Source: Microbacterium sp. (GTDB lineage: Bacteria; Actinomycetota; Actinomycetes; Actinomycetales; Microbacteriaceae). From it: DNA of 64,000 nt. Below, in pieces: positions 1-64,000 of this stretch; the stretch's first letter is position 1, and every line of letters begins with the position of its first letter. Under the pieces are notes generated by a model. It had not been told where the DNA came from. It worked only from the letters and a program-made list of their open reading frames with translations, and searched no databases. The position numbers and the translations under genes are program-made. The DNA is taken from NCBI RefSeq assembly GCF_017305435.1, contig NZ_JAFKIP010000003.1:310001-374000 (forward strand), in the 5' to 3' direction.

Positions 1-406
1 GCAGCTGCCGCAGATCGATCGAGGTCCCCGTGAAGGTGATCGCCGGGTGCACGGCGAGCGGGATGGCGCCGCGGGATGCCGCCGGCGCGAGCACCCCGGT
101 GCCGTGCGCCGCGGACGTGTGCAGCACGAGCTGGCCCGGCTGCCATGCACCGAGCTCGGCGAGACCCGCCACGAGTCCCGCGAGCTCGGCCGTCGGGACG
201 GCGAGGATCACGAGCTCGCTGCGGCGGACGATCTCGTCGGCGGCGAGGACGGGCACTCCGGGAAGGACGGCCTCGACGCGATCGGGGTCGGAGCCGGCGG
301 TGATCCCGGTGAGGGCGTGCCCCGCACCCGCGAGCGCCGCGCCGATCACGGGGCCCACACGGCCCGCACCGACGAGCCCGACGCCGAGACGGCTCGCCTG
401 ACTCAC
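1..406 (-). CDS. Rossmann-like / DUF2520 oxidoreductase, 3' part missing
   Basis: Only the N-terminal ~135 codons lie in the window; the gene runs off the left edge. The product opens with a dinucleotide-binding glycine motif (GAGRVG, about residue 11) followed by a strand ending in VILAVP and the segment LVLHTSAAHG, as in Rossmann-like/DUF2520 proteins, which resemble NADP-dependent dehydrogenases of unknown substrate. The GTG start overlaps the stop of the upstream PH-domain gene by 4 bp, so it is the last visible member of the run that begins with folE. In many actinobacteria this family sits just before panC, which would then be outside the window (inference). Confidence 0.75.
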   Translation of the reverse strand, partial: MSQASRLGVGLVGAGRVGPVIGAALAGAGHALTGITAGSDPDRVEAVLPGVPVLAADEIVRRSELVILAVPTAELAGLVAGLAELGAWQPGQLVLHTSAAHGTGVLAPAASRGAIPLAVHPAITFTGTSIDLRQL

Positions 407-2115
407 GAGAGCTCCTCCCGTGCGTGCTCGTCGGCCGAACCAGAGCCGGCCGGGCCGGAGTCGGCGGGGCCGGACGGCACCTCGGCATCCACCGCGCTCC
501 ACCGGTGCGAGCGGTCGGCCGCGGAGGCCGCGACGACGGCATCCGCCGTGCGCTCCCAGACGGCCAGCGCGGCGTCGCGATCGATCACGCCGAGCGTGCC
601 CGACACGGGGCCGAGGACCGTATGCCCCGTGAGATTGGCGAGCCGCAACGGGCGATCGACCGGGCCCTGACTGATCCGCACCGACTGCAGGCGCGCGAGC
701 GGCAGGATCACGAGCGCCCGCCGCAGCACACCGTGCCGGAGGAGGAGCGCCTGCGGAGCGAGCAGGGCGCCGTTGCGCCGCCACGACAGCGGACGCAGCC
801 AGCGCGCGCGGCGCGGCGTCGTCGCGAACGGGTCATCGCTCCGCCGCGAAGACCCGAGGAGCCCGTGTGCGAACAGCCCCGCCACCTCCTCGTCCGAGAG
901 CCCGGGCAGGAGGAGGCGCAGCACGCGCTCGACGTCGGCGGGGGTGCCGACCGGCAGCACCTCGGCGAGCTGCAGGGACTGCGCGTCGTTCGCCGACCGA
1001 CCGGACAGCCGGTTGACGCGGATCGCCCACCAGCCGAACCGCCGCCACAGCACCGGCTGGTAGACCTCGACGGCGTGCACGCGCCCGGGTGGCAGCGTCT
1101 CGGTGACCGTCGTGAAGAGGCCGAACGTGACGCGCACGCCCGCGTGCGTCGGTGCGATCGAGTAGCGCAGCGACCGGGTGATCCGCCGGAACCAGTACGC
1201 CCCGAAACCGAGCAGCGAAGGCACGATCGCGAACAGCACCCACGGCGTCCCCACGATCGCTCCGACGATCAGCGCGATGATCAGCGCGAGGAGCCACAGC
1301 GTCGAGCCGGAGAGCAGATGCGCGGCGATGAGCCGCCCCGGCGGGATGTGCACGACGGATGCCGGTTCGAGGTCGTCCGCGGCATCCACGCCGTCGATGA
1401 GGCCCGACAGCCCCGCCGTCACGACACCGGCGGCGGCCCGGGTGCGGCCGGTGGCGCCGCCCGCACGCGCTTCGGCGGCGCGGGCCTCGGCCAGCCGACG
1501 GCCCGACGCGAGGCGCAGGATGTCTGCGCGGACTGCCTCCGCGTTGGCGGTGGAGAGGTACTCGAGCTTGACCCCGGCATCCGCCCCCGCGCCGACGACC
1601 TCGAGCTTGGCGGCTCCCAGCAGACGAGCGACCATCGGGCGCGTCAGGTTGACGCCCTGCACGCGGTCGAGCGGCGCACGGCGGTGCGTGCGGAAGAACA
1701 CCCCCGAGCGCACCTCGACGTCGTCGCCCGTGATGCGGAAGGTGTGGAAGCGCCACGACAGCCAGAAGATGCCGAAGAGGAGGAGCAGGATGCCGAGGAC
1801 GACGAGCCCCGCGACGAGGAGCAGGTTGTTCGTGACGACGTAGTCGACCGGGTCCTGCTGGTAGCTCTCCCAGTCGTCGAATCCGGGAAGGAGCCACGCG
1901 ACGATGCGATCGCGGAGGTTCGCGATGACGAACCCGGTGACGACGATGAGGAAGAGCCCGCCGCGCAGGACGGGCGTCAGCGGATGCAGTCGATGCCACT
2001 CGCCGTCGCTCAGCGGCGAGCGGACGTCGGCGACGGCGCGGGGCGAAAGCGGAGCAGCCGGCTCGGCAGGCGCGGCTGCCTCCCCCGCGCCGACGGGCGT
2101 CGCCGGGTCGCTCAC
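403..2115 (-). CDS. PH domain-containing membrane protein, YdbT-like (three bPH_2 modules)
   Basis: A 570-aa protein with hydrophobic pairs near residues 55-75, 100-125 and 270-320, each followed by a bacterial PH-like (bPH_2, formerly DUF304) module; the first contains FRITGDDVEVRSGVFF and the middle one ATPTHAG-like sequence after a second TM pair. This is the layout of YdbT proteins, which in Bacillus act with YdbS; the molecular role is poorly known. The GTG start at 2115 overlaps the stop of the YdbS-like gene by 4 bp (GTGA), so a YdbS-YdbT pair is translated together. The C-terminal 30 residues are low-complexity (Gly/Ser/Pro/Asp). Confidence 0.82.
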   Translation of the reverse strand: MSDPATPVGAGEAAAPAEPAAPLSPRAVADVRSPLSDGEWHRLHPLTPVLRGGLFLIVVTGFVIANLRDRIVAWLLPGFDDWESYQQDPVDYVVTNNLLLVAGLVVLGILLLLFGIFWLSWRFHTFRITGDDVEVRSGVFFRTHRRAPLDRVQGVNLTRPMVARLLGAAKLEVVGAGADAGVKLEYLSTANAEAVRADILRLASGRRLAEARAAEARAGGATGRTRAAAGVVTAGLSGLIDGVDAADDLEPASVVHIPPGRLIAAHLLSGSTLWLLALIIALIVGAIVGTPWVLFAIVPSLLGFGAYWFRRITRSLRYSIAPTHAGVRVTFGLFTTVTETLPPGRVHAVEVYQPVLWRRFGWWAIRVNRLSGRSANDAQSLQLAEVLPVGTPADVERVLRLLLPGLSDEEVAGLFAHGLLGSSRRSDDPFATTPRRARWLRPLSWRRNGALLAPQALLLRHGVLRRALVILPLARLQSVRISQGPVDRPLRLANLTGHTVLGPVSGTLGVIDRDAALAVWERTADAVVAASAADRSHRWSAVDAEVPSGPADSGPAGSGSADEHAREELS

Positions 2116-2720
2116 AGCCCCGTCCGACGGGTCTCGGCGACGGCGATGAGGGTGTCCCGGAGGCTCTCCGCGGCCTCCTGGCTGAGCCCCGGGATCGTGA
2201 CGCCGGTCGCGGCGGCCGCCGTGACGAGCTTGAGCTGCGCGATGCCGAAGCCGCGGTCGAGCGGCCCGTGCGTGATGTCGACGAGCTGCATCCGCCCGTA
2301 GGGGACGGCGACCATCCGCTGCCACAGGATGCCGCGGCGGAACACGAGATCGTCGGCCCGCAGCTGGTAGCCGTACGCGCGCGCCTGGCGCGGCAGGATG
2401 ACGAGGGTCCACACGGTGATGAGGATCACGACGCCGGCGGGGATCCACACCCACGTCTGGTGCAGGACGAGCGCGAGGACGAGTGCGACGGCGACGACGA
2501 GCGCGAGGAAGGCACCCGTCGAGATCAGCTGCACCGTGACATACCGGCGCGAGATCTGGTGCCACACCCCGTCGCCGACCGCGAGCCGCAGCGGCAGTCG
2601 CGCGGCGCCGCGCGGCTCGAGGAGCGCGTCGTAGGTGTCGATGTCGAGAGCGGATCCGACCGGATCAGTCGTGATGGGAGAGTCCGAGTCCGGGCTCTGG
2701 GGGGCCGGGCTGTTCGTCAT
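2112..2720 (-). CDS. PH domain-containing membrane protein, YdbS-like
   Basis: A 202-aa protein with two adjacent TM segments (about residues 62-110) and one bPH_2 module after them (YGYQLRADDLVFRRGILW, then VPYGRMQLVDI). It pairs with the YdbT-like gene that follows with a 4-bp overlap. Its ATG lies 56 bp inside the 3' end of the DUF3180 gene, an unusually long overlap, but a good Shine-Dalgarno sequence (GGAAGGA, about 6 nt upstream) supports this start. Function beyond membrane association is not known. Confidence 0.82.
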   Translation of the reverse strand: MTNSPAPQSPDSDSPITTDPVGSALDIDTYDALLEPRGAARLPLRLAVGDGVWHQISRRYVTVQLISTGAFLALVVAVALVLALVLHQTWVWIPAGVVILITVWTLVILPRQARAYGYQLRADDLVFRRGILWQRMVAVPYGRMQLVDITHGPLDRGFGIAQLKLVTAAAATGVTIPGLSQEAAESLRDTLIAVAETRRTGL

Positions 2721-3156
2721 CGTCGTCCTTCCGGATGGTGCACAGATGCTCGGCGACGAGGGCCGCCACGAGCAGCACCGCGGCGGCGACGAGGGTCGCC
2801 GCGACCGTCACCACCGAGCCTACGGGGGTCACCGGCCGCGTGAGCAGGAATACGAGAAGGCCCACCGCGATGCCCCCGATGACGGCGCCCACGATGCTCG
2901 AGGCCTTCGCGAGCATCGCGACACGCACGGCGCGGAACGGGTCGACCGGTCGCGGATCGGCGCCCGTGACCGAGCGGCGGATCGGCAGGGCGAGGGCGAT
3001 GTCGGCGGCCCCGAGGAGGATGAGGAGCACGGGGAGGAGGAGCGACGGCGTGAAGGTCGCCCGTCCGGCGCCCGTGAGCAGCTGATCGACGAGGAAGCCG
3101 ACGACGGCGCCGACGACAGCCGCGACGACGAGCACGCCCGTGCCGGTGCGCTTCAC
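2665..3156 (-). CDS. DUF3180 membrane protein
   Basis: A 163-aa protein with four hydrophobic segments (about residues 7-27, 37-55, 83-105 and 112-138) and a short acidic C-terminal tail (KDDDDEQPG). Size, topology and position directly after folK match the actinobacterial DUF3180 family, a membrane protein of unknown role that regularly follows the folate genes. The GTG start overlaps the folK stop by 4 bp. Function is unknown. Confidence 0.82.
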   Translation of the reverse strand: MKRTGTGVLVVAAVVGAVVGFLVDQLLTGAGRATFTPSLLLPVLLILLGAADIALALPIRRSVTGADPRPVDPFRAVRVAMLAKASSIVGAVIGGIAVGLLVFLLTRPVTPVGSVVTVAATLVAAAVLLVAALVAEHLCTIRKDDDDEQPGPPEPGLGLSHHD

Positions 3157-3725
3157 GCTCGCCCTCCCGTCTGCTCGTTCGCGTCGCCGGCTGCCCCGCG
3201 GCCTCGCAGCGCCGCCAGCAGCTCGTCCACGCGGCCAGCGCCCGGCAGCACGGCATCCGGGTCGACGACGAGCCACGGGCCCAGCACGAAGTCGCGCTCG
3301 GCGGCGCGCGGATGCGGCAGCAGGAGCGCGGGGTCGGCGCTGCGCACGTCGCCGTACGCGATGAGGTCGAGATCGAGCGTGCGATCACCCCAGCGCTCGC
3401 GCCGCTCACGGCCGTGCCGCGCCTCGATCGCATGCAGGTAGGAGAGCAGCACGCTCGGCGCGAGGCGCGTCGTCACGAGGGCGACCGTGTTGAGGTAGGC
3501 GGGGGCCTCGGCATCCGGGCCGTCGGGCTTCACCGCGACGGACTCGACGGGCGCCGCAGCGCGCACCTCGGTCGTCAGCGGCATCCGTCCGAGATCGCGG
3601 AGCGCCTCGTCGATCGTCGCGGCGCGATCGCCGAGGTTCGCCCCCAGGGCGACGACGGCGACGGTCTCGGGGCGCGTCGACGCGTGCGCATCGCCCTGGT
3701 AGCCCTGCGCGAGTCGGCGGTTCAT
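3153..3725 (-). CDS. folK: 2-amino-4-hydroxy-6-hydroxymethyldihydropteridine diphosphokinase
   Basis: HPPK transfers pyrophosphate from ATP to 6-hydroxymethyl-7,8-dihydropterin, the step before dihydropteroate synthase. The 190-aa product has the family landmarks: ALGANLGDR near residue 26, the pterin/ATP-binding stretch RWGDRTLDLDLI around residue 120 with its Asp pair, and LLPHPRAAERDFVL after it. It has about 20 extra N-terminal residues before the first strand. It overlaps folB by 4 bp upstream and DUF3180 by 4 bp downstream, so it is a central operon gene. Confidence 0.95.
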   Translation of the reverse strand: MNRRLAQGYQGDAHASTRPETVAVVALGANLGDRAATIDEALRDLGRMPLTTEVRAAAPVESVAVKPDGPDAEAPAYLNTVALVTTRLAPSVLLSYLHAIEARHGRERRERWGDRTLDLDLIAYGDVRSADPALLLPHPRAAERDFVLGPWLVVDPDAVLPGAGRVDELLAALRGRGAAGDANEQTGGRA

Positions 3726-4126
3726 CGGCCCTCTCCCGTCCGGACGCTCGGAGCGGCGTCGGTGCGCGCGCGGCGGATCGTCACCGCGACGTCGCCGAAG
3801 GGCACCGCGATGGGCGCCTGCGGCTTGTGCACCGTGATCGTCACCCTGCGCACCGCGTCGCGGGCGAGCAGGTCATCGGCGAGGCGTGCCGCGAGCGTCT
3901 CGAGGAGGTTGACGGGCTCCCCCGCGACGAGCGCGACGATGCGTTCGGCGACCTCGCCGTAGTGGATCGTGTCGGCGACGTCGTCGGATGCCGCCGCGCG
4001 CGCCGTACTCAGGTACATCGTCGCGTCGACGACGAACTCCTGACCCTCCCGGCGCTCGTCGGGGTAGACGCCGTGGTAGCCGAAGGCGCGCACGCCGGTG
4101 AGTGTGATCTCGTCCAGAACGTCCAT
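3722..4126 (-). CDS. folB: Dihydroneopterin aldolase
   Basis: FolB cleaves 7,8-dihydroneopterin to 6-hydroxymethyl-7,8-dihydropterin and glycolaldehyde. The 134-aa product shows the typical opening ITLTGVRAFGYHGVYPDER, the strand EFVVDATMYL, the Glu in NLLETLAARLADDLL and the terminal VTVHKPQAPI-type strand carrying the conserved Lys. I chose the ATG at 4126, preceded by GGGAGGAG, instead of longer in-frame starts that would overlap folP deeply. Its stop overlaps the folK start by 4 bp. Confidence 0.94.
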   Translation of the reverse strand: MDVLDEITLTGVRAFGYHGVYPDERREGQEFVVDATMYLSTARAAASDDVADTIHYGEVAERIVALVAGEPVNLLETLAARLADDLLARDAVRRVTITVHKPQAPIAVPFGDVAVTIRRARTDAAPSVRTGEGR

Positions 4127-4127
4127 C

Positions 4128-4940
4128 TCAGGCTCCTCCCCGTTCCCACGCCCGCGCGACGGCGAGCGCGTCGCGCGTCGCAGCGACGTCGTGCACGCGC
4201 ACCGCCCATGCTCCGGCGCGGGCCGCGAGCACACTCGTCACCGCGGTCGCGAGGTCGCGACGGGCCTCGGTGACCTCTGCCGGCACGCCGGTCGCGAGCA
4301 GCTCGGCGAGGAACCTCTTGCGGCTCGTGCCGACGAGCACGCGCGGCCCGATCGCGACGATCCTCTCGAGGCCGCGGAGCGTCTGCCAGTTCTGGTCGCC
4401 GCGCTTGCCGAACCCGATGCCCGGATCGAGGATCACCCGGTCGGGCGAGATCCCCGCCCGACCGGCGGCAGCCATGCGCTCCTCGAGCTCGGCGGCGAGC
4501 TCGGCCTCGACATCGCCGTACTCCGCCTGGGCGTACATGTCGTCCGAAGGGCCCCGCCAGTGCTGCAGCACGACATCGGCGCCGGATGCCGCGACAGCGG
4601 CGAGCATCCCGGGGTCTGCGAGCCCGCCCGACACGTCGTTGACGATGCGCGCCCCGGCATCCACCGCGGCGATCGCCGTCGAGGCGTTCATCGTGTCGAC
4701 GCTCACGATCGCGCCGTCGCCGGCGAGCGCCGCGATGACGGGCAGGACCCGTTCGCTTTCGCGAAGGGGATCGATGCGCTGCGCGCCCGGCCGGGTCGAC
4801 TCGCCGCCGACGTCGAGGAGGTCCGCTCCGGCCGCGCGGAGCGCCCGCCCGTGGGCGATCGCGGCCTCCGCGTCGAGGTAGCGTCCCCCGTCGCTGAAGG
4901 AGTCCGGAGTGACGTTGACGATGCCCATCACGAGGGTCAT
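4128..4940 (-). CDS. folP: Dihydropteroate synthase
   Basis: FolP condenses 6-hydroxymethyl-dihydropterin pyrophosphate with p-aminobenzoate; it is the sulfonamide target. The 270-aa TIM-barrel shows VNVTPDSFSDGG at the N-terminus, DVGGESTRPGA, DPGIGFGK and LVGTSRKRFL, all canonical. The ATG at 4940 lies 1 bp after the folE stop; a GTG six codons upstream would overlap folE by 17 bp and is less likely. It is followed by folB at once, consistent with one folate transcript. Confidence 0.95.
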   Translation of the reverse strand: MTLVMGIVNVTPDSFSDGGRYLDAEAAIAHGRALRAAGADLLDVGGESTRPGAQRIDPLRESERVLPVIAALAGDGAIVSVDTMNASTAIAAVDAGARIVNDVSGGLADPGMLAAVAASGADVVLQHWRGPSDDMYAQAEYGDVEAELAAELEERMAAAGRAGISPDRVILDPGIGFGKRGDQNWQTLRGLERIVAIGPRVLVGTSRKRFLAELLATGVPAEVTEARRDLATAVTSVLAARAGAWAVRVHDVAATRDALAVARAWERGGA

Positions 4941-4941
4941 C

Positions 4942-5541
4942 TCAGCGCCCCGCTTCACTCACGCCGGCCACCAGCATCATGATCTCGGCGCGGGCGGCGG
5001 GCTCCGCGAGATCGCCGCGGGCCGCGATCGTGACCGTCGCAGCATCCGGCTGGCGGCCGCCGCGCATCGTGACGCATTCGTGGCGTGCGTCGAGGACGAC
5101 CACGACCCCGCGCGCATCGAGAGCGCCGGCGATCGTGTCGGCGATCTGCTCGCCGAGCCGCTCCTGCACCTGGGGGCGCGCGGCGAGGATCTCGACGACC
5201 TTCGGCAGCGCCCCGAGCCCGACGACCTGCTCGCCCGGCAGATACGCGATGTGCGCGCGCCCGGCGAACGGCAGCAGATGGTGCTCGCAGACCGAGCGGA
5301 ACCGGATGTCGCGCAGCAGGACGGCACCCGACGGGAGCGTGTCGGGGGCGGGCCCGCGCGAGACCGAGATCGTGTGCGCGAGGGGGGCCGCGGCATCCTC
5401 GCCGACGCCGGCGAAGAACTCCGCGTACGCGTCGGCGACGCGCTGCGGGGTCGCCTTCAGCCCCGGGCGATGGGGATCCTCTCCGATCGCCGCGAGGATC
5501 TCGCGCACCGCGGCGGCGACGCGTTCTCGATCGACAGGCAC
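4942..5541 (-). CDS. folE: GTP cyclohydrolase I
   Basis: GTP cyclohydrolase I converts GTP to 7,8-dihydroneopterin triphosphate, the entry to folate synthesis. The 199-aa product carries the zinc ligands in SVCEHHLLPF (Cys85, His88) and HECVTMRG (Cys156), and the usual GLKATPQRVADAY near residue 28. The GTG start at 5541 is 7 bp after a TAGGCT hexamer lying between ftsH and folE, so folE may have its own, possibly leaderless, promoter and head the folE-P-B-K operon. Confidence 0.95.
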   Translation of the reverse strand: MPVDRERVAAAVREILAAIGEDPHRPGLKATPQRVADAYAEFFAGVGEDAAAPLAHTISVSRGPAPDTLPSGAVLLRDIRFRSVCEHHLLPFAGRAHIAYLPGEQVVGLGALPKVVEILAARPQVQERLGEQIADTIAGALDARGVVVVLDARHECVTMRGGRQPDAATVTIAARGDLAEPAARAEIMMLVAGVSEAGR

Positions 5542-5548
5542 TTTTCCG

Positions 5549-5554
5549 AGCCTA
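5549..5554 (-). promoter_or_regulatory. Putative -10 of folE (TAGGCT)
   Basis: A TAGGCT hexamer ends 7 bp before the folE GTG, in the short gap after the ftsH stop. No clear -35 was seen. Confidence 0.45.
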
Positions 5555-5567
5555 GGCGGTCGGGCCC

Positions 5568-7583
<2,016 letters not shown>

Positions 7584-7647
7584 GGTCCGCTCAGGCTACC
7601 CCGCGCTCACTATGGCGTGACTGTGCATTCGCCCACGGCGGAATGGG

Positions 7648-8199
<552 letters not shown>

Positions 8200-8205
8200 G
8201 CATCG

Positions 8206-8211
8206 ATTCTA
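8206..8211 (-). promoter_or_regulatory. Putative leaderless -10 of hpt (TAGAAT)
   Basis: TAGAAT lies exactly 6 bp before the hpt ATG on the minus strand, so transcription would begin at or beside the start codon. Confidence 0.5.
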
Positions 8212-8247
8212 GGCATTCGGCACTGCCGCCGACGGAGCGGGCGGCAA

Positions 8248-8253
8248 TAGGCT
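8248..8253 (+). promoter_or_regulatory. Putative -10 of the DUF937 gene (TAGGCT)
   Basis: TAGGCT lies 47 bp before the ATG; the implied 5' leader contains GGAGGGAG as ribosome-binding site. It is divergent from the hpt promoter. Confidence 0.4.
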
Positions 8254-8300
8254 GGCGCTGTTCGGGCGATGGTGCCCGGCACGAGCGGAGGGAGCCGGCC

Positions 8301-8846
8301 ATGGCTGGACTCGATGACATTCTCGCTGCACTGCCGATCGACGAGATCGCGTCGAAGCTCGGCGTCGACCCGGCGACCGCGAAGGAAGCGGTGACGCAGG
8401 GCGGCGGCGCGATCCTGAGCGGTCTGCAGCAGAACGCGGCGACGGCCGGCGGCTCGGCGGCGATCGAAGCCGCCCTCGGCAAGCACGCCGATGCGACGGT
8501 CCCGGCATCCGTCGACGATGTCGACACCGCCGACGGTCAGAAGATCCTGCAGCACGTCTTCGGCGGCAAGGAGCAGGAGGTCGCGCAGACGCTCACGCAG
8601 GACACCCAGACCGCCGGGATCGACTTCGGAAAGCTCCTGCCGATGCTCGCGCCGGTCGTGATGGGCATGCTGGCTTCCGGACAGAAGTCCCAGCAGTCGG
8701 GCGCGGCGCAGGACGCTCAGGGGTCCGGCGGCGGGATCGGCGACCTCATCGGCGGGCTGCTGGGCGGCGGGGCATCGCCCAAGGCCGGGGGCGGCTTCGA
8801 CATCGGCGGACTGCTCGGGGGCCTCCTCGGCGGCAACAACAAGTAG
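8301..8846 (+). CDS. DUF937 domain-containing protein
   Basis: A 181-aa protein with a DUF937-type start (LDDILAALPIDEIASKLGVD), a central helical part containing QKILQHVFGGKEQEV, and a Gly-rich C-terminal half (GGLLGGLLGGNNK at the very end). No signal peptide or catalytic motif is visible. The family is of unknown function. A strong ribosome-binding site (GGAGGGAG) sits before the ATG. It stands alone between hpt and tilS, divergent from the former and convergent with the latter. Confidence 0.8.
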   Translation: MAGLDDILAALPIDEIASKLGVDPATAKEAVTQGGGAILSGLQQNAATAGGSAAIEAALGKHADATVPASVDDVDTADGQKILQHVFGGKEQEVAQTLTQDTQTAGIDFGKLLPMLAPVVMGMLASGQKSQQSGAAQDAQGSGGGIGDLIGGLLGGGASPKAGGGFDIGGLLGGLLGGNNK

Positions 8847-8866
8847 GGGCCGCACGCCCACAGTCG

Positions 8867-9871
8867 TCAGGACGCGGTGAAGGCGAGGCGCGCGCCGATG
8901 CGCTGCGCGCGGCATCCGGGCAGGTCGATGGGGCCCTGTCCGCGCCAGTCGGTGACCAGACGCGCCACCTCGAGGGTCTGACTGCGCGTCAACGAGACTC
9001 CGAACTCGCTGGCCACGACGTGCCGGATGATGCGGTGGCGGAGGGCCGGAGGGTTGGCGGCGAGTGCCGGCACCGAGATCGCGATGCCCGCTTCGACGTG
9101 CTCGACGATGTCCTCGATGGTCTCGTCGATCATGTCGGCGAAGGCCGCGGCATCCTCGCGCAGCTGGTCGCTCGTCCGGGCGAGGGCGTCGGCGATGCCG
9201 GGGCCGAGTTCCGCCTCGAGGACCGGCATGACGTCCTGACGGATGCGGACGCGCAGGAAGCGGCGGTCGAGGTTGTGCGGATCCTCCCAGACGGGGAGCC
9301 CCTGCGCGGCGCATGCGGCGCGGGTGATCGCGCGGTGCACCCCGAGCAGGGGGCGGAGGATGCGGGTGCCTTCCTCGATGCGGTCGGGTTCCATGCCGCC
9401 GAGGCTCGCCGCGCCCGACCCGCGGGCGAGGCCGATCAGCACGGTCTCGGCCTGATCGTCGAGCGTGTGAGCGAGAAGGAGCGCGACGGCGCCCGCGTCG
9501 CGGGCGGCGTCCAGGAGCGCGGCGCGGCGGGCATCGCGGGCGGCGGCCTCCGGCCCGCCGCCCTCCGTGGGCGGCGCGACCTGGACGCGCACGGCGTGCG
9601 CGTCCAGCCCCAGCTGGTGCGCCGCGGCGACGGCGCGGGCGGCGACGGTGTCCGACCCGGGCTGCAGGCCGTGGTCGATGACGACGGCGCGTGCGGCGAG
9701 ACCCGCCTTCGGGGCCTCGAACGCGACCGCCGCGGCGAGCGCGAGGGAGTCGGCCCCGCCGGAAAGGCCCACGAGGATCGGCCCGTCGACCGTAGCGAGC
9801 GCTCCGCGCACGGCACGGCGGATCTCGGCGGTGGCGGGGTCGAGGCTCGGGCGCGGGTCAGGTGCATCCAC
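8867..9871 (-). CDS. tilS: tRNA(Ile)-lysidine synthase
   Basis: TilS modifies the CAU anticodon wobble cytidine of tRNA-Ile2 to lysidine, changing decoding from AUG to AUA. The 334-aa product has the N-type ATP pyrophosphatase P-loop LVGLSGGADSLAL (about residue 34-46), LLLAHTLDDQAETVL and RILRPLLGVHR; it ends with a short C-terminal domain, as in other actinobacterial TilS. The GTG start lies 6 bp after TAGCGT. An internal repeat-rich palindrome separates it from the divergent ppa gene. Confidence 0.94.
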   Translation of the reverse strand: MDAPDPRPSLDPATAEIRRAVRGALATVDGPILVGLSGGADSLALAAAVAFEAPKAGLAARAVVIDHGLQPGSDTVAARAVAAAHQLGLDAHAVRVQVAPPTEGGGPEAAARDARRAALLDAARDAGAVALLLAHTLDDQAETVLIGLARGSGAASLGGMEPDRIEEGTRILRPLLGVHRAITRAACAAQGLPVWEDPHNLDRRFLRVRIRQDVMPVLEAELGPGIADALARTSDQLREDAAAFADMIDETIEDIVEHVEAGIAISVPALAANPPALRHRIIRHVVASEFGVSLTRSQTLEVARLVTDWRGQGPIDLPGCRAQRIGARLAFTAS

Positions 9872-9877
9872 ACCCCC

Positions 9878-9883
9878 ACGCTA
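9878..9883 (-). promoter_or_regulatory. Putative leaderless -10 of tilS (TAGCGT)
   Basis: TAGCGT is exactly 6 bp before the GTG start of tilS, the spacing seen for many genes here. Confidence 0.45.
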
Positions 9884-9899
9884 TCCCCCTGCCCCGTTC

Positions 9900-9989
9900 G
9901 CAATTCAGTCTCCCCGCGTGCGCGCGAGCGGCTGAACCCCGGAATGACGGGCGTCGAGCGACGCCCCGAGCGCGGGCAGACTGAATACG
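9900..9989. repeat. Palindromic repeat family C, copy 1 (tilS/ppa intergenic)
   Basis: Left arm 9900-9918 (GCAATTCAGTCTCCCCGCG) and right arm 9971-9989 (CGCGGGCAGACTGAATACG) are inverted copies; a second internal dyad (GGGCGTCG/CGACGCCC) lies at about 9949-9966. The right arm and the bases after it match, inverted, the left arm of copy 2 at 34331 over a 17-bp identical core (CGTACCGTATTCAGTCT), which shows that it is a dispersed repeat and not only a local hairpin. It lies between divergent genes. Confidence 0.75.
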
Positions 9990-10009
9990 GTACGCCGGGC
10001 CCGCGCGAC

Positions 10010-10015
10010 TAGGCT
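10010..10015 (+). promoter_or_regulatory. Putative -10 of ppa (TAGGCT)
   Basis: TAGGCT lies 38 bp before the ppa ATG; the leader carries GAAGGAG as ribosome-binding site. Confidence 0.45.
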
Positions 10016-10053
10016 GGACCCGGCCATCCCAGACCTTCCGAAGGAGCACCAGC

Positions 10054-10587
10054 ATGGGCGCATACGACGCCGTCATCGAGATCCCGCGCGGTAGCCGCGT
10101 CAAGTACGAGGTCGACCACGGCACCGGCCGGGTGTTCCTCGATCGCGTCCTGTTCACCCCGATGGGCTACCCCGCCAACTACGGCTTCTTCGAGGACACG
10201 CTCGGCGAGGACGGCGACCCGCTCGACGTGCTGCTGCTGCTCGACCGCGATCTCTACCCGGGCGTCATGGCCAAGGTGCGCCCCGTCGCCGTGCTGAAGA
10301 TGCTCGACGAAGCCGGCGGTGACGACAAGGTCGTGGCCGTGCTTGCGAAGGACCCGCGCTGGGACCACGTCCAGGACGTCGACGACCTCGACGAGTGGAC
10401 CAAGGGCGAGATCGGCCACTTCTTCGAGCACTACAAGGACCTCGAGCCGAACAAGTGGGTCAAGGTCGACCAGTGGGCGGATGCCGCCGAGGCCGAGCGC
10501 CTCGTCGCCGAGGCCTTCCAGCGCTTCCAGGACGAGGGCGCGCAGACCGCCACGCAGGGCGAGGGGCACGCGCCGAAGACCATCTGA
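10054..10587 (+). CDS. ppa: Inorganic pyrophosphatase (family I)
   Basis: Hydrolyses pyrophosphate to phosphate, pulling biosynthetic reactions forward. The 177-aa product is a soluble family I enzyme: PRGSRVKYEVDH with the Lys/Glu pair, YPANYGFFEDT, the Asp-rich signature DGDPLDVL (about residue 50-57), and KDPRWDHVQD further on. It has a 20-residue tail past the usual end. A GAAGGAG ribosome-binding site precedes the ATG and a strong hairpin follows the stop. Confidence 0.96.
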   Translation: MGAYDAVIEIPRGSRVKYEVDHGTGRVFLDRVLFTPMGYPANYGFFEDTLGEDGDPLDVLLLLDRDLYPGVMAKVRPVAVLKMLDEAGGDDKVVAVLAKDPRWDHVQDVDDLDEWTKGEIGHFFEHYKDLEPNKWVKVDQWADAAEAERLVAEAFQRFQDEGAQTATQGEGHAPKTI

Positions 10588-10600
10588 CCGGTTCAGCCGG

Positions 10601-10630
10601 GAAGAGCGGATGCCTCGGCATCCGCTCTTC
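10601..10630. terminator. Bidirectional terminator hairpin between ppa and the M23 gene
   Basis: Arms GAAGAGCGGATGCC and GGCATCCGCTCTTC form a 14-bp stem with a tiny loop, between two convergent stop codons (10587 and 10652). There is no long U tract on either side. Confidence 0.75.
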
Positions 10631-10651
10631 TGCGTTCGGGGGCGTCGGACG

Positions 10652-12028
10652 TCAGTAGACGTTGATGCCGTGGTCGAGGAGGACGGGCGCCGGGTCGATG
10701 CGCGTGCCCCACTGGTACACCTCGAAGTGGAGGTGGCAGCCGTCGGCGAGTCCGGTCGCCCCGACGTACGCGATGACGTCACCGGCGTTGACCCACTGGC
10801 CGTAGCCGACGTTGAATCCGCCGTTCACGATGTGGGCGTACCCGGTGACGATGCCGCCGCCGTTGTCGATCTTGATGTAGTTGCCCCAGTCGCTGGTGTA
10901 GGCGGCGAAGATGACCGTGCCGGATGCCGCGGCGTAGATCGGCGACCAGCAGCCCGTGGCGAAGTCGATGCCGCGGTGGCCGCTGCTCGTGCAGCCGTTC
11001 GCTCCGCAGACGGAGCCTCGGGCGCCGAACCAGGAGGAGATGTAGCCGGATGCCGGGCGGACCCATCCGCCCGTGCCGGCTTGACCTCCGCCGCCACCAC
11101 CGCCACCGCCTCCTCCGCCACCGTTGTTGGCGTTGTTCGCGGCTTCTTCGGCGGCTCTGCGGCGCTCTTCGGCGAGAGCGGCCTGACGGGCGATCTCGGC
11201 CTGGCGGGCGGCTTCGACACCGGCCTCGTAGTCGGCGACGGTCTTGGCCGTCTCGTCCTTGAGGGCGGCGAGCTGCGCCTGGAGGGTGCCGAGGTTCTGC
11301 GTCTGCGCGTCGAGGGCGGCCTGTGCGGCCTGCGCTGCGTCCTGGGCGGCGACCATCTTCTGCTGGGCTTCCTGCTGCAGGCGATCGCGCTCGTCGCGGG
11401 CGGCCTGCGCGAGGTTGCTGAGGTTCTGCGCGTTGTTGCGGGCGCTGACGGCATCCGCGTAGACGCCTTTGTTCGCCGCGACGACGCGGTCCATCGTGCC
11501 GAGCTTGGCGAGGAGGTCGTCGGCGCTCGCTGCCGAGCCGGAGAAGAAGAGCTCGAGTGCGGCGTCGTCGCCGCCGTTGCGGTACTGCTGGGCGGCGAGG
11601 CGTCCGAGCTTCTGCGCGGTCGCCGTCGCACGCGCGGACTCGGCGTCCGCCTGGGACTGCAGCGCGTTCGCCTTGTCGACGGCGGTCTCGTAAGCGATCT
11701 GGGCGGCGACGTATTCGTCGGCCAGCCGCTGCGCCTCGGCCTGCTTGGCGGCGACATCCGCCTGGAGCGCGGCGATGAGGCCTTCGATCCGGGTGATCTC
11801 AGACGCCTTGGCGGCCTCGTTGTTCTTCGCGTTCTGGACGTCGTCCCACGACGGGTAGTCGGCCGCGAAGGCCGCCGGGCCGAGGCCGAGTGCGAGAGCA
11901 CCGATCCCGAGGACGCCGAGCCCACCGAAGCCGATGGCCATGCGACGCGAGACCGGGTTCTTGAGGGTACGCAGTTCGCGGGGGCTCGGCGCGCAGCCGC
12001 AGTCCTCCGCCGATCCGGCCTCGTTCAT
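10652..12028 (-). CDS. Secreted M23 family peptidoglycan endopeptidase with coiled-coil domain
   Basis: A 458-aa exported protein. The N-terminal region has SRRMAIGF followed by a Gly/Leu/Ala hydrophobic stretch ending AFA, a likely signal (the twin Arg makes Tat export possible). Residues ~55-310 are coiled-coil (Ala/Gln/Glu-rich), then a poly-Gly linker, then an M23 domain with HRGIDFAT, GYAHI and HLHFEV zinc/catalytic motifs. The NlpD/RipA-like layout suggests cell-wall remodelling at division (inference). I chose the ATG at 12028; longer starts add a non-signal-like extension. The tRNA cluster lies upstream in the opposite direction. Confidence 0.9.
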   Translation of the reverse strand: MNEAGSAEDCGCAPSPRELRTLKNPVSRRMAIGFGGLGVLGIGALALGLGPAAFAADYPSWDDVQNAKNNEAAKASEITRIEGLIAALQADVAAKQAEAQRLADEYVAAQIAYETAVDKANALQSQADAESARATATAQKLGRLAAQQYRNGGDDAALELFFSGSAASADDLLAKLGTMDRVVAANKGVYADAVSARNNAQNLSNLAQAARDERDRLQQEAQQKMVAAQDAAQAAQAALDAQTQNLGTLQAQLAALKDETAKTVADYEAGVEAARQAEIARQAALAEERRRAAEEAANNANNGGGGGGGGGGGGGQAGTGGWVRPASGYISSWFGARGSVCGANGCTSSGHRGIDFATGCWSPIYAAASGTVIFAAYTSDWGNYIKIDNGGGIVTGYAHIVNGGFNVGYGQWVNAGDVIAYVGATGLADGCHLHFEVYQWGTRIDPAPVLLDHGINVY

Positions 12029-12303
12029 CACCGTGCCCGCCCTCTCGGTCTGCTTGTCGCGTTCGTGCTGCGCGGATGCCGCGTGCGCGCGTTCGGGTGT
12101 AGAAATCACACGCACAACACCAGTCACACTAACAACATTCGCGGCGTCTGCCCAGGGTTCTCACGCTTCGTCGCGGCATCCACACTCTCCGCCATCCTCG
12201 CTCTCGACGCGCCCGGGCGGCGGAGCCCACGCCCTCGATTTCCGATTTGACCGAGGATCTCGTATGCTTGACCCTCGGTAAGCGTGAGCCGCAGGGTTCG
12301 CTC

Positions 12304-12376
12304 GGCCCCATCGTTTAGCGGCCTAGGACGCCGCCCTTTCACGGCGGTAGCACGGGTTCGAATCCCGTTGGGGTCA
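12304..12376 (+). tRNA. tRNA-Glu (anticodon TTC)
   Basis: A 73-nt cloverleaf. The acceptor arm GGCCCCA pairs with TGGGGTC, the anticodon stem is CCGCC/GGCGG with loop CTTTCAC, and the T arm contains GGTTCGAATCCC. No CCA is encoded. Confidence 0.97.
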
Positions 12377-12403
12377 CTCTCCGACACACAATTGAATACG
12401 CAT

Positions 12404-12477
12404 GGCCCTGTAGCGCAGTTGGTTAGCGTGCCGCCCTGTCACGGCGGAGGTCGCGGGTTCAAGTCCCGTCAGGGTCG
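12404..12477 (+). tRNA. tRNA-Asp (anticodon GTC)
   Basis: The acceptor arm GGCCCTG pairs with CAGGGTC, the anticodon stem is CCGCC/GGCGG with loop CTGTCAC, and the T arm has GGTTCAAGTCCC. It lies 27 bp after tRNA-Glu. Confidence 0.97.
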
Positions 12478-12489
12478 CTCATAGCGACG

Positions 12490-12514
12490 GGCCCTTTGTT
12501 AGCAGAGGGCCTTT
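12490..12514 (+). terminator. Terminator-like hairpin after tRNA-Asp
   Basis: GGCCCT and AGGGCC flank a 10-nt loop and are followed by TTTC. It could separate the Glu-Asp transcript from tRNA-Phe. Confidence 0.55.
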
Positions 12515-12545
12515 CGTCTACGACATGGCTCTTCGGATGCCATGC

Positions 12546-12618
12546 GGCTCTGTAGCTCAGTTGGTAGAGCGCACGACTGAAAATCGTGAGGTCACGGGAT
12601 CGACGCCCGTCGGAGCCA
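12546..12618 (+). tRNA. tRNA-Phe (anticodon GAA)
   Basis: The acceptor arm GGCTCTG pairs with CGGAGCC, the D arm is AGCTCAGTTGGTAGAGC, and the anticodon stem CACGA/TCGTG encloses CTGAAAA. The T loop reads ATCGACG, so position 54 is A instead of the nearly universal T. Confidence 0.96.
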
Positions 12619-12645
12619 CACGGACCGTCGTTACAACGGTCCCAG

Positions 12646-12680
12646 AAACCCTCGCCTAGCTTCTACATGGCGGGGGTTTT
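12646..12680 (+). terminator. Rho-independent terminator after tRNA-Phe
   Basis: AAACCCTCGCC and GGCGGGGGTTT pair around a 12-nt loop and run into TTTTG. It is the clearest intrinsic terminator in the window. Confidence 0.85.
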
Positions 12681-12747
12681 GCTTTGCCCAGGTGAGGGGC
12701 TTCTCCGAGGGCGGCACCGATCAGGTCGCCGATGCCGTGCCGGCGAC

Positions 12748-12805
12748 GAAAGGTGGCGCATATTGCCACTTCCAGAGCGCGGAAGCGGCTATACGCGCCA
12801 CCTTT
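12748..12805. repeat. Imperfect palindrome F (between tRNA-Phe and histidine phosphatase)
   Basis: Arms GAAAGGTGGCGCATATTGCC (12748) and GGCTATACGCGCCACCTTT (12787-12805) are inverted copies with about three differences. It lies between convergent units. No second copy was found in the window. Confidence 0.6.
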
Positions 12806-12824
12806 ACCCCGCCCCCGCTGACAG

Positions 12825-13472
12825 TCAGGCCCCGGCGCGCGAGGGCGGCACGTCAAAGCCGAGCAGGCGCGCCTTGGGGCGCCCGGGACCGACCGGTCCC
12901 TCGGGCGTCCAGGGGTACACGAGCGTCGTGACGGTGCAGTTGCCAAGCACAGGGAACAGGTCGCGATAGCCGTCGGGGTCGATGCCGGCGAACTCGCAAA
13001 TCAGCAGCCGCAGCAGAGTCGCGTGCGCCACGATCAGCACTCGTCCGTCGGGTTTCTCGCGGGTCAGCTCGTCGAAGACGGGGAGCGCACGGCGGATGCC
13101 GTCGCGCCCACTCTCCCCCTCCGGCAGGGGCACGGATGCCGGGGCCCGCCGGAAGGCGTCCCACTCGGCCGGGTGGCGCTCAGCGAGCTCCTCGGGAGTG
13201 AGCCCCTCACCCACCCCGAAGTCGATCTCGACCAGCCGCGCATCCACGCGGACATCGATACCCGTCGTCTCGGCGGCGGGCGCGGCCGATCGCGACGCAC
13301 GCGACAGCGGCGAGGCGACGATCGTGTCGAGCGCGGCATCCGCAGCCCAGGCGCCGAGCGCCGCCGCCTGCCCGAGACCATGCCGGGTGAGCGCGACATC
13401 CGACACCCCCGCGTAGCGGTGGTCGGCGTGCCAGACAGTCTCGCCGTGGCGGGCAAGGAAGAAGGTGCTCAT
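12825..13472 (-). CDS. Histidine phosphatase family protein (phosphoglycerate mutase-like)
   Basis: A 215-aa histidine phosphatase. The phospho-acceptor motif LARHGETVW begins at residue 6, the second Arg/Glu region follows (VEIDFGVGEG, DAFRRAP), and the partner His is in IVAHATLLR about residue 160. Such proteins dephosphorylate small phosphoesters; the substrate cannot be told from sequence. The ATG lies 7 bp after TACGGT, suggesting a leaderless mRNA. It is divergent from the PLDc_N gene. Confidence 0.9.
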   Translation of the reverse strand: MSTFFLARHGETVWHADHRYAGVSDVALTRHGLGQAAALGAWAADAALDTIVASPLSRASRSAAPAAETTGIDVRVDARLVEIDFGVGEGLTPEELAERHPAEWDAFRRAPASVPLPEGESGRDGIRRALPVFDELTREKPDGRVLIVAHATLLRLLICEFAGIDPDGYRDLFPVLGNCTVTTLVYPWTPEGPVGPGRPKARLLGFDVPPSRAGA

Positions 13473-13479
13473 GATTCCG

Positions 13480-13485
13480 ACCGTA
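13480..13485 (-). promoter_or_regulatory. Putative leaderless -10 of the histidine phosphatase (TACGGT)
   Basis: TACGGT ends 7 bp before the ATG on the minus strand. Confidence 0.4.
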
Positions 13486-13511
13486 CTGGGCGCCGTCTGG
13501 CGCTGCCGCAC

Positions 13512-13709
13512 GTGCTCATCTTGATTCTGGTGATCGGTTCGCTCGCGTTGTGGGTCGGCGCGCTGGTCAGCATCGGTGCCTCGAAGGCGTCGGGCGCCGA
13601 GAAGGCGATCTGGATTCTGGTCGCCCTGTTGTTCCCGTTCGTCGGTTCGATCGCGTGGTTCGTGTTCGGTCGACGGGCGCAGGGGCACGCCGGCATCGAG
13701 CGGATCTGA
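13512..13709 (+). CDS. Small PLDc_N (phospholipase D-nuclease N-terminal) membrane protein
   Basis: A 65-aa protein of two TM helices: the first (ILILVIGSLALWVGALVSI) and a second (AIWILVALLFPFVGSIAWFV) ending in FGRR. This is the PLDc_N pattern, otherwise found at the N-terminus of cardiolipin synthases and as free small proteins of unknown role. I take the GTG at 13512; longer reading-frame extensions run into the divergent phosphatase promoter. The methyltransferase gene starts 32 bp downstream. Confidence 0.75.
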   Translation: MLILILVIGSLALWVGALVSIGASKASGAEKAIWILVALLFPFVGSIAWFVFGRRAQGHAGIERI

Positions 13710-13741
13710 GTCGGGGCTGCTGCATCGACGAGACTGTCCCT

Positions 13742-14356
13742 GTGCAGCCTCCTTCGACACCGGGCGTGGCGTCCGCGTACTCCACCCGCGCCGCCGAGTA
13801 CGCCGATGCCCTCGGGTCGATGGATGCCGTGCATCCGAGCGACCGGCAACTCGTTGACACGTGGGCGCGCACGGCCGCTGGTCGCGTGCTCGATGCCGGC
13901 TGTGGGCCGGGCCACTGGACCGACTACCTCCGCGGGCTCGGACTCGATGTGCGCGGCATCGACATCGCCCCGGAGTTCGTCGCACACGCCCGTGCCACCT
14001 ATCCCGACACCACCATCGACATCGGAGACATCGACGCGATCGATGAGCGCGATGGTTCCCTCGGCGGCATCCTGGCCTGGTTCTCGACCATCCATCACGA
14101 GCCGTCACGGATCCCCGTTCCGCTGGCCGAGTTCGCGCGCGTTCTGCGCCCCGGCGGCACACTGCTCCTCGGCTTCTTCCACGGCACGGAGATCGAGCCT
14201 TTCGACCACGCCGTCATCCGCGCCTATCGCTGGCCGGCGACCGCTCTGAGCGCCGTCCTGGATGCCGCCGGCTTCGATATCATCGAGACGCACCGGCGCA
14301 CGGAACGCGGCCACCGCGACGTCGGCGCCATCCTCGCCGAGCGCCGCACGCAGTGA
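13742..14356 (+). CDS. Class I SAM-dependent methyltransferase
   Basis: A 204-aa methyltransferase. Motif I is VLDAGCGPGHWTDYL (about residue 47), with the acidic end of strand 2 in VRGIDIAPEFV, motif II around DIGDIDAID, and FARVLRPGGTLLLGF as post-II. The substrate is unknown; the aromatic IHHEPSRIP loop is typical of small-molecule or tRNA-type members. The GTG start is 32 bp after the PLDc_N stop, so the two may be cotranscribed. It converges on the GNAT gene. Confidence 0.87.
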   Translation: MQPPSTPGVASAYSTRAAEYADALGSMDAVHPSDRQLVDTWARTAAGRVLDAGCGPGHWTDYLRGLGLDVRGIDIAPEFVAHARATYPDTTIDIGDIDAIDERDGSLGGILAWFSTIHHEPSRIPVPLAEFARVLRPGGTLLLGFFHGTEIEPFDHAVIRAYRWPATALSAVLDAAGFDIIETHRRTERGHRDVGAILAERRTQ

Positions 14357-14375
14357 CCGTCCGAACGCAGCCCGG

Positions 14376-14870
14376 CTACCTCACCATCCGCGCGTCGGTG
14401 ATGAGAGGCGCGTGCGGATCGGTCTGCTCGACCCCGTCGAAGCGGAAGCCGTTGCGCCGGTAGAACGCCGTCGCGCGCGGGTTCTCCTTCGCGACCCACA
14501 GCATCGCCGACTCCGACCCGAGCACCTCGTCGAGCAGAGCCTGCCCCACGCCCGTCCCATATTCGGATGCCCGCACGTAGAGGGCGTACAGCAGCCGATC
14601 ACGCGGCGGCTCCTCACCCTCCCGCCCCTCCCCGGGGCCGGTCCACGCGAACCCGACGGCTTCCCCATCGACCTCGGCCAGACGGATCGTCATGTCGTCC
14701 CGCGGTTCGGACAGCACGTGATGCCACATACGGTGCCGCTTCTCGACGTAGTCGTCAGAGAAGTACTCGGCGGGAAGCAGGTGCGCGTATGCCTCTTTCC
14801 ACGTCGCGACGTGGAGGTCGGCGATCGTCGGCGCATCGGCCCGTTGCGGCTCTCGGATCGTGAAGACCAT
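14376..14870 (-). CDS. GNAT family N-acetyltransferase
   Basis: A 164-aa single-domain GNAT. It has IADLHVATWKEAYAHLL at the N-terminus, the central strand LLYALYVRASEYGTGVGQALLDEV with a slightly degenerate acetyl-CoA loop (GTGVGQ), and NPRATAFYRRNGF as the terminal motif. The substrate is unknown. It converges with the methyltransferase; the ATG is divergent to the deacetylase lipoprotein promoter. Confidence 0.88.
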   Translation of the reverse strand: MVFTIREPQRADAPTIADLHVATWKEAYAHLLPAEYFSDDYVEKRHRMWHHVLSEPRDDMTIRLAEVDGEAVGFAWTGPGEGREGEEPPRDRLLYALYVRASEYGTGVGQALLDEVLGSESAMLWVAKENPRATAFYRRNGFRFDGVEQTDPHAPLITDARMVR

Positions 14871-15036
14871 GGACCGATGGTGCCACGCACCGACCCCGCC
14901 GAACCCGGTCCACGGCACCCGACCAGACATCCTGCATCAACGAATCGCGAGGATCACCCGGCCTGACGGCATTTCGCCGCATCCGGCCCCTATGATGAGC
15001 CGCGGCGCGCGTGCGCCGCGGACCGGGGGACAGAAC

Positions 15037-16200
15037 ATGGGCACACGTCGCGGGCAGCTCGAGCCGTGGATGCGCACAGTCATGGTGGGGGCACTCGTCC
15101 TCTCCGCCGCGACGATGTCGGCCTGCGGCACGGGGACGACGACGGATGCCGCGACGCAGACCCCCGCACAGGTCGAGACCCCGACCCCGACGCCCACCCC
15201 GCTGACGGCAGCCGAACAGCTCCTGAAGGACAACGCCGACAAGCCCGGCGCCTGCGCCGTCTCCTTCCAGCTCGACGGGACGACGATCGACCCGCAGCTG
15301 CAGATCCAGGACCGCCTGTACGATCGGCTGCCGATCCCCCGCGCCGACGGGCGCGCCTTCGCCGGGTGGTACGCCGACGCGGCGTCCGCTGCCGCGGCAT
15401 CCGCCGATCCGGCCACCGGCGCGTCGAACCCGGCGGTCAGGGTCAACGGTTCGGACCTCGTGAGCTGCACCGACCAGCAGAAGACGCTCTACGGCGCCTG
15501 GACGACCGCGGCCGCCGCGGCCGCGGTGGGCGCGCGCATCCCGATCATGATGTACCACCAGTTCACCGACAAGCCCGGCGGCGAGGACGGCTGGCTGCGC
15601 GGCAACTACTCCTACATCGAGGACTACCGGGCCACGATGCAGTACATCAAGGACTCGGCGTTCTACCTCCCGACGTGGGACGAGCTGAGCGCCTTCATCG
15701 ACGGCGCCCTGTACCTGCCCGACCACTCCGTCATCATCACCGACGACGACGCCGACCCCACGTGGCTCACGATGGCCTCGCCCATCAACGAGCAGCTGCA
15801 GCTCATGGTGACGTCGTTCGACATCACGGGCGACGGGGCCGCGCAGCAGAACCGCTTCGTCCTGTCCCGCTCGCACACCAACAACATGCATACCGCGGGC
15901 GCCAACGGCAAAGGCCAGATGGTGAACCTCTCGCCCGAGGAGATCGCGGCCGACATGGAGGCCTCCGCCGCCGCGCTGCAGGGGATCGGGGTGAGCGTCG
16001 CCGCCTCGCACGAGATCATGGCCTACCCGTTCGGTCACAACGACGAACGCTCGCACGAAGGCCTGCGGATGGCGGGCTTCGACATGGCGCGCACGATCGA
16101 GCAGGGGTACGTGACAGTCGGCGCCGACAAGATGACGCTGCCGTGCATCCGCATCAACTACGGAATGGGCGTGCCCGACGTGAAGAAGCTCATCGGCTGA
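15037..16200 (+). CDS. Polysaccharide deacetylase-like lipoprotein with an InlB-type B repeat
   Basis: A 387-aa exported protein. Residues ~18-38 form a signal ending MSAC, a lipobox-like Cys, followed by a Thr/Pro linker. Residues ~70-165 resemble one Listeria-Bacteroides (InlB B/Flg_new) repeat: SFQLDGT, GRAFAGWYADA, KTLYGAWTT. The rest is polysaccharide deacetylase-like: IPIMMYHQF, HSVIITDDDADPTW in the place of the usual LTFDDG, SHTNNMH, and MAYPFGHND. The metal-site Asp and two His are recognisable but atypically spaced, so activity is uncertain. GGGGGA 8 nt upstream supports the ATG at 15037. Confidence 0.75.
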   Translation: MGTRRGQLEPWMRTVMVGALVLSAATMSACGTGTTTDAATQTPAQVETPTPTPTPLTAAEQLLKDNADKPGACAVSFQLDGTTIDPQLQIQDRLYDRLPIPRADGRAFAGWYADAASAAAASADPATGASNPAVRVNGSDLVSCTDQQKTLYGAWTTAAAAAAVGARIPIMMYHQFTDKPGGEDGWLRGNYSYIEDYRATMQYIKDSAFYLPTWDELSAFIDGALYLPDHSVIITDDDADPTWLTMASPINEQLQLMVTSFDITGDGAAQQNRFVLSRSHTNNMHTAGANGKGQMVNLSPEEIAADMEASAAALQGIGVSVAASHEIMAYPFGHNDERSHEGLRMAGFDMARTIEQGYVTVGADKMTLPCIRINYGMGVPDVKKLIG

Positions 16201-16295
16201 CGGCCAGGTGGACGAGCGATGACCGGGTGATGACGCATCGCTAGCACATAGGGAACTGACAGACCACACTCGGGACAGCCGCAGGTGGCCCTCGC

Positions 16296-16301
16296 TACGC
16301 T
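16296..16301 (+). promoter_or_regulatory. Putative -10 of the GT2-GtrA gene (TACGCT)
   Basis: TACGCT lies 39 bp before the ATG of the glycosyltransferase gene. Confidence 0.35.
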
Positions 16302-16340
16302 GAGGAGTCCCCCTCCGCCGGCGAAACGCGAGCAGCCCCC

Positions 16341-17474
16341 ATGGATCTCACCGTCATCGTTCCGACCTTCAACGAAGGTCCCAATGTGGCAGAGCTCGTC
16401 CGCCGCGTCGGCGCGTCGCTGCGCGGCCGGTCATTCGAGATCCTCTTCGTCGACGACTCGACCGACGACACCCCCGACCTCATCCGGCAGGCGGCGGATG
16501 CCGCGGACTTCCCCGTGCGCCTCATCCACCGCGACCAGCCGACCGCCGGCCTCGGCGGCGCCGTCGTCGACGGCTTCCACGCCGCGGACTCCCGCTGGTG
16601 CCTCGTCATGGACGGCGACCTGCAGCACCCGCCGGAGGACATCCCCCGCATGCTCGACCGCGCCGCCGTCGGCGACGTCGACATCGTCGTGGCATCCCGC
16701 TACGTCGCCGGCGGCACAGCCGGGGGCCTCGCGAACGCCACCCGCACCGCCGTCTCGCGCGCGTCGACGCTCCTCACCAAGTCGATGTTCCCCCGGAAGC
16801 TCCACGGGACGACCGACCCGATGACGGGCTTCTTCCTCGTCGACCGCGACGCCGTCGAGATCGGCGACCTCCGCCCGCGCGGATTCAAGATCCTGCTCGA
16901 GATCCTCGCGCGCCGCCAGCTCCGCATCGGCGAAGTGCCGTTCGCGTTCGCCTCGCGCTACGCGGGCGAGTCGAAGGCGAGCTTCGCGCAGGGTATGCGG
17001 TTCCTCACGCAGCTCGCGATGCTCCGCTTCGGCCGCATGTCGGCGTTCGCCCTCGTCGGCGGTGTCGGAGCGATCGCGAACCTCGTCATCATGTGGGGCC
17101 TCATCCGTCTCGGCATGGACTACCTGCCCGCCGCGATCATCGCGAGCGTCGTGACGATCATCGGCAACTTCCTGCTGCTGGAGTACCTCGTCTTCGCGGA
17201 CATGCGCGCCGAGTCCGGCCAGATGTGGCTGCGGTTCATCAAGTCGTTCACGTTCAACGGCGCCGAGGCGATCGTGCGGATCCCGGTGCTCGCGCTGCTC
17301 GTCCAGAGCGCGCACATCCCGAGCGTGCTCGCTGCGGCGATCACTCTCGCCGCCGCGTTCGTGGTGCGGTTCGTCTACCACGCCCTGTTCGTCTACGCGC
17401 CGAAGAAGCGCGTGGCACAGACCGTCGCGAAACCGGCCATCCCCCAGGCGAGCGGCCGTACGCTGGAATCATGA
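16341..17474 (+). CDS. GT2 glycosyltransferase fused to a GtrA membrane domain
   Basis: A 377-aa fusion. Residues 1-215 are a dolichyl-phosphate-mannose-synthase-like GT2: TVIVPTFNEGPNV, LFVDDSTDDT, and the nucleotide-sugar metal site VMDGDLQHP (about residue 90), then VASRYVAGG and ASRYAGESKA. Residues ~230-360 hold four TM helices of the GtrA type. Such enzymes load a polyprenyl phosphate with a sugar for cell-surface glycan or protein glycosylation, and the GtrA part probably helps membrane placement or flipping (family knowledge). The mycoredoxin gene overlaps its stop by 4 bp. Confidence 0.92.
   Translation: MDLTVIVPTFNEGPNVAELVRRVGASLRGRSFEILFVDDSTDDTPDLIRQAADAADFPVRLIHRDQPTAGLGGAVVDGFHAADSRWCLVMDGDLQHPPEDIPRMLDRAAVGDVDIVVASRYVAGGTAGGLANATRTAVSRASTLLTKSMFPRKLHGTTDPMTGFFLVDRDAVEIGDLRPRGFKILLEILARRQLRIGEVPFAFASRYAGESKASFAQGMRFLTQLAMLRFGRMSAFALVGGVGAIANLVIMWGLIRLGMDYLPAAIIASVVTIIGNFLLLEYLVFADMRAESGQMWLRFIKSFTFNGAEAIVRIPVLALLVQSAHIPSVLAAAITLAAAFVVRFVYHALFVYAPKKRVAQTVAKPAIPQASGRTLES
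17459..17464 (+). promoter_or_regulatory. Putative internal leaderless -10 for mycoredoxin (TACGCT)
   Basis: TACGCT inside the 3' end of the GT2 gene lies exactly 6 bp before the mycoredoxin ATG. The gene may therefore have its own promoter as well as translational coupling. Confidence 0.4.
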
Positions 17475-17737
17475 CCTCCGACTCCCCCGCCTCGACGATC
17501 ACGATGTTCGGCGCCGAGTGGTGCCGCGACTGCCGCCGCACCAAGGCGCAGCTCGACGACCTCGGTGTCGCGTACACCTACGTCGACCTCGAAGCCGACC
17601 CCTCCGCCGCCGAGGTGGCGCGTGAGATCTCGGGCCGCACGAACATCCCTGTCGTCGTCTACCCCGATGCGACGCATCACGTCGAGCCGTCGAACGACGA
17701 CGTGGCGGCCAAGCTGCGCGAGCTCGCGCTGATCTGA
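17471..17737 (+). CDS. Mycoredoxin/glutaredoxin-like thiol oxidoreductase
   Basis: An 88-aa thioredoxin-fold protein. The active site is AEWCRDCRR near residue 19, a CxxC with an Arg-Asp pair in place of the Gly-Tyr or Pro-Tyr of mycoredoxin-1 and glutaredoxins. The cis-Pro loop NIPVVVYPD and the helix following it are intact. Actinobacterial relatives reduce mixed disulfides with mycothiol; whether this variant does so is inference. The ATG overlaps the GT2 stop (ATGA). Confidence 0.82.
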   Translation: MTSDSPASTITMFGAEWCRDCRRTKAQLDDLGVAYTYVDLEADPSAAEVAREISGRTNIPVVVYPDATHHVEPSNDDVAAKLRELALI

Positions 17738-17770
17738 CCCCACTCCCCTGGGACCGCCCGTCGCGCCCAT

Positions 17771-17776
17771 TAGGGT
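17771..17776 (+). promoter_or_regulatory. Putative leaderless -10 of the MFS gene (TAGGGT)
   Basis: TAGGGT lies 7 bp before the ATG at 17784; this favours that ATG over the GTG at 17775, which would overlap the hexamer. Confidence 0.4.
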
Positions 17777-17783
17777 GAGCGGC

Positions 17784-19271
17784 ATGGGCAATGACGCACC
17801 CCGGCGCGGTGACGCGCGCCTGCGCCGCGGTACGATCGCGACGTATGCCGCCGGTTCGATCGGCACGGGCGGCTTCGCGACGCTTCCGGGCCTCGTCCTG
17901 ACGTACTACCTGACCGACAGTCTCGGCGTCGCAGCTCTGATGGCCGGCATCATCGTCACCGCGGCAAAGGTGTGGGACGTCGTCATCGACCCCGTCGTCG
18001 GTGCGCTCACCGACGAGGACCTGCGCCGGCACGGGTCACGGCGACGTCTCATGGTGATCGGCGGGGTGAGCCTGCCGGTGCTCTTCGCCCTCACCTTCGC
18101 GGTGCCGCCCGGCCTCGCGCCCGCGATCGGCGCCGCCTGGGTGCTCGTCGCGTTCCTCCTCACCGCGACGGCGTTCAGCCTCTTCCAGGTGCCGTACATC
18201 GCCCTCCCCGCAGAGCTCACCGACCGGTACGACGAGCGCACGCGTCTGCTGACGTGGCGCGTCGTCGTCCTCACCTTCGCGATCCTCCTGTTCGGCGCGG
18301 GCGGACCGCTGCTGCGCAAGGCGACGGGCGATCCGACGACCGGGTACCTCGTCATGGGCGTCGTCTCGGGCGTCGCGATCGGCATCGGCATGCTGATCGC
18401 CGCCTCCGTCGCCCGCCGGGGCCTGCGCACCCGTTCGGCGATGGCCGCCGGCGGCACGAGCACGGCGGAGGAGGCGGAACTCATCGCGGATGCCGCGGGC
18501 GTCGCCCCCGCGCACCGGGTCGGCCCCGACGCCTCGTCGCCGGCCGGCGGCATCCGCGACAACTTCCGCTCCGCGTTCGACACGCTCCGGCGCAGTCAGC
18601 CGTTCCGCGCGCTGCTGCTGACGTTCGTGCTGCAGGCGCTCGCGACGGGCCTCATGCTCGCCGGAGCGCAATACCTCGCGACGTGGGTGCTGCGTTCGGA
18701 GGATGCCGTGACGCTGCTCTTCGTCGCCCTGATCGCTCCCGCTCTGGTCGCGGCCCCCGCGTGGGGCGCCCTCGCCCGGCGAGCGGGCAAGGAGCGCTCG
18801 TTCGCCGCCGCCGGCATCCTGTTCGCCGCCGCGGCCCTCTCGACGGTCGCCGCGCTATGGGCCCCCGGCGGCTGGATCTACGTGTCGGTCGCCGCGGCGG
18901 GCGTTGCGTACGCGGGCATGCAGTCGCTGCCGATGGCGATGCTTCCCGACGTCATCAGCCACGACGCGCGCACCCACGGCCCCGGCCGGGCCGGAGCGTT
19001 CGGCGGTGTCTGGACCGCCGGCGAGACGACCGGCTTCGCGCTCGGCGCGACGGTGCTCGCGATCGTTCTCGCCGCGACCGGCTACGTCGAGCGCGTGGCG
19101 GGGGCGAGCGTGACCCAGCCGGATGCCGCGATCGCGGGCATCGTCCTGAGTTTCAGCGTCCTGCCCGCGGCGCTCGTCGTGGCGAGCCTCGTGCCCCTCG
19201 CCCGCTATCGACTGCGCCGCGATGACATCGAGGAGCAATCTCACGGGAACCGAGTGCCACTTCAGCCGTAG
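17784..19271 (+). CDS. MFS transporter, MFS_2 / GPH-like
   Basis: A 495-aa permease with about 12 TM helices and a long central cytoplasmic loop (about residues 210-260). The N-terminal half has GSIGTGGFATLPGLVLTYYL and the MFS_2-type IDPVVGALTDED signature (Asp-rich loop after TM2); FLLTATAFSLFQVPYIALPAEL corresponds to the sugar/cation symporter family loop before TM5. The substrate is unknown. It precedes the aldehyde/alcohol oxidation pair, but a hairpin and its own promoter-like repeats separate them, so a functional link is only suggestive. Confidence 0.85.
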   Translation: MGNDAPRRGDARLRRGTIATYAAGSIGTGGFATLPGLVLTYYLTDSLGVAALMAGIIVTAAKVWDVVIDPVVGALTDEDLRRHGSRRRLMVIGGVSLPVLFALTFAVPPGLAPAIGAAWVLVAFLLTATAFSLFQVPYIALPAELTDRYDERTRLLTWRVVVLTFAILLFGAGGPLLRKATGDPTTGYLVMGVVSGVAIGIGMLIAASVARRGLRTRSAMAAGGTSTAEEAELIADAAGVAPAHRVGPDASSPAGGIRDNFRSAFDTLRRSQPFRALLLTFVLQALATGLMLAGAQYLATWVLRSEDAVTLLFVALIAPALVAAPAWGALARRAGKERSFAAAGILFAAAALSTVAALWAPGGWIYVSVAAAGVAYAGMQSLPMAMLPDVISHDARTHGPGRAGAFGGVWTAGETTGFALGATVLAIVLAATGYVERVAGASVTQPDAAIAGIVLSFSVLPAALVVASLVPLARYRLRRDDIEEQSHGNRVPLQP

Positions 19272-19281
19272 GCTGTGCACA

Positions 19282-19323
19282 GCGGGTGTCGGGCGGTCTC
19301 CCGAAAGTCCGCCCGGCACCCGC
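19282..19323 (+). terminator. Terminator-like hairpin after the MFS gene
   Basis: GCGGGTGTCGGGCGG (19282) and CCGCCCGGCACCCGC (to 19323) form a stem of about 14 bp with a 12-nt loop, 11 bp after the stop. No U tract follows. Confidence 0.6.
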
Positions 19324-19324
19324 C

Positions 19325-19372
19325 CTGGCATTCATTCCACCTGGCACCCGTTCCGGCTGGCATCCATTCGAA
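19325..19372 (+). promoter_or_regulatory. Three 16-bp direct repeats before the aldehyde dehydrogenase gene
   Basis: The units CTGGCATTCATTCCAC, CTGGCACCCGTTCCGG and CTGGCATCCATTCGAA lie head to tail and end at the ribosome-binding site (GGAGAGGG). The 16-bp period and position suggest a repeated operator or 5'-leader element. Confidence 0.5.
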
Positions 19373-19382
19373 GGAGAGGGAA

Positions 19383-21053
19383 GTGACCACGACGACGGAG
19401 CACGCGCCGCTCGACGAGGCGATCACGCAGCTGCAGACCGGCGCACGCACCTGGAGTCTGCTCACGCTGTCGCAGCGCCGCGCACTGCTGCGTCGCGTGC
19501 GCGCCACGACCGCCGCCGTCGCGGAGGAGTGGGCGGACGCGGCATCCACAACGAAGGGCCTTGCCCCCGGCCATCCGCTGCGCGGAGAGGAATGGCTGTC
19601 GGGGCCGTACGCGGCGCTCGTCGCGGTCGACGCCTACGCCGACACGCTCGGCGCGCTCGCGGACGGACGGTCGCCCCTCGCCGGAGTGAAGACCGGCACC
19701 GCCCCGGGCGGGCGGACGGTCGTGCACACCTCGCCCCTCACCGCGACCGATCGCCTCCTGCTGTCGGGCTACGAGACCGAGGTGTGGCTGGAGCCGGGCG
19801 TGACGCCCGCCGAGGCGCGGAGCGCGGCGGGGCTCGGGCAGCGGCATCCCACGGCATCGGGAGGCGTCGGGCTCGTCCTCGGCGCGGGCAACATCACCTC
19901 GATCCCGTACCTCGACGTGCTGTACGAGCTGATGGCGTTCAACCGCGTCGCGATCCTCAAGGTGAACCCCACGCAGGACGCGCTCGTACCGGTCTTCCAG
20001 CGCGCGCTCGCGCCGCTCATCGAACCCGGATTCCTGCGGATCGTCTCGGGCGGCGGCGACGTGGGCGCGTACCTCACGCGGCATCCCGACATCTCGCACG
20101 TGCACATCACCGGGTCCGAGGCGACGTTCCGTGCGATCGTTCCCGGTCTGTCCGTGCCGATCACCGCAGAACTCGGTGGAGTCTCCCCGATCATCGTCGT
20201 CCCCGGCGAGTGGTCGCGCGCGGACCTCCGCTACCAGGCCGAGCACGTCGTGACGATGCGCCTGCACAACAGCGGCCACAACTGCATCGCGGGGCAGGTC
20301 GTCCTCCTCAGCCGCGACTGGCCGCAGCGCGAGGAGTTCCTCGCCGAGCTGCGCGCCGCGTACGACCGCGCACCCGCGCGCCCGGTCTGGTACCCGCACA
20401 GCTCCGACAAGCTGGATGCCGCGCGCGCGGCCTACCCCGACGCCACGTGGTGCGGCGACGGCACGCGCGCACTGGTCGAGGCCTCCCCCGCCGACGCGAA
20501 CGCCGTCGAGACGACGGAGTACTTCTCGCCCGTGCTCGGCGTCGTCGCGCTCCCGGGGACGGGGCAGGAGTTCCTCGACGGCGCGATCGCCCACGCGAAC
20601 GACCGACTCACCGGCACGCTCGGTGCGAACGTGCTGATCGACCCCGCGTCGCAGTCCGTGCTCGGCGCCGGCTTCGAGCGGGCGATCGCCGACCTGCACT
20701 ACGGCACGGTCGCGATCAACGCCTGGACGGCATTCGGCTTCCTCACGCCGACCGCGACGTGGGGTGCCTACCCGGGCGGCACGCTCGACGACGCCCCGAG
20801 CGGCATCGGCATCGTGCACAACGCGTTCCTCCTCGACCGCGTCGAACGCACCGTCGTGCGCGGACCCTTCCGCCCGTTCCCGCGGTCGGCGACCTCGGCG
20901 GTGCGCGGGTACGGGCTGTCGGTGCTGCCGAAGCCGCCCTGGTTCGTGACGTCACGCACCGGCGCGGCCGTGTGCGAGGGTTTCACGCGGTTCCGCATCG
21001 ACGGGAACTGGGCTGCGATGTCGGTCGTGCTGGTGAAGGCCTTCGGCGCGTGA
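19383..21053 (+). CDS. Aldehyde dehydrogenase family protein
   Basis: A 556-aa ALDH-superfamily enzyme, about 60 residues longer than typical. It has VLGAGNITSIPYLDVLYEL in the cofactor-binding region, TAELGGVSPIIV with the general-base Glu, and the catalytic Cys in NSGHNCIAGQ about residue 300. It should oxidise an aldehyde to the acid with NAD(P)+. The GTG start has a strong GGAGAGGG site. The next gene, a GMC alcohol oxidoreductase, overlaps by 4 bp, so the pair probably performs alcohol to aldehyde to acid oxidation; the substrate is unknown. Confidence 0.87.
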   Translation: MTTTTEHAPLDEAITQLQTGARTWSLLTLSQRRALLRRVRATTAAVAEEWADAASTTKGLAPGHPLRGEEWLSGPYAALVAVDAYADTLGALADGRSPLAGVKTGTAPGGRTVVHTSPLTATDRLLLSGYETEVWLEPGVTPAEARSAAGLGQRHPTASGGVGLVLGAGNITSIPYLDVLYELMAFNRVAILKVNPTQDALVPVFQRALAPLIEPGFLRIVSGGGDVGAYLTRHPDISHVHITGSEATFRAIVPGLSVPITAELGGVSPIIVVPGEWSRADLRYQAEHVVTMRLHNSGHNCIAGQVVLLSRDWPQREEFLAELRAAYDRAPARPVWYPHSSDKLDAARAAYPDATWCGDGTRALVEASPADANAVETTEYFSPVLGVVALPGTGQEFLDGAIAHANDRLTGTLGANVLIDPASQSVLGAGFERAIADLHYGTVAINAWTAFGFLTPTATWGAYPGGTLDDAPSGIGIVHNAFLLDRVERTVVRGPFRPFPRSATSAVRGYGLSVLPKPPWFVTSRTGAAVCEGFTRFRIDGNWAAMSVVLVKAFGA

Positions 21054-22747
21054 GCCGTCGCGGGCTGGGCGGCCGGCGCCGGGACCTGCGCGACTGGACG
21101 GCCGACTACGTCATCGTCGGAGCGGGGTCGGCGGGGAGCGCCCTCGCGGCACGGCTGAGCGAAGACCCCGACGTGTCGGTGCTGCTGCTCGAGGCGGGAC
21201 CCGCCGACCGGGCGCTCGAGCTGCATGTGCCCGCCGCGTTCTCGAAGCTCTTCCGCGGGCGGTACGACTGGAACTACGACACCGTCCCCCAGCCCGCCCT
21301 CGAGGGGCGCACGATCTACTGGCCGCGCGGCAAGACGCTCGGCGGCTCGTCCTCGCTCAACGCGATGATGTGGGTGCGCGGATTCGCCGCCGACTACGAC
21401 GCCTGGGCCGCCGTCGCGGGCGAGAGCTGGTCGTGGACGGCGCTCGCGCCGTACTTCCTCCGCGTGGAGGACACCGAGGATGCCGCAGACCCCTCGCTCG
21501 GCCGCGGCGGCCCGCAGGCGGTGTCGCGCCAGCGCGACCCCCGCCCGCACACCGCAGCGTTCCTGAACGCCGCCCGCGAACTCGGCCACCCCGTGACGGA
21601 GGCGAACCTGCCGCACGGACAGGGCTTCTCCGAGACGATGGTCTCGCAGCACCGCGGTGCGCGGGCGTCGACCGCCGACGCGTACCTGCGCCCCGCACTC
21701 GGGCGCCCTGAGCTCCGCCGGCGCGGCAGGCGCGGCAGGGGGAGCCTCCGCGTGGTGACCGACGCCCTCGTACGGCGCGTGACCTTCTCCACCGACCCCG
21801 GTGAGCTGCCCCGAGCGACCGGCGTCTACGTCGATATCGCCGGGATCACCCGCCACGCCCGCGCGCGGCGCGAAGTCATCCTCGCGGGCGGCGCGATCAA
21901 CACGCCGCAGCTGCTCATGCTGAGCGGCATCGGACCGGCCGGCCACCTGGCATCCCACGGCATCGAGGTGCTCGTCGACGCCCCCGACGTCGGCGAGAAC
22001 CTCCAGGACCACCTCGTCGCCGGGCTCGCGCCCGCGGCATCCGACGGCACGCTCTACGGCGCCGAGAAGCCCGCCGAGCTCGCCCGCTACCTCACCCGGC
22101 GGCGCGGCATGCTCACGTCGAACGTCGCCGAGGCGTACGGGTTCGTGCGCACGTCGGTCGCCGACGAGACCGGGGCGGCCGAGGGCCTGCCCGACATCGA
22201 GATAATCTTCGCGGCCGCCCCCTACGTCGGCGAGGGGCTCGTCCCCTTGCCGGCCGAGGGCGTGACGGTCGGCGCGATCCTGCTGCAACCGCGCAGCCGC
22301 GGCACGATCCGGCTGGCGTCGGCAGATCCGACGGATGCCGCGGTCATCGACCCCGCGTACCTCAGCGACCCGGAGGGCGTCGACGCCGCGACGATGCTCG
22401 CGGGCCTCGCCGAATGCGAACGGCTCATCGCGACCGACGCGCTCGGGGCGGTCACGACCGGCGGATGGGTCCAGCCGGAAGGCGGCGAGACGATGACGCC
22501 CACCGAGCGGGCCGAGGCATCCCTGCGCCGCTATTCGCACACCCTCTACCACCCCGTCGGAACGGCCCGGATGGGCGATGACGAGACATCGGTCGTCGAC
22601 CCGGAGCTGCGGGTGCGCGGCGTGCAGGGGCTTCGCGTCGCGGATGCCTCGATCATGCCGACGGTCATCCGCGGCCACACCAACGCACCCGCGATCGTGA
22701 TCGGCGAGCGCGCGGCCGACCTCATCCGCGGGGCACGGCAGGCCTGA
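21050..22747 (+). CDS. GMC family FAD-dependent oxidoreductase (choline dehydrogenase-like)
   Basis: A 565-aa GMC flavoprotein. It has the FAD Rossmann motif VIVGAGSAGSALAARL (about residue 21), WPRGKTLGGSSSLNAMMW, the second signature GGAINTPQLLMLSGIGP, and the catalytic region HTLYHPVGTARMG with VADASIMPTVIRGHTNAP at the C-terminus, matching choline/alcohol dehydrogenases. An Arg/Gly-rich insert (about residues 222-233) is not usual. It overlaps the ALDH gene by GTGA. No BetI regulator or choline carrier was seen nearby, so betaine synthesis is possible but not shown. Confidence 0.9.
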   Translation: MSRRGLGGRRRDLRDWTADYVIVGAGSAGSALAARLSEDPDVSVLLLEAGPADRALELHVPAAFSKLFRGRYDWNYDTVPQPALEGRTIYWPRGKTLGGSSSLNAMMWVRGFAADYDAWAAVAGESWSWTALAPYFLRVEDTEDAADPSLGRGGPQAVSRQRDPRPHTAAFLNAARELGHPVTEANLPHGQGFSETMVSQHRGARASTADAYLRPALGRPELRRRGRRGRGSLRVVTDALVRRVTFSTDPGELPRATGVYVDIAGITRHARARREVILAGGAINTPQLLMLSGIGPAGHLASHGIEVLVDAPDVGENLQDHLVAGLAPAASDGTLYGAEKPAELARYLTRRRGMLTSNVAEAYGFVRTSVADETGAAEGLPDIEIIFAAAPYVGEGLVPLPAEGVTVGAILLQPRSRGTIRLASADPTDAAVIDPAYLSDPEGVDAATMLAGLAECERLIATDALGAVTTGGWVQPEGGETMTPTERAEASLRRYSHTLYHPVGTARMGDDETSVVDPELRVRGVQGLRVADASIMPTVIRGHTNAPAIVIGERAADLIRGARQA

Positions 22748-22753
22748 GCTGCG

Positions 22754-22846
22754 CGAAAACTCCTCCGATCCGCGCGGGACGGGCGCCCCGTCCCGCGTTA
22801 TTCAGCGGGGCGGGTCGCCGGCACGGCCGGTTCGGAGGAGTTCTCG
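22754..22846. repeat. Palindromic repeat family A, copy 1 (intergenic, convergent genes)
   Basis: Left arm CGAAAACTCCTCCGATCC (22754) and right arm GGTTCGGAGGAGTTCTCG (to 22846) are inverted. The interior holds a second hairpin, 22773-22797 (CGCGGGACGGG...CCCGTCCCGCG), that could terminate transcription from either side. The outer arms are shared with copies inside genes at 43483, 57319 and 57563, in which the span is about 10 bp shorter. Confidence 0.8.
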
Positions 22847-22864
22847 TGAGTGCGCTGCGACGGG

Positions 22865-24442
22865 TCAGCGACCCGAGCGGCGCTGAGCGCCGTTCTGTCG
22901 CACGACCGAGCCGACCATGAGCTTGCCGCCGGCCGCACCGCCCGTGTGGGAGGCGCGGCGACCCGAGGTGCGGGGGTTGCCCGTCGTCGGGGCCGCCTGC
23001 GACGCTGCGCCGTGGTCACGGGCGGGGCGCTGCGCCCGCGGCGCCTCGGTCCGCGCGGCCGCGGTCTGGGACGCGCGACCCGTCCGCTCGGCGGCGGGGC
23101 GACCCGACCGGTCCTTGCGGGGCTGACCGCCCGCCGCCTGGCCGCGGCCGGAGCCGCCCTGGCCGGCCTCGCGCGCGGCGCGCTTGCGCTGCGCGTTGGC
23201 ACCCTGGCTGCGGCCGCCGCCCTCGCCGCGTCGCGGCTGCTCGACCTTGGGCTCGGGCTTGACGTACGGGGCGACCTCGCCGACGAGCTCGGTCACCTCG
23301 GGCGACGTCGCGCTGACCCGCACCGGGGTCGCCGTGATCGCGGCCTTCCGCAGCAGGTCCTTGACGTCCTTCTCCTGGCCGGGCATGACGACGGTCACGA
23401 CCGAGCCCTCGGCACCCGCGCGGGCCGTGCGGCCGGAACGGTGCAGGTACGCCTTGTGCTCCATGGGCGGGTCGACGTGGATGACGAGCTCGACGTCGTC
23501 GACGTGCACGCCGCGCGCGGCGACATCCGTCGCGACGAGCACCTTCGCGGCGCCCGAGGCGAAGGCCGCGAGGTTGCGGTCACGCGCCGGCTGCGACAGG
23601 TTCCCGTGCAGGTCGACCGAGGGGATCCCCTGCGCGGTCAGCGCCTGCGCGAGCTTCTTGGCGTGGTGCTTCGTGCGCATGAAGAGGATGCGGCGGCCCG
23701 TGCCCGACGCCAGCGTGCGCACGAGCTCCTTCTTCTCGTCGGCGCCGGCGACGTGGAACACGTGGTGCGTCATCGCGGCGACGGGCGAGTGCGCCTCGTC
23801 GACCGAGTGCAGCACCTCGTTCTCGAGGAACCGGTTCACGAGCTTGTCCACGCCGTTGTCGAGCGTCGCGGAGAACAGCATGCGCTGCCCACTCGTCGGC
23901 GTCGCCGCGAGGATGCGCGTGACGGACGGCAGGAAGCCGAGGTCGGCCATGTGGTCGGCCTCGTCGATGACGGTGATCTCCACGGCATCCAACTTCACGA
24001 AGCCCTGCTTCATGAGATCCTCGAGGCGGCCGGGGCAGGCGACGACGATGTCGACGCCGTCCTTCAGGGCCGCGACCTGGCGGTTCTGGTTGACGCCGCC
24101 GAAGATCGTCGTGGTCTTCATGCCGTAGGCGGCTGCGAGCGGCTCGAGCGTCGCGTTGATCTGCGTCGCAAGCTCGCGCGTCGGCGCGAGGACGAGACCG
24201 AGGATGCGACCGGCGCGACGGGAGCCGCCGGCGAGCGCTCCGCCGAGGCGTGCGGCGAGCGGGATCGAGAAGGCGAGGGTCTTGCCCGAGCCGGTCTTGC
24301 CGCGGCCGAGCACGTCGCGGCCGGCGAGGGTGTCGGGCAGGGTGTCGACCTGGATCGGGAAGGCGGAGGTCTTGCCGTCCTTCGCGAGGACGTCGACCAG
24401 GGGGGCGGGCACGCCGAGCGTGCGGAAAGTGATGTCAGACAT
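22865..24442 (-). CDS. DEAD/DEAH-box ATP-dependent RNA helicase (RhlE-like)
   Basis: A 525-aa RNA helicase. Q motif region FPIQ, motif I GRGKTGSGKT (about residue 47), Ia APTRELATQ, II VIDEADHMAD, III FSATL, and in domain 2 LHGNLSQPARDRNL, ATDVAARGVHVD and HRSGRTARAG are all intact. The last ~130 residues are a basic, Gly/Arg/Gln-rich disordered tail, likely for RNA binding. It probably acts in ribosome assembly or mRNA decay, often under cold or stress (family knowledge). It has a long upstream region with repeat D. Confidence 0.93.
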   Translation of the reverse strand: MSDITFRTLGVPAPLVDVLAKDGKTSAFPIQVDTLPDTLAGRDVLGRGKTGSGKTLAFSIPLAARLGGALAGGSRRAGRILGLVLAPTRELATQINATLEPLAAAYGMKTTTIFGGVNQNRQVAALKDGVDIVVACPGRLEDLMKQGFVKLDAVEITVIDEADHMADLGFLPSVTRILAATPTSGQRMLFSATLDNGVDKLVNRFLENEVLHSVDEAHSPVAAMTHHVFHVAGADEKKELVRTLASGTGRRILFMRTKHHAKKLAQALTAQGIPSVDLHGNLSQPARDRNLAAFASGAAKVLVATDVAARGVHVDDVELVIHVDPPMEHKAYLHRSGRTARAGAEGSVVTVVMPGQEKDVKDLLRKAAITATPVRVSATSPEVTELVGEVAPYVKPEPKVEQPRRGEGGGRSQGANAQRKRAAREAGQGGSGRGQAAGGQPRKDRSGRPAAERTGRASQTAAARTEAPRAQRPARDHGAASQAAPTTGNPRTSGRRASHTGGAAGGKLMVGSVVRQNGAQRRSGR

Positions 24443-24658
24443 AGGGATGTTTCTGGGCGTGCTGCCCGGATCGGTGGCCTCTGCGGGATATGCGCACAGG
24501 GTCGCCGTACGAAGAATGTCAGCCGATCATCCGGTCGGGGCCGGGCGGCGAGGGAAGCGTTCTACGACGCGAGAGCGCCAGGATCGGCGCTGCAAGTGCT
24601 TCCACTCTAGCAGTCGAGGGGTGAGGCGGCCGGCGTCGCCCGCGAGAGCGGCATCCCA

Positions 24659-24729
24659 TGTCCCAAAAGCGGTTGCTTTTGGAGGGCCAGACCAGCCGTT
24701 TGTGGGACATGCTCTGCCGCAAGTGGGAC
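24659..24729. repeat. Dispersed palindromic repeat family D, copy 1
   Basis: TGTCCCA at 24659 pairs with GTGGGACA near 24702-24709, with an internal AAAAGCGGTTGCTTTT dyad and a trailing AAGTGGGAC (24721-24729). The same ordered blocks (GGTTGCTTT, CAGCCGTTTGTGGGACAT, AAGTGGGAC) occur at 47301-47372 with nearly equal spacing. Confidence 0.8.
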
Positions 24730-24820
24730 AACCCCTGCCCGGAGTGGGACACCCCCGCCCGGAGTGGGACACCCCCGCCCGGAGTGGGACACCCCCGCCC
24801 GGAGTGGGACACGGGCGGGG
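24721..24820 (+). repeat. 20-bp tandem repeat array (about five units)
   Basis: Units begin at 24721, 24741, 24761, 24781 and 24801. The three central ones are identical, GGAGTGGGACACCCCCGCCC; the first is a variant and the last shares only its first 12 bases. Each unit contains the GTGGGAC core of repeat D, so the array seems to have grown out of the element's trailing AAGTGGGAC. Confidence 0.9.
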
Positions 24821-25804
24821 TTACTCCGAGGCGAAGCGGTCGGTCGCGGCGCGGAGGGCGCGGGCAATGCCCGGCTCGGTGGCCGAGTGCCCGGCATCCG
24901 GCACGACGACGAGGTCCGCTTCGGGCCACGCACGGTGCAGGTCCCACGCGGTCATGATCGGCGTGCACACGTCGTAGCGCCCCTGGACGATGACCGCCGG
25001 GATGCCGCGGATCGCTCCGACGTCCTCGATCAGCTGCCCCTCGCGGAACCATCCGCCGTTCAGGAAGTAGTGGTTCTCGATGCGCGCGAACGCGAGCGCG
25101 TGCGCGGGTTCGGTCATCGAGTCGACGAGACCCTCGTCGGGCTCGAGCGTGAGGGTGGATGCCTCCCATGCCGTCCACGCGTGCGCGGCGGGCTGGTGCA
25201 CAGCGGGGTCCGGGTCGGTCAGCCGCCGGTGGTACGCCTCGATCATGCGCGAGCGCTCGAGGACGGGGATGGGCGCGAGGTAAGACTCCCAGAGGTCGGG
25301 GTAGAGCGCCGATGCGCCGCCCTCGTAGAACCATTCGAGCTCGTGGCGGCGGAGGGTGAAGACGCCGCGCAGCACGATCTCGGTGACGGACCCCGGGTGG
25401 CACTCGGCGTAGGCGAGGGCGAGCGCCGATCCCCAGGAGCCGCCGAAGACCTGCCAGCGTTCGATGCCGAGGTTCCGCCTGAGCAGTTCGATGTCGGCGA
25501 CGAGGTGCCACGTCGTGTTGTAGCGGGCGTCGGCATCCGGTGCACTCATGTGCGGCGTGGACCTGCCGCAGCCGCGCTGGTCGAACAGCACGATCCGGTA
25601 GCGGTCGGGGTCGAAGAAGCGCCGCTGCCAGGGCGACGTGCCGCCGCCGGGCCCGCCGTGCAGGAACACGACCGGCTTGCCGTCGGGGTTGCCGGACTGC
25701 TCCCAGTACACGCGCTGCCCGTCGCCGACGAGCAGGAACCCGGTCTCGTACGGCTCGATCGGCGGGTACAGGATGTCGTCGAGGTGGTCGCCGGCGGGCG
25801 TCAC
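24821..25804 (-). CDS. pip: Proline iminopeptidase (alpha/beta hydrolase, S33)
   Basis: A 327-aa S33 peptidase that removes N-terminal proline. It has the oxyanion region VFLHGGPGGGTSPW, the nucleophile elbow FGGSWGSALALAY (Ser about residue 112), VQGRYDVCTPI with the catalytic Asp, and the His in PDAGHSATEPG. The layout FFDPDRYRIVLFDQRGCGRS is specific for the Pip family. It overlaps the zinc protease gene by 4 bp (GTGA), so both are one transcript. The stop is TAA, next to the tandem repeat array. Confidence 0.94.
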   Translation of the reverse strand: MTPAGDHLDDILYPPIEPYETGFLLVGDGQRVYWEQSGNPDGKPVVFLHGGPGGGTSPWQRRFFDPDRYRIVLFDQRGCGRSTPHMSAPDADARYNTTWHLVADIELLRRNLGIERWQVFGGSWGSALALAYAECHPGSVTEIVLRGVFTLRRHELEWFYEGGASALYPDLWESYLAPIPVLERSRMIEAYHRRLTDPDPAVHQPAAHAWTAWEASTLTLEPDEGLVDSMTEPAHALAFARIENHYFLNGGWFREGQLIEDVGAIRGIPAVIVQGRYDVCTPIMTAWDLHRAWPEADLVVVPDAGHSATEPGIARALRAATDRFASE

Positions 25805-26676
25805 AGGTCGCGCCCCGAGACGTCGAACGTGTTGCACGACAGCGGTCCGCCCTGGTAGCCCGTCGCGAACCACCGCTGACGCTGCGCGCTCGAGCCGTGC
25901 GTCCAGCTCTCCGGGTTCACGACGCCGGACGACTGCTGCTGGATGTGGTCGTCGCCGACGGCGGCCGCGGCATCCAGCGCGTCACGGATCTGCGCCTCGG
26001 TCGGCCGTTGGAGGTAGGCGACGCCGTGCGCGTCGGTCGGCCCCGAGGCATCCGCGACCCAGGCTCCCGCGTAGCAGTCGGCCTGCAGCTCCGTCCGCAC
26101 CCCGTTGCTCTCGGGACCCGTCCCGTTGTTCGGGTACCGATCGAAGATCCCCGTGATCTGCTGGATGTGGTGGCCGTACTCGTGCGCGAGGACGTACAGC
26201 TGGGCGAGCTCCCCGGCCTGGTCGCCGAACTGCTGCTCGAGCACGTCGAAGAAGGTCGGGTCGATGTAGACGGTCTCCTCGGGCGGGCAGTAGAAGGGGC
26301 CGGTGGCGTTGGATGCCGTGCCGCACGAGGTCGGCGTCGATCCGTCCACGATGATGAGCTGCGGCGGGCGGTACCCCTGGACCTGCGTCGCCCAGTACTC
26401 GTTGATGACCTTCGACCCGGCCGCGAGGCGGCAGTCGACGCTCGCATTGGCGTCGGCGCCCGTCTCGCAGTTCTGGATCTCCGACTCGGTTCCCGGGCCC
26501 GCCTGCAGCCCGCCACCCCCGCCGAGGAGGCTCGAGAAGTCGCCGCCCGTGAAGATCTGGAGCAGGATCACCGCGATCGCGCCGAGACCGCCGACACCTC
26601 CCGCGATCACGCCGCCGCCGGGACCGCGCCGCTTCGCGCCGCTCCCGCTCACATCGGCGTTGCTGTTGAACGTCAT
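25801..26676 (-). CDS. Neutral zinc metallopeptidase (YpfJ/KPN_02809 family), membrane-anchored
   Basis: A 291-aa protein. A Gly-rich segment and one TM helix (about residues 25-45) anchor it, and the domain outside has VLAHEYGHHIQQ (HExxH) near residue 170 with RTELQADCYAGAW supplying the third zinc ligand. Paired Cys (CETG, CRLAA, CGTAS, YCPPEE) suggest disulfides outside the cytoplasm. Substrates of the family are unknown. The ATG is 6 bp after TACGGT, back-to-back with the mdh promoter. Confidence 0.9.
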   Translation of the reverse strand: MTFNSNADVSGSGAKRRGPGGGVIAGGVGGLGAIAVILLQIFTGGDFSSLLGGGGGLQAGPGTESEIQNCETGADANASVDCRLAAGSKVINEYWATQVQGYRPPQLIIVDGSTPTSCGTASNATGPFYCPPEETVYIDPTFFDVLEQQFGDQAGELAQLYVLAHEYGHHIQQITGIFDRYPNNGTGPESNGVRTELQADCYAGAWVADASGPTDAHGVAYLQRPTEAQIRDALDAAAAVGDDHIQQQSSGVVNPESWTHGSSAQRQRWFATGYQGGPLSCNTFDVSGRDL

Positions 26677-26682
26677 GGCCTC

Positions 26683-26688
26683 ACCGTA
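26683..26688 (-). promoter_or_regulatory. Putative leaderless -10 of the zinc protease-pip operon (TACGGT)
   Basis: TACGGT lies exactly 6 bp before the protease ATG. Confidence 0.45.
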
Positions 26689-26724
26689 CCGCCTGGCATC
26701 GCGCAGCCGTGGGCTCGACGCCCG

Positions 26725-26730
26725 TAAGCT
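26725..26730 (+). promoter_or_regulatory. Putative leaderless -10 of mdh (TAAGCT)
   Basis: TAAGCT lies exactly 6 bp before the mdh ATG. Confidence 0.5.
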
Positions 26731-26736
26731 CAGGGC

Positions 26737-27747
26737 ATGGATGCCACGACAGTCACCGTCACCGGCGCAGGCGGCCAGATCGGCTACGCCCTCCTCTTCC
26801 GCATCGCGTCCGGCGCCATGCTCGGCACTGACCGACCGGTGCGGCTGCGGCTGCTGGAGATCCCGCAGGGCTTGAAGTCCGCGGAGGGCGCAGCGCTCGA
26901 ACTGCAGGACTGCGCGTTCCCGCTGCTGCAGGACGTCGAGATCACCGACGACCCGCGCGTCGGGTTCGACGGCGCGAACATCGCGATGCTCGTCGGTGCG
27001 CGGCCGCGGTCGGCGGGGATGGAGCGCGCCGACCTCCTGGCCGCCAACGCGGGCATCTTCGGCCCGCAGGGTGCGGCGCTGAACGAGGTCGCGGCCGCTG
27101 ACGTCCGCGTCGTCGTGGTGGGCAACCCCGCGAACACGAACGCGCTCATCGCCGCGGCATCCGCCCCCGACATCCCGGGCGATCGCTTCAGCGCCCTCAC
27201 CCGCCTCGACCACGACCGCGCGCTCGCGCAATTGGCGGCGGCGACGGGCGCACCGGTCGCCGACATCCGCGGGGTCACGATCTGGGGCAACCACTCCGCG
27301 ACGCAGTTCCCCGACGTCGACCACGCGACGATCGACGAGCGTCCGGCGCGTGCCGTGCTCGCCGAGCGCTTCGGCGGGGCGGACGCGGCGACCGCGTGGC
27401 TCGACGACGAGTTCGTGCCGCGCGTCGCCAAGCGCGGGGCGGAGATCATCTCGGTGCGCGGATCGTCGTCGGCGGCATCCGCCGCGAACGCGGCCATCGC
27501 CCACATCCGCGACAGCGTGCTCGGCACGGGAGCGGATGGCGCATGGACGTCGGCGGCCGTGCTCTCCCGCGGAGAGTACGGGGTCGCCGAGGGACTGTAC
27601 TCGTCATTCCCCGTCACGAGCGACGGGTCGGGATACCGCATCGTCCCGGGCCTCGACATCGACGGCCGCGCCCGCGCGCGCATCGACGCGTCGGTCGCGG
27701 AGCTCATCGCCGAACGCGACGCCGTCCGGGCACTCGGGTTGATCTGA
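26737..27747 (+). CDS. mdh: Malate dehydrogenase
   Basis: NAD-dependent malate dehydrogenase of the TCA cycle, 336 aa. It has the NAD fold [19 protein letters not shown], the substrate-binding loop [17 protein letters not shown] (an Arg pair), [28 protein letters not shown], and the catalytic His in [15 protein letters not shown], all typical of the cytosolic-type bacterial enzyme. The antiporter gene starts 7 bp after the stop, so they may be cotranscribed. Confidence 0.96.
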
Positions 27748-27754
27748 GCCGGCG

Positions 27755-29653
27755 GTGCAGGACCTCACCTGGCTCATCGCGGGCGTCGCCGTCATCGCGG
27801 TCTCGACGGTGCTCGCGCGCCGGCTCGGGGTCGCCGGCCCGCTGATCCTCGTCGCGATCGGCCTCGTCGCCTCGCTCCTGCTGCCGTCCTTCTCGGTGCC
27901 GCCCGAGCTCATCCTCGCGGGCATCCTCCCGCCTCTCCTGTACGCCGCGGCGGTGCGGCTGCCGGCGGTCGAGTTCCGCCGCGACGCCGTCCCGATCGCC
28001 GGGCTCGCGGTCCTCCTCGTCGTCATCTCGTCGCTCGCGCTGGGACTCCTGTTCTGGCTCGCGATCCCCGAGCTCGACTTCCCGCTGGCGGTCGCGCTCG
28101 GCGCGATCCTCAGCCCGACGGATGCCGTGGCCACCTCGATCGCGAAGAAGCTCGGCATCGCGCCGCGCGTCATCACGATGCTCGAGGGCGAGAGCCTGCT
28201 CAACGATGCGACCGCCCTCGTGCTGCTGCGCAGCGCCGTCGCGGCGTCCGCCGCCGGGTTCTCGCTGTGGGGCACGATCGGCGCCTTCGCGTGGGGCGTC
28301 CTCATCGCCGTCGTGATCGGCGTCGCCGTCGGGCTCCTCCACCTGCGCCTGCGGCGGTGGATCGGCGACACCGTCGCGAACACCGCGATCGGCTTCATCG
28401 TGCCGTTCATCGCCTACCTGCCCACGGAGCATCTGGGCGGATCGGGGCTCGTGGCGGCGGTCGCGGCGGGCATCACGACAGGGCAGGGCGCGGCGCGCTG
28501 GTCGACGCCCGAGCAGCGCGTGTCGGATGAGCTGAACTGGCACACCGTCGAGCTGCTGCTCGAGGGCGCGGTCTTCCTCATCATGGGGCTCGAGCTGCGC
28601 GACATCGTCGGCGCCAACTTCCAGAAGCACAACGGGCTCGGCGTCGCGATCACACTCGCCCTCGCCGCGCTCGCCATCGTGCTCGCGGTGCGCGCGCTCT
28701 ACGTGTCGGGTCTCGTCGCCCTCCTCGGCCGACGCGCCCGCGCCGTGCAGCGCGACCGGCTGCAATCCCTCAGCGATCGCCTCGATGCGTTCGATCCGGC
28801 CGCGTTCGGTTCCGCTGCGTTGGATCCCGCTGCCTTCGATCCGGCCGCGCGGACGTCCGCCGCGCAGGGCGAGGCACGTGCCGCGATCGCGGACGACGTC
28901 CACGGCGGCGGTCCGCGGCTCGGCGCGACCCGACGGCCGTGGCAGTGGCGGTGGCGACGCGGAGTGCGCAAGGCCGTCCTCACCGTGGCCGGGCCGGGGT
29001 CGCGCAACCCCGGCGCGGTCGAGCAGCGCGTGGAGTCGATGCGCACGCGGGTGAGCCGCGCGATGAACGACCTCGACTACTACCAGGCATCCCCGCTGGG
29101 CTGGAAGGACGGCACGGTCATCGTCTGGGCGGGCATGCGCGGCGTCGTGACCCTCGCCGCGGCGCAGACCCTCGAGGAGGGCACGCCCGCTCGCGAGCTC
29201 CTCATCCTCGTCGCATTCCTCGTCGCCCTCGTCAGCCTCATGCTGCAGGGGCTCACGCTGCCCGCCGTCATCCGCATGCTGAAGATGCCGGCATCCGTCG
29301 CCGACGGGCCCGCCGCCGCCGAGGAGCGTGAGCGGCTCGAGGCCGAGCTGCGCGCCGCGGCGCTCGACGCCCTGCGCACGCCCGGCCTCGCCGACGCCAC
29401 GGGCGAGCCGTATCCGCCCGACGTTCTCGAGAAGCTCGCCGACCGGATGGCCGCGCCGCCCCCGGAGGACCCCGACATCAGCGCCGCCGGCTTCATCGAT
29501 CTGCGGGTTGCGATGATCGAGGCGATGCGCGACCGCCTCGTGACGGTCTCGCGCGAAGGGTCGTACTCATCGGCGACGCTGCGCCACGCGCTCGCACAGC
29601 TCGACGCCGATCAGCTGAGCATCCAGCTGCGCCGCGAGGAGGAGGAAGAGTGA
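27755..29653 (+). CDS. Na+/H+ antiporter (CPA1 family)
   Basis: A 632-aa monovalent cation/proton antiporter. About 12 TM helices occupy residues 1-320 and 430-510. Conserved sites include ILSPTDAVATSIAKKLG in TM5 (Asp), LEGESLLNDATALVLL in TM6, and a late PTEHLGGSGLVAAVAAGI. Between TM blocks sits a long soluble insert (about residues 328-440) that contains tandem FDPAA/LDPAA-like units and basic stretches. The C-terminal ~110 residues are soluble and charged. The GTG start is 7 bp after mdh. Confidence 0.9.
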   Translation: MQDLTWLIAGVAVIAVSTVLARRLGVAGPLILVAIGLVASLLLPSFSVPPELILAGILPPLLYAAAVRLPAVEFRRDAVPIAGLAVLLVVISSLALGLLFWLAIPELDFPLAVALGAILSPTDAVATSIAKKLGIAPRVITMLEGESLLNDATALVLLRSAVAASAAGFSLWGTIGAFAWGVLIAVVIGVAVGLLHLRLRRWIGDTVANTAIGFIVPFIAYLPTEHLGGSGLVAAVAAGITTGQGAARWSTPEQRVSDELNWHTVELLLEGAVFLIMGLELRDIVGANFQKHNGLGVAITLALAALAIVLAVRALYVSGLVALLGRRARAVQRDRLQSLSDRLDAFDPAAFGSAALDPAAFDPAARTSAAQGEARAAIADDVHGGGPRLGATRRPWQWRWRRGVRKAVLTVAGPGSRNPGAVEQRVESMRTRVSRAMNDLDYYQASPLGWKDGTVIVWAGMRGVVTLAAAQTLEEGTPARELLILVAFLVALVSLMLQGLTLPAVIRMLKMPASVADGPAAAEERERLEAELRAAALDALRTPGLADATGEPYPPDVLEKLADRMAAPPPEDPDISAAGFIDLRVAMIEAMRDRLVTVSREGSYSSATLRHALAQLDADQLSIQLRREEEEE

Positions 29654-29678
29654 CGACGACGCGGCGCGGTGAGCCAGA

Positions 29679-30152
29679 ATGGATGCCGTGAGCACCCCCC
29701 ACCCCGACGCCACCCCGGACGCGACCGCGGACGCAGCGCCTCGTGACGGCCGCGCGCCCGCGGACTACGCCGAGTCCGTCGCCCTCCCCGCCGTGACCTC
29801 CGCCGTGCCGGTCATCGTCTCGGGAACGGACTGGTGGGCGGCCCGCCCGGCAGGCTCACGCCTCGTCGGGCTCGTCGTCGCCCGCGACGACCTGCCCTCC
29901 GTGATCGCGCAGCGCGATGCGCTGGCCGATTTCGGCGTGCCGATCGAGGGCTTCCGCCACCCCGCCCCCGAGACGGGCGAGACGTGGTCGGAACGCCTCA
30001 CGCGGCTGTTCGGACGCCTCGTCGAGGGCGATGTCGTCGTCGTCGCCGACAAGCACGCCCTGGGCCGAACCGTCGACGAGGAGAGCCACGCGATCGGTGA
30101 GCTGCGCCGTCGCGGCATCATCGTGAAGGTCCTGGGGCACTCGCGGGCCTGA
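29679..30152 (+). CDS. Resolvase-fold protein lacking serine recombinase catalytic residues
   Basis: A 157-aa protein. After a disordered N-terminus (about 35 residues of Asp/Ala/Pro/Thr), residues ~60-155 follow the serine resolvase catalytic domain: LVVARDDLPSVIAQRDAL, a flexible segment, EGDVVVVADKHALGRT and RRRGIIVKVLG. The catalytic Ser of the YxRVSS motif is absent, and the LDRLGRS block reads KHALGRT, so the first Arg is lost. There is no DNA-binding domain. It is probably not a recombinase but a domesticated fold; its role is unknown. It follows the antiporter by 25 bp. Confidence 0.6.
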   Translation: MDAVSTPHPDATPDATADAAPRDGRAPADYAESVALPAVTSAVPVIVSGTDWWAARPAGSRLVGLVVARDDLPSVIAQRDALADFGVPIEGFRHPAPETGETWSERLTRLFGRLVEGDVVVVADKHALGRTVDEESHAIGELRRRGIIVKVLGHSRA

Positions 30153-30173
30153 CGCCGTCGGTCGCCCGGCGAC

Positions 30174-32555
<2,382 letters not shown>

Positions 32556-32574
32556 GCGCACAGTCTGCCGCGAG

Positions 32575-33267
32575 TCATGCGCCGCCGGGGGATGGCGGCG
32601 GCGATGGCGGCGGTGACGGCGGCGGCGGGTTTCGACGGGAGGAGGCGGCGAGCCCGTCGAGCACGATCTCGAGCTGCCGCGCGAAGCGCGATCCGGCCTC
32701 GCCCCGATCGTGTGCGACGCTGGCCACGAGCGGGGCGTCGCCGCCGAGCGCGGCATCCCGCACGGCGAGAGAGTAGCGCTCGGGATCGGCGGCCTCCGAC
32801 TGGGCACGCTCCTGCTCCTCGATCACGAAGCCGACCACGTACGAGGTGACGATCTCCGCGGCATCCATCGCCTCCGCTACGGGGAGCCCCTCCGACGACC
32901 ACCGCTCGAGCCACGGCTCCTGCGCGCGCAGCACCTCGGGGTCGGTCAGGCGTGTGCCGCTGAAGGTGCGCGCGCCGTCGCGGTGCGCGAGGTACTCGCG
33001 GCGCAGGATGCCGGCGTAGGCGCGGAGCCCGTCGACCCAGGTCGTGTCGGGGTCGAGCGCCGCAAGCGAGCGCTGCACGCGGCGCTGGATCTCTGTGCCC
33101 ATCTCGTCGAGCAGCTGCTGCTTGCCGGGCACGTGCCAGTAGAGCGCAGGCGCACGCACGTCGAGGCGGGCTGCGACGGCCCGCAGCGTCACCGCCTCGA
33201 TGCCGCCCTCGTCCAGCACATCGAGGGCGGCCTCCACGATCCGTTCGCGGGTGATGCCTTTCGCCAT
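32575..33267 (-). CDS. TetR/AcrR family regulator (TetR_C domain)
   Basis: A 230-aa regulator. The N-terminal HTH is ITRERIVEAALDVLDEGG with LRAVAARLDVRAPALYWHV, which is the TetR(class)-type recognition helix followed by a TetR_C-like ligand domain (RREYLAHRDGARTFSG). The C-terminus is a low-complexity Pro/Ser stretch. It shares an upstream gap with a divergent MDR oxidoreductase and two inverted repeats (33277 and 33311), and probably represses both sides including the UvrA2-like gene that follows it. Confidence 0.88.
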   Translation of the reverse strand: MAKGITRERIVEAALDVLDEGGIEAVTLRAVAARLDVRAPALYWHVPGKQQLLDEMGTEIQRRVQRSLAALDPDTTWVDGLRAYAGILRREYLAHRDGARTFSGTRLTDPEVLRAQEPWLERWSSEGLPVAEAMDAAEIVTSYVVGFVIEEQERAQSEAADPERYSLAVRDAALGGDAPLVASVAHDRGEAGSRFARQLEIVLDGLAASSRRNPPPPSPPPSPPPSPGGA

Positions 33268-33276
33268 GCTTGACAG

Positions 33277-33323
33277 CTTAACGGCGTTAAGGAATGATCG
33301 GGAACGCCATTTAACTTAGTTAA
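33277..33323. promoter_or_regulatory. Two inverted-repeat operators in the tetR/MDR divergent gap
   Basis: CTTAACGGCGTTAAG (33277-33291) and TTAACTTAGTTAA (33311-33323) are two dyads with the shared half-site GTTAA/TTAAC, lying 20 bp apart. A TTGACA (33270) just before them may be a -35 for the oxidoreductase. They are likely TetR operators. Confidence 0.6.
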
Positions 33324-33333
33324 GGAGATTGTC

Positions 33334-34272
33334 ATGCGCGCCGCCGTCGTCACATCCTTCGACACAGCCCCTCACCTCGCCGAGGTGCCGGTGCCCACCC
33401 CCGGCCCGGGCGAGCACATCGCTCGCGTTCTCGCCTCCGCGCTGCACCCTCGCGTGCGGTCGCAGGCCGACGGATCGCACTACACGAGCACCGAGGATCT
33501 GCCGTTGATCCCCGGCATCGACGGCGTCGCCCGCGACGGCGACGGCGCTCTCCGCTACTTCGTCACGGAGAGCGGCGCGATGGCGGAGCAGGTCGCCATC
33601 GATCCCCACCGCAGCGTCGTCCTTCCTCCCGATATCGATCCGGTGCGCATCGCCGCAGCGATGAATCCCGCGATGTCGTCCTGGATCGCGCTCCGCCGCC
33701 GCATCGAGTTCACCCCGGGCGCACGCGTCATGATCATGGGTGCGACGGGAAGCGCCGGGCGTCTGGCCGTTCAGATCGCCCGCCGCCTCGGCGCCTCGCA
33801 CGTCGCCGCCGCCGGACGCGACGCCGTGCGCCTTGCGACCCTCCCCGCTCTCGGCGCCGACACGCTGATCGATCTCGGCAGCGCGACCGTCGACGCGGAC
33901 CTCGCGGCGATCGGTCGGGACGTCGACGTCGTCCTCGACTATCTGTGGGGCCCGTGGGCGGCGAGGGCGCTCCGCGCGATCGTCCCCACACGCGCCGACG
34001 ACAGCCAGGCGCTGACCTGGGTCCAGATCGGCTCGATGACGGGCCTCGAGTCCCCGATCCCGTCAGCGGCCCTGCGCGCGTGCAACCTCCGGATCGTCGG
34101 CAGCGGCCAGGGCTCGGTCTCCCCGCGCGACATTCTGGCCGAGCTCCCCGCGCTCTCACGCGAGATCATGCGCGGCGACTACGCCGTCGATGCGCAGGTC
34201 GTGGCACTCGACGACGTGACGACAGCGTGGGCAGAACGCTCCACCGCACGCCAGGTGGTCGTACCGGACTGA
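33334..34272 (+). CDS. Zinc-independent MDR family oxidoreductase (quinone oxidoreductase-like)
   Basis: A 312-aa medium-chain dehydrogenase/reductase. The N-terminal GroES-like domain (ALHPRVRSQADG, LIPGIDGVA) lacks the zinc-binding Cys, and the NADPH-binding Rossmann part has VMIMGATGSAGRLAVQIARRLG and AAGRDAVRL. It is probably a quinone or enone reductase. AAGGAGA 5 nt before the ATG is a good ribosome-binding site. It is divergent from tetR, suggesting a detoxification role under that regulator. Confidence 0.87.
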   Translation: MRAAVVTSFDTAPHLAEVPVPTPGPGEHIARVLASALHPRVRSQADGSHYTSTEDLPLIPGIDGVARDGDGALRYFVTESGAMAEQVAIDPHRSVVLPPDIDPVRIAAAMNPAMSSWIALRRRIEFTPGARVMIMGATGSAGRLAVQIARRLGASHVAAAGRDAVRLATLPALGADTLIDLGSATVDADLAAIGRDVDVVLDYLWGPWAARALRAIVPTRADDSQALTWVQIGSMTGLESPIPSAALRACNLRIVGSGQGSVSPRDILAELPALSREIMRGDYAVDAQVVALDDVTTAWAERSTARQVVVPD

Positions 34273-34330
34273 CCCGGCCCCCGCGCGGCGGCGCGGCGCG
34301 GGCCGGCGCGACGCGGAGCGGCGCGGGAGC

Positions 34331-34423
34331 GTACCGTATTCAGTCTCCGCGCACGACCCACGCTGCGCGCGTCGCGCGAATCCGCGGATCGGCGCGGCGC
34401 GCGCCGCCGTGCGGACTGAATAC
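34331..34423. repeat. Palindromic repeat family C, copy 2 (convergent genes)
   Basis: Left arm GTACCGTATTCAGTCTCCGC (34331) and right arm GTGCGGACTGAATAC (34409-34423) are inverted, with a GC-rich interior. The left arm matches, inverted, the right arm of copy 1 at 9971-9994 over a 17-bp identical core. It lies between the MDR and tag stop codons. Confidence 0.75.
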
Positions 34424-34474
34424 TGAACACATCGGCGCGGTGACGGGCGGCGGCGACGCGGCACGGCGGCCGGG

Positions 34475-35065
34475 TCAGCCCGCGCGGTGGCAGCCGACGA
34501 GGTGGTCGTCGACCATCCCCGCCGACTGCATGAGGGCGTACATCGTCGTCGACCCGACGAAACGGAACCCGCGCTTCTTGAGCCCTTTCGAGAGGGCGTC
34601 GGATGCCGCGGTCGTCGCCGGCACGTCGCCGAACGCTGCCGGCCGGTCAGCCACCGCGCGTGGCGTCGGCGCGAACGACCACATGAGGGCGTCGAGCTCG
34701 CCCGGCGCCATCGCCGCGGCAAGGCGGGCGTTGCCGATCGTCGCGAGGATCTTGGCGCGATTGCGGATGATCCCGGCATCCGCCATCAGGCGTTCGACGT
34801 CCTCGTCGTCGAACGCCGCGACCGCCTCGGGCTCGAAACCGGCGAACACCTCACGGAAGCGCGGGCGCTTCCGCAGGATCGTGATCCACGACAGTCCTGC
34901 CTGAAACCCCTCGAGTGACATCTTCTCGAAAAGCGCCCGATCGCCGTGGAGCGGCCGCCCCCACTCCTCATCGTGGTAGCGGCGGTACTCGGCGTCGTCA
35001 CCGACCCACCGGCATCGGGCGAGGCCGTCGGGCCCGCGGATGAGGTCAGGGCGAAGGTCATCCAT
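34475..35065 (-). CDS. tag: DNA-3-methyladenine glycosylase I
   Basis: Removes 3-methyladenine from alkylated DNA. The 196-aa product has RCRWVGDDAEYRRYHDEEWG with the zinc-ligand Cys, FEKMSLEGFQAGLSW, ILRKRPRFREVFAGF, and the C-terminal GFRFVGSTTMYALMQSAGMVDDHLVGCHR holding the other zinc ligands (split here in words only). I take the ATG at 35065, 6 bp after TAACCT, over the GTG one codon earlier. The promoter overlaps the end of the upstream epimerase gene. Confidence 0.95.
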   Translation of the reverse strand: MDDLRPDLIRGPDGLARCRWVGDDAEYRRYHDEEWGRPLHGDRALFEKMSLEGFQAGLSWITILRKRPRFREVFAGFEPEAVAAFDDEDVERLMADAGIIRNRAKILATIGNARLAAAMAPGELDALMWSFAPTPRAVADRPAAFGDVPATTAASDALSKGLKKRGFRFVGSTTMYALMQSAGMVDDHLVGCHRAG

Positions 35066-35071
35066 CACGCC

Positions 35072-35077
35072 AGGTTA
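35072..35077 (-). promoter_or_regulatory. Putative leaderless -10 of tag (TAACCT)
   Basis: TAACCT ends exactly 6 bp before the tag ATG and overlaps the stop of the epimerase gene. Confidence 0.4.
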
Positions 35078-36100
35078 TCCGGCGACATCGGTGCGCCCGC
35101 GCCGGCGAACGTCTCGCGGTCCGGCGACGGTGCGCAGCGCTTCGTCGAGGTCGGTGTGGGCGAACGCGAACCCGGCATCGATCAGGCGCTCCGGCGTGAC
35201 CCATCGGCTCTTGAGCACGAGCTCCGGCTCCGTGCGCAGTGCCCACATCGCCGGCTCCAGCATCCACCGGAAGGCGGGGAGGCCGAACGGGGCGCCAACG
35301 ATGCGGCGGAGCGTCCGCATGAGCGTGCGATTGTCGGATGCCGCGGGCGCGACCACGTTGACGGGGCCCGCGATCTCGCTGCGTTCGGCGAGGAATCGCA
35401 CGGCTCTCACCACGTCGTCGACGTGCACCCAGCTGAACCGCTGCCGGCCGCGCGTGTCGTGACGTGGAGCCCGCCCGTCCCCGGTCGGCCGTGGCCCGAT
35501 GCCGCGATAGCGGCGATGCGGCGGCCACCACCCGTCGCGCTGCGGACCGCCGAGGCCCAGTCGCGCCAGCCGCACGAGCATGCGGGTCGCCGGGCCGTCG
35601 CCCAGCACGATGGCCATGCGCAGCGCGACGCGCCTGGTCGCGGGCAGCTCCCCCGCGAAGAACTCGGCCTCCCAGCTCGTCGCGACGTCGACCGAGAACC
35701 CCTCGCCGATCTCGCCCGATGACTCCGAGTTCGCGGCATCCATCCGATGCCGGTAGATCGTCGCGGTCGACGCGTTCAGCCAGACGCGCGGCGGAGCGGA
35801 TGCCGCGGCCACCGCCGCACGCAACGCCCGGGTCGTCGCGACGCGCGAGCGCAGGATCTCGTCGCGGTTCGCATCCGTGTAACGGCAGTTCACGGACTTC
35901 CCGGCGAGGTTCACGAGCACATCGGCGCCGTCGACGAGCGCGGCGATCGCCTCCGTGTCACCCCATGCCGCATCGGCCCCCGAACCGCGTCCGATCGTCG
36001 TCACCTCGTCGCCGGACTCGCGGAATGAGGCGACGACCGCACGCCCGATGAACCCCGAGGCTCCCGCGACGACGACTCGACCCGCACCCCTGGCATCCAT
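35075..36100 (-). CDS. TIGR01777 family epimerase with DUF1731 domain
   Basis: A 341-aa extended-SDR protein. It has GASGFIGRAVVASF (about residue 12), LVNLAGKSVNCRYTD, and FSWVHVDDVVRAVRFL, ending in a DUF1731 domain (FRWMLEPAMWALRTEPE, LVLKSRWVTPERL). The family is of unknown enzymatic role; Bacillus YfhF and E. coli YfcH belong to it. I chose the ATG at 36100 (preceded by GAGGGTGGG) over a longer start at 36115. A CTGAAC-type inverted repeat lies just upstream. Confidence 0.9.
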   Translation of the reverse strand: MDARGAGRVVVAGASGFIGRAVVASFRESGDEVTTIGRGSGADAAWGDTEAIAALVDGADVLVNLAGKSVNCRYTDANRDEILRSRVATTRALRAAVAAASAPPRVWLNASTATIYRHRMDAANSESSGEIGEGFSVDVATSWEAEFFAGELPATRRVALRMAIVLGDGPATRMLVRLARLGLGGPQRDGWWPPHRRYRGIGPRPTGDGRAPRHDTRGRQRFSWVHVDDVVRAVRFLAERSEIAGPVNVVAPAASDNRTLMRTLRRIVGAPFGLPAFRWMLEPAMWALRTEPELVLKSRWVTPERLIDAGFAFAHTDLDEALRTVAGPRDVRRRGRTDVAG

Positions 36101-36123
36101 GCTGCCCACCCTCATCGCCAATT

Positions 36124-36137
36124 CTGAACACGTTCAG
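36124..36137. promoter_or_regulatory. Inverted repeat CTGAACACGTTCAG upstream of the epimerase gene
   Basis: A perfect 6-bp dyad with a 2-bp centre, 23 bp before the epimerase ATG. It resembles a small dimeric-repressor site; the regulator is unknown. Confidence 0.4.
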
Positions 36138-36160
36138 TTTAGCGACCGCATCGCGCCGTC

Positions 36161-36246
36161 GCACGAACTCCGCAGAATGCGCCGAACTCCGCAGCTGATC
36201 GCGGCGACCGGTGCGGAGTTCGCGACAGACTGCGGAGTTCGTGACG
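36161..36246. repeat. Double palindrome E between acyl-CoA oxidase and epimerase genes
   Basis: CGAACTCCGCAG appears twice on the left (about 36164 and 36183) and its inverse TGCGGAGTTCG twice on the right (about 36211 and 36231), making a nested dyad of four copies. No other copy was seen in the window; the arms share GAACTCC with family A. Confidence 0.65.
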
Positions 36247-36263
36247 GGCGTCGGCGCCCGGGG

Positions 36264-38381
36264 CTACTTCTTCTTCAGCGCCTTCTCCGACCGCGGGGCG
36301 TGCCCCGACGCGGCGAGGTCCGCGTAATACGCGCGCGCCTCGTCCTGACGCGCCTGCTCGGCGCCCGACGCGATGGGGGACCGCACGTGCTCGGGGGCGA
36401 AGCCGTAGGCATCCACGAGATCCTGCGCGTGCGGGCGCAACCGCAGCGCGAGCCGGTCGATGTAGCGCGAGACGGATGCCGCGCGCTGCGTCGACAGGCG
36501 CCCGTTGATGAGGTACCACGCGAGGTGCTTCTCGATCAGATGCATGCCGAAGAGATCGCGCAGCCATGTCAGCACCTGCGCCGTGCCCGCGTCCTCCACC
36601 TTCGCGATGCCATCGCTGAACGCCTCCCACTGCAGCAGCTCGCCGTGTGCGCGCGCGGCCTCGATGAGCTCGGCCTGGTTCGCGTTGAAGATCGCGGCGG
36701 CCTCGTCGGGCGACGCCTTCGACGCCGGGCGCAGCCGCGCCGCGATGTCGGCGATCATCTGCTCGACCCGCCCCGCGAGCAGCTCGTGCTGCTGCTCGGC
36801 GCGCAGGCCCAGCTCGACCGACCGCGCCGTCGAACCGAAGTCGGCCACGGTCTGGCCGAGCCGGCGGAGGCCCGCGCCATGGAAGACCTTGCCCGCGGTC
36901 TGCTTCGCGGCGAACGAGGCGAGCTTCGCGGCATCCGCGCCCTTGAACTGCTTCGCGTAGTCGGCGAGCAGCCGCTTGCCCACGAGCTGCAGGAGGATGT
37001 TGTTGTCGCCCTCGAACGTCACGTAGACGTCGAGGTCCTGGTGCAGGCCGACCATGCGGTTCTCGGCGAGGAAGCCGGAACCGCCGCACGCCTCGCGGGT
37101 CTCCTGGATGGTCGACAGCGCGTTCCACGTCGAGAGGGGCTTGAGGGCGGCGGCGAGCGTCTCGAGGTCCTCGCGCTCCTGCGGCGTGTCGGTGCGCCCC
37201 GAGAAGACGGCGTCGAACTTGCGCAGCAGCTCGTCGTTGGAGAAGAACTGCGCGTAGTTCTGCGCGAGCAGGGGCAGCAGGCGTCGCTGGTGCTTGCCGT
37301 AGTCGAGCAGGACGACCTCGTCGCTGCCCGATCCGGAGTCGAACTGCCGGCGCTGGTTCGCGTAGGTCAGGGCGATGTAGAGCGCGAGCGCCGTCCCCGT
37401 TGTGGCGGCCCCGTCGAGCGAGACCCGGCCCTGCACGAGCGCACCGAGCATCGTGAAGAAGCGCCGGCCTGGGCTCGGGATCTCGGACGAATAGGTGCCA
37501 TCGGATGCCACGTCGCCGTAGCGGTTCAGCAGGTTGAAGCGCGGGATGCGCACATGGTCGAAGGCGAGCCGGCCGTTGTCGATGCCGTTGAGGCCGCCCT
37601 TGACCCCGTCGTCCTCGCTCTGGATGCCGGGGAGCATCGCTCCCGCCTCGTCGCGGATCGGTACGAAGAAGCAGTGGACGCCATAGTTCACGCCGCCCGT
37701 GATGAGTTGGGCGAACACCGTCGCGGCGCGCCCGTGCAGAGCGGCGTTGCCGAGATAGTCCTTCCACGCCCCGCGGAAGGGGGTGTGGATGACGAACTCC
37801 TCGGTATCGGGGTCGTAGGTGGCGGTCGTGCCGATGGATGCCACGTCGGAGCCGTGCCCCGTCTCGGTCATCGCGAACGCGCCCGGCAGCTCGAGCTCGA
37901 TGACGTCGCGCAGCCACGCATCGTGGTGCTTCTTCGTGCCGAGCTGGTAGATGGCCGAGCCGAACAAGCCCCACTGCACGCCCGACTTGATCTGCAGGCT
38001 CGGGTCGGCGAGGACGAGCTCCATGAATCCGGCGAGGTTCGCGCCGTTGTCCTCGAGGCCGCCGTACTCCTTCGGGAAGGCGCGGCGCGAGCCGTTGTTC
38101 TCGACGAGCAGCCGAAGCTGGCTGAGCACGCGCTCGCGGTGCTCCGGCATGGGCTGGCCGTCGATGCGCCAGAACGCAGGGTCCTTGATCATCTCGCGCG
38201 CCTCACGACGTGTCTCGCCCCACGTGCCGAGAAGGAGGTCGGTGACCGCGTCGATGTCGATGCGCGGCTCGTGCGCCTCCTCCGCCGAATGGGGGGCGGC
38301 GGGCGCCCCGCCCGCGGGCGTGCGCTTGCTCGTGGCGGGCTTCTTGGGGTGGATGTTCTCGCGGACGGCGGCGTCGGTCAT
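36264..38381 (-). CDS. Acyl-CoA oxidase/dehydrogenase family flavoprotein
   Basis: A 705-aa protein of the acyl-CoA oxidase (ACOX) class, longer than acyl-CoA dehydrogenases (~390). It has AMTETGHGSDVASIGTTATY at the FAD/acyl site, VFAQLITGGVNYGVHCFFVP, ALGALVQGRVSL-like helices, REACGGSGFLAENRMVGLHQ and VTFEGDNNILLQLVG, all ACOX features. It oxidises acyl-CoA to trans-2-enoyl-CoA, here maybe directly with O2. The ATG at 38381 has GAGAGGTG upstream. A dyad CGTGCACAC lies in its promoter region. Confidence 0.92.
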   Translation of the reverse strand: MTDAAVRENIHPKKPATSKRTPAGGAPAAPHSAEEAHEPRIDIDAVTDLLLGTWGETRREAREMIKDPAFWRIDGQPMPEHRERVLSQLRLLVENNGSRRAFPKEYGGLEDNGANLAGFMELVLADPSLQIKSGVQWGLFGSAIYQLGTKKHHDAWLRDVIELELPGAFAMTETGHGSDVASIGTTATYDPDTEEFVIHTPFRGAWKDYLGNAALHGRAATVFAQLITGGVNYGVHCFFVPIRDEAGAMLPGIQSEDDGVKGGLNGIDNGRLAFDHVRIPRFNLLNRYGDVASDGTYSSEIPSPGRRFFTMLGALVQGRVSLDGAATTGTALALYIALTYANQRRQFDSGSGSDEVVLLDYGKHQRRLLPLLAQNYAQFFSNDELLRKFDAVFSGRTDTPQEREDLETLAAALKPLSTWNALSTIQETREACGGSGFLAENRMVGLHQDLDVYVTFEGDNNILLQLVGKRLLADYAKQFKGADAAKLASFAAKQTAGKVFHGAGLRRLGQTVADFGSTARSVELGLRAEQQHELLAGRVEQMIADIAARLRPASKASPDEAAAIFNANQAELIEAARAHGELLQWEAFSDGIAKVEDAGTAQVLTWLRDLFGMHLIEKHLAWYLINGRLSTQRAASVSRYIDRLALRLRPHAQDLVDAYGFAPEHVRSPIASGAEQARQDEARAYYADLAASGHAPRSEKALKKK

Positions 38382-38478
38382 GGGAGCACCTCTCGAAGGA
38401 GACGGACAGAGAAGATCACTCTCGACCGTAGGAGTGTCACAACCGTCCCGCAAACGGATTGCGCACGAGCTACAAACC

Positions 38479-38498
38479 CGTGCACACCCGTGTGCACG
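38479..38498. promoter_or_regulatory. Inverted repeat CGTGCACAC upstream of the acyl-CoA oxidase gene
   Basis: Perfect 9-bp arms CGTGCACAC/GTGTGCACG with a 2-bp centre, about 98 bp upstream of the ATG. It may be an operator for a fatty-acid-responsive repressor (inference). Confidence 0.5.
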
Positions 38499-38511
38499 CT
38501 TCCTTGTATGA

Positions 38512-38563
38512 GACCGACACCCATGTCGAGTGAGACTCAGTCTCACTCGACATGGGTGTGGTC
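38512..38563. repeat. Near-perfect 52-bp palindrome G after the GH3 gene
   Basis: Arms of about 25 bp (ACACCCATGTCGAGTGAGAC and its inverse) meet at a single central base. It overlaps the stop of the GH3 gene (38562) and could act as a terminator, but no U tract follows. Confidence 0.8.
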
Positions 38564-40391
38564 ACAGTGCGACGCCGTGGCCGAAGCGGAACAGCGGGTC
38601 GGCCGTGTCGAACGGGACGTCCGGGCGGGATGCCTCGACGGCCGCCATCGACCGCGGGATGTCGAACGGGAGCCGCCCGGTCGCGGGCGCCGCCCCGGAG
38701 AGGATGTCCAGCAGGGCGGTCGGGTGCGCGCCCCAGTTCGCCGTCAGGGCGACGCCGGCCTCGGCGAGGGGCGTGAGGATCGCGGGGCGGTCCAGGAACA
38801 CATCGACGACGGTGGGCGCGGCGGCCGCGATCTCGCGCACGTGTTCCACCACCTCCGCGGGGAAATCGAGCGAACCGGCGTGGAAGAAGTTCTCGAACAT
38901 CGATCTCCGCTGCTCGTACGGCGCCTGCAGTCGCAGGATCGCCACGTCCGCCTCTGCGGGCGACGCCACGACCTCGCCGTACTGCGCGGCGACCTCGGCA
39001 TCGATCCCCTCGACGTAGAGCTTCGCGCCGCGGGCGAACGGCAGGGCCTCCGATGAGGACAGAACCGTGATCGATGCGCGCTGAGCATCCAGCCCTGCCG
39101 CGCGGTGCTCCGGGGCGCCCACGATCGCGGCGGCCTCCCCCTCATCGACGAACGGGTCCTCGAACAGGCCGAGCTCGAACTTCTCGCGCAGCAGGCGCCG
39201 CGCCGAGACGTCCAGTCGCTCCTCGGCGACGAGGCCGTCGCGGACGAGACCGATCAGCAGCGACGGGTCGTGCTCGCCGCCGAACTGGTCGGCACCGGCA
39301 TCCAGCACCTTCACCATCCGCTCGCCGGGCGTGAGGTGCTCGACGCCCCAGGCACGCGCGGCGAAGTCCGTACCCATGATGGGCTGGTCGGTGATGATCC
39401 CCCAGTCGGTGCAGACGATGCCGTCGAAGCCGAAGCGCTCGCGCAGCAGCCCCGTGAGCACGCCCTTGTTGAAGCCGAAGCCGACCTCCTCGTACTCGGT
39501 GGCGATCGGCATGCCGTAATAGGGCATGATCTGGCGCCCGCCGGCGGCGAAGATCGCCTCGAACGGCGTCAGGTGGTGCTCGAACTGCCCGCCGGGGTAG
39601 ACCTGCTCGCGTCCGTAGTCGAAGTGCGGGTCCTCGCCGTCCTTCTGCGGACCACCGCCGGGGAAGTGCTTGGTCATGGTCGAGACCGAGCCCGGGCCGA
39701 AGCTCTCCCCCTGGAAGCCGCGGACGTAGGCGGCGCCGAGTTCGCCGGTCAGCGCAGCATCCTCACCGAAGGTCTGCAGCTGACGTGCCCAGCGCGGCTC
39801 GGTCGCGAGATCGACCTGCGGGTGCAGGGCGACGCGGATGCCGACGGCCGTGTACTCGCGACGGGCGATGTCGCCGAAGCGCTCGACGAGTTCGGCGTCG
39901 CGCGTGGCGGCGAGCCCGAGCGGCTCGGGCCACTGCGAGAACGGGCCGGCCAGCAGCGCCGCGCCAGGGTTCTCGCTGAAGCCGTGCCGAGGATCGGTCG
40001 AGATCGTGACGGGGATGCCGAGGCGCGTGGATGCCGCGAGCTCCTGCAGCCGGTTGTGCCAGCGGGCGATGAGGGTCGGGTCGCTCGGCACCATGAGCAG
40101 GTTGAAGTGATTCATGTGCCGGCCGGCGACGTAGTCCTCGTTGGACGCGATGCCGAAGTTCGCGTCGCCCGGCGAAAGCTCGCCGTCCTCACCCATCGCG
40201 ATCATCGTCTGGAAGAACAGTCCCGCCTTCTCTTCGACGGTCATCTCGCGCAGCAGCAGCTCGACGCGTTCGTCGGTCGGCAGGCTCGCGTCGAGCCAGG
40301 GACGCGCGGTCGTGTCGCGGGGGATGTCGCGGGGCGTGCCCGCGGGGTCGACGATGGCGCCGGGCGCCGGGGCGGAGGCTTCGTTGCTCAT
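38562..40391 (-). CDS. Glycoside hydrolase family 3 (beta-glucosidase-like)
   Basis: A 609-aa GH3 enzyme. The N-terminal barrel has VTISTDPRHGFSENPG, VSTMTKHFPGGGPQKDGEDPHF with the substrate Lys-His pair, and the catalytic nucleophile Asp in FDGIVCTDWGI (about residue 322). The C-terminal domain (RASITVLSS onward) is intact and ends at FRFGHGVAL. No signal peptide is visible, so it acts inside the cell on imported oligosaccharides or glycosides. The ATG lies 6 bp after TACGAT. Confidence 0.93.
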   Translation of the reverse strand: MSNEASAPAPGAIVDPAGTPRDIPRDTTARPWLDASLPTDERVELLLREMTVEEKAGLFFQTMIAMGEDGELSPGDANFGIASNEDYVAGRHMNHFNLLMVPSDPTLIARWHNRLQELAASTRLGIPVTISTDPRHGFSENPGAALLAGPFSQWPEPLGLAATRDAELVERFGDIARREYTAVGIRVALHPQVDLATEPRWARQLQTFGEDAALTGELGAAYVRGFQGESFGPGSVSTMTKHFPGGGPQKDGEDPHFDYGREQVYPGGQFEHHLTPFEAIFAAGGRQIMPYYGMPIATEYEEVGFGFNKGVLTGLLRERFGFDGIVCTDWGIITDQPIMGTDFAARAWGVEHLTPGERMVKVLDAGADQFGGEHDPSLLIGLVRDGLVAEERLDVSARRLLREKFELGLFEDPFVDEGEAAAIVGAPEHRAAGLDAQRASITVLSSSEALPFARGAKLYVEGIDAEVAAQYGEVVASPAEADVAILRLQAPYEQRRSMFENFFHAGSLDFPAEVVEHVREIAAAAPTVVDVFLDRPAILTPLAEAGVALTANWGAHPTALLDILSGAAPATGRLPFDIPRSMAAVEASRPDVPFDTADPLFRFGHGVAL

Positions 40392-40397
40392 CCCGCC

Positions 40398-40403
40398 ATC
40401 GTA
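40398..40403 (-). promoter_or_regulatory. Putative leaderless -10 of the GH3 gene (TACGAT)
   Basis: TACGAT lies exactly 6 bp before the ATG. Confidence 0.45.
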
Positions 40404-40423
40404 AACCGAACAGCACTAGGTTT

Positions 40424-42487
40424 CTAGACTGCGGCGGCGATCACCTCGAGGACGGACTCGCCGTACGCCTCGCGCTTCTTCGCACCGATGCCGGTGATGC
40501 CGTCGAGGTCCACCATCGAAGCGGGGCGCTGCTCGGCGAGGGCGCGGAGCGTGGCATCCCCGAACACGATGTACGCCGGGACGCCCTGCTCCTTCGCGAT
40601 GCCCGCCCGCCACGCGCGCAGCGCCTCGAACAGGTCGCGATCCCCGTCGACGAGGGTGTCGGATGCCGCGGCCTTCCGCACCCGCGACGCTCCCCCCGAG
40701 CGTCCCAGCACGTCACGGCGGAGCGGCACCGCGGCCTCGCCGCGCAGCACGTCACCCGCCCGCTCCCCCGGGACGAGGACGCCGTAGTCGCCCTGCGCGG
40801 CGACGATGCCGCCGGCCAGCAGCTGCCGGATGACGCTGCGCCAGTCCTGATCGCTGAGGTCGGCACCGAGGCCGTAGGTGGAGAGGGCATCGTGCTTCTG
40901 CTGGCGGATGCGCTCGGTCGAGGCCCCCCGCAGGATGTCGATGAGGTGACCCGCCCCGAAAGCCTGATTCCGCTCGCGCTGCAGGCGGATGATCGTGGAG
41001 AGGAGCTTCTGCGCGGGAACCAGCCCGTCGAAGGTGTCGGCCGGCGTGAGACACGTGTCGCAGTTGCCGCAGGGCCCCGACTCCTGCCCGAAGTACGCGA
41101 GGAGGTTCTGCCGGCGGCACGCCACCGTCTCACAGAGCGCGAGCATCGCGTCGAGGTGCTGGCCGAGGCGCTGCTTGTATGCGCGCTCACCCGGTGACTG
41201 GTCGATGAGACGCCGCTGCTGGACGACATCCCCCAGGCCGTACGCCATCCACGCCACCGAGGGCTCGCCGTCGCGACCGGCGCGGCCGGTCTCCTGGTAG
41301 TACCCCTCGACCGACTTCGGCAGGTCGATGTGCGCGACGAAACGCACGTCGGGCTTGTCGATGCCCATGCCGAACGCGATCGTGGCGACCATCACGACGC
41401 CGTCCTCACGGAGGAAGCGGCCCTGGTTGCGGGCCCGGACCCCGGCATCCAACCCCGCGTGATACGGGAGCGCGTCGATACCCTGCGTGCGCAGGTACTC
41501 GGCCGTCTGCTCGACCGACTTGCGGCTGAGAGCGTAGACGATGCCCGCCGACCCGGTCGGCTGCGCCCGGATGAACTGCAGGAGCTGGCGGCGCGGGTCG
41601 ACCTTGGGCTCGATGCGGTACTGGATGTTCGGGCGGTCGAAGCTCGCGACGAAGTGACGCGCGTCCGGCAGGTCGAGGCGCTCGGTGATCTCCTTGTGCG
41701 TCGCGCGCGTCGCCGTCGCGGTGAGCGCCATGCGCGGGACACCCGGGAAGCGCTCCGCGAGGTCGCCGAGCGCGAGATAGTCGGGGCGGAAGTCGTGGCC
41801 CCACTGGCTGACGCAGTGGGCCTCGTCGATCGCGATGACGCTCAGCGTGCCGCGCTGCAGGAGCGTGGTCGTCGCCGCGCCGCTCAGCCGCTCGGGCGCC
41901 ACGTAGAGGAGGTCGAGGTCGCCCGCGAGGTAGGCCTGCTCGACGCTCGCCCGCTCGGCGGAGGACTGGGTCGAGTTCAGGTAGGCGGCATTGACGCCGT
42001 TCGCGATGAGGGCGTCGACCTGATCGTGCATCAGGGCGATCAGGGGGCTCACGACGAGCCCCGTACCGGGGCGCACGAGCGCGGGGATCTGGTACGTGAT
42101 CGACTTGCCGCCACCGGTCGGCATCAGGACGAGCGCGTCCCCGCCGGAGACGACCTGATCGACGATCGCGGCCTGGTCGCCGCGGAAGTCGTCGTAGCCG
42201 AACACGTCCTTCAGGACGGCGCGCGCGTCTTCGCCCGTGCGATCGCGGCCGAGGCGAGCACGGGCCGGGACGGAGACGGGGGATGCCGCGGGCGCTGCTC
42301 CGGGCTGCCGGGGCGTGCCGGTCTCGCGCGATGAGGCGATCGTCGCCCGCGCGAGCGCGCCCGCGTAGCCGTCGAACTCGGGCGGCGGGGCGGTCTCGTC
42401 GTCGTCCGGCGGCGTCAGCGCGTCGACATCCCACGGGACATCCGCGTACGGATCGTCGTACGGGTCACCGAGGGTCTGCGAGCTCAC
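40424..42487 (-). CDS. recQ: ATP-dependent DNA helicase RecQ
   Basis: A 687-aa RecQ helicase of DNA repair. After a ~85-residue acidic/disordered extension it has FGYDDFRGDQAAIVDQV, Walker A LMPTGGGKSITYQ (about residue 120), IDEAHCVSQWGHDFRPDY, FDRPNIQYR, and ETGRAGRDGEPS, then the zinc cysteines (VACRRQNLLAYFGQ, CGNCDTC), an RQC domain and a terminal HRDC domain (DLFEALRAWRAGIAKEQ). The GTG follows TAGCCT by 6 bp. Confidence 0.95.
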   Translation of the reverse strand: MSSQTLGDPYDDPYADVPWDVDALTPPDDDETAPPPEFDGYAGALARATIASSRETGTPRQPGAAPAASPVSVPARARLGRDRTGEDARAVLKDVFGYDDFRGDQAAIVDQVVSGGDALVLMPTGGGKSITYQIPALVRPGTGLVVSPLIALMHDQVDALIANGVNAAYLNSTQSSAERASVEQAYLAGDLDLLYVAPERLSGAATTTLLQRGTLSVIAIDEAHCVSQWGHDFRPDYLALGDLAERFPGVPRMALTATATRATHKEITERLDLPDARHFVASFDRPNIQYRIEPKVDPRRQLLQFIRAQPTGSAGIVYALSRKSVEQTAEYLRTQGIDALPYHAGLDAGVRARNQGRFLREDGVVMVATIAFGMGIDKPDVRFVAHIDLPKSVEGYYQETGRAGRDGEPSVAWMAYGLGDVVQQRRLIDQSPGERAYKQRLGQHLDAMLALCETVACRRQNLLAYFGQESGPCGNCDTCLTPADTFDGLVPAQKLLSTIIRLQRERNQAFGAGHLIDILRGASTERIRQQKHDALSTYGLGADLSDQDWRSVIRQLLAGGIVAAQGDYGVLVPGERAGDVLRGEAAVPLRRDVLGRSGGASRVRKAAASDTLVDGDRDLFEALRAWRAGIAKEQGVPAYIVFGDATLRALAEQRPASMVDLDGITGIGAKKREAYGESVLEVIAAAV

Positions 42488-42493
42488 TCCCCC

Positions 42494-42499
42494 AGGCTA
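42494..42499 (-). promoter_or_regulatory. Putative leaderless -10 of recQ (TAGCCT)
   Basis: TAGCCT lies exactly 6 bp before the recQ GTG, supporting GTG as the start. Confidence 0.45.
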
Positions 42500-42541
42500 A
42501 CCGCGCCGCCCGACATCCGGAGCGGGCTGTGGACACTCCGC

Positions 42542-45169
42542 CTACAGTCGCACCACCTCGAGGACGCGGACGATCGCCGCACCTTCGTCGACGGATGCCT
42601 CGAGGTCGACCTCCGCACGGATCCGCCAGTCGTGGTCGCCGGCCGGGTCGTCGATCGTCTGCTCGACGCGCCAGACCCCGCTCGCGGCGGCGGACTCGTC
42701 GATCGCGCACAGCCGGGGCGAGCGGGCGGGCCCGCCGGTCAGGATCTCGTCGTGCTCGTCGTAGTAGGCATCCAGAGCCTCCGGCCAGCGGGCGTCGGGG
42801 TCGAGGGCGACGAGCGCGTCGTCGTCCTGCATGGCGGCGAGCTGGACGCGGCGGAACAGTTCGTTGCGAACGAGGACCGTGAAGGCGCGACGGTTCGCGA
42901 GGATCGATGGCGGTGCCGGTGGGACGACGGGGGCGTCGTCCTCGGGGAGGTGCGCGGCGCCGTCCACGAGCGCCGACCATTCGTCGACGAGACTCGAGTC
43001 GACCTGGCGGACGAGCTCGCCGAGCCACTCGATGATGTCCATGAGCTCGTCCGTGCGCGCTTCGGCGGGCACGGTCTGACGGATCGCGCGATAGGCGTCC
43101 GACAGGTACCGCAGCACGAGGCCCTCGCTGCGCTGCAGCTGGTAGAACGACACGTACTCGGCGAACGACATCGCCCGCTCGAACATGTCGCGGACGACCG
43201 ATTTCGGGCTCAGCGCGAAGTCGCGCACCCACGGCTGACTCGACGCGAAGACCTCGTACGACTGCGCGAGAAGCTCGTCGAGGGGCTTCGGGTAGGAGAT
43301 CGCCTCGAGCAGCGCCATCCGCTCGTCGTACTCGATGCCGTCGCGCTTCATCGCGGCGACCGCCTCTCCCCGCGCCTTGAACTCCTGCTGCGACAGGATC
43401 GCGCGCGGATCGTCGAGGGTCGCCTCGATGATGCTCACGACGTCGAGGGCGTACTGGCCCGTGCCGACGGTCGCGCGTGCGGAACTCCTTCGATCCGCGC
43501 CGGATTCGCCCGGTTCGGGGCATTCCGCGGTACTGGGGTCCGATTCGAAGGAGTTCTGCACGTCGTCGCCGGGATCGTCGGGCGACAGCAGCCCGATCGC
43601 GGCGAGCGCGAACGGCGACAGGGGCTGGTTAAGGGCGAAGTTCGGCTGCAGGTCGATCGTGAGCCGGATGTGTGCGGGCCCCGCACCGTCGCGGACGATC
43701 TCGACGATCCCGGCGTCCACCAGCGTGCGGAAGATCGCGATCGCCCGACGCGCGAGGGCGTACCTCCGCGCACGGGGCTCGTGGTTGTCGAACACGAGCG
43801 AGCGGACGTTCCCGAACACGTCGCCGCCGCGGCCGATGACGTTGATCATCATCGCCGCGGTCAGCTTCAGCTGCGGCACGAGGGGTTCCGGCGGCGCGGC
43901 GATGAGGCGCTCTGACGACCCCTCGCCCCAGTTGACGACCCCCGTCGGCGCCTTCTTCCGTACGATCTTCTTGCGCTTGGCCGCATCATCGCCGGCCTTC
44001 GCCAGCGCGACGGCGTTCTCGATCTCCCACTCGGGCGCCATCACGATCACATTGCCGTACGGGTCGTACCCGGCCCGGCCGGCGCGGCCCGCGACCTGGT
44101 GGAACTCGCGCGCCGTGAGCTGGCGCATCTTCGTGCCGTCGTACTTGCTGAGCGCCGTGATCACGACCGTGCGGATCGGCACGTTGATGCCCACGCCGAG
44201 CGTGTCGGTGCCGCAGATGACCTTCAGCAGTCCCCGCTGCGCGAGCGTCTCGACGAGCCGTCGGTAGCGCGGCAGCATGCCCGCGTGGTGCACGCCGATC
44301 CCGGCACGTACGAGCCGCGACAGCGTCTTGCCGAACCCCGTCGTGAAGCGGAATGCGCCGATCGCCTCGGCGATCTCGTCGCGCTGCGCGCGCGTCGTGA
44401 GCGAGAGGGATGCCAGGGCCTGCGCCCGCTCGAGGGCCGCCGCCTGCGCGAAGTGCACGATGTAGACGGGCACTTCGCGCTCGTCGAGGAGCATCGTCAG
44501 CACTTCGTGCACGGGACGTCGCTCGTAGGAGAAGTGCAGCGGCACGGGGCGTTCCACCCCCGTGACCTCCGCGACGGCGCGGCCGGTGCGGCGGGCGAGG
44601 TCGTCGGCGATCGCCGACACATCTCCGAGCGTCGCGGACATGAGGAGGAACTGCGCGCGGTTCAGCAGGAGCAGCGGCACCTGCCACGCCCAGCCTCGCT
44701 CGGGGTCTCCGTAGAAGTGGAACTCGTCCATCACGACCTGGTCGACCGAGGCATCCGCCCCCTGGCGCAGCGCGACGTTCGCGAGGATCTCGGCCGTGCA
44801 GCAGATGATCGGCGCGTCCGGGTTCACCGACGAGTCGCCCGTGACCATGCCGACGTTCGCGGCGCCGAAGATCTCGACGAGCGCGAAGAACTTCTCGCTC
44901 ACGAGCGCTTTGATCGGGGCCGTGTAATAGGAGCGACCCCCGGATGCCAGGCACGCGGCGTGCGCCGCGATGGCGACGAGCGACTTCCCCGTCCCCGTCG
45001 GAGTGGACAGGATCACGTGCGCTCCCGACACGAGCTCCATGACGGCCTCGTCCTGCGCGGGGTACAGCTCGAGCCCGCGCCCGCCCGCCCAGCGGACGAA
45101 GCCATCGTACGCGGCATCCGCCGACGCCCCCGGCGGTACGGCCTCGATCAGCGGCAGCGACGAACTCAC
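42542..45169 (-). CDS. Ski2-like DEAD/DEAH helicase with DUF3516 domain
   Basis: An 875-aa superfamily 2 helicase of a class frequent in actinobacteria. Helicase motifs: LSTPTGTGKSLVAI (about residue 55), VVMDEFHFYGD (DEFH instead of DExH), LLMSATLGDV, LLKVICGTDTLGVGIN and HQVAGRAGRAGYD. The remainder is DUF3516: YALDVVSIIEATLDDPRAIL and ALLEAISYPKPLDELL. Just before that strand, a ~27-residue segment (VQNSFES... to GADRRSS) is encoded by repeat A copy 2 and looks like an in-frame insertion. RNA processing is the likely role. The GTG start has GAGGG upstream. Confidence 0.9.
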   Translation of the reverse strand: MSSSLPLIEAVPPGASADAAYDGFVRWAGGRGLELYPAQDEAVMELVSGAHVILSTPTGTGKSLVAIAAHAACLASGGRSYYTAPIKALVSEKFFALVEIFGAANVGMVTGDSSVNPDAPIICCTAEILANVALRQGADASVDQVVMDEFHFYGDPERGWAWQVPLLLLNRAQFLLMSATLGDVSAIADDLARRTGRAVAEVTGVERPVPLHFSYERRPVHEVLTMLLDEREVPVYIVHFAQAAALERAQALASLSLTTRAQRDEIAEAIGAFRFTTGFGKTLSRLVRAGIGVHHAGMLPRYRRLVETLAQRGLLKVICGTDTLGVGINVPIRTVVITALSKYDGTKMRQLTAREFHQVAGRAGRAGYDPYGNVIVMAPEWEIENAVALAKAGDDAAKRKKIVRKKAPTGVVNWGEGSSERLIAAPPEPLVPQLKLTAAMMINVIGRGGDVFGNVRSLVFDNHEPRARRYALARRAIAIFRTLVDAGIVEIVRDGAGPAHIRLTIDLQPNFALNQPLSPFALAAIGLLSPDDPGDDVQNSFESDPSTAECPEPGESGADRRSSARATVGTGQYALDVVSIIEATLDDPRAILSQQEFKARGEAVAAMKRDGIEYDERMALLEAISYPKPLDELLAQSYEVFASSQPWVRDFALSPKSVVRDMFERAMSFAEYVSFYQLQRSEGLVLRYLSDAYRAIRQTVPAEARTDELMDIIEWLGELVRQVDSSLVDEWSALVDGAAHLPEDDAPVVPPAPPSILANRRAFTVLVRNELFRRVQLAAMQDDDALVALDPDARWPEALDAYYDEHDEILTGGPARSPRLCAIDESAAASGVWRVEQTIDDPAGDHDWRIRAEVDLEASVDEGAAIVRVLEVVRL
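43481..43560. repeat. Palindromic repeat family A, copy 2 (in frame inside the DUF3516 helicase)
   Basis: Left arm GGAACTCCTTCGATCC (43481-43496) and right arm GATTCGAAGGAGTTC (43542-43556). From AACTCC to CTGCAC it spans 79 bp, exactly as copy 3. On the coding (minus) strand it reads VQNSF...GADRRSS without a stop and in the same phase as copies 3 and 4. Confidence 0.85.
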
Positions 45170-45232
45170 CCCTCGAGTCTGCCCCACCCGCTGCCCGCCC
45201 GCCCCGCCCGTGCGCCGAACGGCGGGCCGGGA

Positions 45233-45238
45233 TAGCGT
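45233..45238 (+). promoter_or_regulatory. Putative -10 of the YjdJ-type acetyltransferase gene (TAGCGT)
   Basis: TAGCGT lies 27 bp before the ATG; GAAGGAGG is the ribosome-binding site in the leader. Confidence 0.35.
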
Positions 45239-45265
45239 GGAGGCATCCCCGACGAAGGAGGCAGC

Positions 45266-45652
45266 ATGACTGACGAGACCCGGAACGACGGCGACATCGA
45301 GGTCGTGCGCAACGATGCGGCCGAGCGGTACGAGATCGTCGTCGACGGCACGGTCGCGGGGTTCACCGAGTTCGCCCCGGATGCGCGCGGCCGCCTCGTC
45401 TTCCCGCACACCGAGGTCGACCCGGCCTTCAGCGGCCGCGGCCTCGCCACGACGCTCGTCCGGGCCGCGATGGAGGATGCCGCCGACCGCGGCGAGACGG
45501 TCGTGCCGGTGTGCCCGTTCGTCGTCACGTACCTGCAGAAGCACGAGGTGCCGGGGTTGAAGATCCACTGGCGCGAGCGCGATGTCGAGGTCGCCGAGCA
45601 CGCGCCGACCATCGAGCGCGGACCGTCCGACGAGGGCATCGGCCGCGGATGA
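45266..45652 (+). CDS. GNAT-like N-acetyltransferase (YjdJ / Acetyltransf_CG type)
   Basis: A 128-aa protein with the compact YjdJ-type GNAT core: RYEIVVDGTVAGFTEF, VFPHTEVDPAFSGRGLATTLV holding the acetyl-CoA loop (GRGLA), and a Cys in VVPVCPFVVTYLQKH which is typical of this group. The family is of unknown substrate. GAAGGAGG precedes the ATG. The pirin gene starts 10 bp after the stop and probably shares the transcript. Confidence 0.9.
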   Translation: MTDETRNDGDIEVVRNDAAERYEIVVDGTVAGFTEFAPDARGRLVFPHTEVDPAFSGRGLATTLVRAAMEDAADRGETVVPVCPFVVTYLQKHEVPGLKIHWRERDVEVAEHAPTIERGPSDEGIGRG

Positions 45653-45662
45653 CGGACCGACG

Positions 45663-46652
45663 ATGACGCGCCTGGACAGCGGGCCTCTCGAGACCGAGAC
45701 GCCCGTGGTCTGCGACGGGCCGCGCGCGCTGCTGCTGGAGGCGCGCGACGTGCCGCTGGGCGGCGTCCGCGGGATGTCGGTGCATCGGAGCCTCCCGCAA
45801 CGGCCGCTCCCGATGGTCGGCGCCTGGTGCTTCCTCGACCGATTCGGGCCGCAGACCGCGAAGATGCGCGTCGAGCCGCATCCTCACATCGGGCTGCAGA
45901 CCGTCACCTGGCCGTTCGTGGGCGACGTGCGCCACCGCGACGTGCTCGGCAGCGACGTCATCGTGCGCCGCGGCGCACTCAACCTCATGACGAGCGGTGC
46001 CGGCATCGCCCACTCGGAGTACTCGGTCGGCGACGACGCCGTCCCCCTCGACGCACTGCAGCTGTGGGTCGCCCTCCCGGAGTCGCGCCGGCACGGCGCG
46101 CCGGCGTTCGAGCGGCACGAGGACCTCCCCGTCGTCGACCTCGGCGGCGGCGCCCGGGCGACCGTCGTCGTCGGCGCGTTCGCCGGCGCGTCCTCCCCCG
46201 CGACGATGTACACGCCGATCGCGGGCGTCGAGGTGCATGTTCCTGCCGCGGCATCCGTCTCGCTGCCGCTGGATCCGGCGTGGGAGTACGCCCTCGTCGG
46301 CGTGAGCGGGGCTCCGGAGGTCGCGACGGATGCCGAGGCATCCACACCGCTCGCCGACCAGAGCCTGCTCTACCTCGGGGTCGGACGCGGGACGATCGAG
46401 GTGCGCGCCGAGCGTGAGACGACGCTGTTCCTCCTCGGCGGCGAGCCGTTCGAGGCCGACATCGTCATGTGGTGGAACTTCGTCGGGCGCACGCACGAGG
46501 AGATCGTGGCGGCGCGGGATGCCTGGGAGGATCCCGCGCGCGCCCTCGAACGATTCGGTCACGTCACGGGCCACGGCGCCGAGCGCATCCCCGCGCCGCC
46601 GCTCCCCGCCGTCCGGCTCACTCAGCGTCGCCGTCCGTCACCCGGCCGCTGA
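45663..46652 (+). CDS. Pirin family protein
   Basis: A 329-aa bicupin. The metal-binding motif is RVEPHPHIGLQTVTW (His-His) with GALNLMTSGAGIAHSEYS, then the second cupin with a C-terminal pirin segment ending FVGRTHEEIVAARDAW. Pirins include quercetinase-like dioxygenases and redox-responsive regulators; activity here is not defined. It follows the YjdJ acetyltransferase closely on the same strand. Confidence 0.92.
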   Translation: MTRLDSGPLETETPVVCDGPRALLLEARDVPLGGVRGMSVHRSLPQRPLPMVGAWCFLDRFGPQTAKMRVEPHPHIGLQTVTWPFVGDVRHRDVLGSDVIVRRGALNLMTSGAGIAHSEYSVGDDAVPLDALQLWVALPESRRHGAPAFERHEDLPVVDLGGGARATVVVGAFAGASSPATMYTPIAGVEVHVPAAASVSLPLDPAWEYALVGVSGAPEVATDAEASTPLADQSLLYLGVGRGTIEVRAERETTLFLLGGEPFEADIVMWWNFVGRTHEEIVAARDAWEDPARALERFGHVTGHGAERIPAPPLPAVRLTQRRRPSPGR

Positions 46653-46706
46653 GCACCCGTCTGCACGATCGCTGTTTTTCACGGCCGGCGCGCCCGCATG
46701 CGCCGG

Positions 46707-46712
46707 TACGCT
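46707..46712 (+). promoter_or_regulatory. Putative leaderless -10 of the first YkoE-like gene (TACGCT)
   Basis: TACGCT lies exactly 6 bp before the GTG at 46719, which I therefore prefer over the ATG at 46698 that would precede the promoter. Confidence 0.4.
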
Positions 46713-46718
46713 GGACCC

Positions 46719-47273
46719 GTGGCCCGGAACCCGATCCTGACGACGCGCGTTCTCCTCGTGTGCGCGGCGATCGGTGTCGCCACGGGCATCGTCGGCGGGA
46801 TCGCAGGCCTGCTGACCCCCGTCGTCCTCGCGGCGATCCCGTTCGCGTACGGGCTGCTGCTGGGTGCGCACGTGCTGCCGGGCATCATCGCGCAGGAAGT
46901 GCTCCGCCTGCCGCTCGTCGCCGTGCTGTCGCACGTCATGGCGGCGATCGTCGCCAGCGCCTTCAACCCGGCCTGGGCGGGGCGGTTCATCGGGACGGCG
47001 CTGCTGTTCGGCGGCATCCAGGAAGGCGTCGCCGCACTCACGCGGTACCGCTCCTGGGGCGCCTGGCGCTTCTTCATCTCGGCGGTCGTCATCGGCGTGC
47101 TGGTGGCGGTCGTCGTCTTCTTCGCGGCGCACATGAGCGTGCTGCCGCTGTGGGCGCAGATCGCGTACCTCGCGCTGTCGGTCCTCGGCCCCGTCGCATG
47201 GACGGCCGTCGGGCTCGGCATCGGCGCCTCGTTGCGACGCGCGGGGGTCGCACGCACCACCGGCGGGCGCTGA
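46719..47273 (+). CDS. ECF transporter S component, YkoE-like (first)
   Basis: A 184-aa membrane protein with about six TM helices. TRVLLVCAAIGVATGIVG, PFAYGLLLGAHVLPGIIAQE and FGGIQEGVAALTRYRSW match the YkoE-type substrate-binding (S) subunits, which in Bacillus serve thiamine/hydroxymethylpyrimidine uptake. It is followed, after repeat D and an iron-box promoter, by the fused ATPase and T subunits. No TPP riboswitch is visible upstream. The substrate is thus open; the neighbours suggest an iron chelate (inference). Confidence 0.78.
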   Translation: MARNPILTTRVLLVCAAIGVATGIVGGIAGLLTPVVLAAIPFAYGLLLGAHVLPGIIAQEVLRLPLVAVLSHVMAAIVASAFNPAWAGRFIGTALLFGGIQEGVAALTRYRSWGAWRFFISAVVIGVLVAVVVFFAAHMSVLPLWAQIAYLALSVLGPVAWTAVGLGIGASLRRAGVARTTGGR

Positions 47274-47300
47274 CCCGGTCCAGCCGCGCGGCAGCCCACC

Positions 47301-47372
47301 GTGTCCCACTTGTGGTTGCTTTCGGGGCGCGGAAACAGCCGTTTGTGGGACATTGTGCGCCCGAAGTGGGAC
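47301..47372. repeat. Dispersed palindromic repeat family D, copy 2
   Basis: GTGTCCCA (47301) and GTGGGACA (about 47345) form the outer dyad, followed by AAGTGGGAC (47364-47372). It shares GGTTGCTTT and CAGCCGTTTGTGGGACAT with copy 1 at 24659 at nearly the same spacing, but has no tandem extension. Confidence 0.8.
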
Positions 47373-47390
47373 GGGCCCGAGGTTGGCTGT

Positions 47391-47409
47391 GCAGGTTAGG
47401 GTCGCCTAA
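47391..47409 (+). promoter_or_regulatory. Putative DtxR/IdeR iron box overlapping the ECF ATPase promoter
   Basis: The 19 bp at this place match the consensus TTAGGTTAGSCTAACCTAA at 14 of 19 positions (AGGTTAGG ... CCTAA in the correct register). A TAAGCT -10-like hexamer (47407-47412) overlaps its end, as expected of an iron-repressed promoter. Confidence 0.6.
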
Positions 47410-47448
47410 GCTGTCCCCGACCCCTTCCTCCGATCAGCTGGGACACCC

Positions 47449-49308
47449 GTGGCCTCGACCGTCTCCGGAGCGGCGACCGTCCGGCAGCCCGGCGACACCG
47501 CACCGCTCCTCCTCGCGGTGCGCGGTGTCGGCATCAGCCACGAAGGCGCGGCGACGCCGACGCCGGCTGCGGCGAGCTTCTCGGTCGCGCGCGGCGAGGT
47601 CGTGCTGCTCCTCGGACCGAGCGGCGCCGGCAAGTCCACACTCGCCCTCGCGCTCAACGGACTCATCCCGCACGCCGTCCCCGCGTCCCTCTCCGGCACG
47701 GTGCTCGTCGACGGACTCGACACACAGCACACTCCGGTCGCGACGCTGTCGACGCGCGTCGGCATGGTCTTCCAGGATCCCGACGCCCAGCTCGTGACCG
47801 GCACTCTCCTCGATGAGGTCGCGTTCGGCCCGGAGAATCTGCGGATGCCGGTGGACGAGGTCCTCTCCCGCAGCGAAGACGCCCTGCGCCGCGTCGGGCT
47901 GTGGGACCGTCGCTCCGAGAACCCCGACCGGCTCTCGGGGGGCGGGCGGCAGCGCCTCGCGATCGCCTGCGCGCTCGCGATGGGGTCGCCGCTGCTCGTG
48001 CTCGACGAGCCGACCGCGAACCTCGACCCGCAGGGCATCGAGGAGGTCTACGCCGCGCTCGAGGAGCTCGTCGCCGCGGGCGACCGCGCGATCGTGCTGA
48101 TCGAGCACAACCTCGACGCCGCCGCCCGCATCACCGATCGCGTCGTCGTGCTCGACCACGACGGTCGCACGCACGCCGACGGCACGGTCGACGAGGTGCT
48201 GCGCGGCCGCGCGGAGGAGCTGCATGCGATGGGAGTCTGGCTGCCGGTCGCGACGCTCGCGGCACTGCGCCTGCGCGCGGCGGGGTGGGCCCTCGATCCG
48301 CTCCCGATCGACCCCGACGAGCTGCGCTCTGCGCTCGAGGCGGCGGGTGCCCCCTCGTCCGCGACCGTTTCCGTCCGAAAAGCAGGGCGGATCGAGACTT
48401 CTGCCCCTGCGGCCGGTGCCGACAGTCGATCCAGCCTGCTTTCCGAACCGCTGATCCGGGTGAGAGGCCTGCGGACGCACCGCGGCAGGGCCGAGATCCT
48501 GCACGGCGTCGACCTCGACGTCCACGCGGGCGAGTTCGTCGCGATCGTCGGTGCCAACGGCGCGGGCAAGACCACCCTGCTGCAGTCGATCGCCGGGGTC
48601 GTGCCCATCCCGCGCGGGCAGGTCACGGTCGCGGGCACCGACATCGCCCGCACCGATCTGCGCACGCTGTCGCGACGGATCGGGTTCGTGTTCCAGAACC
48701 CCGAGCACCAGTTCATCGCGCATACGGTCTTCGACGAGCTCGCCCACGGCCTGCGTCAGCAGCACGTGCCCGACGAGGCGGTGCGCGCCCGCGCGACCGA
48801 CGTGCTGCGCCGGTTCGGGCTCGACGGCAAGGCCGACGTGCACCCGTTCCTCCTCTCCGGCGGGCAGAAGCGACGGCTGTCGGTCGGCACGGCGCTCGTC
48901 ACGGGCGCGCCCGTCCTCGCGCTCGACGAGCCGACCTTCGGTCAGGACCGCGCGCGCGCCGACGAGCTCCTGAGCCTCCTCGACAGCCTGCGCCGAGAGG
49001 GCACGACGGTGCTCGTCGTCACCCACGACATGCAGCTGGTCACGGAGTACGCCGACCGCACGATCGTCGTCGGCGACGGACGGATCCTGCGGGATGCCGC
49101 GACGCACGACGTGTTCGCCGACGACGCCTTCCTGCGGACGGCGGGGCTGCGGCAGCCGCCGCTGCGCCGGGCGTTCTCGGGGATGACGCGGCACCCGCAG
49201 CTCGCGGGCGTCACGCGCCTCGCCGACCTGCCGAACCCCGATCCCACCGCCACCGCGGCGCCGACCGTCACCCCGGCGCCGACCGTCACCCCGGAGGCCG
49301 CACCGTGA
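47449..49308 (+). CDS. ECF transporter fused double ATPase (EcfA-EcfA')
   Basis: A 619-aa protein that carries both ECF ATPases in one chain. Domain 1 (about 20-260) has Walker A LGPSGAGKSTLALAL, signature LSGGGRQRLAIA and LLVLDEPTANLDPQG. Domain 2 (about 340-560) has VGANGAGKTTLLQSI, LSGGQKRRLSVGTALV and LALDEPTFGQDRARAD. The linker (VRKAGRIET...LLSEP) is encoded by repeat B copy 2. The tail is Thr/Pro/Ala-rich. It overlaps the T-component gene by GTGA. The promoter bears an iron box. Confidence 0.93.
   Translation: MASTVSGAATVRQPGDTAPLLLAVRGVGISHEGAATPTPAAASFSVARGEVVLLLGPSGAGKSTLALALNGLIPHAVPASLSGTVLVDGLDTQHTPVATLSTRVGMVFQDPDAQLVTGTLLDEVAFGPENLRMPVDEVLSRSEDALRRVGLWDRRSENPDRLSGGGRQRLAIACALAMGSPLLVLDEPTANLDPQGIEEVYAALEELVAAGDRAIVLIEHNLDAAARITDRVVVLDHDGRTHADGTVDEVLRGRAEELHAMGVWLPVATLAALRLRAAGWALDPLPIDPDELRSALEAAGAPSSATVSVRKAGRIETSAPAAGADSRSSLLSEPLIRVRGLRTHRGRAEILHGVDLDVHAGEFVAIVGANGAGKTTLLQSIAGVVPIPRGQVTVAGTDIARTDLRTLSRRIGFVFQNPEHQFIAHTVFDELAHGLRQQHVPDEAVRARATDVLRRFGLDGKADVHPFLLSGGQKRRLSVGTALVTGAPVLALDEPTFGQDRARADELLSLLDSLRREGTTVLVVTHDMQLVTEYADRTIVVGDGRILRDAATHDVFADDAFLRTAGLRQPPLRRAFSGMTRHPQLAGVTRLADLPNPDPTATAAPTVTPAPTVTPEAAP
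48373..48448. repeat. Palindromic repeat family B, copy 2 (in frame inside the fused ATPase)
   Basis: Left arm GTCCGAAAAGCAGGGCGGAT (48373) and right arm ATCCAGCCTGCTTTCCGAAC (to 48448) are inverted with few differences. It occupies the linker between the two ATPase domains and reads through in frame. The same arms occur at 51591-51670. Confidence 0.8.
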
Positions 49309-50114
49309 CCACTGCGACCTTCGATCCCTACGCCCGCGTCGAGGCGCCCGGCCGGTTCCTCTACGCGCTGAACCCGCTCGCGAAGCTCCTCGCGCCGCTG
49401 CCCGCGATGCTCCTCCTCGTCTTCGTGCGCGACCTCGCGACGCCCCTCGCCTTCCTCGTGATCGCGTACCTCGTCCTCCTCGCGGGCGCCCGGCTCACGG
49501 CGCGCATCGCGCTCGTGCTGGCGGTCGCGATCCCCGGCGCGGCGCTCGTCCTCGGCCTCGGCATGTCGGTGTGGACGGATGCCTCCCGTGTCGACACGTC
49601 CGTGACGGTGCTGCAGATCGGGGGCTGGTCGCTGTACGGCGGAGCCCTCGCGGTGGGAATGGCGACCGGCGTGCGGCTCGCGGCGATCGTGAGCCTCGCC
49701 CTCCTCGCCGGCCTCACGACGAACGGTCCCGATCTCGTGCGCGCGACGGTGCAGCAGCTGCGGGTGCCGTACCGGATCGGCTACACGGCCCTCGCCGCCT
49801 TCCGGTTCGTGCCGCGCTTCGGGTACGAGCTCGACGTCATCCGGCAGGCGCATCGCGTGCGCGGGGCGCACGGCGGGCGCGGCCCGTTCGCGGCGCTCGC
49901 GCGCTGGTGGGGCTACATCGTGCCGCTCCTGGCCGGTGCGATCCGGCACGCCGAGCGGGTCGCGCTCGCGATGGACGCCCGCGCCTTCGGCGCCCACCCC
50001 GACCGCACCGAGCGCCACCTCGTGCCGTGGCGCGTTCGGGACACCGTGTTCGTCGCCCTGTTCTGGATCCTGAGCGCCGGCATCCTCGTCGCCCTCTTCC
50101 CCTGGACCCTGTAG
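49305..50114 (+). CDS. ecfT: ECF transporter T component (EcfT)
   Basis: A 269-aa transmembrane coupling protein with 5-6 TM helices: LNPLAKLLAPLPAMLLLVFV, ALAVGMATGVRLAAIVSLAL and others. The cytosolic coupling region has LRVPYRIGYTALAAFRFVPR and the Ala-Arg-Ala motif in ALAMDARAFGAHPDR, the groove-contacting element of EcfT. It overlaps the ATPase gene by 4 bp and is followed 51 bp later by the siderophore-interacting protein. Confidence 0.92.
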   Translation: MTTATFDPYARVEAPGRFLYALNPLAKLLAPLPAMLLLVFVRDLATPLAFLVIAYLVLLAGARLTARIALVLAVAIPGAALVLGLGMSVWTDASRVDTSVTVLQIGGWSLYGGALAVGMATGVRLAAIVSLALLAGLTTNGPDLVRATVQQLRVPYRIGYTALAAFRFVPRFGYELDVIRQAHRVRGAHGGRGPFAALARWWGYIVPLLAGAIRHAERVALAMDARAFGAHPDRTERHLVPWRVRDTVFVALFWILSAGILVALFPWTL

Positions 50115-50165
50115 CGGGCGCTGTCCCCGCCCCCGGCGCCCCTTCCCCCTCGAAAGGACCCTCGC

Positions 50166-51041
50166 ATGGCTCGGATCTCCGCGCTCGTCGCCCCCACGTC
50201 GCAGGAGCTGCTGCGCCTCGAGGTGCTGCGCACCGAGCGGCTCAGCCCGCACTGGATGCGCATCACCCTCGGCGGCGGCGACATCGCACGCTTCACCGCG
50301 CTCGGCTACGACCAGTGGTTCCGCCTCTTCCTCCCCCACTCGGGCGACGGCGGCGACGAGGGCCTCGAGCGCATCCCCGCGAAGGCCAACAAGATCTTCG
50401 GGTATCTCAAGTACCTGCGCATCCCCGACGGCGTGCGCCCCGTGATGCGCAACTACACGGTGCGCGCGCACCGTGTAGTCGGCGAGTCGGGAGGGCCCGA
50501 GATCGACGTCGACTTCGTGCTGCACGGCTCGGGGCCCACCGCCGGGCCCGCCTCGCGGTGGGCGGATGCCGCCGCCCCGGGCGAGTCCGTCGTCATCATC
50601 GACGAGGGGCTGCGTTTCAACCCCGCCCGGGGTGTCGAGAACCTGCTGCTCGTGGCGGATGAGACGGGAGCGCCCGCCGTGGCGGGCATCTGCGCCTCGC
50701 TGCCGTCGTCTGCGACGGGCATCGCGCTGGTCGAGGCGCCGTCCGCCGAGGACGTCCTGCCGTTCGACGCCCCCGCCGGCATCGAGGTGAGGTGGCTGGT
50801 GCGGGATGCCGCGCAGAAGCCCGGATCGCTCGCGCTCGCGGAGCTCGAGAAGCTGCCGGCCCCGGCATCCGACACCCACGCCTTCATCGTCGGCGAGCAG
50901 TCACTGCCGACCGCGGGACGGCGGCACCTCGTCGCCCAGGGGCTCGGCAAGGACCAGATCAGCTTCATCGGGTACTGGCGGGTGGGCGCCGCATCTCCCG
51001 CCCCGAAGTCCGAGCAGGCGCAGCCGGCGGGAGGCCGCTGA
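50166..51041 (+). CDS. Siderophore-interacting protein (ferric-siderophore reductase, SIP family)
   Basis: A 291-aa NAD(P)H:flavin-type reductase. It has the FAD-binding region RPVMRNYTVRAHR (R-x-Y-T/S motif), VDFVLHGSGPTAGPASRWADAA, and LLLVADETGAPAVAGICASLP, then the NADPH part with a C-terminal GYWRVGAA, as in ViuB/SIP proteins that release iron from siderophores in the cytosol. GAAAGGACC precedes the ATG. It lies between ECF T and a second S component, which links the transporter with iron. Confidence 0.92.
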   Translation: MARISALVAPTSQELLRLEVLRTERLSPHWMRITLGGGDIARFTALGYDQWFRLFLPHSGDGGDEGLERIPAKANKIFGYLKYLRIPDGVRPVMRNYTVRAHRVVGESGGPEIDVDFVLHGSGPTAGPASRWADAAAPGESVVIIDEGLRFNPARGVENLLLVADETGAPAVAGICASLPSSATGIALVEAPSAEDVLPFDAPAGIEVRWLVRDAAQKPGSLALAELEKLPAPASDTHAFIVGEQSLPTAGRRHLVAQGLGKDQISFIGYWRVGAASPAPKSEQAQPAGGR

Positions 51042-51610
51042 TGGGCAAGGTCACGACGGCGTGTCTGCTCACATGCGCCGCGATCGGCGTCGCGGGAGGA
51101 ATCGTCCTGGCGGTCGGATGGTGGCTCTCCGTCGCCCTCTTCGCGACGGTGCCCTTCGCCTCGGTCGCGATCGCGGGGCTCTGGGTCATGCCCGCTGTGA
51201 TCGCGCTGCGGCTCCTGCAGCGCCCGTTCGCGGGCCTGCTCGTCGGCCTCATCTCCGGCCTCGTGCTCGCACCGTTCTACACCGCGAGCGCGATCCTGAC
51301 GACGCTGTTCTGGTCGTTCTTCCCCGAGCTGCCGTTCCTCGTGACGCTGTACCGGCGCTGGAGCACGTGGCTGCACTATGCGGGAGCGCTCGCGATGGGT
51401 GTCTCCTACCCGCTGCTCGCGGCGCAGTCGTTCGACCTGTGGGCGATGGCGCCCGGTCTCGTCGTGGGGTTCATCGCGCTGTGCGCGGCATCCTGCGTCG
51501 CGGGGACGTTCCTCGCGATCGTGATCGCCGACCGCCTGCGCGCGGCCGGGGTCGCCCGACTCGCCCGCCGGCGACCCGCCGAGGTTCCGGGCGTCGCGAA
51601 AGCAGGCTGA
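51041..51610 (+). CDS. ECF transporter S component, YkoE-like (second)
   Basis: A 189-aa protein with about six TM helices, a divergent relative of the first YkoE-like gene (shared: LLTCAAIGVAGGIV near the start and RLRAAGVARLARR near the end). The ATG overlaps the SIP stop by 1 bp (TGATG). The last codons (KAG, stop) fall in the arm of repeat B copy 1. Two S components for one ATPase-T pair could bring two substrates or a heteromeric S unit (inference). Confidence 0.7.
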   Translation: MGKVTTACLLTCAAIGVAGGIVLAVGWWLSVALFATVPFASVAIAGLWVMPAVIALRLLQRPFAGLLVGLISGLVLAPFYTASAILTTLFWSFFPELPFLVTLYRRWSTWLHYAGALAMGVSYPLLAAQSFDLWAMAPGLVVGFIALCAASCVAGTFLAIVIADRLRAAGVARLARRRPAEVPGVAKAG

Positions 51611-51670
51611 ACCGACCGTTCCGCGCCTCGCGGCGCCCGACCCGCTCGATCCAGCCTGCTTTCGAGACGC
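51591..51670. repeat. Palindromic repeat family B, copy 1 (supplies a stop codon)
   Basis: Left arm GCGTCGCGAAAGCAGGCTGA (51591) and right arm TCCAGCCTGCTTTCGAGACG (to 51670) are inverted. The second S-component gene ends inside the left arm (GCA GGC TGA). It lies between convergent stops and may also serve as a hairpin terminator. Confidence 0.8.
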
Positions 51671-51719
51671 GGGCGGCGGTGCAGGCGGTGCGCGCGGCGC
51701 GGGTCAGCGGGTCAGCGGG

Positions 51720-52883
51720 TCAGCGCTTGCCGACGATCTGGCGCGAGACGAGGTCGCGCATGATCTCGTTCGTGCCGCCGTAGATGCGGTGGACGCGGGC
51801 GTCGAGGTAGGCGCGGGCGATCGGGTACTCGGTGATGTAGCCGTAGCCGCCGTGCAGCTGGACGCCGATGTCGAGGAGCTCCGCCTCGCGGTCGGTCGCC
51901 CAGAACTTGACCTTCGCCGCCTCCTCCGCCGTCAGCTTCTCGTCCGCGTAGAGCTCCATCGCGCGGTCGATGTAGGCCCACATGACGTCGACCGTCGTCG
52001 CCATGTCGGCGAGACGGAAGCGGGTGTTCTGGAAGTCGGCGATCCGCTCGCCGAACGCCTCGCGGCTGATGACGTAGTCGCGCGTCCAGGCGAAGGCAGC
52101 CTCGCCGGCGGCAGCCGCGGCGACCCCGATCGACAGGCGCTCGAGGGGCAGGTTCATCATGAGCTGGATGAAGCCGAGGCCCTCTTTGCCGCCGATGAGG
52201 TTCGCCTCGGGCACGAACACATCGGTGAAACTGAGCTCGGCGGTGTCCCAGCCGTGGAAGCCCATCTTCTCGAGCTTCTTCGAGTGATCGAACCCCTCCA
52301 TCCCGTCTTCGAGGATCAGCAGGCTGAAGGCATCCGGGCGATTCCCCTCGCCGGTCTTGACGAAGGTGACGACGATATCGGCGGTCTTGCCGGAGGAGAT
52401 GAAGGTCTTCGCGCCGTTGACGAGGTAGCCGCCGTCGACCTTCTTCGCCGTCGTCTTGATGCCCCGCAGGTCGCTGCCGGCGCCGGGTTCGGTCATCGCG
52501 AGGGCGCCGAGGATCTCGCCGGTCGCCATGCCCGGCAGCCACTTCTCCTTCTGCTCCTGCGTGCCCATGTGCACGATGTAGGGAACGGCGAGGTCGTCTT
52601 GGATGCCGAGGGCGCCGGCGAGCGACCCCTGACCCGCGCCGATCACCTCTTCGAGCACGATCGCGCGGAAGCGGTAGTCCTGCAGCATGCCCGCGCCGCC
52701 GAACTCCTCGGGAACGGAGAGGCCGATGATGCCGGCGTCCCCGGCGGCGCGCATCGTGGCGCGGTCGACCTCGCCGTCGGCCTCCCACTGCTTGCGCTTC
52801 TCCTCGGTGGCGTAGCGCTTCACGAACTCCTTGACGACGTCGCGGAACGCCTCGTGGTCCTCGTCGTAGATGTTGCGCTCCAT
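51720..52883 (-). CDS. Acyl-CoA dehydrogenase
   Basis: A 387-aa flavoprotein. ALAMTEPGAGSDLRGIKTTA and VNGAKTFISSGKTADI form the substrate/FAD signature, FIQLMMNLPLERLSIGVAA and YVISREAFGERIADFQN follow, and the catalytic Glu-region ends QLHGGYGYITEYPIAR, RIYGGTNEIMRDLVSR. It makes enoyl-CoA and passes electrons to ETF. GGAAGGCAGG precedes the ATG. It is monocistronic, convergent with the ECF operon. Confidence 0.95.
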   Translation of the reverse strand: MERNIYDEDHEAFRDVVKEFVKRYATEEKRKQWEADGEVDRATMRAAGDAGIIGLSVPEEFGGAGMLQDYRFRAIVLEEVIGAGQGSLAGALGIQDDLAVPYIVHMGTQEQKEKWLPGMATGEILGALAMTEPGAGSDLRGIKTTAKKVDGGYLVNGAKTFISSGKTADIVVTFVKTGEGNRPDAFSLLILEDGMEGFDHSKKLEKMGFHGWDTAELSFTDVFVPEANLIGGKEGLGFIQLMMNLPLERLSIGVAAAAAGEAAFAWTRDYVISREAFGERIADFQNTRFRLADMATTVDVMWAYIDRAMELYADEKLTAEEAAKVKFWATDREAELLDIGVQLHGGYGYITEYPIARAYLDARVHRIYGGTNEIMRDLVSRQIVGKR

Positions 52884-52989
52884 GCTGCGCCTGCCTTCCG
52901 TGTCTCGTCGTCGAGCCTGACGTGGGGGGACGATGTCCCGGCATCCATGGTACTGGGTTTCACCGGTCGTGGCATCCGGTCGCGGGCTG

Positions 52990-54084
52990 TCAGTCGACGT
53001 AGTCGGGCGCGGGAGGAAGGCCGAAGAAGTCCTCGAGGGTGTGGAATCCGCCGTCGTGATACACCTGCGCGAGCTCCGGGCCGATGTAGCGCAGATGCCA
53101 AGGCTCGGCCTGGTACCCGGTGATGGCCGTGTAGCCGTCCTCGTAGCGCACGATGAAGCCGAACCGCCACGCGTTCGCGGCGACCCAGGCGCCCTGCGCC
53201 GTGCCGCCGAACGACTCGATCGCCCCGCAGCCGCCGTCGCAGGCTGCGACGTCCGTCGCGAGACCCGTCTGGTGCTCACTGAAGCCGGGGCGGGCGCTCT
53301 GCAGGTCGGCGGACTCCCGCCCGAGCGAGTTCACGTAGCCGTTGTAGGTGCGTGTCTGCGAGTCGAACGACCGGAAGGCGCTGTTGAGGCCGATCGCGCC
53401 GACGCCCTCGGCCTGCGCGGCGGCGACCAGCGCCGTCAGGGCATCGGCCGCGGCAGGGCGCAGCCGCCCGTCGACGGTGCGCTGCATGTCGGCAGGGGCG
53501 ACGACGGTGTCGGGCTCCCATTCGAGCGGGCTCAGGGGACGCTGCTTGTTGACGACGACCCACTCCCGCACGGGATCGGCGAGGTTCACGCACGGCGCCG
53601 ACCCCGTGGCCACGAGGTCGCGGAAGGCGGTCGCGCCGCCCAAGGCGGCGATCACGTCGGCATCCGACCCCTGGGCCAACGCCGTCGACACCGCGGGGTC
53701 GTCGCACCCCGCCGCCACGACGGTCGCCGCGGACTGCGCGGGCACGGGCAGGGAGGTCACCGCGGGAACGGGGTCCACGCGCGTCTGCTGCGTGGCATCC
53801 GCCGTGGTCGACCCGCCGCGCCCGCCGAGGGCGACCGCTGCCGCGACGGCGGCGATGAGCAGGATCGCCGCGGCGGCGATGACGAGCAGCCGCGTGCGCG
53901 GCCGGGCGACGCGCGCTCGGCGGGTGCCGTCCGCGAGGGCGCCCGCCGCGGCTCCCGCGGACACGGCCTGCGCGGCTGTGCGCGCGCTCGGCTCCGCCCC
54001 CGGCGTCGCCGCGGCATCCGCATCGGCACGCTCGCGCTCGGCGCGGAGCGCGCGTCGAGACGGCAACGGCTCGGGAGGGATCAC
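52990..54084 (-). CDS. VanY-type D-alanyl-D-alanine carboxypeptidase (M15), membrane-anchored
   Basis: A 364-aa protein. A basic cytosolic N-terminus (about 60 residues) and one TM helix (about 66-88) anchor it; the distal ~130 residues are an M15B peptidase with NSAFRSFDSQTRTYN, SEHQTGLATDVAA (zinc His/Asp) and EPWHLRYIGP (the last His). It trims D-Ala from peptidoglycan stems. Between TM and enzyme is a ~120-residue region with spaced Cys of unknown role. The GTG follows CAGAAT by 6 bp. Confidence 0.92.
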   Translation of the reverse strand: MIPPEPLPSRRALRAERERADADAAATPGAEPSARTAAQAVSAGAAAGALADGTRRARVARPRTRLLVIAAAAILLIAAVAAAVALGGRGGSTTADATQQTRVDPVPAVTSLPVPAQSAATVVAAGCDDPAVSTALAQGSDADVIAALGGATAFRDLVATGSAPCVNLADPVREWVVVNKQRPLSPLEWEPDTVVAPADMQRTVDGRLRPAAADALTALVAAAQAEGVGAIGLNSAFRSFDSQTRTYNGYVNSLGRESADLQSARPGFSEHQTGLATDVAACDGGCGAIESFGGTAQGAWVAANAWRFGFIVRYEDGYTAITGYQAEPWHLRYIGPELAQVYHDGGFHTLEDFFGLPPAPDYVD

Positions 54085-54090
54085 CCACCC

Positions 54091-54096
54091 ATTCTG
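54091..54096 (-). promoter_or_regulatory. Putative leaderless -10 of the VanY-type gene (CAGAAT)
   Basis: CAGAAT lies exactly 6 bp before the GTG start. Confidence 0.35.
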
Positions 54097-54191
54097 ACGT
54101 GCGCAGCCGTGACCTCGCCGAGAGCGATCATCTCTCCATCTTCACGAAGCACCCCCTTGCGCGATTTTCGAATCTCTGTTCCACTGATCGT

Positions 54192-55247
54192 ATGCGGTGG
54201 CACGGACAGACTCTCGAACAGACGGACGCTGCGGCGCTCCCGGGTCTCGAGGCGTTGGGTGCACTCGTGCGCTCGGTCCGCACACCCGCCTTCCAGGGGA
54301 TGACCTTCCACGAGGTGCGCGCGAAGTCGGCGCTGAACCATGTGCCACGCGGGTCGGCGATGCCGTTCGACTGGACGGTCAACCCGTATCGGGGCTGCAC
54401 TCATGCGTGCGCCTATTGCTTCGCCCGCAACACGCACACCTACCTGGATCTCGACGCGGGCCAGGACTTCGATCAGCAGATCATCGTGAAGACGAACGTC
54501 GGCGACGTGCTGCGACGCGAGCTCGCGAAGCCGACCTGGGCCCGTGAACCGGTCGCGCTCGGCACGAACACCGACCCCTACCAGCGTGCCGAGGGGCGCT
54601 ACGCGCTCATGCCCGGGATCATCGCGGCCCTCACCGACAGCGGAACCCCGTTCTCGATCCTGACGAAGGGCACGCTCCTCCGCCGCGACCTGCCGATGCT
54701 GACGGATGCCGCGGCATCCGTCCCCGTCTCGATCGCGATGTCGATCGCGGTCTTCGACGACGCGCTGCAGCAGTCCCTCGAGCCGGGCACACCCACGTCC
54801 GCGGCGCGGCTCGCGACGGTGCGGGCGGCCGCCGATGCCGGGTTCCGCGTGACGGTGTTCCTGATGCCGATCCTGCCTCACCTCACCGACTCGACGCGGG
54901 CAGTGGACGACGCCCTCGCCCGTATCCGCGCCGCGGGGGCGGCCCGGGTCGTGTTCGGCGCGCTGCATCTGCGGCCCGGTGCGAAGGAGTGGTTCTGGGA
55001 CTGGCTCTCCCGTACCCGACCCGAGCTCGTGCCGCTGTACCGCGGGCTGTACCCCGGGGCATCCGCCTACGCGCCGGACGGCTACCGCAAGGAACTCGTC
55101 GCGCGCGTCCGCCCGCTCCTGCGCCGGCACCGGCTCACCGGAGGCGCCGAGGAGGACGTCGAGAGCCGGCCGCCGCGCCCGGGGCCCGTCCGGACGACGG
55201 GTCGAGCGAAGGTGGGTGCCGGGGCGGGCGAGGCCCGGCTGTTCTGA
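54192..55247 (+). CDS. Rv2578c family radical SAM protein
   Basis: A 351-aa radical SAM protein. VNPYRGCTHACAYCFAR contains the CxxxCxxC [4Fe-4S] motif (about residue 70), followed by ALGTNTDPYQRAEGRY and PFSILTKGTLLRRD, which mark the Rv2578c/spore photoproduct-lyase-like group. The physiological reaction is unknown. The start ATG at 54192 puts the Rv2578c N-terminal helix (MRWHGQTLE) first. It is divergent from the VanY gene and converges on GNAT. Confidence 0.92.
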   Translation: MRWHGQTLEQTDAAALPGLEALGALVRSVRTPAFQGMTFHEVRAKSALNHVPRGSAMPFDWTVNPYRGCTHACAYCFARNTHTYLDLDAGQDFDQQIIVKTNVGDVLRRELAKPTWAREPVALGTNTDPYQRAEGRYALMPGIIAALTDSGTPFSILTKGTLLRRDLPMLTDAAASVPVSIAMSIAVFDDALQQSLEPGTPTSAARLATVRAAADAGFRVTVFLMPILPHLTDSTRAVDDALARIRAAGAARVVFGALHLRPGAKEWFWDWLSRTRPELVPLYRGLYPGASAYAPDGYRKELVARVRPLLRRHRLTGGAEEDVESRPPRPGPVRTTGRAKVGAGAGEARLF

Positions 55248-55258
55248 CGGTCGGGGGC

Positions 55259-55759
55259 TCAGCCGTCGAGGTCCTGCGCCCAGACCCCGACGCGCAAAAC
55301 CGTGTCCCGGTAGGGGAGCTTGGCCTCACCGCGGCGGAGGAACCCGGATGCCGCGCACAGGCGGCTCGACGGGAGGTTGTCCACCGCGGGAAACGCCACC
55401 AGCGTGCGGTGCCCGGCACGCGCGCGAGCATCCGCGATCGCGAGGGCCACGGCGCGCGCGGCGATGCCCTGGCCCTGGGCATCCGGCACGACGAACCATC
55501 CCATCTCGGTGACCGGAGCACCCTCCCACTCAGACGGCCACCAGTTCACCCCGCCCACGCCGACACCGACACCGCCAGACTCGATCGCCTGCACGCCGTA
55601 GGCAGGATCGCGCACCAGCCGGAGGTACTTCTCATGGCGGGCCACGACGGCATCCGGCGCTTCGGGGCCGCCCAGGTGTGCCGTCATCTCGGGCGCATTC
55701 GCGGCGACGAGGAGCGGCAGGTCATCGTCGCGCCACGGGCGCAGGCGGATCTCGATCAC
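55259..55759 (-). CDS. GNAT family N-acetyltransferase
   Basis: A 166-aa RimJ/RimL-like GNAT: RLRPWRDDDLPLLVAANAP, TEMGWFVVPDAQGQGIAARAVALA with the acetyl-CoA loop (QGQGIA), and SRLCAASGFLRRGE. The substrate is unknown. I chose the GTG at 55759, preceded by GGGAGGA, over a longer version without RBS. It converges with the radical SAM gene and lies after palindrome H. Confidence 0.9.
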   Translation of the reverse strand: MIEIRLRPWRDDDLPLLVAANAPEMTAHLGGPEAPDAVVARHEKYLRLVRDPAYGVQAIESGGVGVGVGGVNWWPSEWEGAPVTEMGWFVVPDAQGQGIAARAVALAIADARARAGHRTLVAFPAVDNLPSSRLCAASGFLRRGEAKLPYRDTVLRVGVWAQDLDG

Positions 55760-55806
55760 GGTCCGATTGTCCTCCCGGCATCCGACACGATCAGTGTTCC
55801 CCCACG

Positions 55807-55868
55807 CCCGAGAACGCACAACAGCACCGATCCCAGTCGGGAACGGTGCTGTTGTGTGTTCTCGCGGG
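55807..55868. repeat. Near-perfect 62-bp palindrome H after the DEAD-box gene
   Basis: Arms CCCGAGAACGCACAACAGCA (55807) and TGCTGTTGTGTGTTCTCGCG (to 55867) pair over ~28 bp with a 4-nt loop. It lies 9 bp after the stop (55877, minus) and could be its terminator, without U tract. No other copy was seen in the window. Confidence 0.8.
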
Positions 55869-55876
55869 CAGGGGCG

Positions 55877-58051
55877 CTACGCGGGGACCACCTGACGTCC
55901 GGCCAGTTCCTCGATGAGGTCGTCTCCCGGGCGGGCATCCTCGAAGGGCGCGTCGATCTCGGCCCGATCGAGCATCTCGGTCATGCGGCGGCGACGCTGG
56001 CGGGTGATGAGGGTCACGACCGTGCCGCTGCGCCCGGCCCGCCCGGTACGGCCCGACCGGTGCAGGTACGTCTTGTACTCGTCGGGGGCATCCGCCTGGA
56101 TCACCAGATCGATGTCGTCGACGTGGATGCCGCGCGCCGCGACATCCGTCGCCACCAGCACATCGACCCGCCCCGAGGTCAGCCGCTCGAGGTTGCGCGT
56201 GCGCTTGGCCTGGTTGAGGTCGCCGTGCAGCGCGACCGCCTTGATGCCGGCGTCGTCGAACTGCTCGGCGAGCATCTCGGCGTACGCGCGGGTGCGGGCG
56301 AAGACGAGCGTCTTGCCGCTGCGGTCGACGAGGCTCGTGAGGATCTCGGCCTTGTCGCGATGGTCGATGACGAGCACGCGATGGTCGATCGTGCCGGAAT
56401 CCTGGTCCTCACCGGCGACCTCGTAGACGGCCGGCTCGACGAGGAACTCGTCGACGAGCGCGGCGACCTCGCGGTCGAGCGTCGCGGAGAAGAGGAGCTT
56501 CTGCGCCTCCGCCGGCACGAGGCGCAGAAGGCGCTGCATCGGCTCGAGGAAGCCGAGCTCCGACATGTGGTCGGCTTCGTCGAGAACGACGATGCGGATC
56601 TCCGAGAGATCGAGCTTGCCCTGCTCCTGCAGGTCTTCAATGCGGCCCGGTGTGCCGATCACGATGTCGACGCCCTTCTTGAGCGCGCCGACCTGGCGCG
56701 CCTGCGGCACACCGCCGTACACCTGCGTCGTGAAGAGGCCCACGCTCCGTGCGATCGGCTGGATCGTGCGGTCGATCTGCAGGGCGAGCTCACGCGTCGG
56801 GGCGAGGATCAGCGCCTTCGGGCTGCGGCCGAACTCGCGACGCTTGCCCGCCTGGCTGCGCAGGATCGATTCGACCAGCGGAGCGCCGAACGCGATCGTC
56901 TTGCCCGATCCGGTGCGTCCCCGCGCGAGGACGTCCTTGCCCTCGAGGATCGGCGCGATGGTCGCTGCCTGGATCGGGAACGGCGAAGCCGCCCCGAGTC
57001 CCTCGAGCGCGCGGACGATGTTGTCGCCGAGCCCCAGGGCGCCGAACGTCACGCCCGCGACCTCTTCGGCCTGGATGGCCTCGGCCTGGAGCTTCTCGTG
57101 CACGGTGTCGGCGTGCTCCTCGTAGGCCTTGCGCTTCGCGGCATCCTTCGCGTCGGCGTGCCAATCCGAGCGGTTCCCGGCATAGGCCGGGCGGTCGTCC
57201 CGACGGGGACGGTCGTCGTACGACCTGGCCGGGCGGGCGTCCCGACGCGGGCGGTCGTCGTACGACCGGGTCGGGCGGTCGTCCCGACGGGGACGGTCAT
57301 CGCGGGCGGGGCGGTCATAACTCCTCCGATCCGCGCCGTTCTGGCCGGAATCACGCCGATTCGGGCGTTCCGAGCCCGGATCGAAGGAGTTCTGCACACG
57401 CCGGTCGCCGTACCGGTGGTCATCGCGGCGCGGACGGTCGTCGACGGCGCGGCGGGGGCGGTCGTCGCGGAACGACGGGCGGGCGTCGCCGAAGGTCCGA
57501 CGGTCGTCGCGTGGCTGACGCTCGCCGCGGGGACGGTCGTCGTACGAGCGGGCGGGACGGTCGGAACTCCGGCGATCCGAGCCGTTCTGGCCGAAATCAC
57601 GCCGGTTCGGGCGCTCCCGTCCCGAATCGGAGGAGTTTTGTGCACGCGCATCGTCACGCGCCGGCCGAGCATCCCGGCGGGGGCGGTCGTCGTACGACCG
57701 AGCGGGGCGGTCGTCGTACGACCGGGCAGGACGATCGTCGTACGACCGCGCAGGCCGGTCATCCCGACGCGGACGGTCCTCGCGCCCGGCGGAGTGCGAA
57801 CGGATGCCGCGGGCCTCGTCGCGCCCCGCGCGCTCCTGCGCGTTCCAGCGCTGCTTCTTGGCGGGAGCACCGGCGTCGGTGGACGCCTCCGGCCGATAGC
57901 CGCGGTGATTCGGGCTCTTCGAGCCGGGCGTGCCGGCGGACGACTGGCCCGGGCGACGCTTGGCGTCCTGGTAGGAGGTCTTCTTCGCGCCGTAACGCGG
58001 CTCGAAACTCTGCGCGCGGCTCCCGCCGGCGGGCTTCTTGTTCTTGGGCAT
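55877..58051 (-). CDS. DEAD-box RNA helicase with long Arg/Asp-rich N-terminal region
   Basis: A 724-aa RNA helicase. The C-terminal ~430 residues are a complete DEAD-box core: PFPIQAATI, GRTGSGKTIAF, APTRELALQ, VLDEADHMSE, FSATLD, LHGDLNQAKRTRNL, ATDVAARGIHVD and HRSGRTGRAG. The first ~290 residues are disordered and repetitive, with many SYDDRPAR- and RPRRDD-type units and two segments encoded by repeat A copies 3 and 4. Such tails bind RNA and may drive condensation. The ATG has AGAAGGA 8 nt upstream. Palindrome H follows the stop. Confidence 0.93.
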   Translation of the reverse strand: MPKNKKPAGGSRAQSFEPRYGAKKTSYQDAKRRPGQSSAGTPGSKSPNHRGYRPEASTDAGAPAKKQRWNAQERAGRDEARGIRSHSAGREDRPRRDDRPARSYDDRPARSYDDRPARSYDDRPRRDARPARDDARAQNSSDSGRERPNRRDFGQNGSDRRSSDRPARSYDDRPRGERQPRDDRRTFGDARPSFRDDRPRRAVDDRPRRDDHRYGDRRVQNSFDPGSERPNRRDSGQNGADRRSYDRPARDDRPRRDDRPTRSYDDRPRRDARPARSYDDRPRRDDRPAYAGNRSDWHADAKDAAKRKAYEEHADTVHEKLQAEAIQAEEVAGVTFGALGLGDNIVRALEGLGAASPFPIQAATIAPILEGKDVLARGRTGSGKTIAFGAPLVESILRSQAGKRREFGRSPKALILAPTRELALQIDRTIQPIARSVGLFTTQVYGGVPQARQVGALKKGVDIVIGTPGRIEDLQEQGKLDLSEIRIVVLDEADHMSELGFLEPMQRLLRLVPAEAQKLLFSATLDREVAALVDEFLVEPAVYEVAGEDQDSGTIDHRVLVIDHRDKAEILTSLVDRSGKTLVFARTRAYAEMLAEQFDDAGIKAVALHGDLNQAKRTRNLERLTSGRVDVLVATDVAARGIHVDDIDLVIQADAPDEYKTYLHRSGRTGRAGRSGTVVTLITRQRRRRMTEMLDRAEIDAPFEDARPGDDLIEELAGRQVVPA
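57319..57396. repeat. Palindromic repeat family A, copy 3 (in frame inside the DEAD-box gene)
   Basis: Left arm AACTCCTCCGATCC (57319-57332) and right arm GGATCGAAGGAGTT (57378-57391), 79 bp to CTGCAC. It encodes VQNSFDPGSERPNRR ... GADRRSY on the minus strand, and is about 84% identical by eye to copy 4. Confidence 0.85.
57563..57644. repeat. Palindromic repeat family A, copy 4 (in frame inside the DEAD-box gene)
   Basis: Left arm GGAACTCCGGCGATCC (57563-57578) and right arm GAATCGGAGGAGTT (57624-57637). It encodes AQNSSDSGRERPNRR ... GSDRRSS in the same phase as copy 3, 244 bp away. Confidence 0.85.
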
Positions 58052-58366
58052 CGGGTGTCCTTCTGGGTTGCTTGCACGAGAACAGCACCCACCCATGCAG
58101 CGAGATCCGCGACAGCGGAGAGGAGCGAGGCGGGCTGCCCGGGCGTTCATCGGCCGGGGCCATTCAGTGATGGTTCATGCGCGCCGATCGGCGCTCACCA
58201 TCGGCCCCTGACTCACAAAGCACTCACGAACCCATCCGCGCACACGCGCGGCGTCCAGAGCCGACCGCACGAGTCTACCGGGCGAGTCTGGGAGACTCCC
58301 TCCGCCCAGCCCGCCGCCACGCACGGGGGTGACTTCCGCCCTCCGCGCCGGCCCTACACTGACCCC
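58052..58366. other. 315-bp divergent intergenic region (DEAD-box / DUF998)
   Basis: It holds the DUF998 promoter at the right end and, on the minus strand, a possible -10 TAGACT (58272-58277) giving the DEAD-box gene a leader of about 220 nt, plus a short GGGAGACTCCC dyad. No coding gene or known RNA motif was recognised. Confidence 0.45.
58355..58360 (+). promoter_or_regulatory. Putative leaderless -10 of the DUF998 gene (TACACT)
   Basis: TACACT lies exactly 6 bp before the ATG at 58367. Confidence 0.5.
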
Positions 58367-59425
58367 ATGCCCGCGACTTCGACCGAATCGGCCGCCCCGC
58401 ACGCCACTCTCCGCGCCGAATCCGAGGCGATCCTCGCCGCGATGATCGCGGGCATCGCGGGCGGCGCGCTCGGACTCGGGCTCGGGCTCGTGCACGCGAC
58501 GGCGAATCTGTGGGGGCCGGCGAGCTTCGCAGTGTGGGCCGGCGGTGCCGCCGCCGCGGCGGCGGCGGTGAGCTCGGCCGTCGGCTACTGGCGGGCGCGG
58601 ACCACCGACGGGCAGGAGTGGCGCCGCGAGATCGCAAACTGGCGGTACGCGCTGTCGACGGCATCCGTCGTCATCGCGCACGTCTCGCTCGCGGCCATCG
58701 CGACGATCGCGATCTTCGCCGTGCTCGCGCGCTCGTTCATCGGCGTCGAGCTGAACGCGTTCTGGACGACCGTCCTCCTCGCGGTGACCGCCGGCATGGC
58801 CGCCTGGCTCGCCTACTTGTCGGCGTCGCGGATGACGACGCAGCGCCTCACGAGCCTCCTCGTGGCGTTCATCGCGATCGGCACGGTCTCCGCGATGCTG
58901 ACGACGAGCGACCCGAAGTGGTGGGAGTACCACTTCAGCCAGCTCGGCACCTTCAACGACCTGTCGAGCTTCCTCTTCAACGGCACGCTCATCGCCGGCG
59001 GGCTGCTCGTGACGACCTTCACCCTGTACGTCGGCCACGACCTGGCCGCGCTCGGCGAGTCTCCCCGCGGCACGCGCATCGTCACGACGGCCCTCGCCGT
59101 CATGGGCGTCATGCTCGCGTGCGTCGGGATCTTCCCCGTGGACGTCAACATGCTGCTGCACAACCTGTCGGCATCCGGCATGGCGCTCATGTTCCTGCTG
59201 CTGCTCGTCGGCGGACCGTGGATCGTGCGGCGGATGCCGCGCGCCTACTTCCTCTCGTCGTGGGCGTTCCTCGCGGCGCTCGTCGTGTCGATCGTGCTGT
59301 TCGCGGTCGGCTACTTCGGGCTCACGGCGTTCGAGATCATCGTGTTCGCGCTGATCTTCGGATGGCTCGCGGTGTTCATCCGGTTCATGGGCGTCGCCGA
59401 CCAGCCCGAGCCGCTGCAGGTCTGA
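58367..59425 (+). CDS. DUF998 family membrane protein
   Basis: A 352-aa protein with about nine TM helices. The second half has TTSDPKWWEYHFSQLGTFND and FPVDVNMLLHNLSASGMAL, the Trp/His-rich and Asp/His motifs typical of the DUF998 group. The first ~130 residues add a Gly-rich hydrophobic pair and a soluble stretch (RARTTDGQEWRREI). Function is unknown. Start chosen by the 6-bp spacing after TACACT; longer in-frame extensions run into the DEAD-box gene. Confidence 0.8.
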   Translation: MPATSTESAAPHATLRAESEAILAAMIAGIAGGALGLGLGLVHATANLWGPASFAVWAGGAAAAAAAVSSAVGYWRARTTDGQEWRREIANWRYALSTASVVIAHVSLAAIATIAIFAVLARSFIGVELNAFWTTVLLAVTAGMAAWLAYLSASRMTTQRLTSLLVAFIAIGTVSAMLTTSDPKWWEYHFSQLGTFNDLSSFLFNGTLIAGGLLVTTFTLYVGHDLAALGESPRGTRIVTTALAVMGVMLACVGIFPVDVNMLLHNLSASGMALMFLLLLVGGPWIVRRMPRAYFLSSWAFLAALVVSIVLFAVGYFGLTAFEIIVFALIFGWLAVFIRFMGVADQPEPLQV

Positions 59426-59452
59426 ATCACCGCACCGGCAGCGTGTCGCCGA

Positions 59453-62400
59453 TCAGCCCTCGTGCTGCTCGCGCAGCGCGCGGCGCGGGTGCAGGTCGGT
59501 CGTGTCGACGGGCGTGAGGTCGATCCCCTCACGATCCTCGCGCCGAGCGGCCCGACGCTCGCGCGCCCCCTCGACGAGGTTGTACAGCGTCGGCAGGACG
59601 AGCAGCGTCAGGACCGTCGACGAGATGAGCCCGCCGATCACGACGATCGCGAGCGGCTGCGAGATGAACCCGCCGTGGCCCGTGATGCCGAGAGCCATCG
59701 GAGTGAGGGCGAAGATCGTCGCGAGCGCCGTCATGAGGATCGGGCGGAGGCGTCGCGAGCCGCCGGCGACGACGGCGTCATGCGCCGACAACCCCTTCTC
59801 GCGGTACTGGTTCACGAGGTCGACCAGCACGATCGCGTTCGTCACGACGATGCCGATGAGCATGAGCACGCCGATGAGGGATGCCACACCGAGCGGCACG
59901 CCCGTCGCGATCTGCAGCAGGATCGCGCCCGTCGCCGCGAACGGCACCGACACGAGCAGCAGCAGCGGCTGGCGCAGCGACTTGAACGTCGCGACCATCA
60001 CGATGTACACGATGAGGATCGCGGCGAGCATCGCGAGGCCGAGCTGACCGAAGGCATCCTGCTGCTGCGTGAGCACGCCGCCGATCTCGGCGTCGGCGCC
60101 CGTGGGCAGGTCGAGGTTCTTCAGCGCCGCCGTCACCGTCGCGCTGGCCGTGTTGAGGTTGTCGGTCGACGGGGTGACCGTGACCGTCGCGGTGCGCTGC
60201 CCGCGCTGCGTCGTGATCGAGGTCGGGCCCTGGCTCTCGGCCACGGTCGCGACCTGGTCGAGGGCCAGCGGACCGGCCGCGGTCGGGATCTGCAGCGCTT
60301 TCAGCTCGTCGATCGTCGCGGGGACGGATGCCGCCTGCAGGTAGACCGTGACGGCGGTGCCGTCGAGTTCGACCGTGCCGGCCTGGCGCGGCTGCATCGT
60401 GTTCGCGACGAGCGCGCCGACCGTGACCTCCGAGAGCCCGAGCGACGCGGCCTTGGCGCGATCGACCGTCACGGCGACGTACGGCAGCGAGGCGGCGAGG
60501 TTCGACGTGACCTGGCCGATGCCGTCCTTGCCCTGCAGGGCCGCGACGACGGCATCGGTCGCCGTCTGCAGCGTGTCGGCGGCGGGGGCGGTGACGTCGA
60601 TCTCGACGTTGCTCGAGGCGAACCCGCCCTGGCCGGCCGACACCGTGATGTCGCCCACGTCGGCGAGGGCGGATGTCGCGTCCTCGACCTCCTGGCGCAC
60701 CTTCTCCTGATCGGCGGACGTCTCGGTCGTGATCGAGTACGTGATGCCCGACGAGCCGCCGGCGAACGCGTCGCGGATCGCCGAACCGCTCGAGCCGATC
60801 GAGGTCTGCACGGTCTTGATGCCTTCGACCCCGAGGATCGCCTGCTCGACCTTCTGCGCGGCGGCGTCCTCGGCATCCAGCGACGCCGCCGGGGCGAGCC
60901 TCTGGGACACGGTGAACGTGTTCTGCCCGCTGTCCCCGAGGAAGTTCGTCTTCATGAAGGGGGCGGCGGCGAGGGTGCCGCCGAGGACGAGCACGGCGAC
61001 GAGGAGGGTCACCCACGAGTGCCTCAGCGTCCACGACAGGATCGGGAGGTAGCCCTTCTGCAGGCGCGTCGGCGGCGCGTCGGGGTGCTCGGGGTCGATC
61101 GGGTTGCCCGCGGCATCCTGCACCTCCTTGCCGGGCTTGAGGAACCAGTACGCCAGCACCGGCACGATCGTCAGCGCGACGAACAGCGACGCGGTCATCG
61201 CGATCGTGACGGTGAGGGCGAACGGACGGAAGAGCTCGCCGGTCATGTCGCCGACGAATGCGATCGGCAGGAAGACGGCGACGGTCGTGATCGTGGATGC
61301 CGTGATCGCGGCGGCCACTTCGCGCACCGCGAGGCGGATCGCGTCGCCCTTGTCGGCGTCGCCCACGTAGTGCCGTTTGATGTTCTCGATCACGACGATG
61401 GAGTCGTCGACGACGCGGCCGATCGCGATCGTGAGGGCGCCGAGCGTGAGGATGTTCAGCGAGTAGCCGAACGCCTGGATGCCGACGAAGGTGATCAGCA
61501 CGCTCGTCGGGATCGAGATCGCCGCGACGAGCGTCGAGCGCACCGACAGGAGGAACACGAAGATCACGAGGACGGCGAAGACGAGGCCCAGCAGGCCCTC
61601 CTGCGCGAGCGACTCGATCGACTGCTCGATGAACGGCGCCTGGTCGAAGACGACGGTGAACTGGGCCTGGGTGCCGATCGCGTCCTGGAGCTTCGGCAGG
61701 AGCTCGGTGACGGCGCGGCTCACGTCGACCGTGTTCGCCGCGGGGAGCTTCGTGATCGAGATCGTCAGCGCGCTCTCGCCGTTCACGCGCGAGATGGAGG
61801 TCACCGGGTCCTTCGCGAGGGCGACCGTGGCGACGTCGCCGATCGTGCGGGTGCCCGCGGCGATCTGCTCGGCGTTCGACGGCACGAGCGGGAGGGACGC
61901 GATCTCATCGACCGACGTGATCTTCGCGCCGGTCTGCACCGTGAGGTTCTGCTCGCCCTCGGTCACCGACCCGCCGGGGAACAGCACGCCGTTCTGGTCG
62001 AGCGCATCGGTGATGGCGGTCTGCGAGAACCCGGCCGCCGCGAGCTTCGCCTGATCGGGGGTGATCGTGACCCGCTGGCCCTGGCCGCCGACGATGGATG
62101 CCGCGGCCACGCCCTTGACGTCCTCGAGATCGGGGATGACGCTCGCCTCGAGCTGGGACTGGATCGTGTCGGCGTCGTCGTAGCCCGTCACGGCGAGCGA
62201 GATGACCGGCAGGTCGTCGATCGAGAACGACACGACGTTCGGCTCGACGCCGTCCGGCAGCGTCGACTTGATGCGGTTGATCGCCTGCAGGATCTTCTGC
62301 TCGGCCGTCGCGAGATCGGTCCCGTAGGTGAAGGACGCCTGGATGATCGACGCGTTCGTCGTGCTCGTCGCCGTCGTGGACTCGAGACCGGGGATGCCCT

Positions 62401-62617
62401 GGATCGCTGTCTCGATCGGTGTCGACACGTCGTTGTTCACGACCTCCGGCGACGCACCCGGGTATGTCGTGACGACCGACAGCTGCGGGAACTCGATCGA
62501 CGGGATGAGTTCCTGCTTCAGGTTCGTCAGGGCGAGCCCGCCGAAGATCGCGGCGACGATCGTGATCAGCGCGATGAGGGCGCGGTTCTTCAGGCTGAGG
62601 ACGGCGAGGTTCGACAC
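59453..62617 (-). CDS. RND family efflux/transport permease (AcrB/HAE1-like)
   Basis: A 1054-aa RND transporter with 12 TM helices and two large extracytoplasmic loops. It has SIEFPQLSVVTTYPGASPEVV near the N-terminus, the TM4 proton-relay segment TIAIGRVVDDSIVVIENIKRH (Asp pair), and the second-half counterpart LIGVLMLIGIVVTNAIVLVDLVNQ. In Gram-positives such proteins work without an AcrA/TolC partner and export drugs or lipids. The GTG start is preceded by AAAGG. An inverted repeat (TCGATACA) lies 60 bp upstream and no regulator gene is adjacent. Confidence 0.92.
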   Translation of the reverse strand: MSNLAVLSLKNRALIALITIVAAIFGGLALTNLKQELIPSIEFPQLSVVTTYPGASPEVVNNDVSTPIETAIQGIPGLESTTATSTTNASIIQASFTYGTDLATAEQKILQAINRIKSTLPDGVEPNVVSFSIDDLPVISLAVTGYDDADTIQSQLEASVIPDLEDVKGVAAASIVGGQGQRVTITPDQAKLAAAGFSQTAITDALDQNGVLFPGGSVTEGEQNLTVQTGAKITSVDEIASLPLVPSNAEQIAAGTRTIGDVATVALAKDPVTSISRVNGESALTISITKLPAANTVDVSRAVTELLPKLQDAIGTQAQFTVVFDQAPFIEQSIESLAQEGLLGLVFAVLVIFVFLLSVRSTLVAAISIPTSVLITFVGIQAFGYSLNILTLGALTIAIGRVVDDSIVVIENIKRHYVGDADKGDAIRLAVREVAAAITASTITTVAVFLPIAFVGDMTGELFRPFALTVTIAMTASLFVALTIVPVLAYWFLKPGKEVQDAAGNPIDPEHPDAPPTRLQKGYLPILSWTLRHSWVTLLVAVLVLGGTLAAAPFMKTNFLGDSGQNTFTVSQRLAPAASLDAEDAAAQKVEQAILGVEGIKTVQTSIGSSGSAIRDAFAGGSSGITYSITTETSADQEKVRQEVEDATSALADVGDITVSAGQGGFASSNVEIDVTAPAADTLQTATDAVVAALQGKDGIGQVTSNLAASLPYVAVTVDRAKAASLGLSEVTVGALVANTMQPRQAGTVELDGTAVTVYLQAASVPATIDELKALQIPTAAGPLALDQVATVAESQGPTSITTQRGQRTATVTVTPSTDNLNTASATVTAALKNLDLPTGADAEIGGVLTQQQDAFGQLGLAMLAAILIVYIVMVATFKSLRQPLLLLVSVPFAATGAILLQIATGVPLGVASLIGVLMLIGIVVTNAIVLVDLVNQYREKGLSAHDAVVAGGSRRLRPILMTALATIFALTPMALGITGHGGFISQPLAIVVIGGLISSTVLTLLVLPTLYNLVEGARERRAARREDREGIDLTPVDTTDLHPRRALREQHEG

Positions 62618-62679
62618 GGAGGACCTTTGCTGAGGGAAGCGATTCCGGCGCCGTTCCCGCCCGATGGCGGCTCGACGCT

Positions 62680-62699
62680 TCGATACACGGATGTATCGA
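62680..62699. promoter_or_regulatory. Inverted repeat TCGATACA upstream of the RND gene
   Basis: Perfect 8-bp arms TCGATACA/TGTATCGA with a 4-bp centre, 62 bp upstream of the RND start. It looks like a TetR/MarR-type operator. Confidence 0.55.
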
Positions 62700-62753
62700 G
62701 GTCATTCTCGCATGCGATGCGTCGGCGAAGGGATTCCCCTGCCACGGCGGAGA

Positions 62754-62759
62754 TAGGCT
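62754..62759 (+). promoter_or_regulatory. Putative -10 of the metalloprotease-like gene (TAGGCT)
   Basis: TAGGCT lies 27 bp before the GTG start; GAGGAAGGG is the ribosome-binding site between them. Confidence 0.4.
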
Positions 62760-62786
62760 GGCGGCACCTCGAGGAAGGGCGTCCGC

Positions 62787-63734
62787 GTGTCAGATCCCGT
62801 CGTCGCCGATGCTCCCGCGCCCGTCCCCCCGCCCGCGCCCCCGCGCCGGGCCGTCGGCTGGATCGTCGCCGTCAGCATCCTCGGCGCCCTGCTCGTCGCC
62901 GTCGTCGGGGTCTCCGCCTGGCTGTATGTCGAGCGCACGCAGGACCGGGCGACGATCGACGACCAGCAGCGCGAGATCGAGGACCAGCGTCAGCAGCTCG
63001 ACGAGCAGCGCGAGCTCATCGACCGCAAGGAGGCGTTCGGCGCCGCCGTCGAAGGCCTCCTCGGCGAGGTCGAGGGGATGCGCGGGATGCCGATGGCATC
63101 CGTGATCCCCTGGGATTCCTACGACTCGCTGACCTGGCAGGCGTGGAGTCGTCGGTGGGATGTCGAGGGTCTCGATACGAGCATCCGCGCCGTCGAGGAC
63201 GCACGGGCGCGCCTCGCCGCGGAGCGCGCGGAGGCGGCGGCCGCGGCATCCGTCAACGCGTCCGGCAGCGCGTACGAAGCCGCCCTCGACGCGCTCGGCC
63301 AGGGGTACGTGAGCTGGTCGCTGGACGACGTCTGCAGCACCGCCGACGCGATCGCGTGCGTGCGGGCGCTCGACCCGCGCGTCGTGCACGTCGACGTCGC
63401 AGCCGAAGCGGAGCCGTACATGACGGATCGGATCCGCACCGGCGTCGCGTACCACGAGTTCGCGCACGTGCTGCAGTTCGCCAACCCCGAGCCGACGGAG
63501 ACGGCTCTGGATGCCTTCGGTGGCGACCCCGAGACCATGGCCGACTGCTTCGCGCTGACCTTCCTCGACGGCTGGACCCTCGACAGCCGCGTCTGGGACA
63601 GCGGCTCCAGCTACTGGGACGTGAGCGTCGGCTACGGCGTCGAGTGCGACGACGCGCAGAAGCAGGTCATCCGCGACTGGCGGAGCCGCCTCGGCGTCCA
63701 GGTGCGAGCGATCGGCCCCGGCGCGACGAGCTGA
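62787..63734 (+). CDS. Membrane-anchored protein with coiled coil and HEFAH metalloprotease-like motif
   Basis: A 315-aa protein. One TM helix (about residues 23-45) is followed by a coiled coil (DDQQREIEDQRQQLDEQREL, about 53-80), then an Ala-rich helical part and a C-terminal domain with VAYHEFAHVLQFANPEPTE, an HExxH zinc motif, and CFALTFLDGWTLD further on with a possible third ligand. Paired Cys (VCSTADAIACVR) suggest an extracellular location. The family is not recognised; a metallopeptidase fold is inferred from the motif alone. Confidence 0.6.
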   Translation: MSDPVVADAPAPVPPPAPPRRAVGWIVAVSILGALLVAVVGVSAWLYVERTQDRATIDDQQREIEDQRQQLDEQRELIDRKEAFGAAVEGLLGEVEGMRGMPMASVIPWDSYDSLTWQAWSRRWDVEGLDTSIRAVEDARARLAAERAEAAAAASVNASGSAYEAALDALGQGYVSWSLDDVCSTADAIACVRALDPRVVHVDVAAEAEPYMTDRIRTGVAYHEFAHVLQFANPEPTETALDAFGGDPETMADCFALTFLDGWTLDSRVWDSGSSYWDVSVGYGVECDDAQKQVIRDWRSRLGVQVRAIGPGATS

Positions 63735-63766
63735 CGCCGACACGGCATCCGTCATCGCGGCATCCG

Positions 63767-64000
63767 TCAGCGGGGGAAGAGTCCGCCGATCGTGAACCCG
63801 ATCGCGGCCGCGACGACGCACACGACGAGCGTGCCGACGAGGTTCACCCACGCCCAGTCGCGCCGCCCGCGCTGCGCGAGCAGCACCGTCTCGACGGCGA
63901 CGGCGCTGAACGTCGTGAAGCCGCCGAGGACGCCCGTGCCGAGGATGGTGAGCCAGACCAGGGCGAGGTGGGGGATGCCGGTGAGAAGCCCCAGCAGGAA
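63767..64000 (-). CDS. fluC: Fluoride ion channel (FluC/CrcB), 5' part missing
   Basis: The C-terminal 77 codons of a CrcB/FluC protein; the N-terminal part lies beyond the right edge. GTGVLGGFTTFSAVAVE carries the signature (the Phe box of the F- pore), then WAWVNLVGTLVVCVVAAAIG. Dimers form a fluoride channel that keeps cytoplasmic fluoride low. Actinobacteria often have two adjacent fluC genes, so a partner may follow outside the window. Confidence 0.88.
   Translation of the reverse strand, partial: FLLGLLTGIPHLALVWLTILGTGVLGGFTTFSAVAVETVLLAQRGRRDWAWVNLVGTLVVCVVAAAIGFTIGGLFPR

Follow-up and report, generated by a model that had tools for sequence, protein, structure and literature searches.

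Paired-arm palindromic elements in Microbacterium and a candidate partner nuclease of the AbiEi-Vsr type

The 64-kb window analysed here, that is, the whole stretch of Microbacterium DNA under study, carries a dispersed palindromic family with copies lying in frame in two unrelated helicase genes (Table 1), as the initial annotation had recognized. Its four palindromes, three within genes and one between genes, are where it placed them, with starts displaced by 2–4 bp in three of the four, and Pfam agrees with the host genes that it named, a DUF3516 helicase and a DEAD-box protein. Numbering the copies along the window, the length from AACTCC to CTGCAC is 79 bp in the second and third, as claimed; the third and fourth, estimated at about 84% identity, agree at 62 of 73 positions (85%), and the second and third at 48 of 73. 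All three genic copies are read in one shared phase as a QNS..DRRS peptide, and the two in the DEAD-box gene are joined in an imperfect tandem repeat of approximately 246 bp. Searched singly at up to three mismatches, the arm has 16 matches in the window, a number equalled by 6 of 100 shuffles and so not clearly beyond chance. The two exact arms of a second family, GCGTACCGTATTCAGTCT, are beyond chance, with a shuffle mean of 0.03 (up to three mismatches) and none of 100 shuffles reaching two. The window also holds an element with GCAG-type arms, of which there are four more in the genome; similar arms occur in genomes G566 and G578.

Table 1. Palindromic elements and their host genes in the window. 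Spans (bp) of AACTCC..GGAGTT elements include both cores.
Feature	Position	Strand	Remarks
Second-family element, span 102	9894..9995	.	arms GCGTACCGTATTCAGTCT: one exact, the other with 5 mismatches
AACTCC..GGAGTT element, span 85	22758..22842	.	arms AACTCCTCCGATCC / AACTCCTCCGAACC; intergenic
Second-family element, span 102	34329..34430	.	arms GCGTACCGTATTCAGTCT: one exact, the other with 4 mismatches
Element of other arm type (AACTCCGCAG, GCAG-type), span 74	36166..36239	.	inner inverted repeat; appears intergenic
DUF3516 DEAD-type helicase gene	42542..45121	-	one copy; start codon provisional; Pfam DUF3516 E 2e-185
AACTCC..GGAGTT element, span 73	43483..43555	.	arms GTGCGGAACTCCTTCGATCC / GTGCAGAACTCCTTCGAATC; in frame, DUF3516 helicase
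DEAD-box RNA helicase gene	55877..58150	-	two copies; Pfam DEAD-box
Element, span 73	57319..57391	.	inner arm letters TCCGATCC / TTCGATCC; in frame, DEAD-box helicase N-terminal linker
Element, span 73	57565..57637	.	inner arm letters GGCGATCC / TCCGATTC; in frame, same DEAD-box linker as the 57319 copy

Each copy consists of two inverted arms of approximately 20 bp, formed by six nucleotides, AACTCC and four further nucleotides, frequently with an additional ATCC, which enclose an interior peculiar to that copy. The AACTCC core is common to Microbacterium and the adjacent letters vary from species to species. Measured from AACTCC through GGAGTT, spans are 73–75 or 85–86 bp, roughly whole helical turns, with 63–64 and 95–96 bp beside some nuclease genes; for 39 of the 42 copies counted (spans of 67–97 allowed) they are 73 (10), 74 (18), 75 (1), 85 (1) and 86 bp (9). 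Spans pooled across loci are biased by the search patterns and were left out of the phasing evidence. The steps of 10–12 bp suggest that both arms need to lie on the same helix face, and such phasing suggests in turn that a dimer would recognize the element as double-stranded DNA. The interiors of different copies are unrelated and have only weak symmetric motifs, GGCC some 10 letters out from the centre for the 73/74 set and CCGCG..CGCGG for the 86 set; their mirror pairing is close to background. Run on small sets, RNAalifold found no fold common to the interiors at 73 and 74 bp and predicted a few central pairs at 86 bp on the opposite strand. By eye, some interiors in G498, G467 and G529 resemble ordinary terminator hairpins, and G624 contains tandem arrays of similar elements at C1:221353–221728 (period 151 bp) and 375970–376297 (period 127 bp).

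The genome-wide search that the initial annotation had proposed found further copies, clearly above chance. At up to two mismatches the arm has 39 matches on one strand and 40 on the other, where a reversed control has 2 and 4, and the paired-arm pattern recovers 6 copies against none in the control. Across the 3.5 Mb of this genome (10 contigs) there are 25 AACTCC..GGAGTT pairs with spans of 64–94, a raw count made up of 73 (3), 74 (12), 75 (2), 85 (1), 86 (4) and 68, 71 and 81 bp (one each), and including at least one Shine-Dalgarno pair. Generic matches of this form include divergent Shine-Dalgarno pairs at LacI-type promoters, and individual matches are unreliable. At least three arm types coexist in the genome: TYCG, to which the window copies belong, GGTG/ACCG and GCAG. 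Of 295 genomes of the genus, 11 contain the TYCGA form, with none for the reversed-pattern control, and this form was found in M. paulum, M. aurantiacum, M. ureisolvens, M. trichothecenolyticum and M. allomyrinae records; the generic form at span 73–74 occurs in 184 of the 295, at up to 60 copies. A family-wide search for TYCGA alone gave a misleading 1 of 398 genomes, because other species use different arm letters. Six matches under non-Microbacterium names, with spans of 68, 69, 83, 83, 87 and 90, look like chance. A contig of a metagenome-assembled genome labelled Microthrixaceae (L082, G648:C454:6432–6505) bears a Microbacterium-type element of span 74 at a position shared with a genome of the genus; the label looks like a wrong name or a mixed bin. 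No paired elements were found on viral contigs. By a simple gene caller based on codon usage, 30 of 48 copies were intergenic, 8 overlapped a gene end and 10 lay inside genes; several start at a stop codon.

The helicase segments had been taken for in-frame insertions, a view that the DUF3516 linker bears out in part. Neither of the two outcomes named beforehand as speaking against it, the segment at this place in every orthologue or a lack of further genomic copies, was observed. Among the 30 closest orthologues, the window's included, an AACTCC element is carried in this linker by 12, in every case with span 73. Short linkers of 35–40 residues with no element are seen in 8, and the remaining 10 have longer linkers in which the arms are decayed, different or absent. 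The net length difference to two element-free relatives is 63 and 69 bp, rather than 87, and hence the insertion is not cleanly readable here. The linkers are disordered in both helicases, and 73 bp plus the outer ends of the arms, about 87 bp in all, would leave the reading frame intact there. In the DEAD-box linker, similar peptides are also present in G566, G578 and G528. Copies in helicase linkers thus recur among species, which marks these linkers as old or repeatedly used, tolerated places. Helicases are not a general insertion target: their linkers look tolerant, and another copy lies in kdpB. The helicase copies illustrate how a repeat can come to add residues to a conserved protein of this kind.

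Presence at orthologous places is patchy. G462 and G624 have an element at one place that keeps span 74 while the interiors diverge; a same-place element in G495, which shares only the right flank with these two, also has span 74 and a diverged interior, and relatives such as G416 have merely a short intergenic gap. At the 22758 element, the relative G578 is about 95 bp shorter. The copy in kdpB (C7:466350–466435) is of another kind: it is in frame and its interior is native coding sequence (the SGGTPLVV region), which aligns to the armless G578 gene; as we read it, the left arm replaces native letters and the right side has some 24 extra bases. Arms around native sequence argue that some copies, at least, did not arise by insertion of a single block, and one mechanism does not readily explain both the kdpB copy and the length differences elsewhere. 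Since interiors are unrelated within one genome, fresh copying and pasting of whole elements is not in evidence, tandem duplicates excepted.

The same arms flank a gene. Its product of approximately 290 aa joins a winged-helix half, of the AbiEi-like DNA-binding kind, to a Vsr/EDxHD homing-endonuclease-like half, in which the Vsr-like catalytic fold with its E, D, H and D residues is present; 78 of 78 homologues share six invariant residues of catalytic type. NCBIfam offers no name for this AbiEi-Vsr protein. Pfam MTES_1575 matches in 23 of 23 cases at E≤0.1, the four scores shown (29.7–35.8 bits) falling under the cut-off of 38.2, and DUF559 in 22 of 23, with shown scores of 19–24.6 around the cut-off of 20.6. 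Searching the family with a protein profile revealed homologues in 124 of 199 genomes, and in 62 of the 85 genera sampled.

At 50 nuclease loci (the top 30 and 20 further homologue matches), elements stand on both sides in 37, on one side in 7 and on neither in 6, the corresponding numbers for the top 30 alone being 24, 4 and 2; adding six loci fetched for their elements gives 43, 7 and 6 of 56 (L071 being the same locus as L153). The inner elements are 1003–1181 bp apart across the nuclease gene. As a control, 540 kb from three genomes, with 17 elements, gave no flanking on both sides in 6000 random placements. The loci lacking elements are L130, L140, L251, L260, L261 and L262, and in L140 and L262 the two flanks share inverted repeats of other letters or span. 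A comparison made for other genera shows inverted repeats shared between the flanks at 14 of 30 loci, against 60 of 870 mismatched pairs; 12 of these 14 lie outside the window's genus, and the left and right spans match to within one base in the majority of the 14, those of L280 and L283 differing by about 10. Within Microbacterium the same test is blunt, because the core is common to the species: it is positive at 30 of 52 loci and for 522 of 2652 mismatched pairs. At L213 and L219 (G406, G587), other palindromes with arms GCGTGAGGGGTCAAT and GCGTGAGTCGCCAGGATTTGTCGCC appear by eye where relatives carry AACTCC elements, and these perhaps represent families of further nucleases.

In many species the nuclease cassette occupies one conserved locus, following the adenosine deaminase gene, and this allows genomes with and without it to be compared. 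The 13 genomes with the nuclease at this locus have 8–28 copies of span 73/74 and the 12 without it have 0–4, kinship being ignored and the genome-wide counts including the cassette's own elements. This genome is counted alongside 24 of 25 searched (G439, without the anchor gene, was dropped); the nuclease was sought within 1.1–1.8 kb after the anchor gene, and absence refers to this locus only. G596 has no nuclease there and a single element, and G554 has a close homologue elsewhere in the genome and one copy. Across the genus, the median is 10 copies where a homologue is found at E≤1e-80 (85 genomes) and 1 copy in the 210 others, again ignoring kinship; G463, G492 and G522 have many copies without a close homologue. 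Arm letters at the adenosine deaminase locus vary between species, which indicates that specificity changes in place.

Arm letters covary with the protein. In Mantel comparisons over 50 loci, with kinship ignored, the outer six arm letters correlate with the winged helix at r 0.35, the inner four with residues 60–120 at r 0.33 and with the winged helix at r 0.27, and the nuclease half with the outer and inner letters at r 0.13 and 0.22. In the nine genomes whose nuclease locus yields arms as well, those in the DUF3516 linker resemble them with a likeness of 0.65, against 0.46 when permuted (p 0.0025). The window's own genome departs from this match: its cassette at C9:253 kb, with the nuclease gene at C9:253248–254090, has GGTG/ACCG arms, unlike the TYCG arms of the window copies, and a nuclease belonging to the latter was not found in this genome. 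G455, G565 and G405 show similar arm mismatches, the linker and nuclease-locus arms differing in G455 and G565. A paralogue at C9:235501–236319 (47% identity) has GCGTACCGTATTCAGTCT arms in both flanks, with spans of 102 and 103, and a further GCGTACCGTATTCAGTCT-like copy of span 102, with one mismatch per arm, lies at C7:236642; a third paralogue (C5:151150) has no such flanking repeats.

These copies are probably paired recognition sites of a resident nuclease, and the dispersed family would work in the manner of REPIN-RAYT systems with another enzyme. Best supported within this reading is that each arm would be a half-site bound by a dimer, and that the copies would depend on the nuclease for their upkeep. 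A protein dimer may bind both arms on one helix face through its N-terminal halves, which would bring the nuclease halves near the centre of the element; cutting or nicking in or near elements, followed by repair, could then create, spread and keep copies, and the arms of a genome would co-evolve with the resident protein. The invariant catalytic residues favour a cutting role, and the drifting interiors together with the kdpB copy favour the upkeep of sites. A broader reading, which we hold only tentatively, is that of a new repeat-nuclease class across Microbacteriaceae, in which homing-type nucleases act on paired, helically phased sites born and rewritten in place, native coding DNA not excepted, as in kdpB, the arms shifting in specificity with the nuclease as the interiors drift. 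If that holds, short stretches of sequence are being written into living chromosomes at a defined spacing.

The main rival, which we consider unlikely, is that the protein regulates genes or organises the chromosome while retaining a nuclease fold, the elements being its operators or anchors under host selection, without drive, born by mutation around existing DNA and dying upon loss of the protein. AbiEi itself binds paired 23-bp inverted repeats and regulates its own gene (PMC7319586), and such sites could account for the kdpB arms around native DNA, for the constant span of 74 despite divergent interiors in G462, G624 and G495, and for a gene that stays at one locus in many species; the invariance of all six catalytic-type residues, however, goes beyond a regulator's need, and neither the patchy orthologous presence nor a distribution with 10 of 48 copies inside genes and 30 between them is what host operators lead one to expect. 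It is highly improbable that the elements are MITEs or insertion-sequence remnants, in which case the arms would be terminal inverted repeats left by a transposon, DDE or HUH, with the nuclease gene as passenger. Short palindromic units, tandem clusters and presence or absence at orthologous intergenic places fit such an origin, but interiors differ from copy to copy and one nuclease family is flanked across species and in other genera. Moreover, the RAYT that had been suggested as mobilising enzyme did not appear: a search covering Y1_Tnp (PF01797) found none in 10 of 10 genomes with 8–60 copies, the control search being positive in 5 of 14 genomes. RNA hairpins conserved for their fold, such as terminators or small RNAs, are a still more remote alternative, for although the arms pair, several copies begin at a stop codon and the 86-bp set has its few central pairs on the other strand, the 73- and 74-bp sets have no common inner fold, mirror pairing is near background, spans run in helical steps and copies lie within coding sequence. 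That old, partnerless palindromes lie near the nuclease by chance, as the genomes with copies but no close homologue might hint, is scarcely credible given flanking at 37 of 50 loci against 0 of 6000 random placements and the complete separation of 13 from 12 genomes.

Rickettsia palindromic elements, with which the initial annotation classed the family, are palindromes inserted into unrelated genes without breaking their reading frames, and the whole element is conserved between copies. The in-frame insertion in unrelated genes is shared, but the likeness as a class is not supported: the elements described here are mostly intergenic (30 of 48), their interior is not conserved and a nuclease gene is flanked by the same arms. 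REP and REPIN families, for their part, are tied to RAYT transposases, which are single-copy, vertically inherited and thought to make and renew REPIN copies; the long persistence of such repeats is an open question. Here, among bacteria of which numerous species have been sequenced, an unrelated enzyme seems to have reached a REPIN-RAYT-like arrangement, and this would suggest a role for the AbiEi-Vsr protein group (62 of 85 genera sampled). The natural contrast between genomes with 8–28 and 0–4 copies, together with enzyme-site pairs of differing specificity, makes the upkeep of repeats and the co-evolution of site and enzyme directly testable.

Like REPINs, the elements have a pair of conserved inverted arms with a more variable spacer between them, form tandem clusters and are dispersed in one genome (PMC3116915), and the 71 bp between arm starts in one REPIN class is of similar size (PMC3116915). 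There too repeats lie beside the enzyme gene (PMC3116915), which here encodes AbiEi-like and Vsr/EDxHD halves instead of a HUH transposase; unlike in REPINs, spans step by helical turns and the copies have unrelated interiors. GTAG- and CGTC-tagged REP families are likewise short dispersed palindromes (PMC3733652), no such end tag being seen here, and the main text of that study mentions neither Actinobacteria nor Microbacterium. Compared with the EDxHD homing endonuclease I-Bth0305I (PMC3943268; structure 3r3p), the DNA-binding half is AbiEi-like and the sites are many and dispersed in each genome; a gene of the I-Bth0305I type splits its own site (PMC3943268), whereas at 37 of 50 loci the gene described here has a whole element on either side. 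Compared with the AbiEi antitoxin (PMC7319586; structure 6y8q), the AbiEi-like half is fused to a nuclease and the sites are found genome-wide; the gap between repeats is 3 bp for AbiEi and 13 bp for Rv2827c (PMC7319586), against approximately 35–68 bp here. No description of a palindrome-nuclease system of this kind was found in the accessible portion of the open-licence literature, and we rate the REPIN-RAYT-like arrangement, in which an unrelated enzyme would take the place of the RAYT, as a new class with a putative function.
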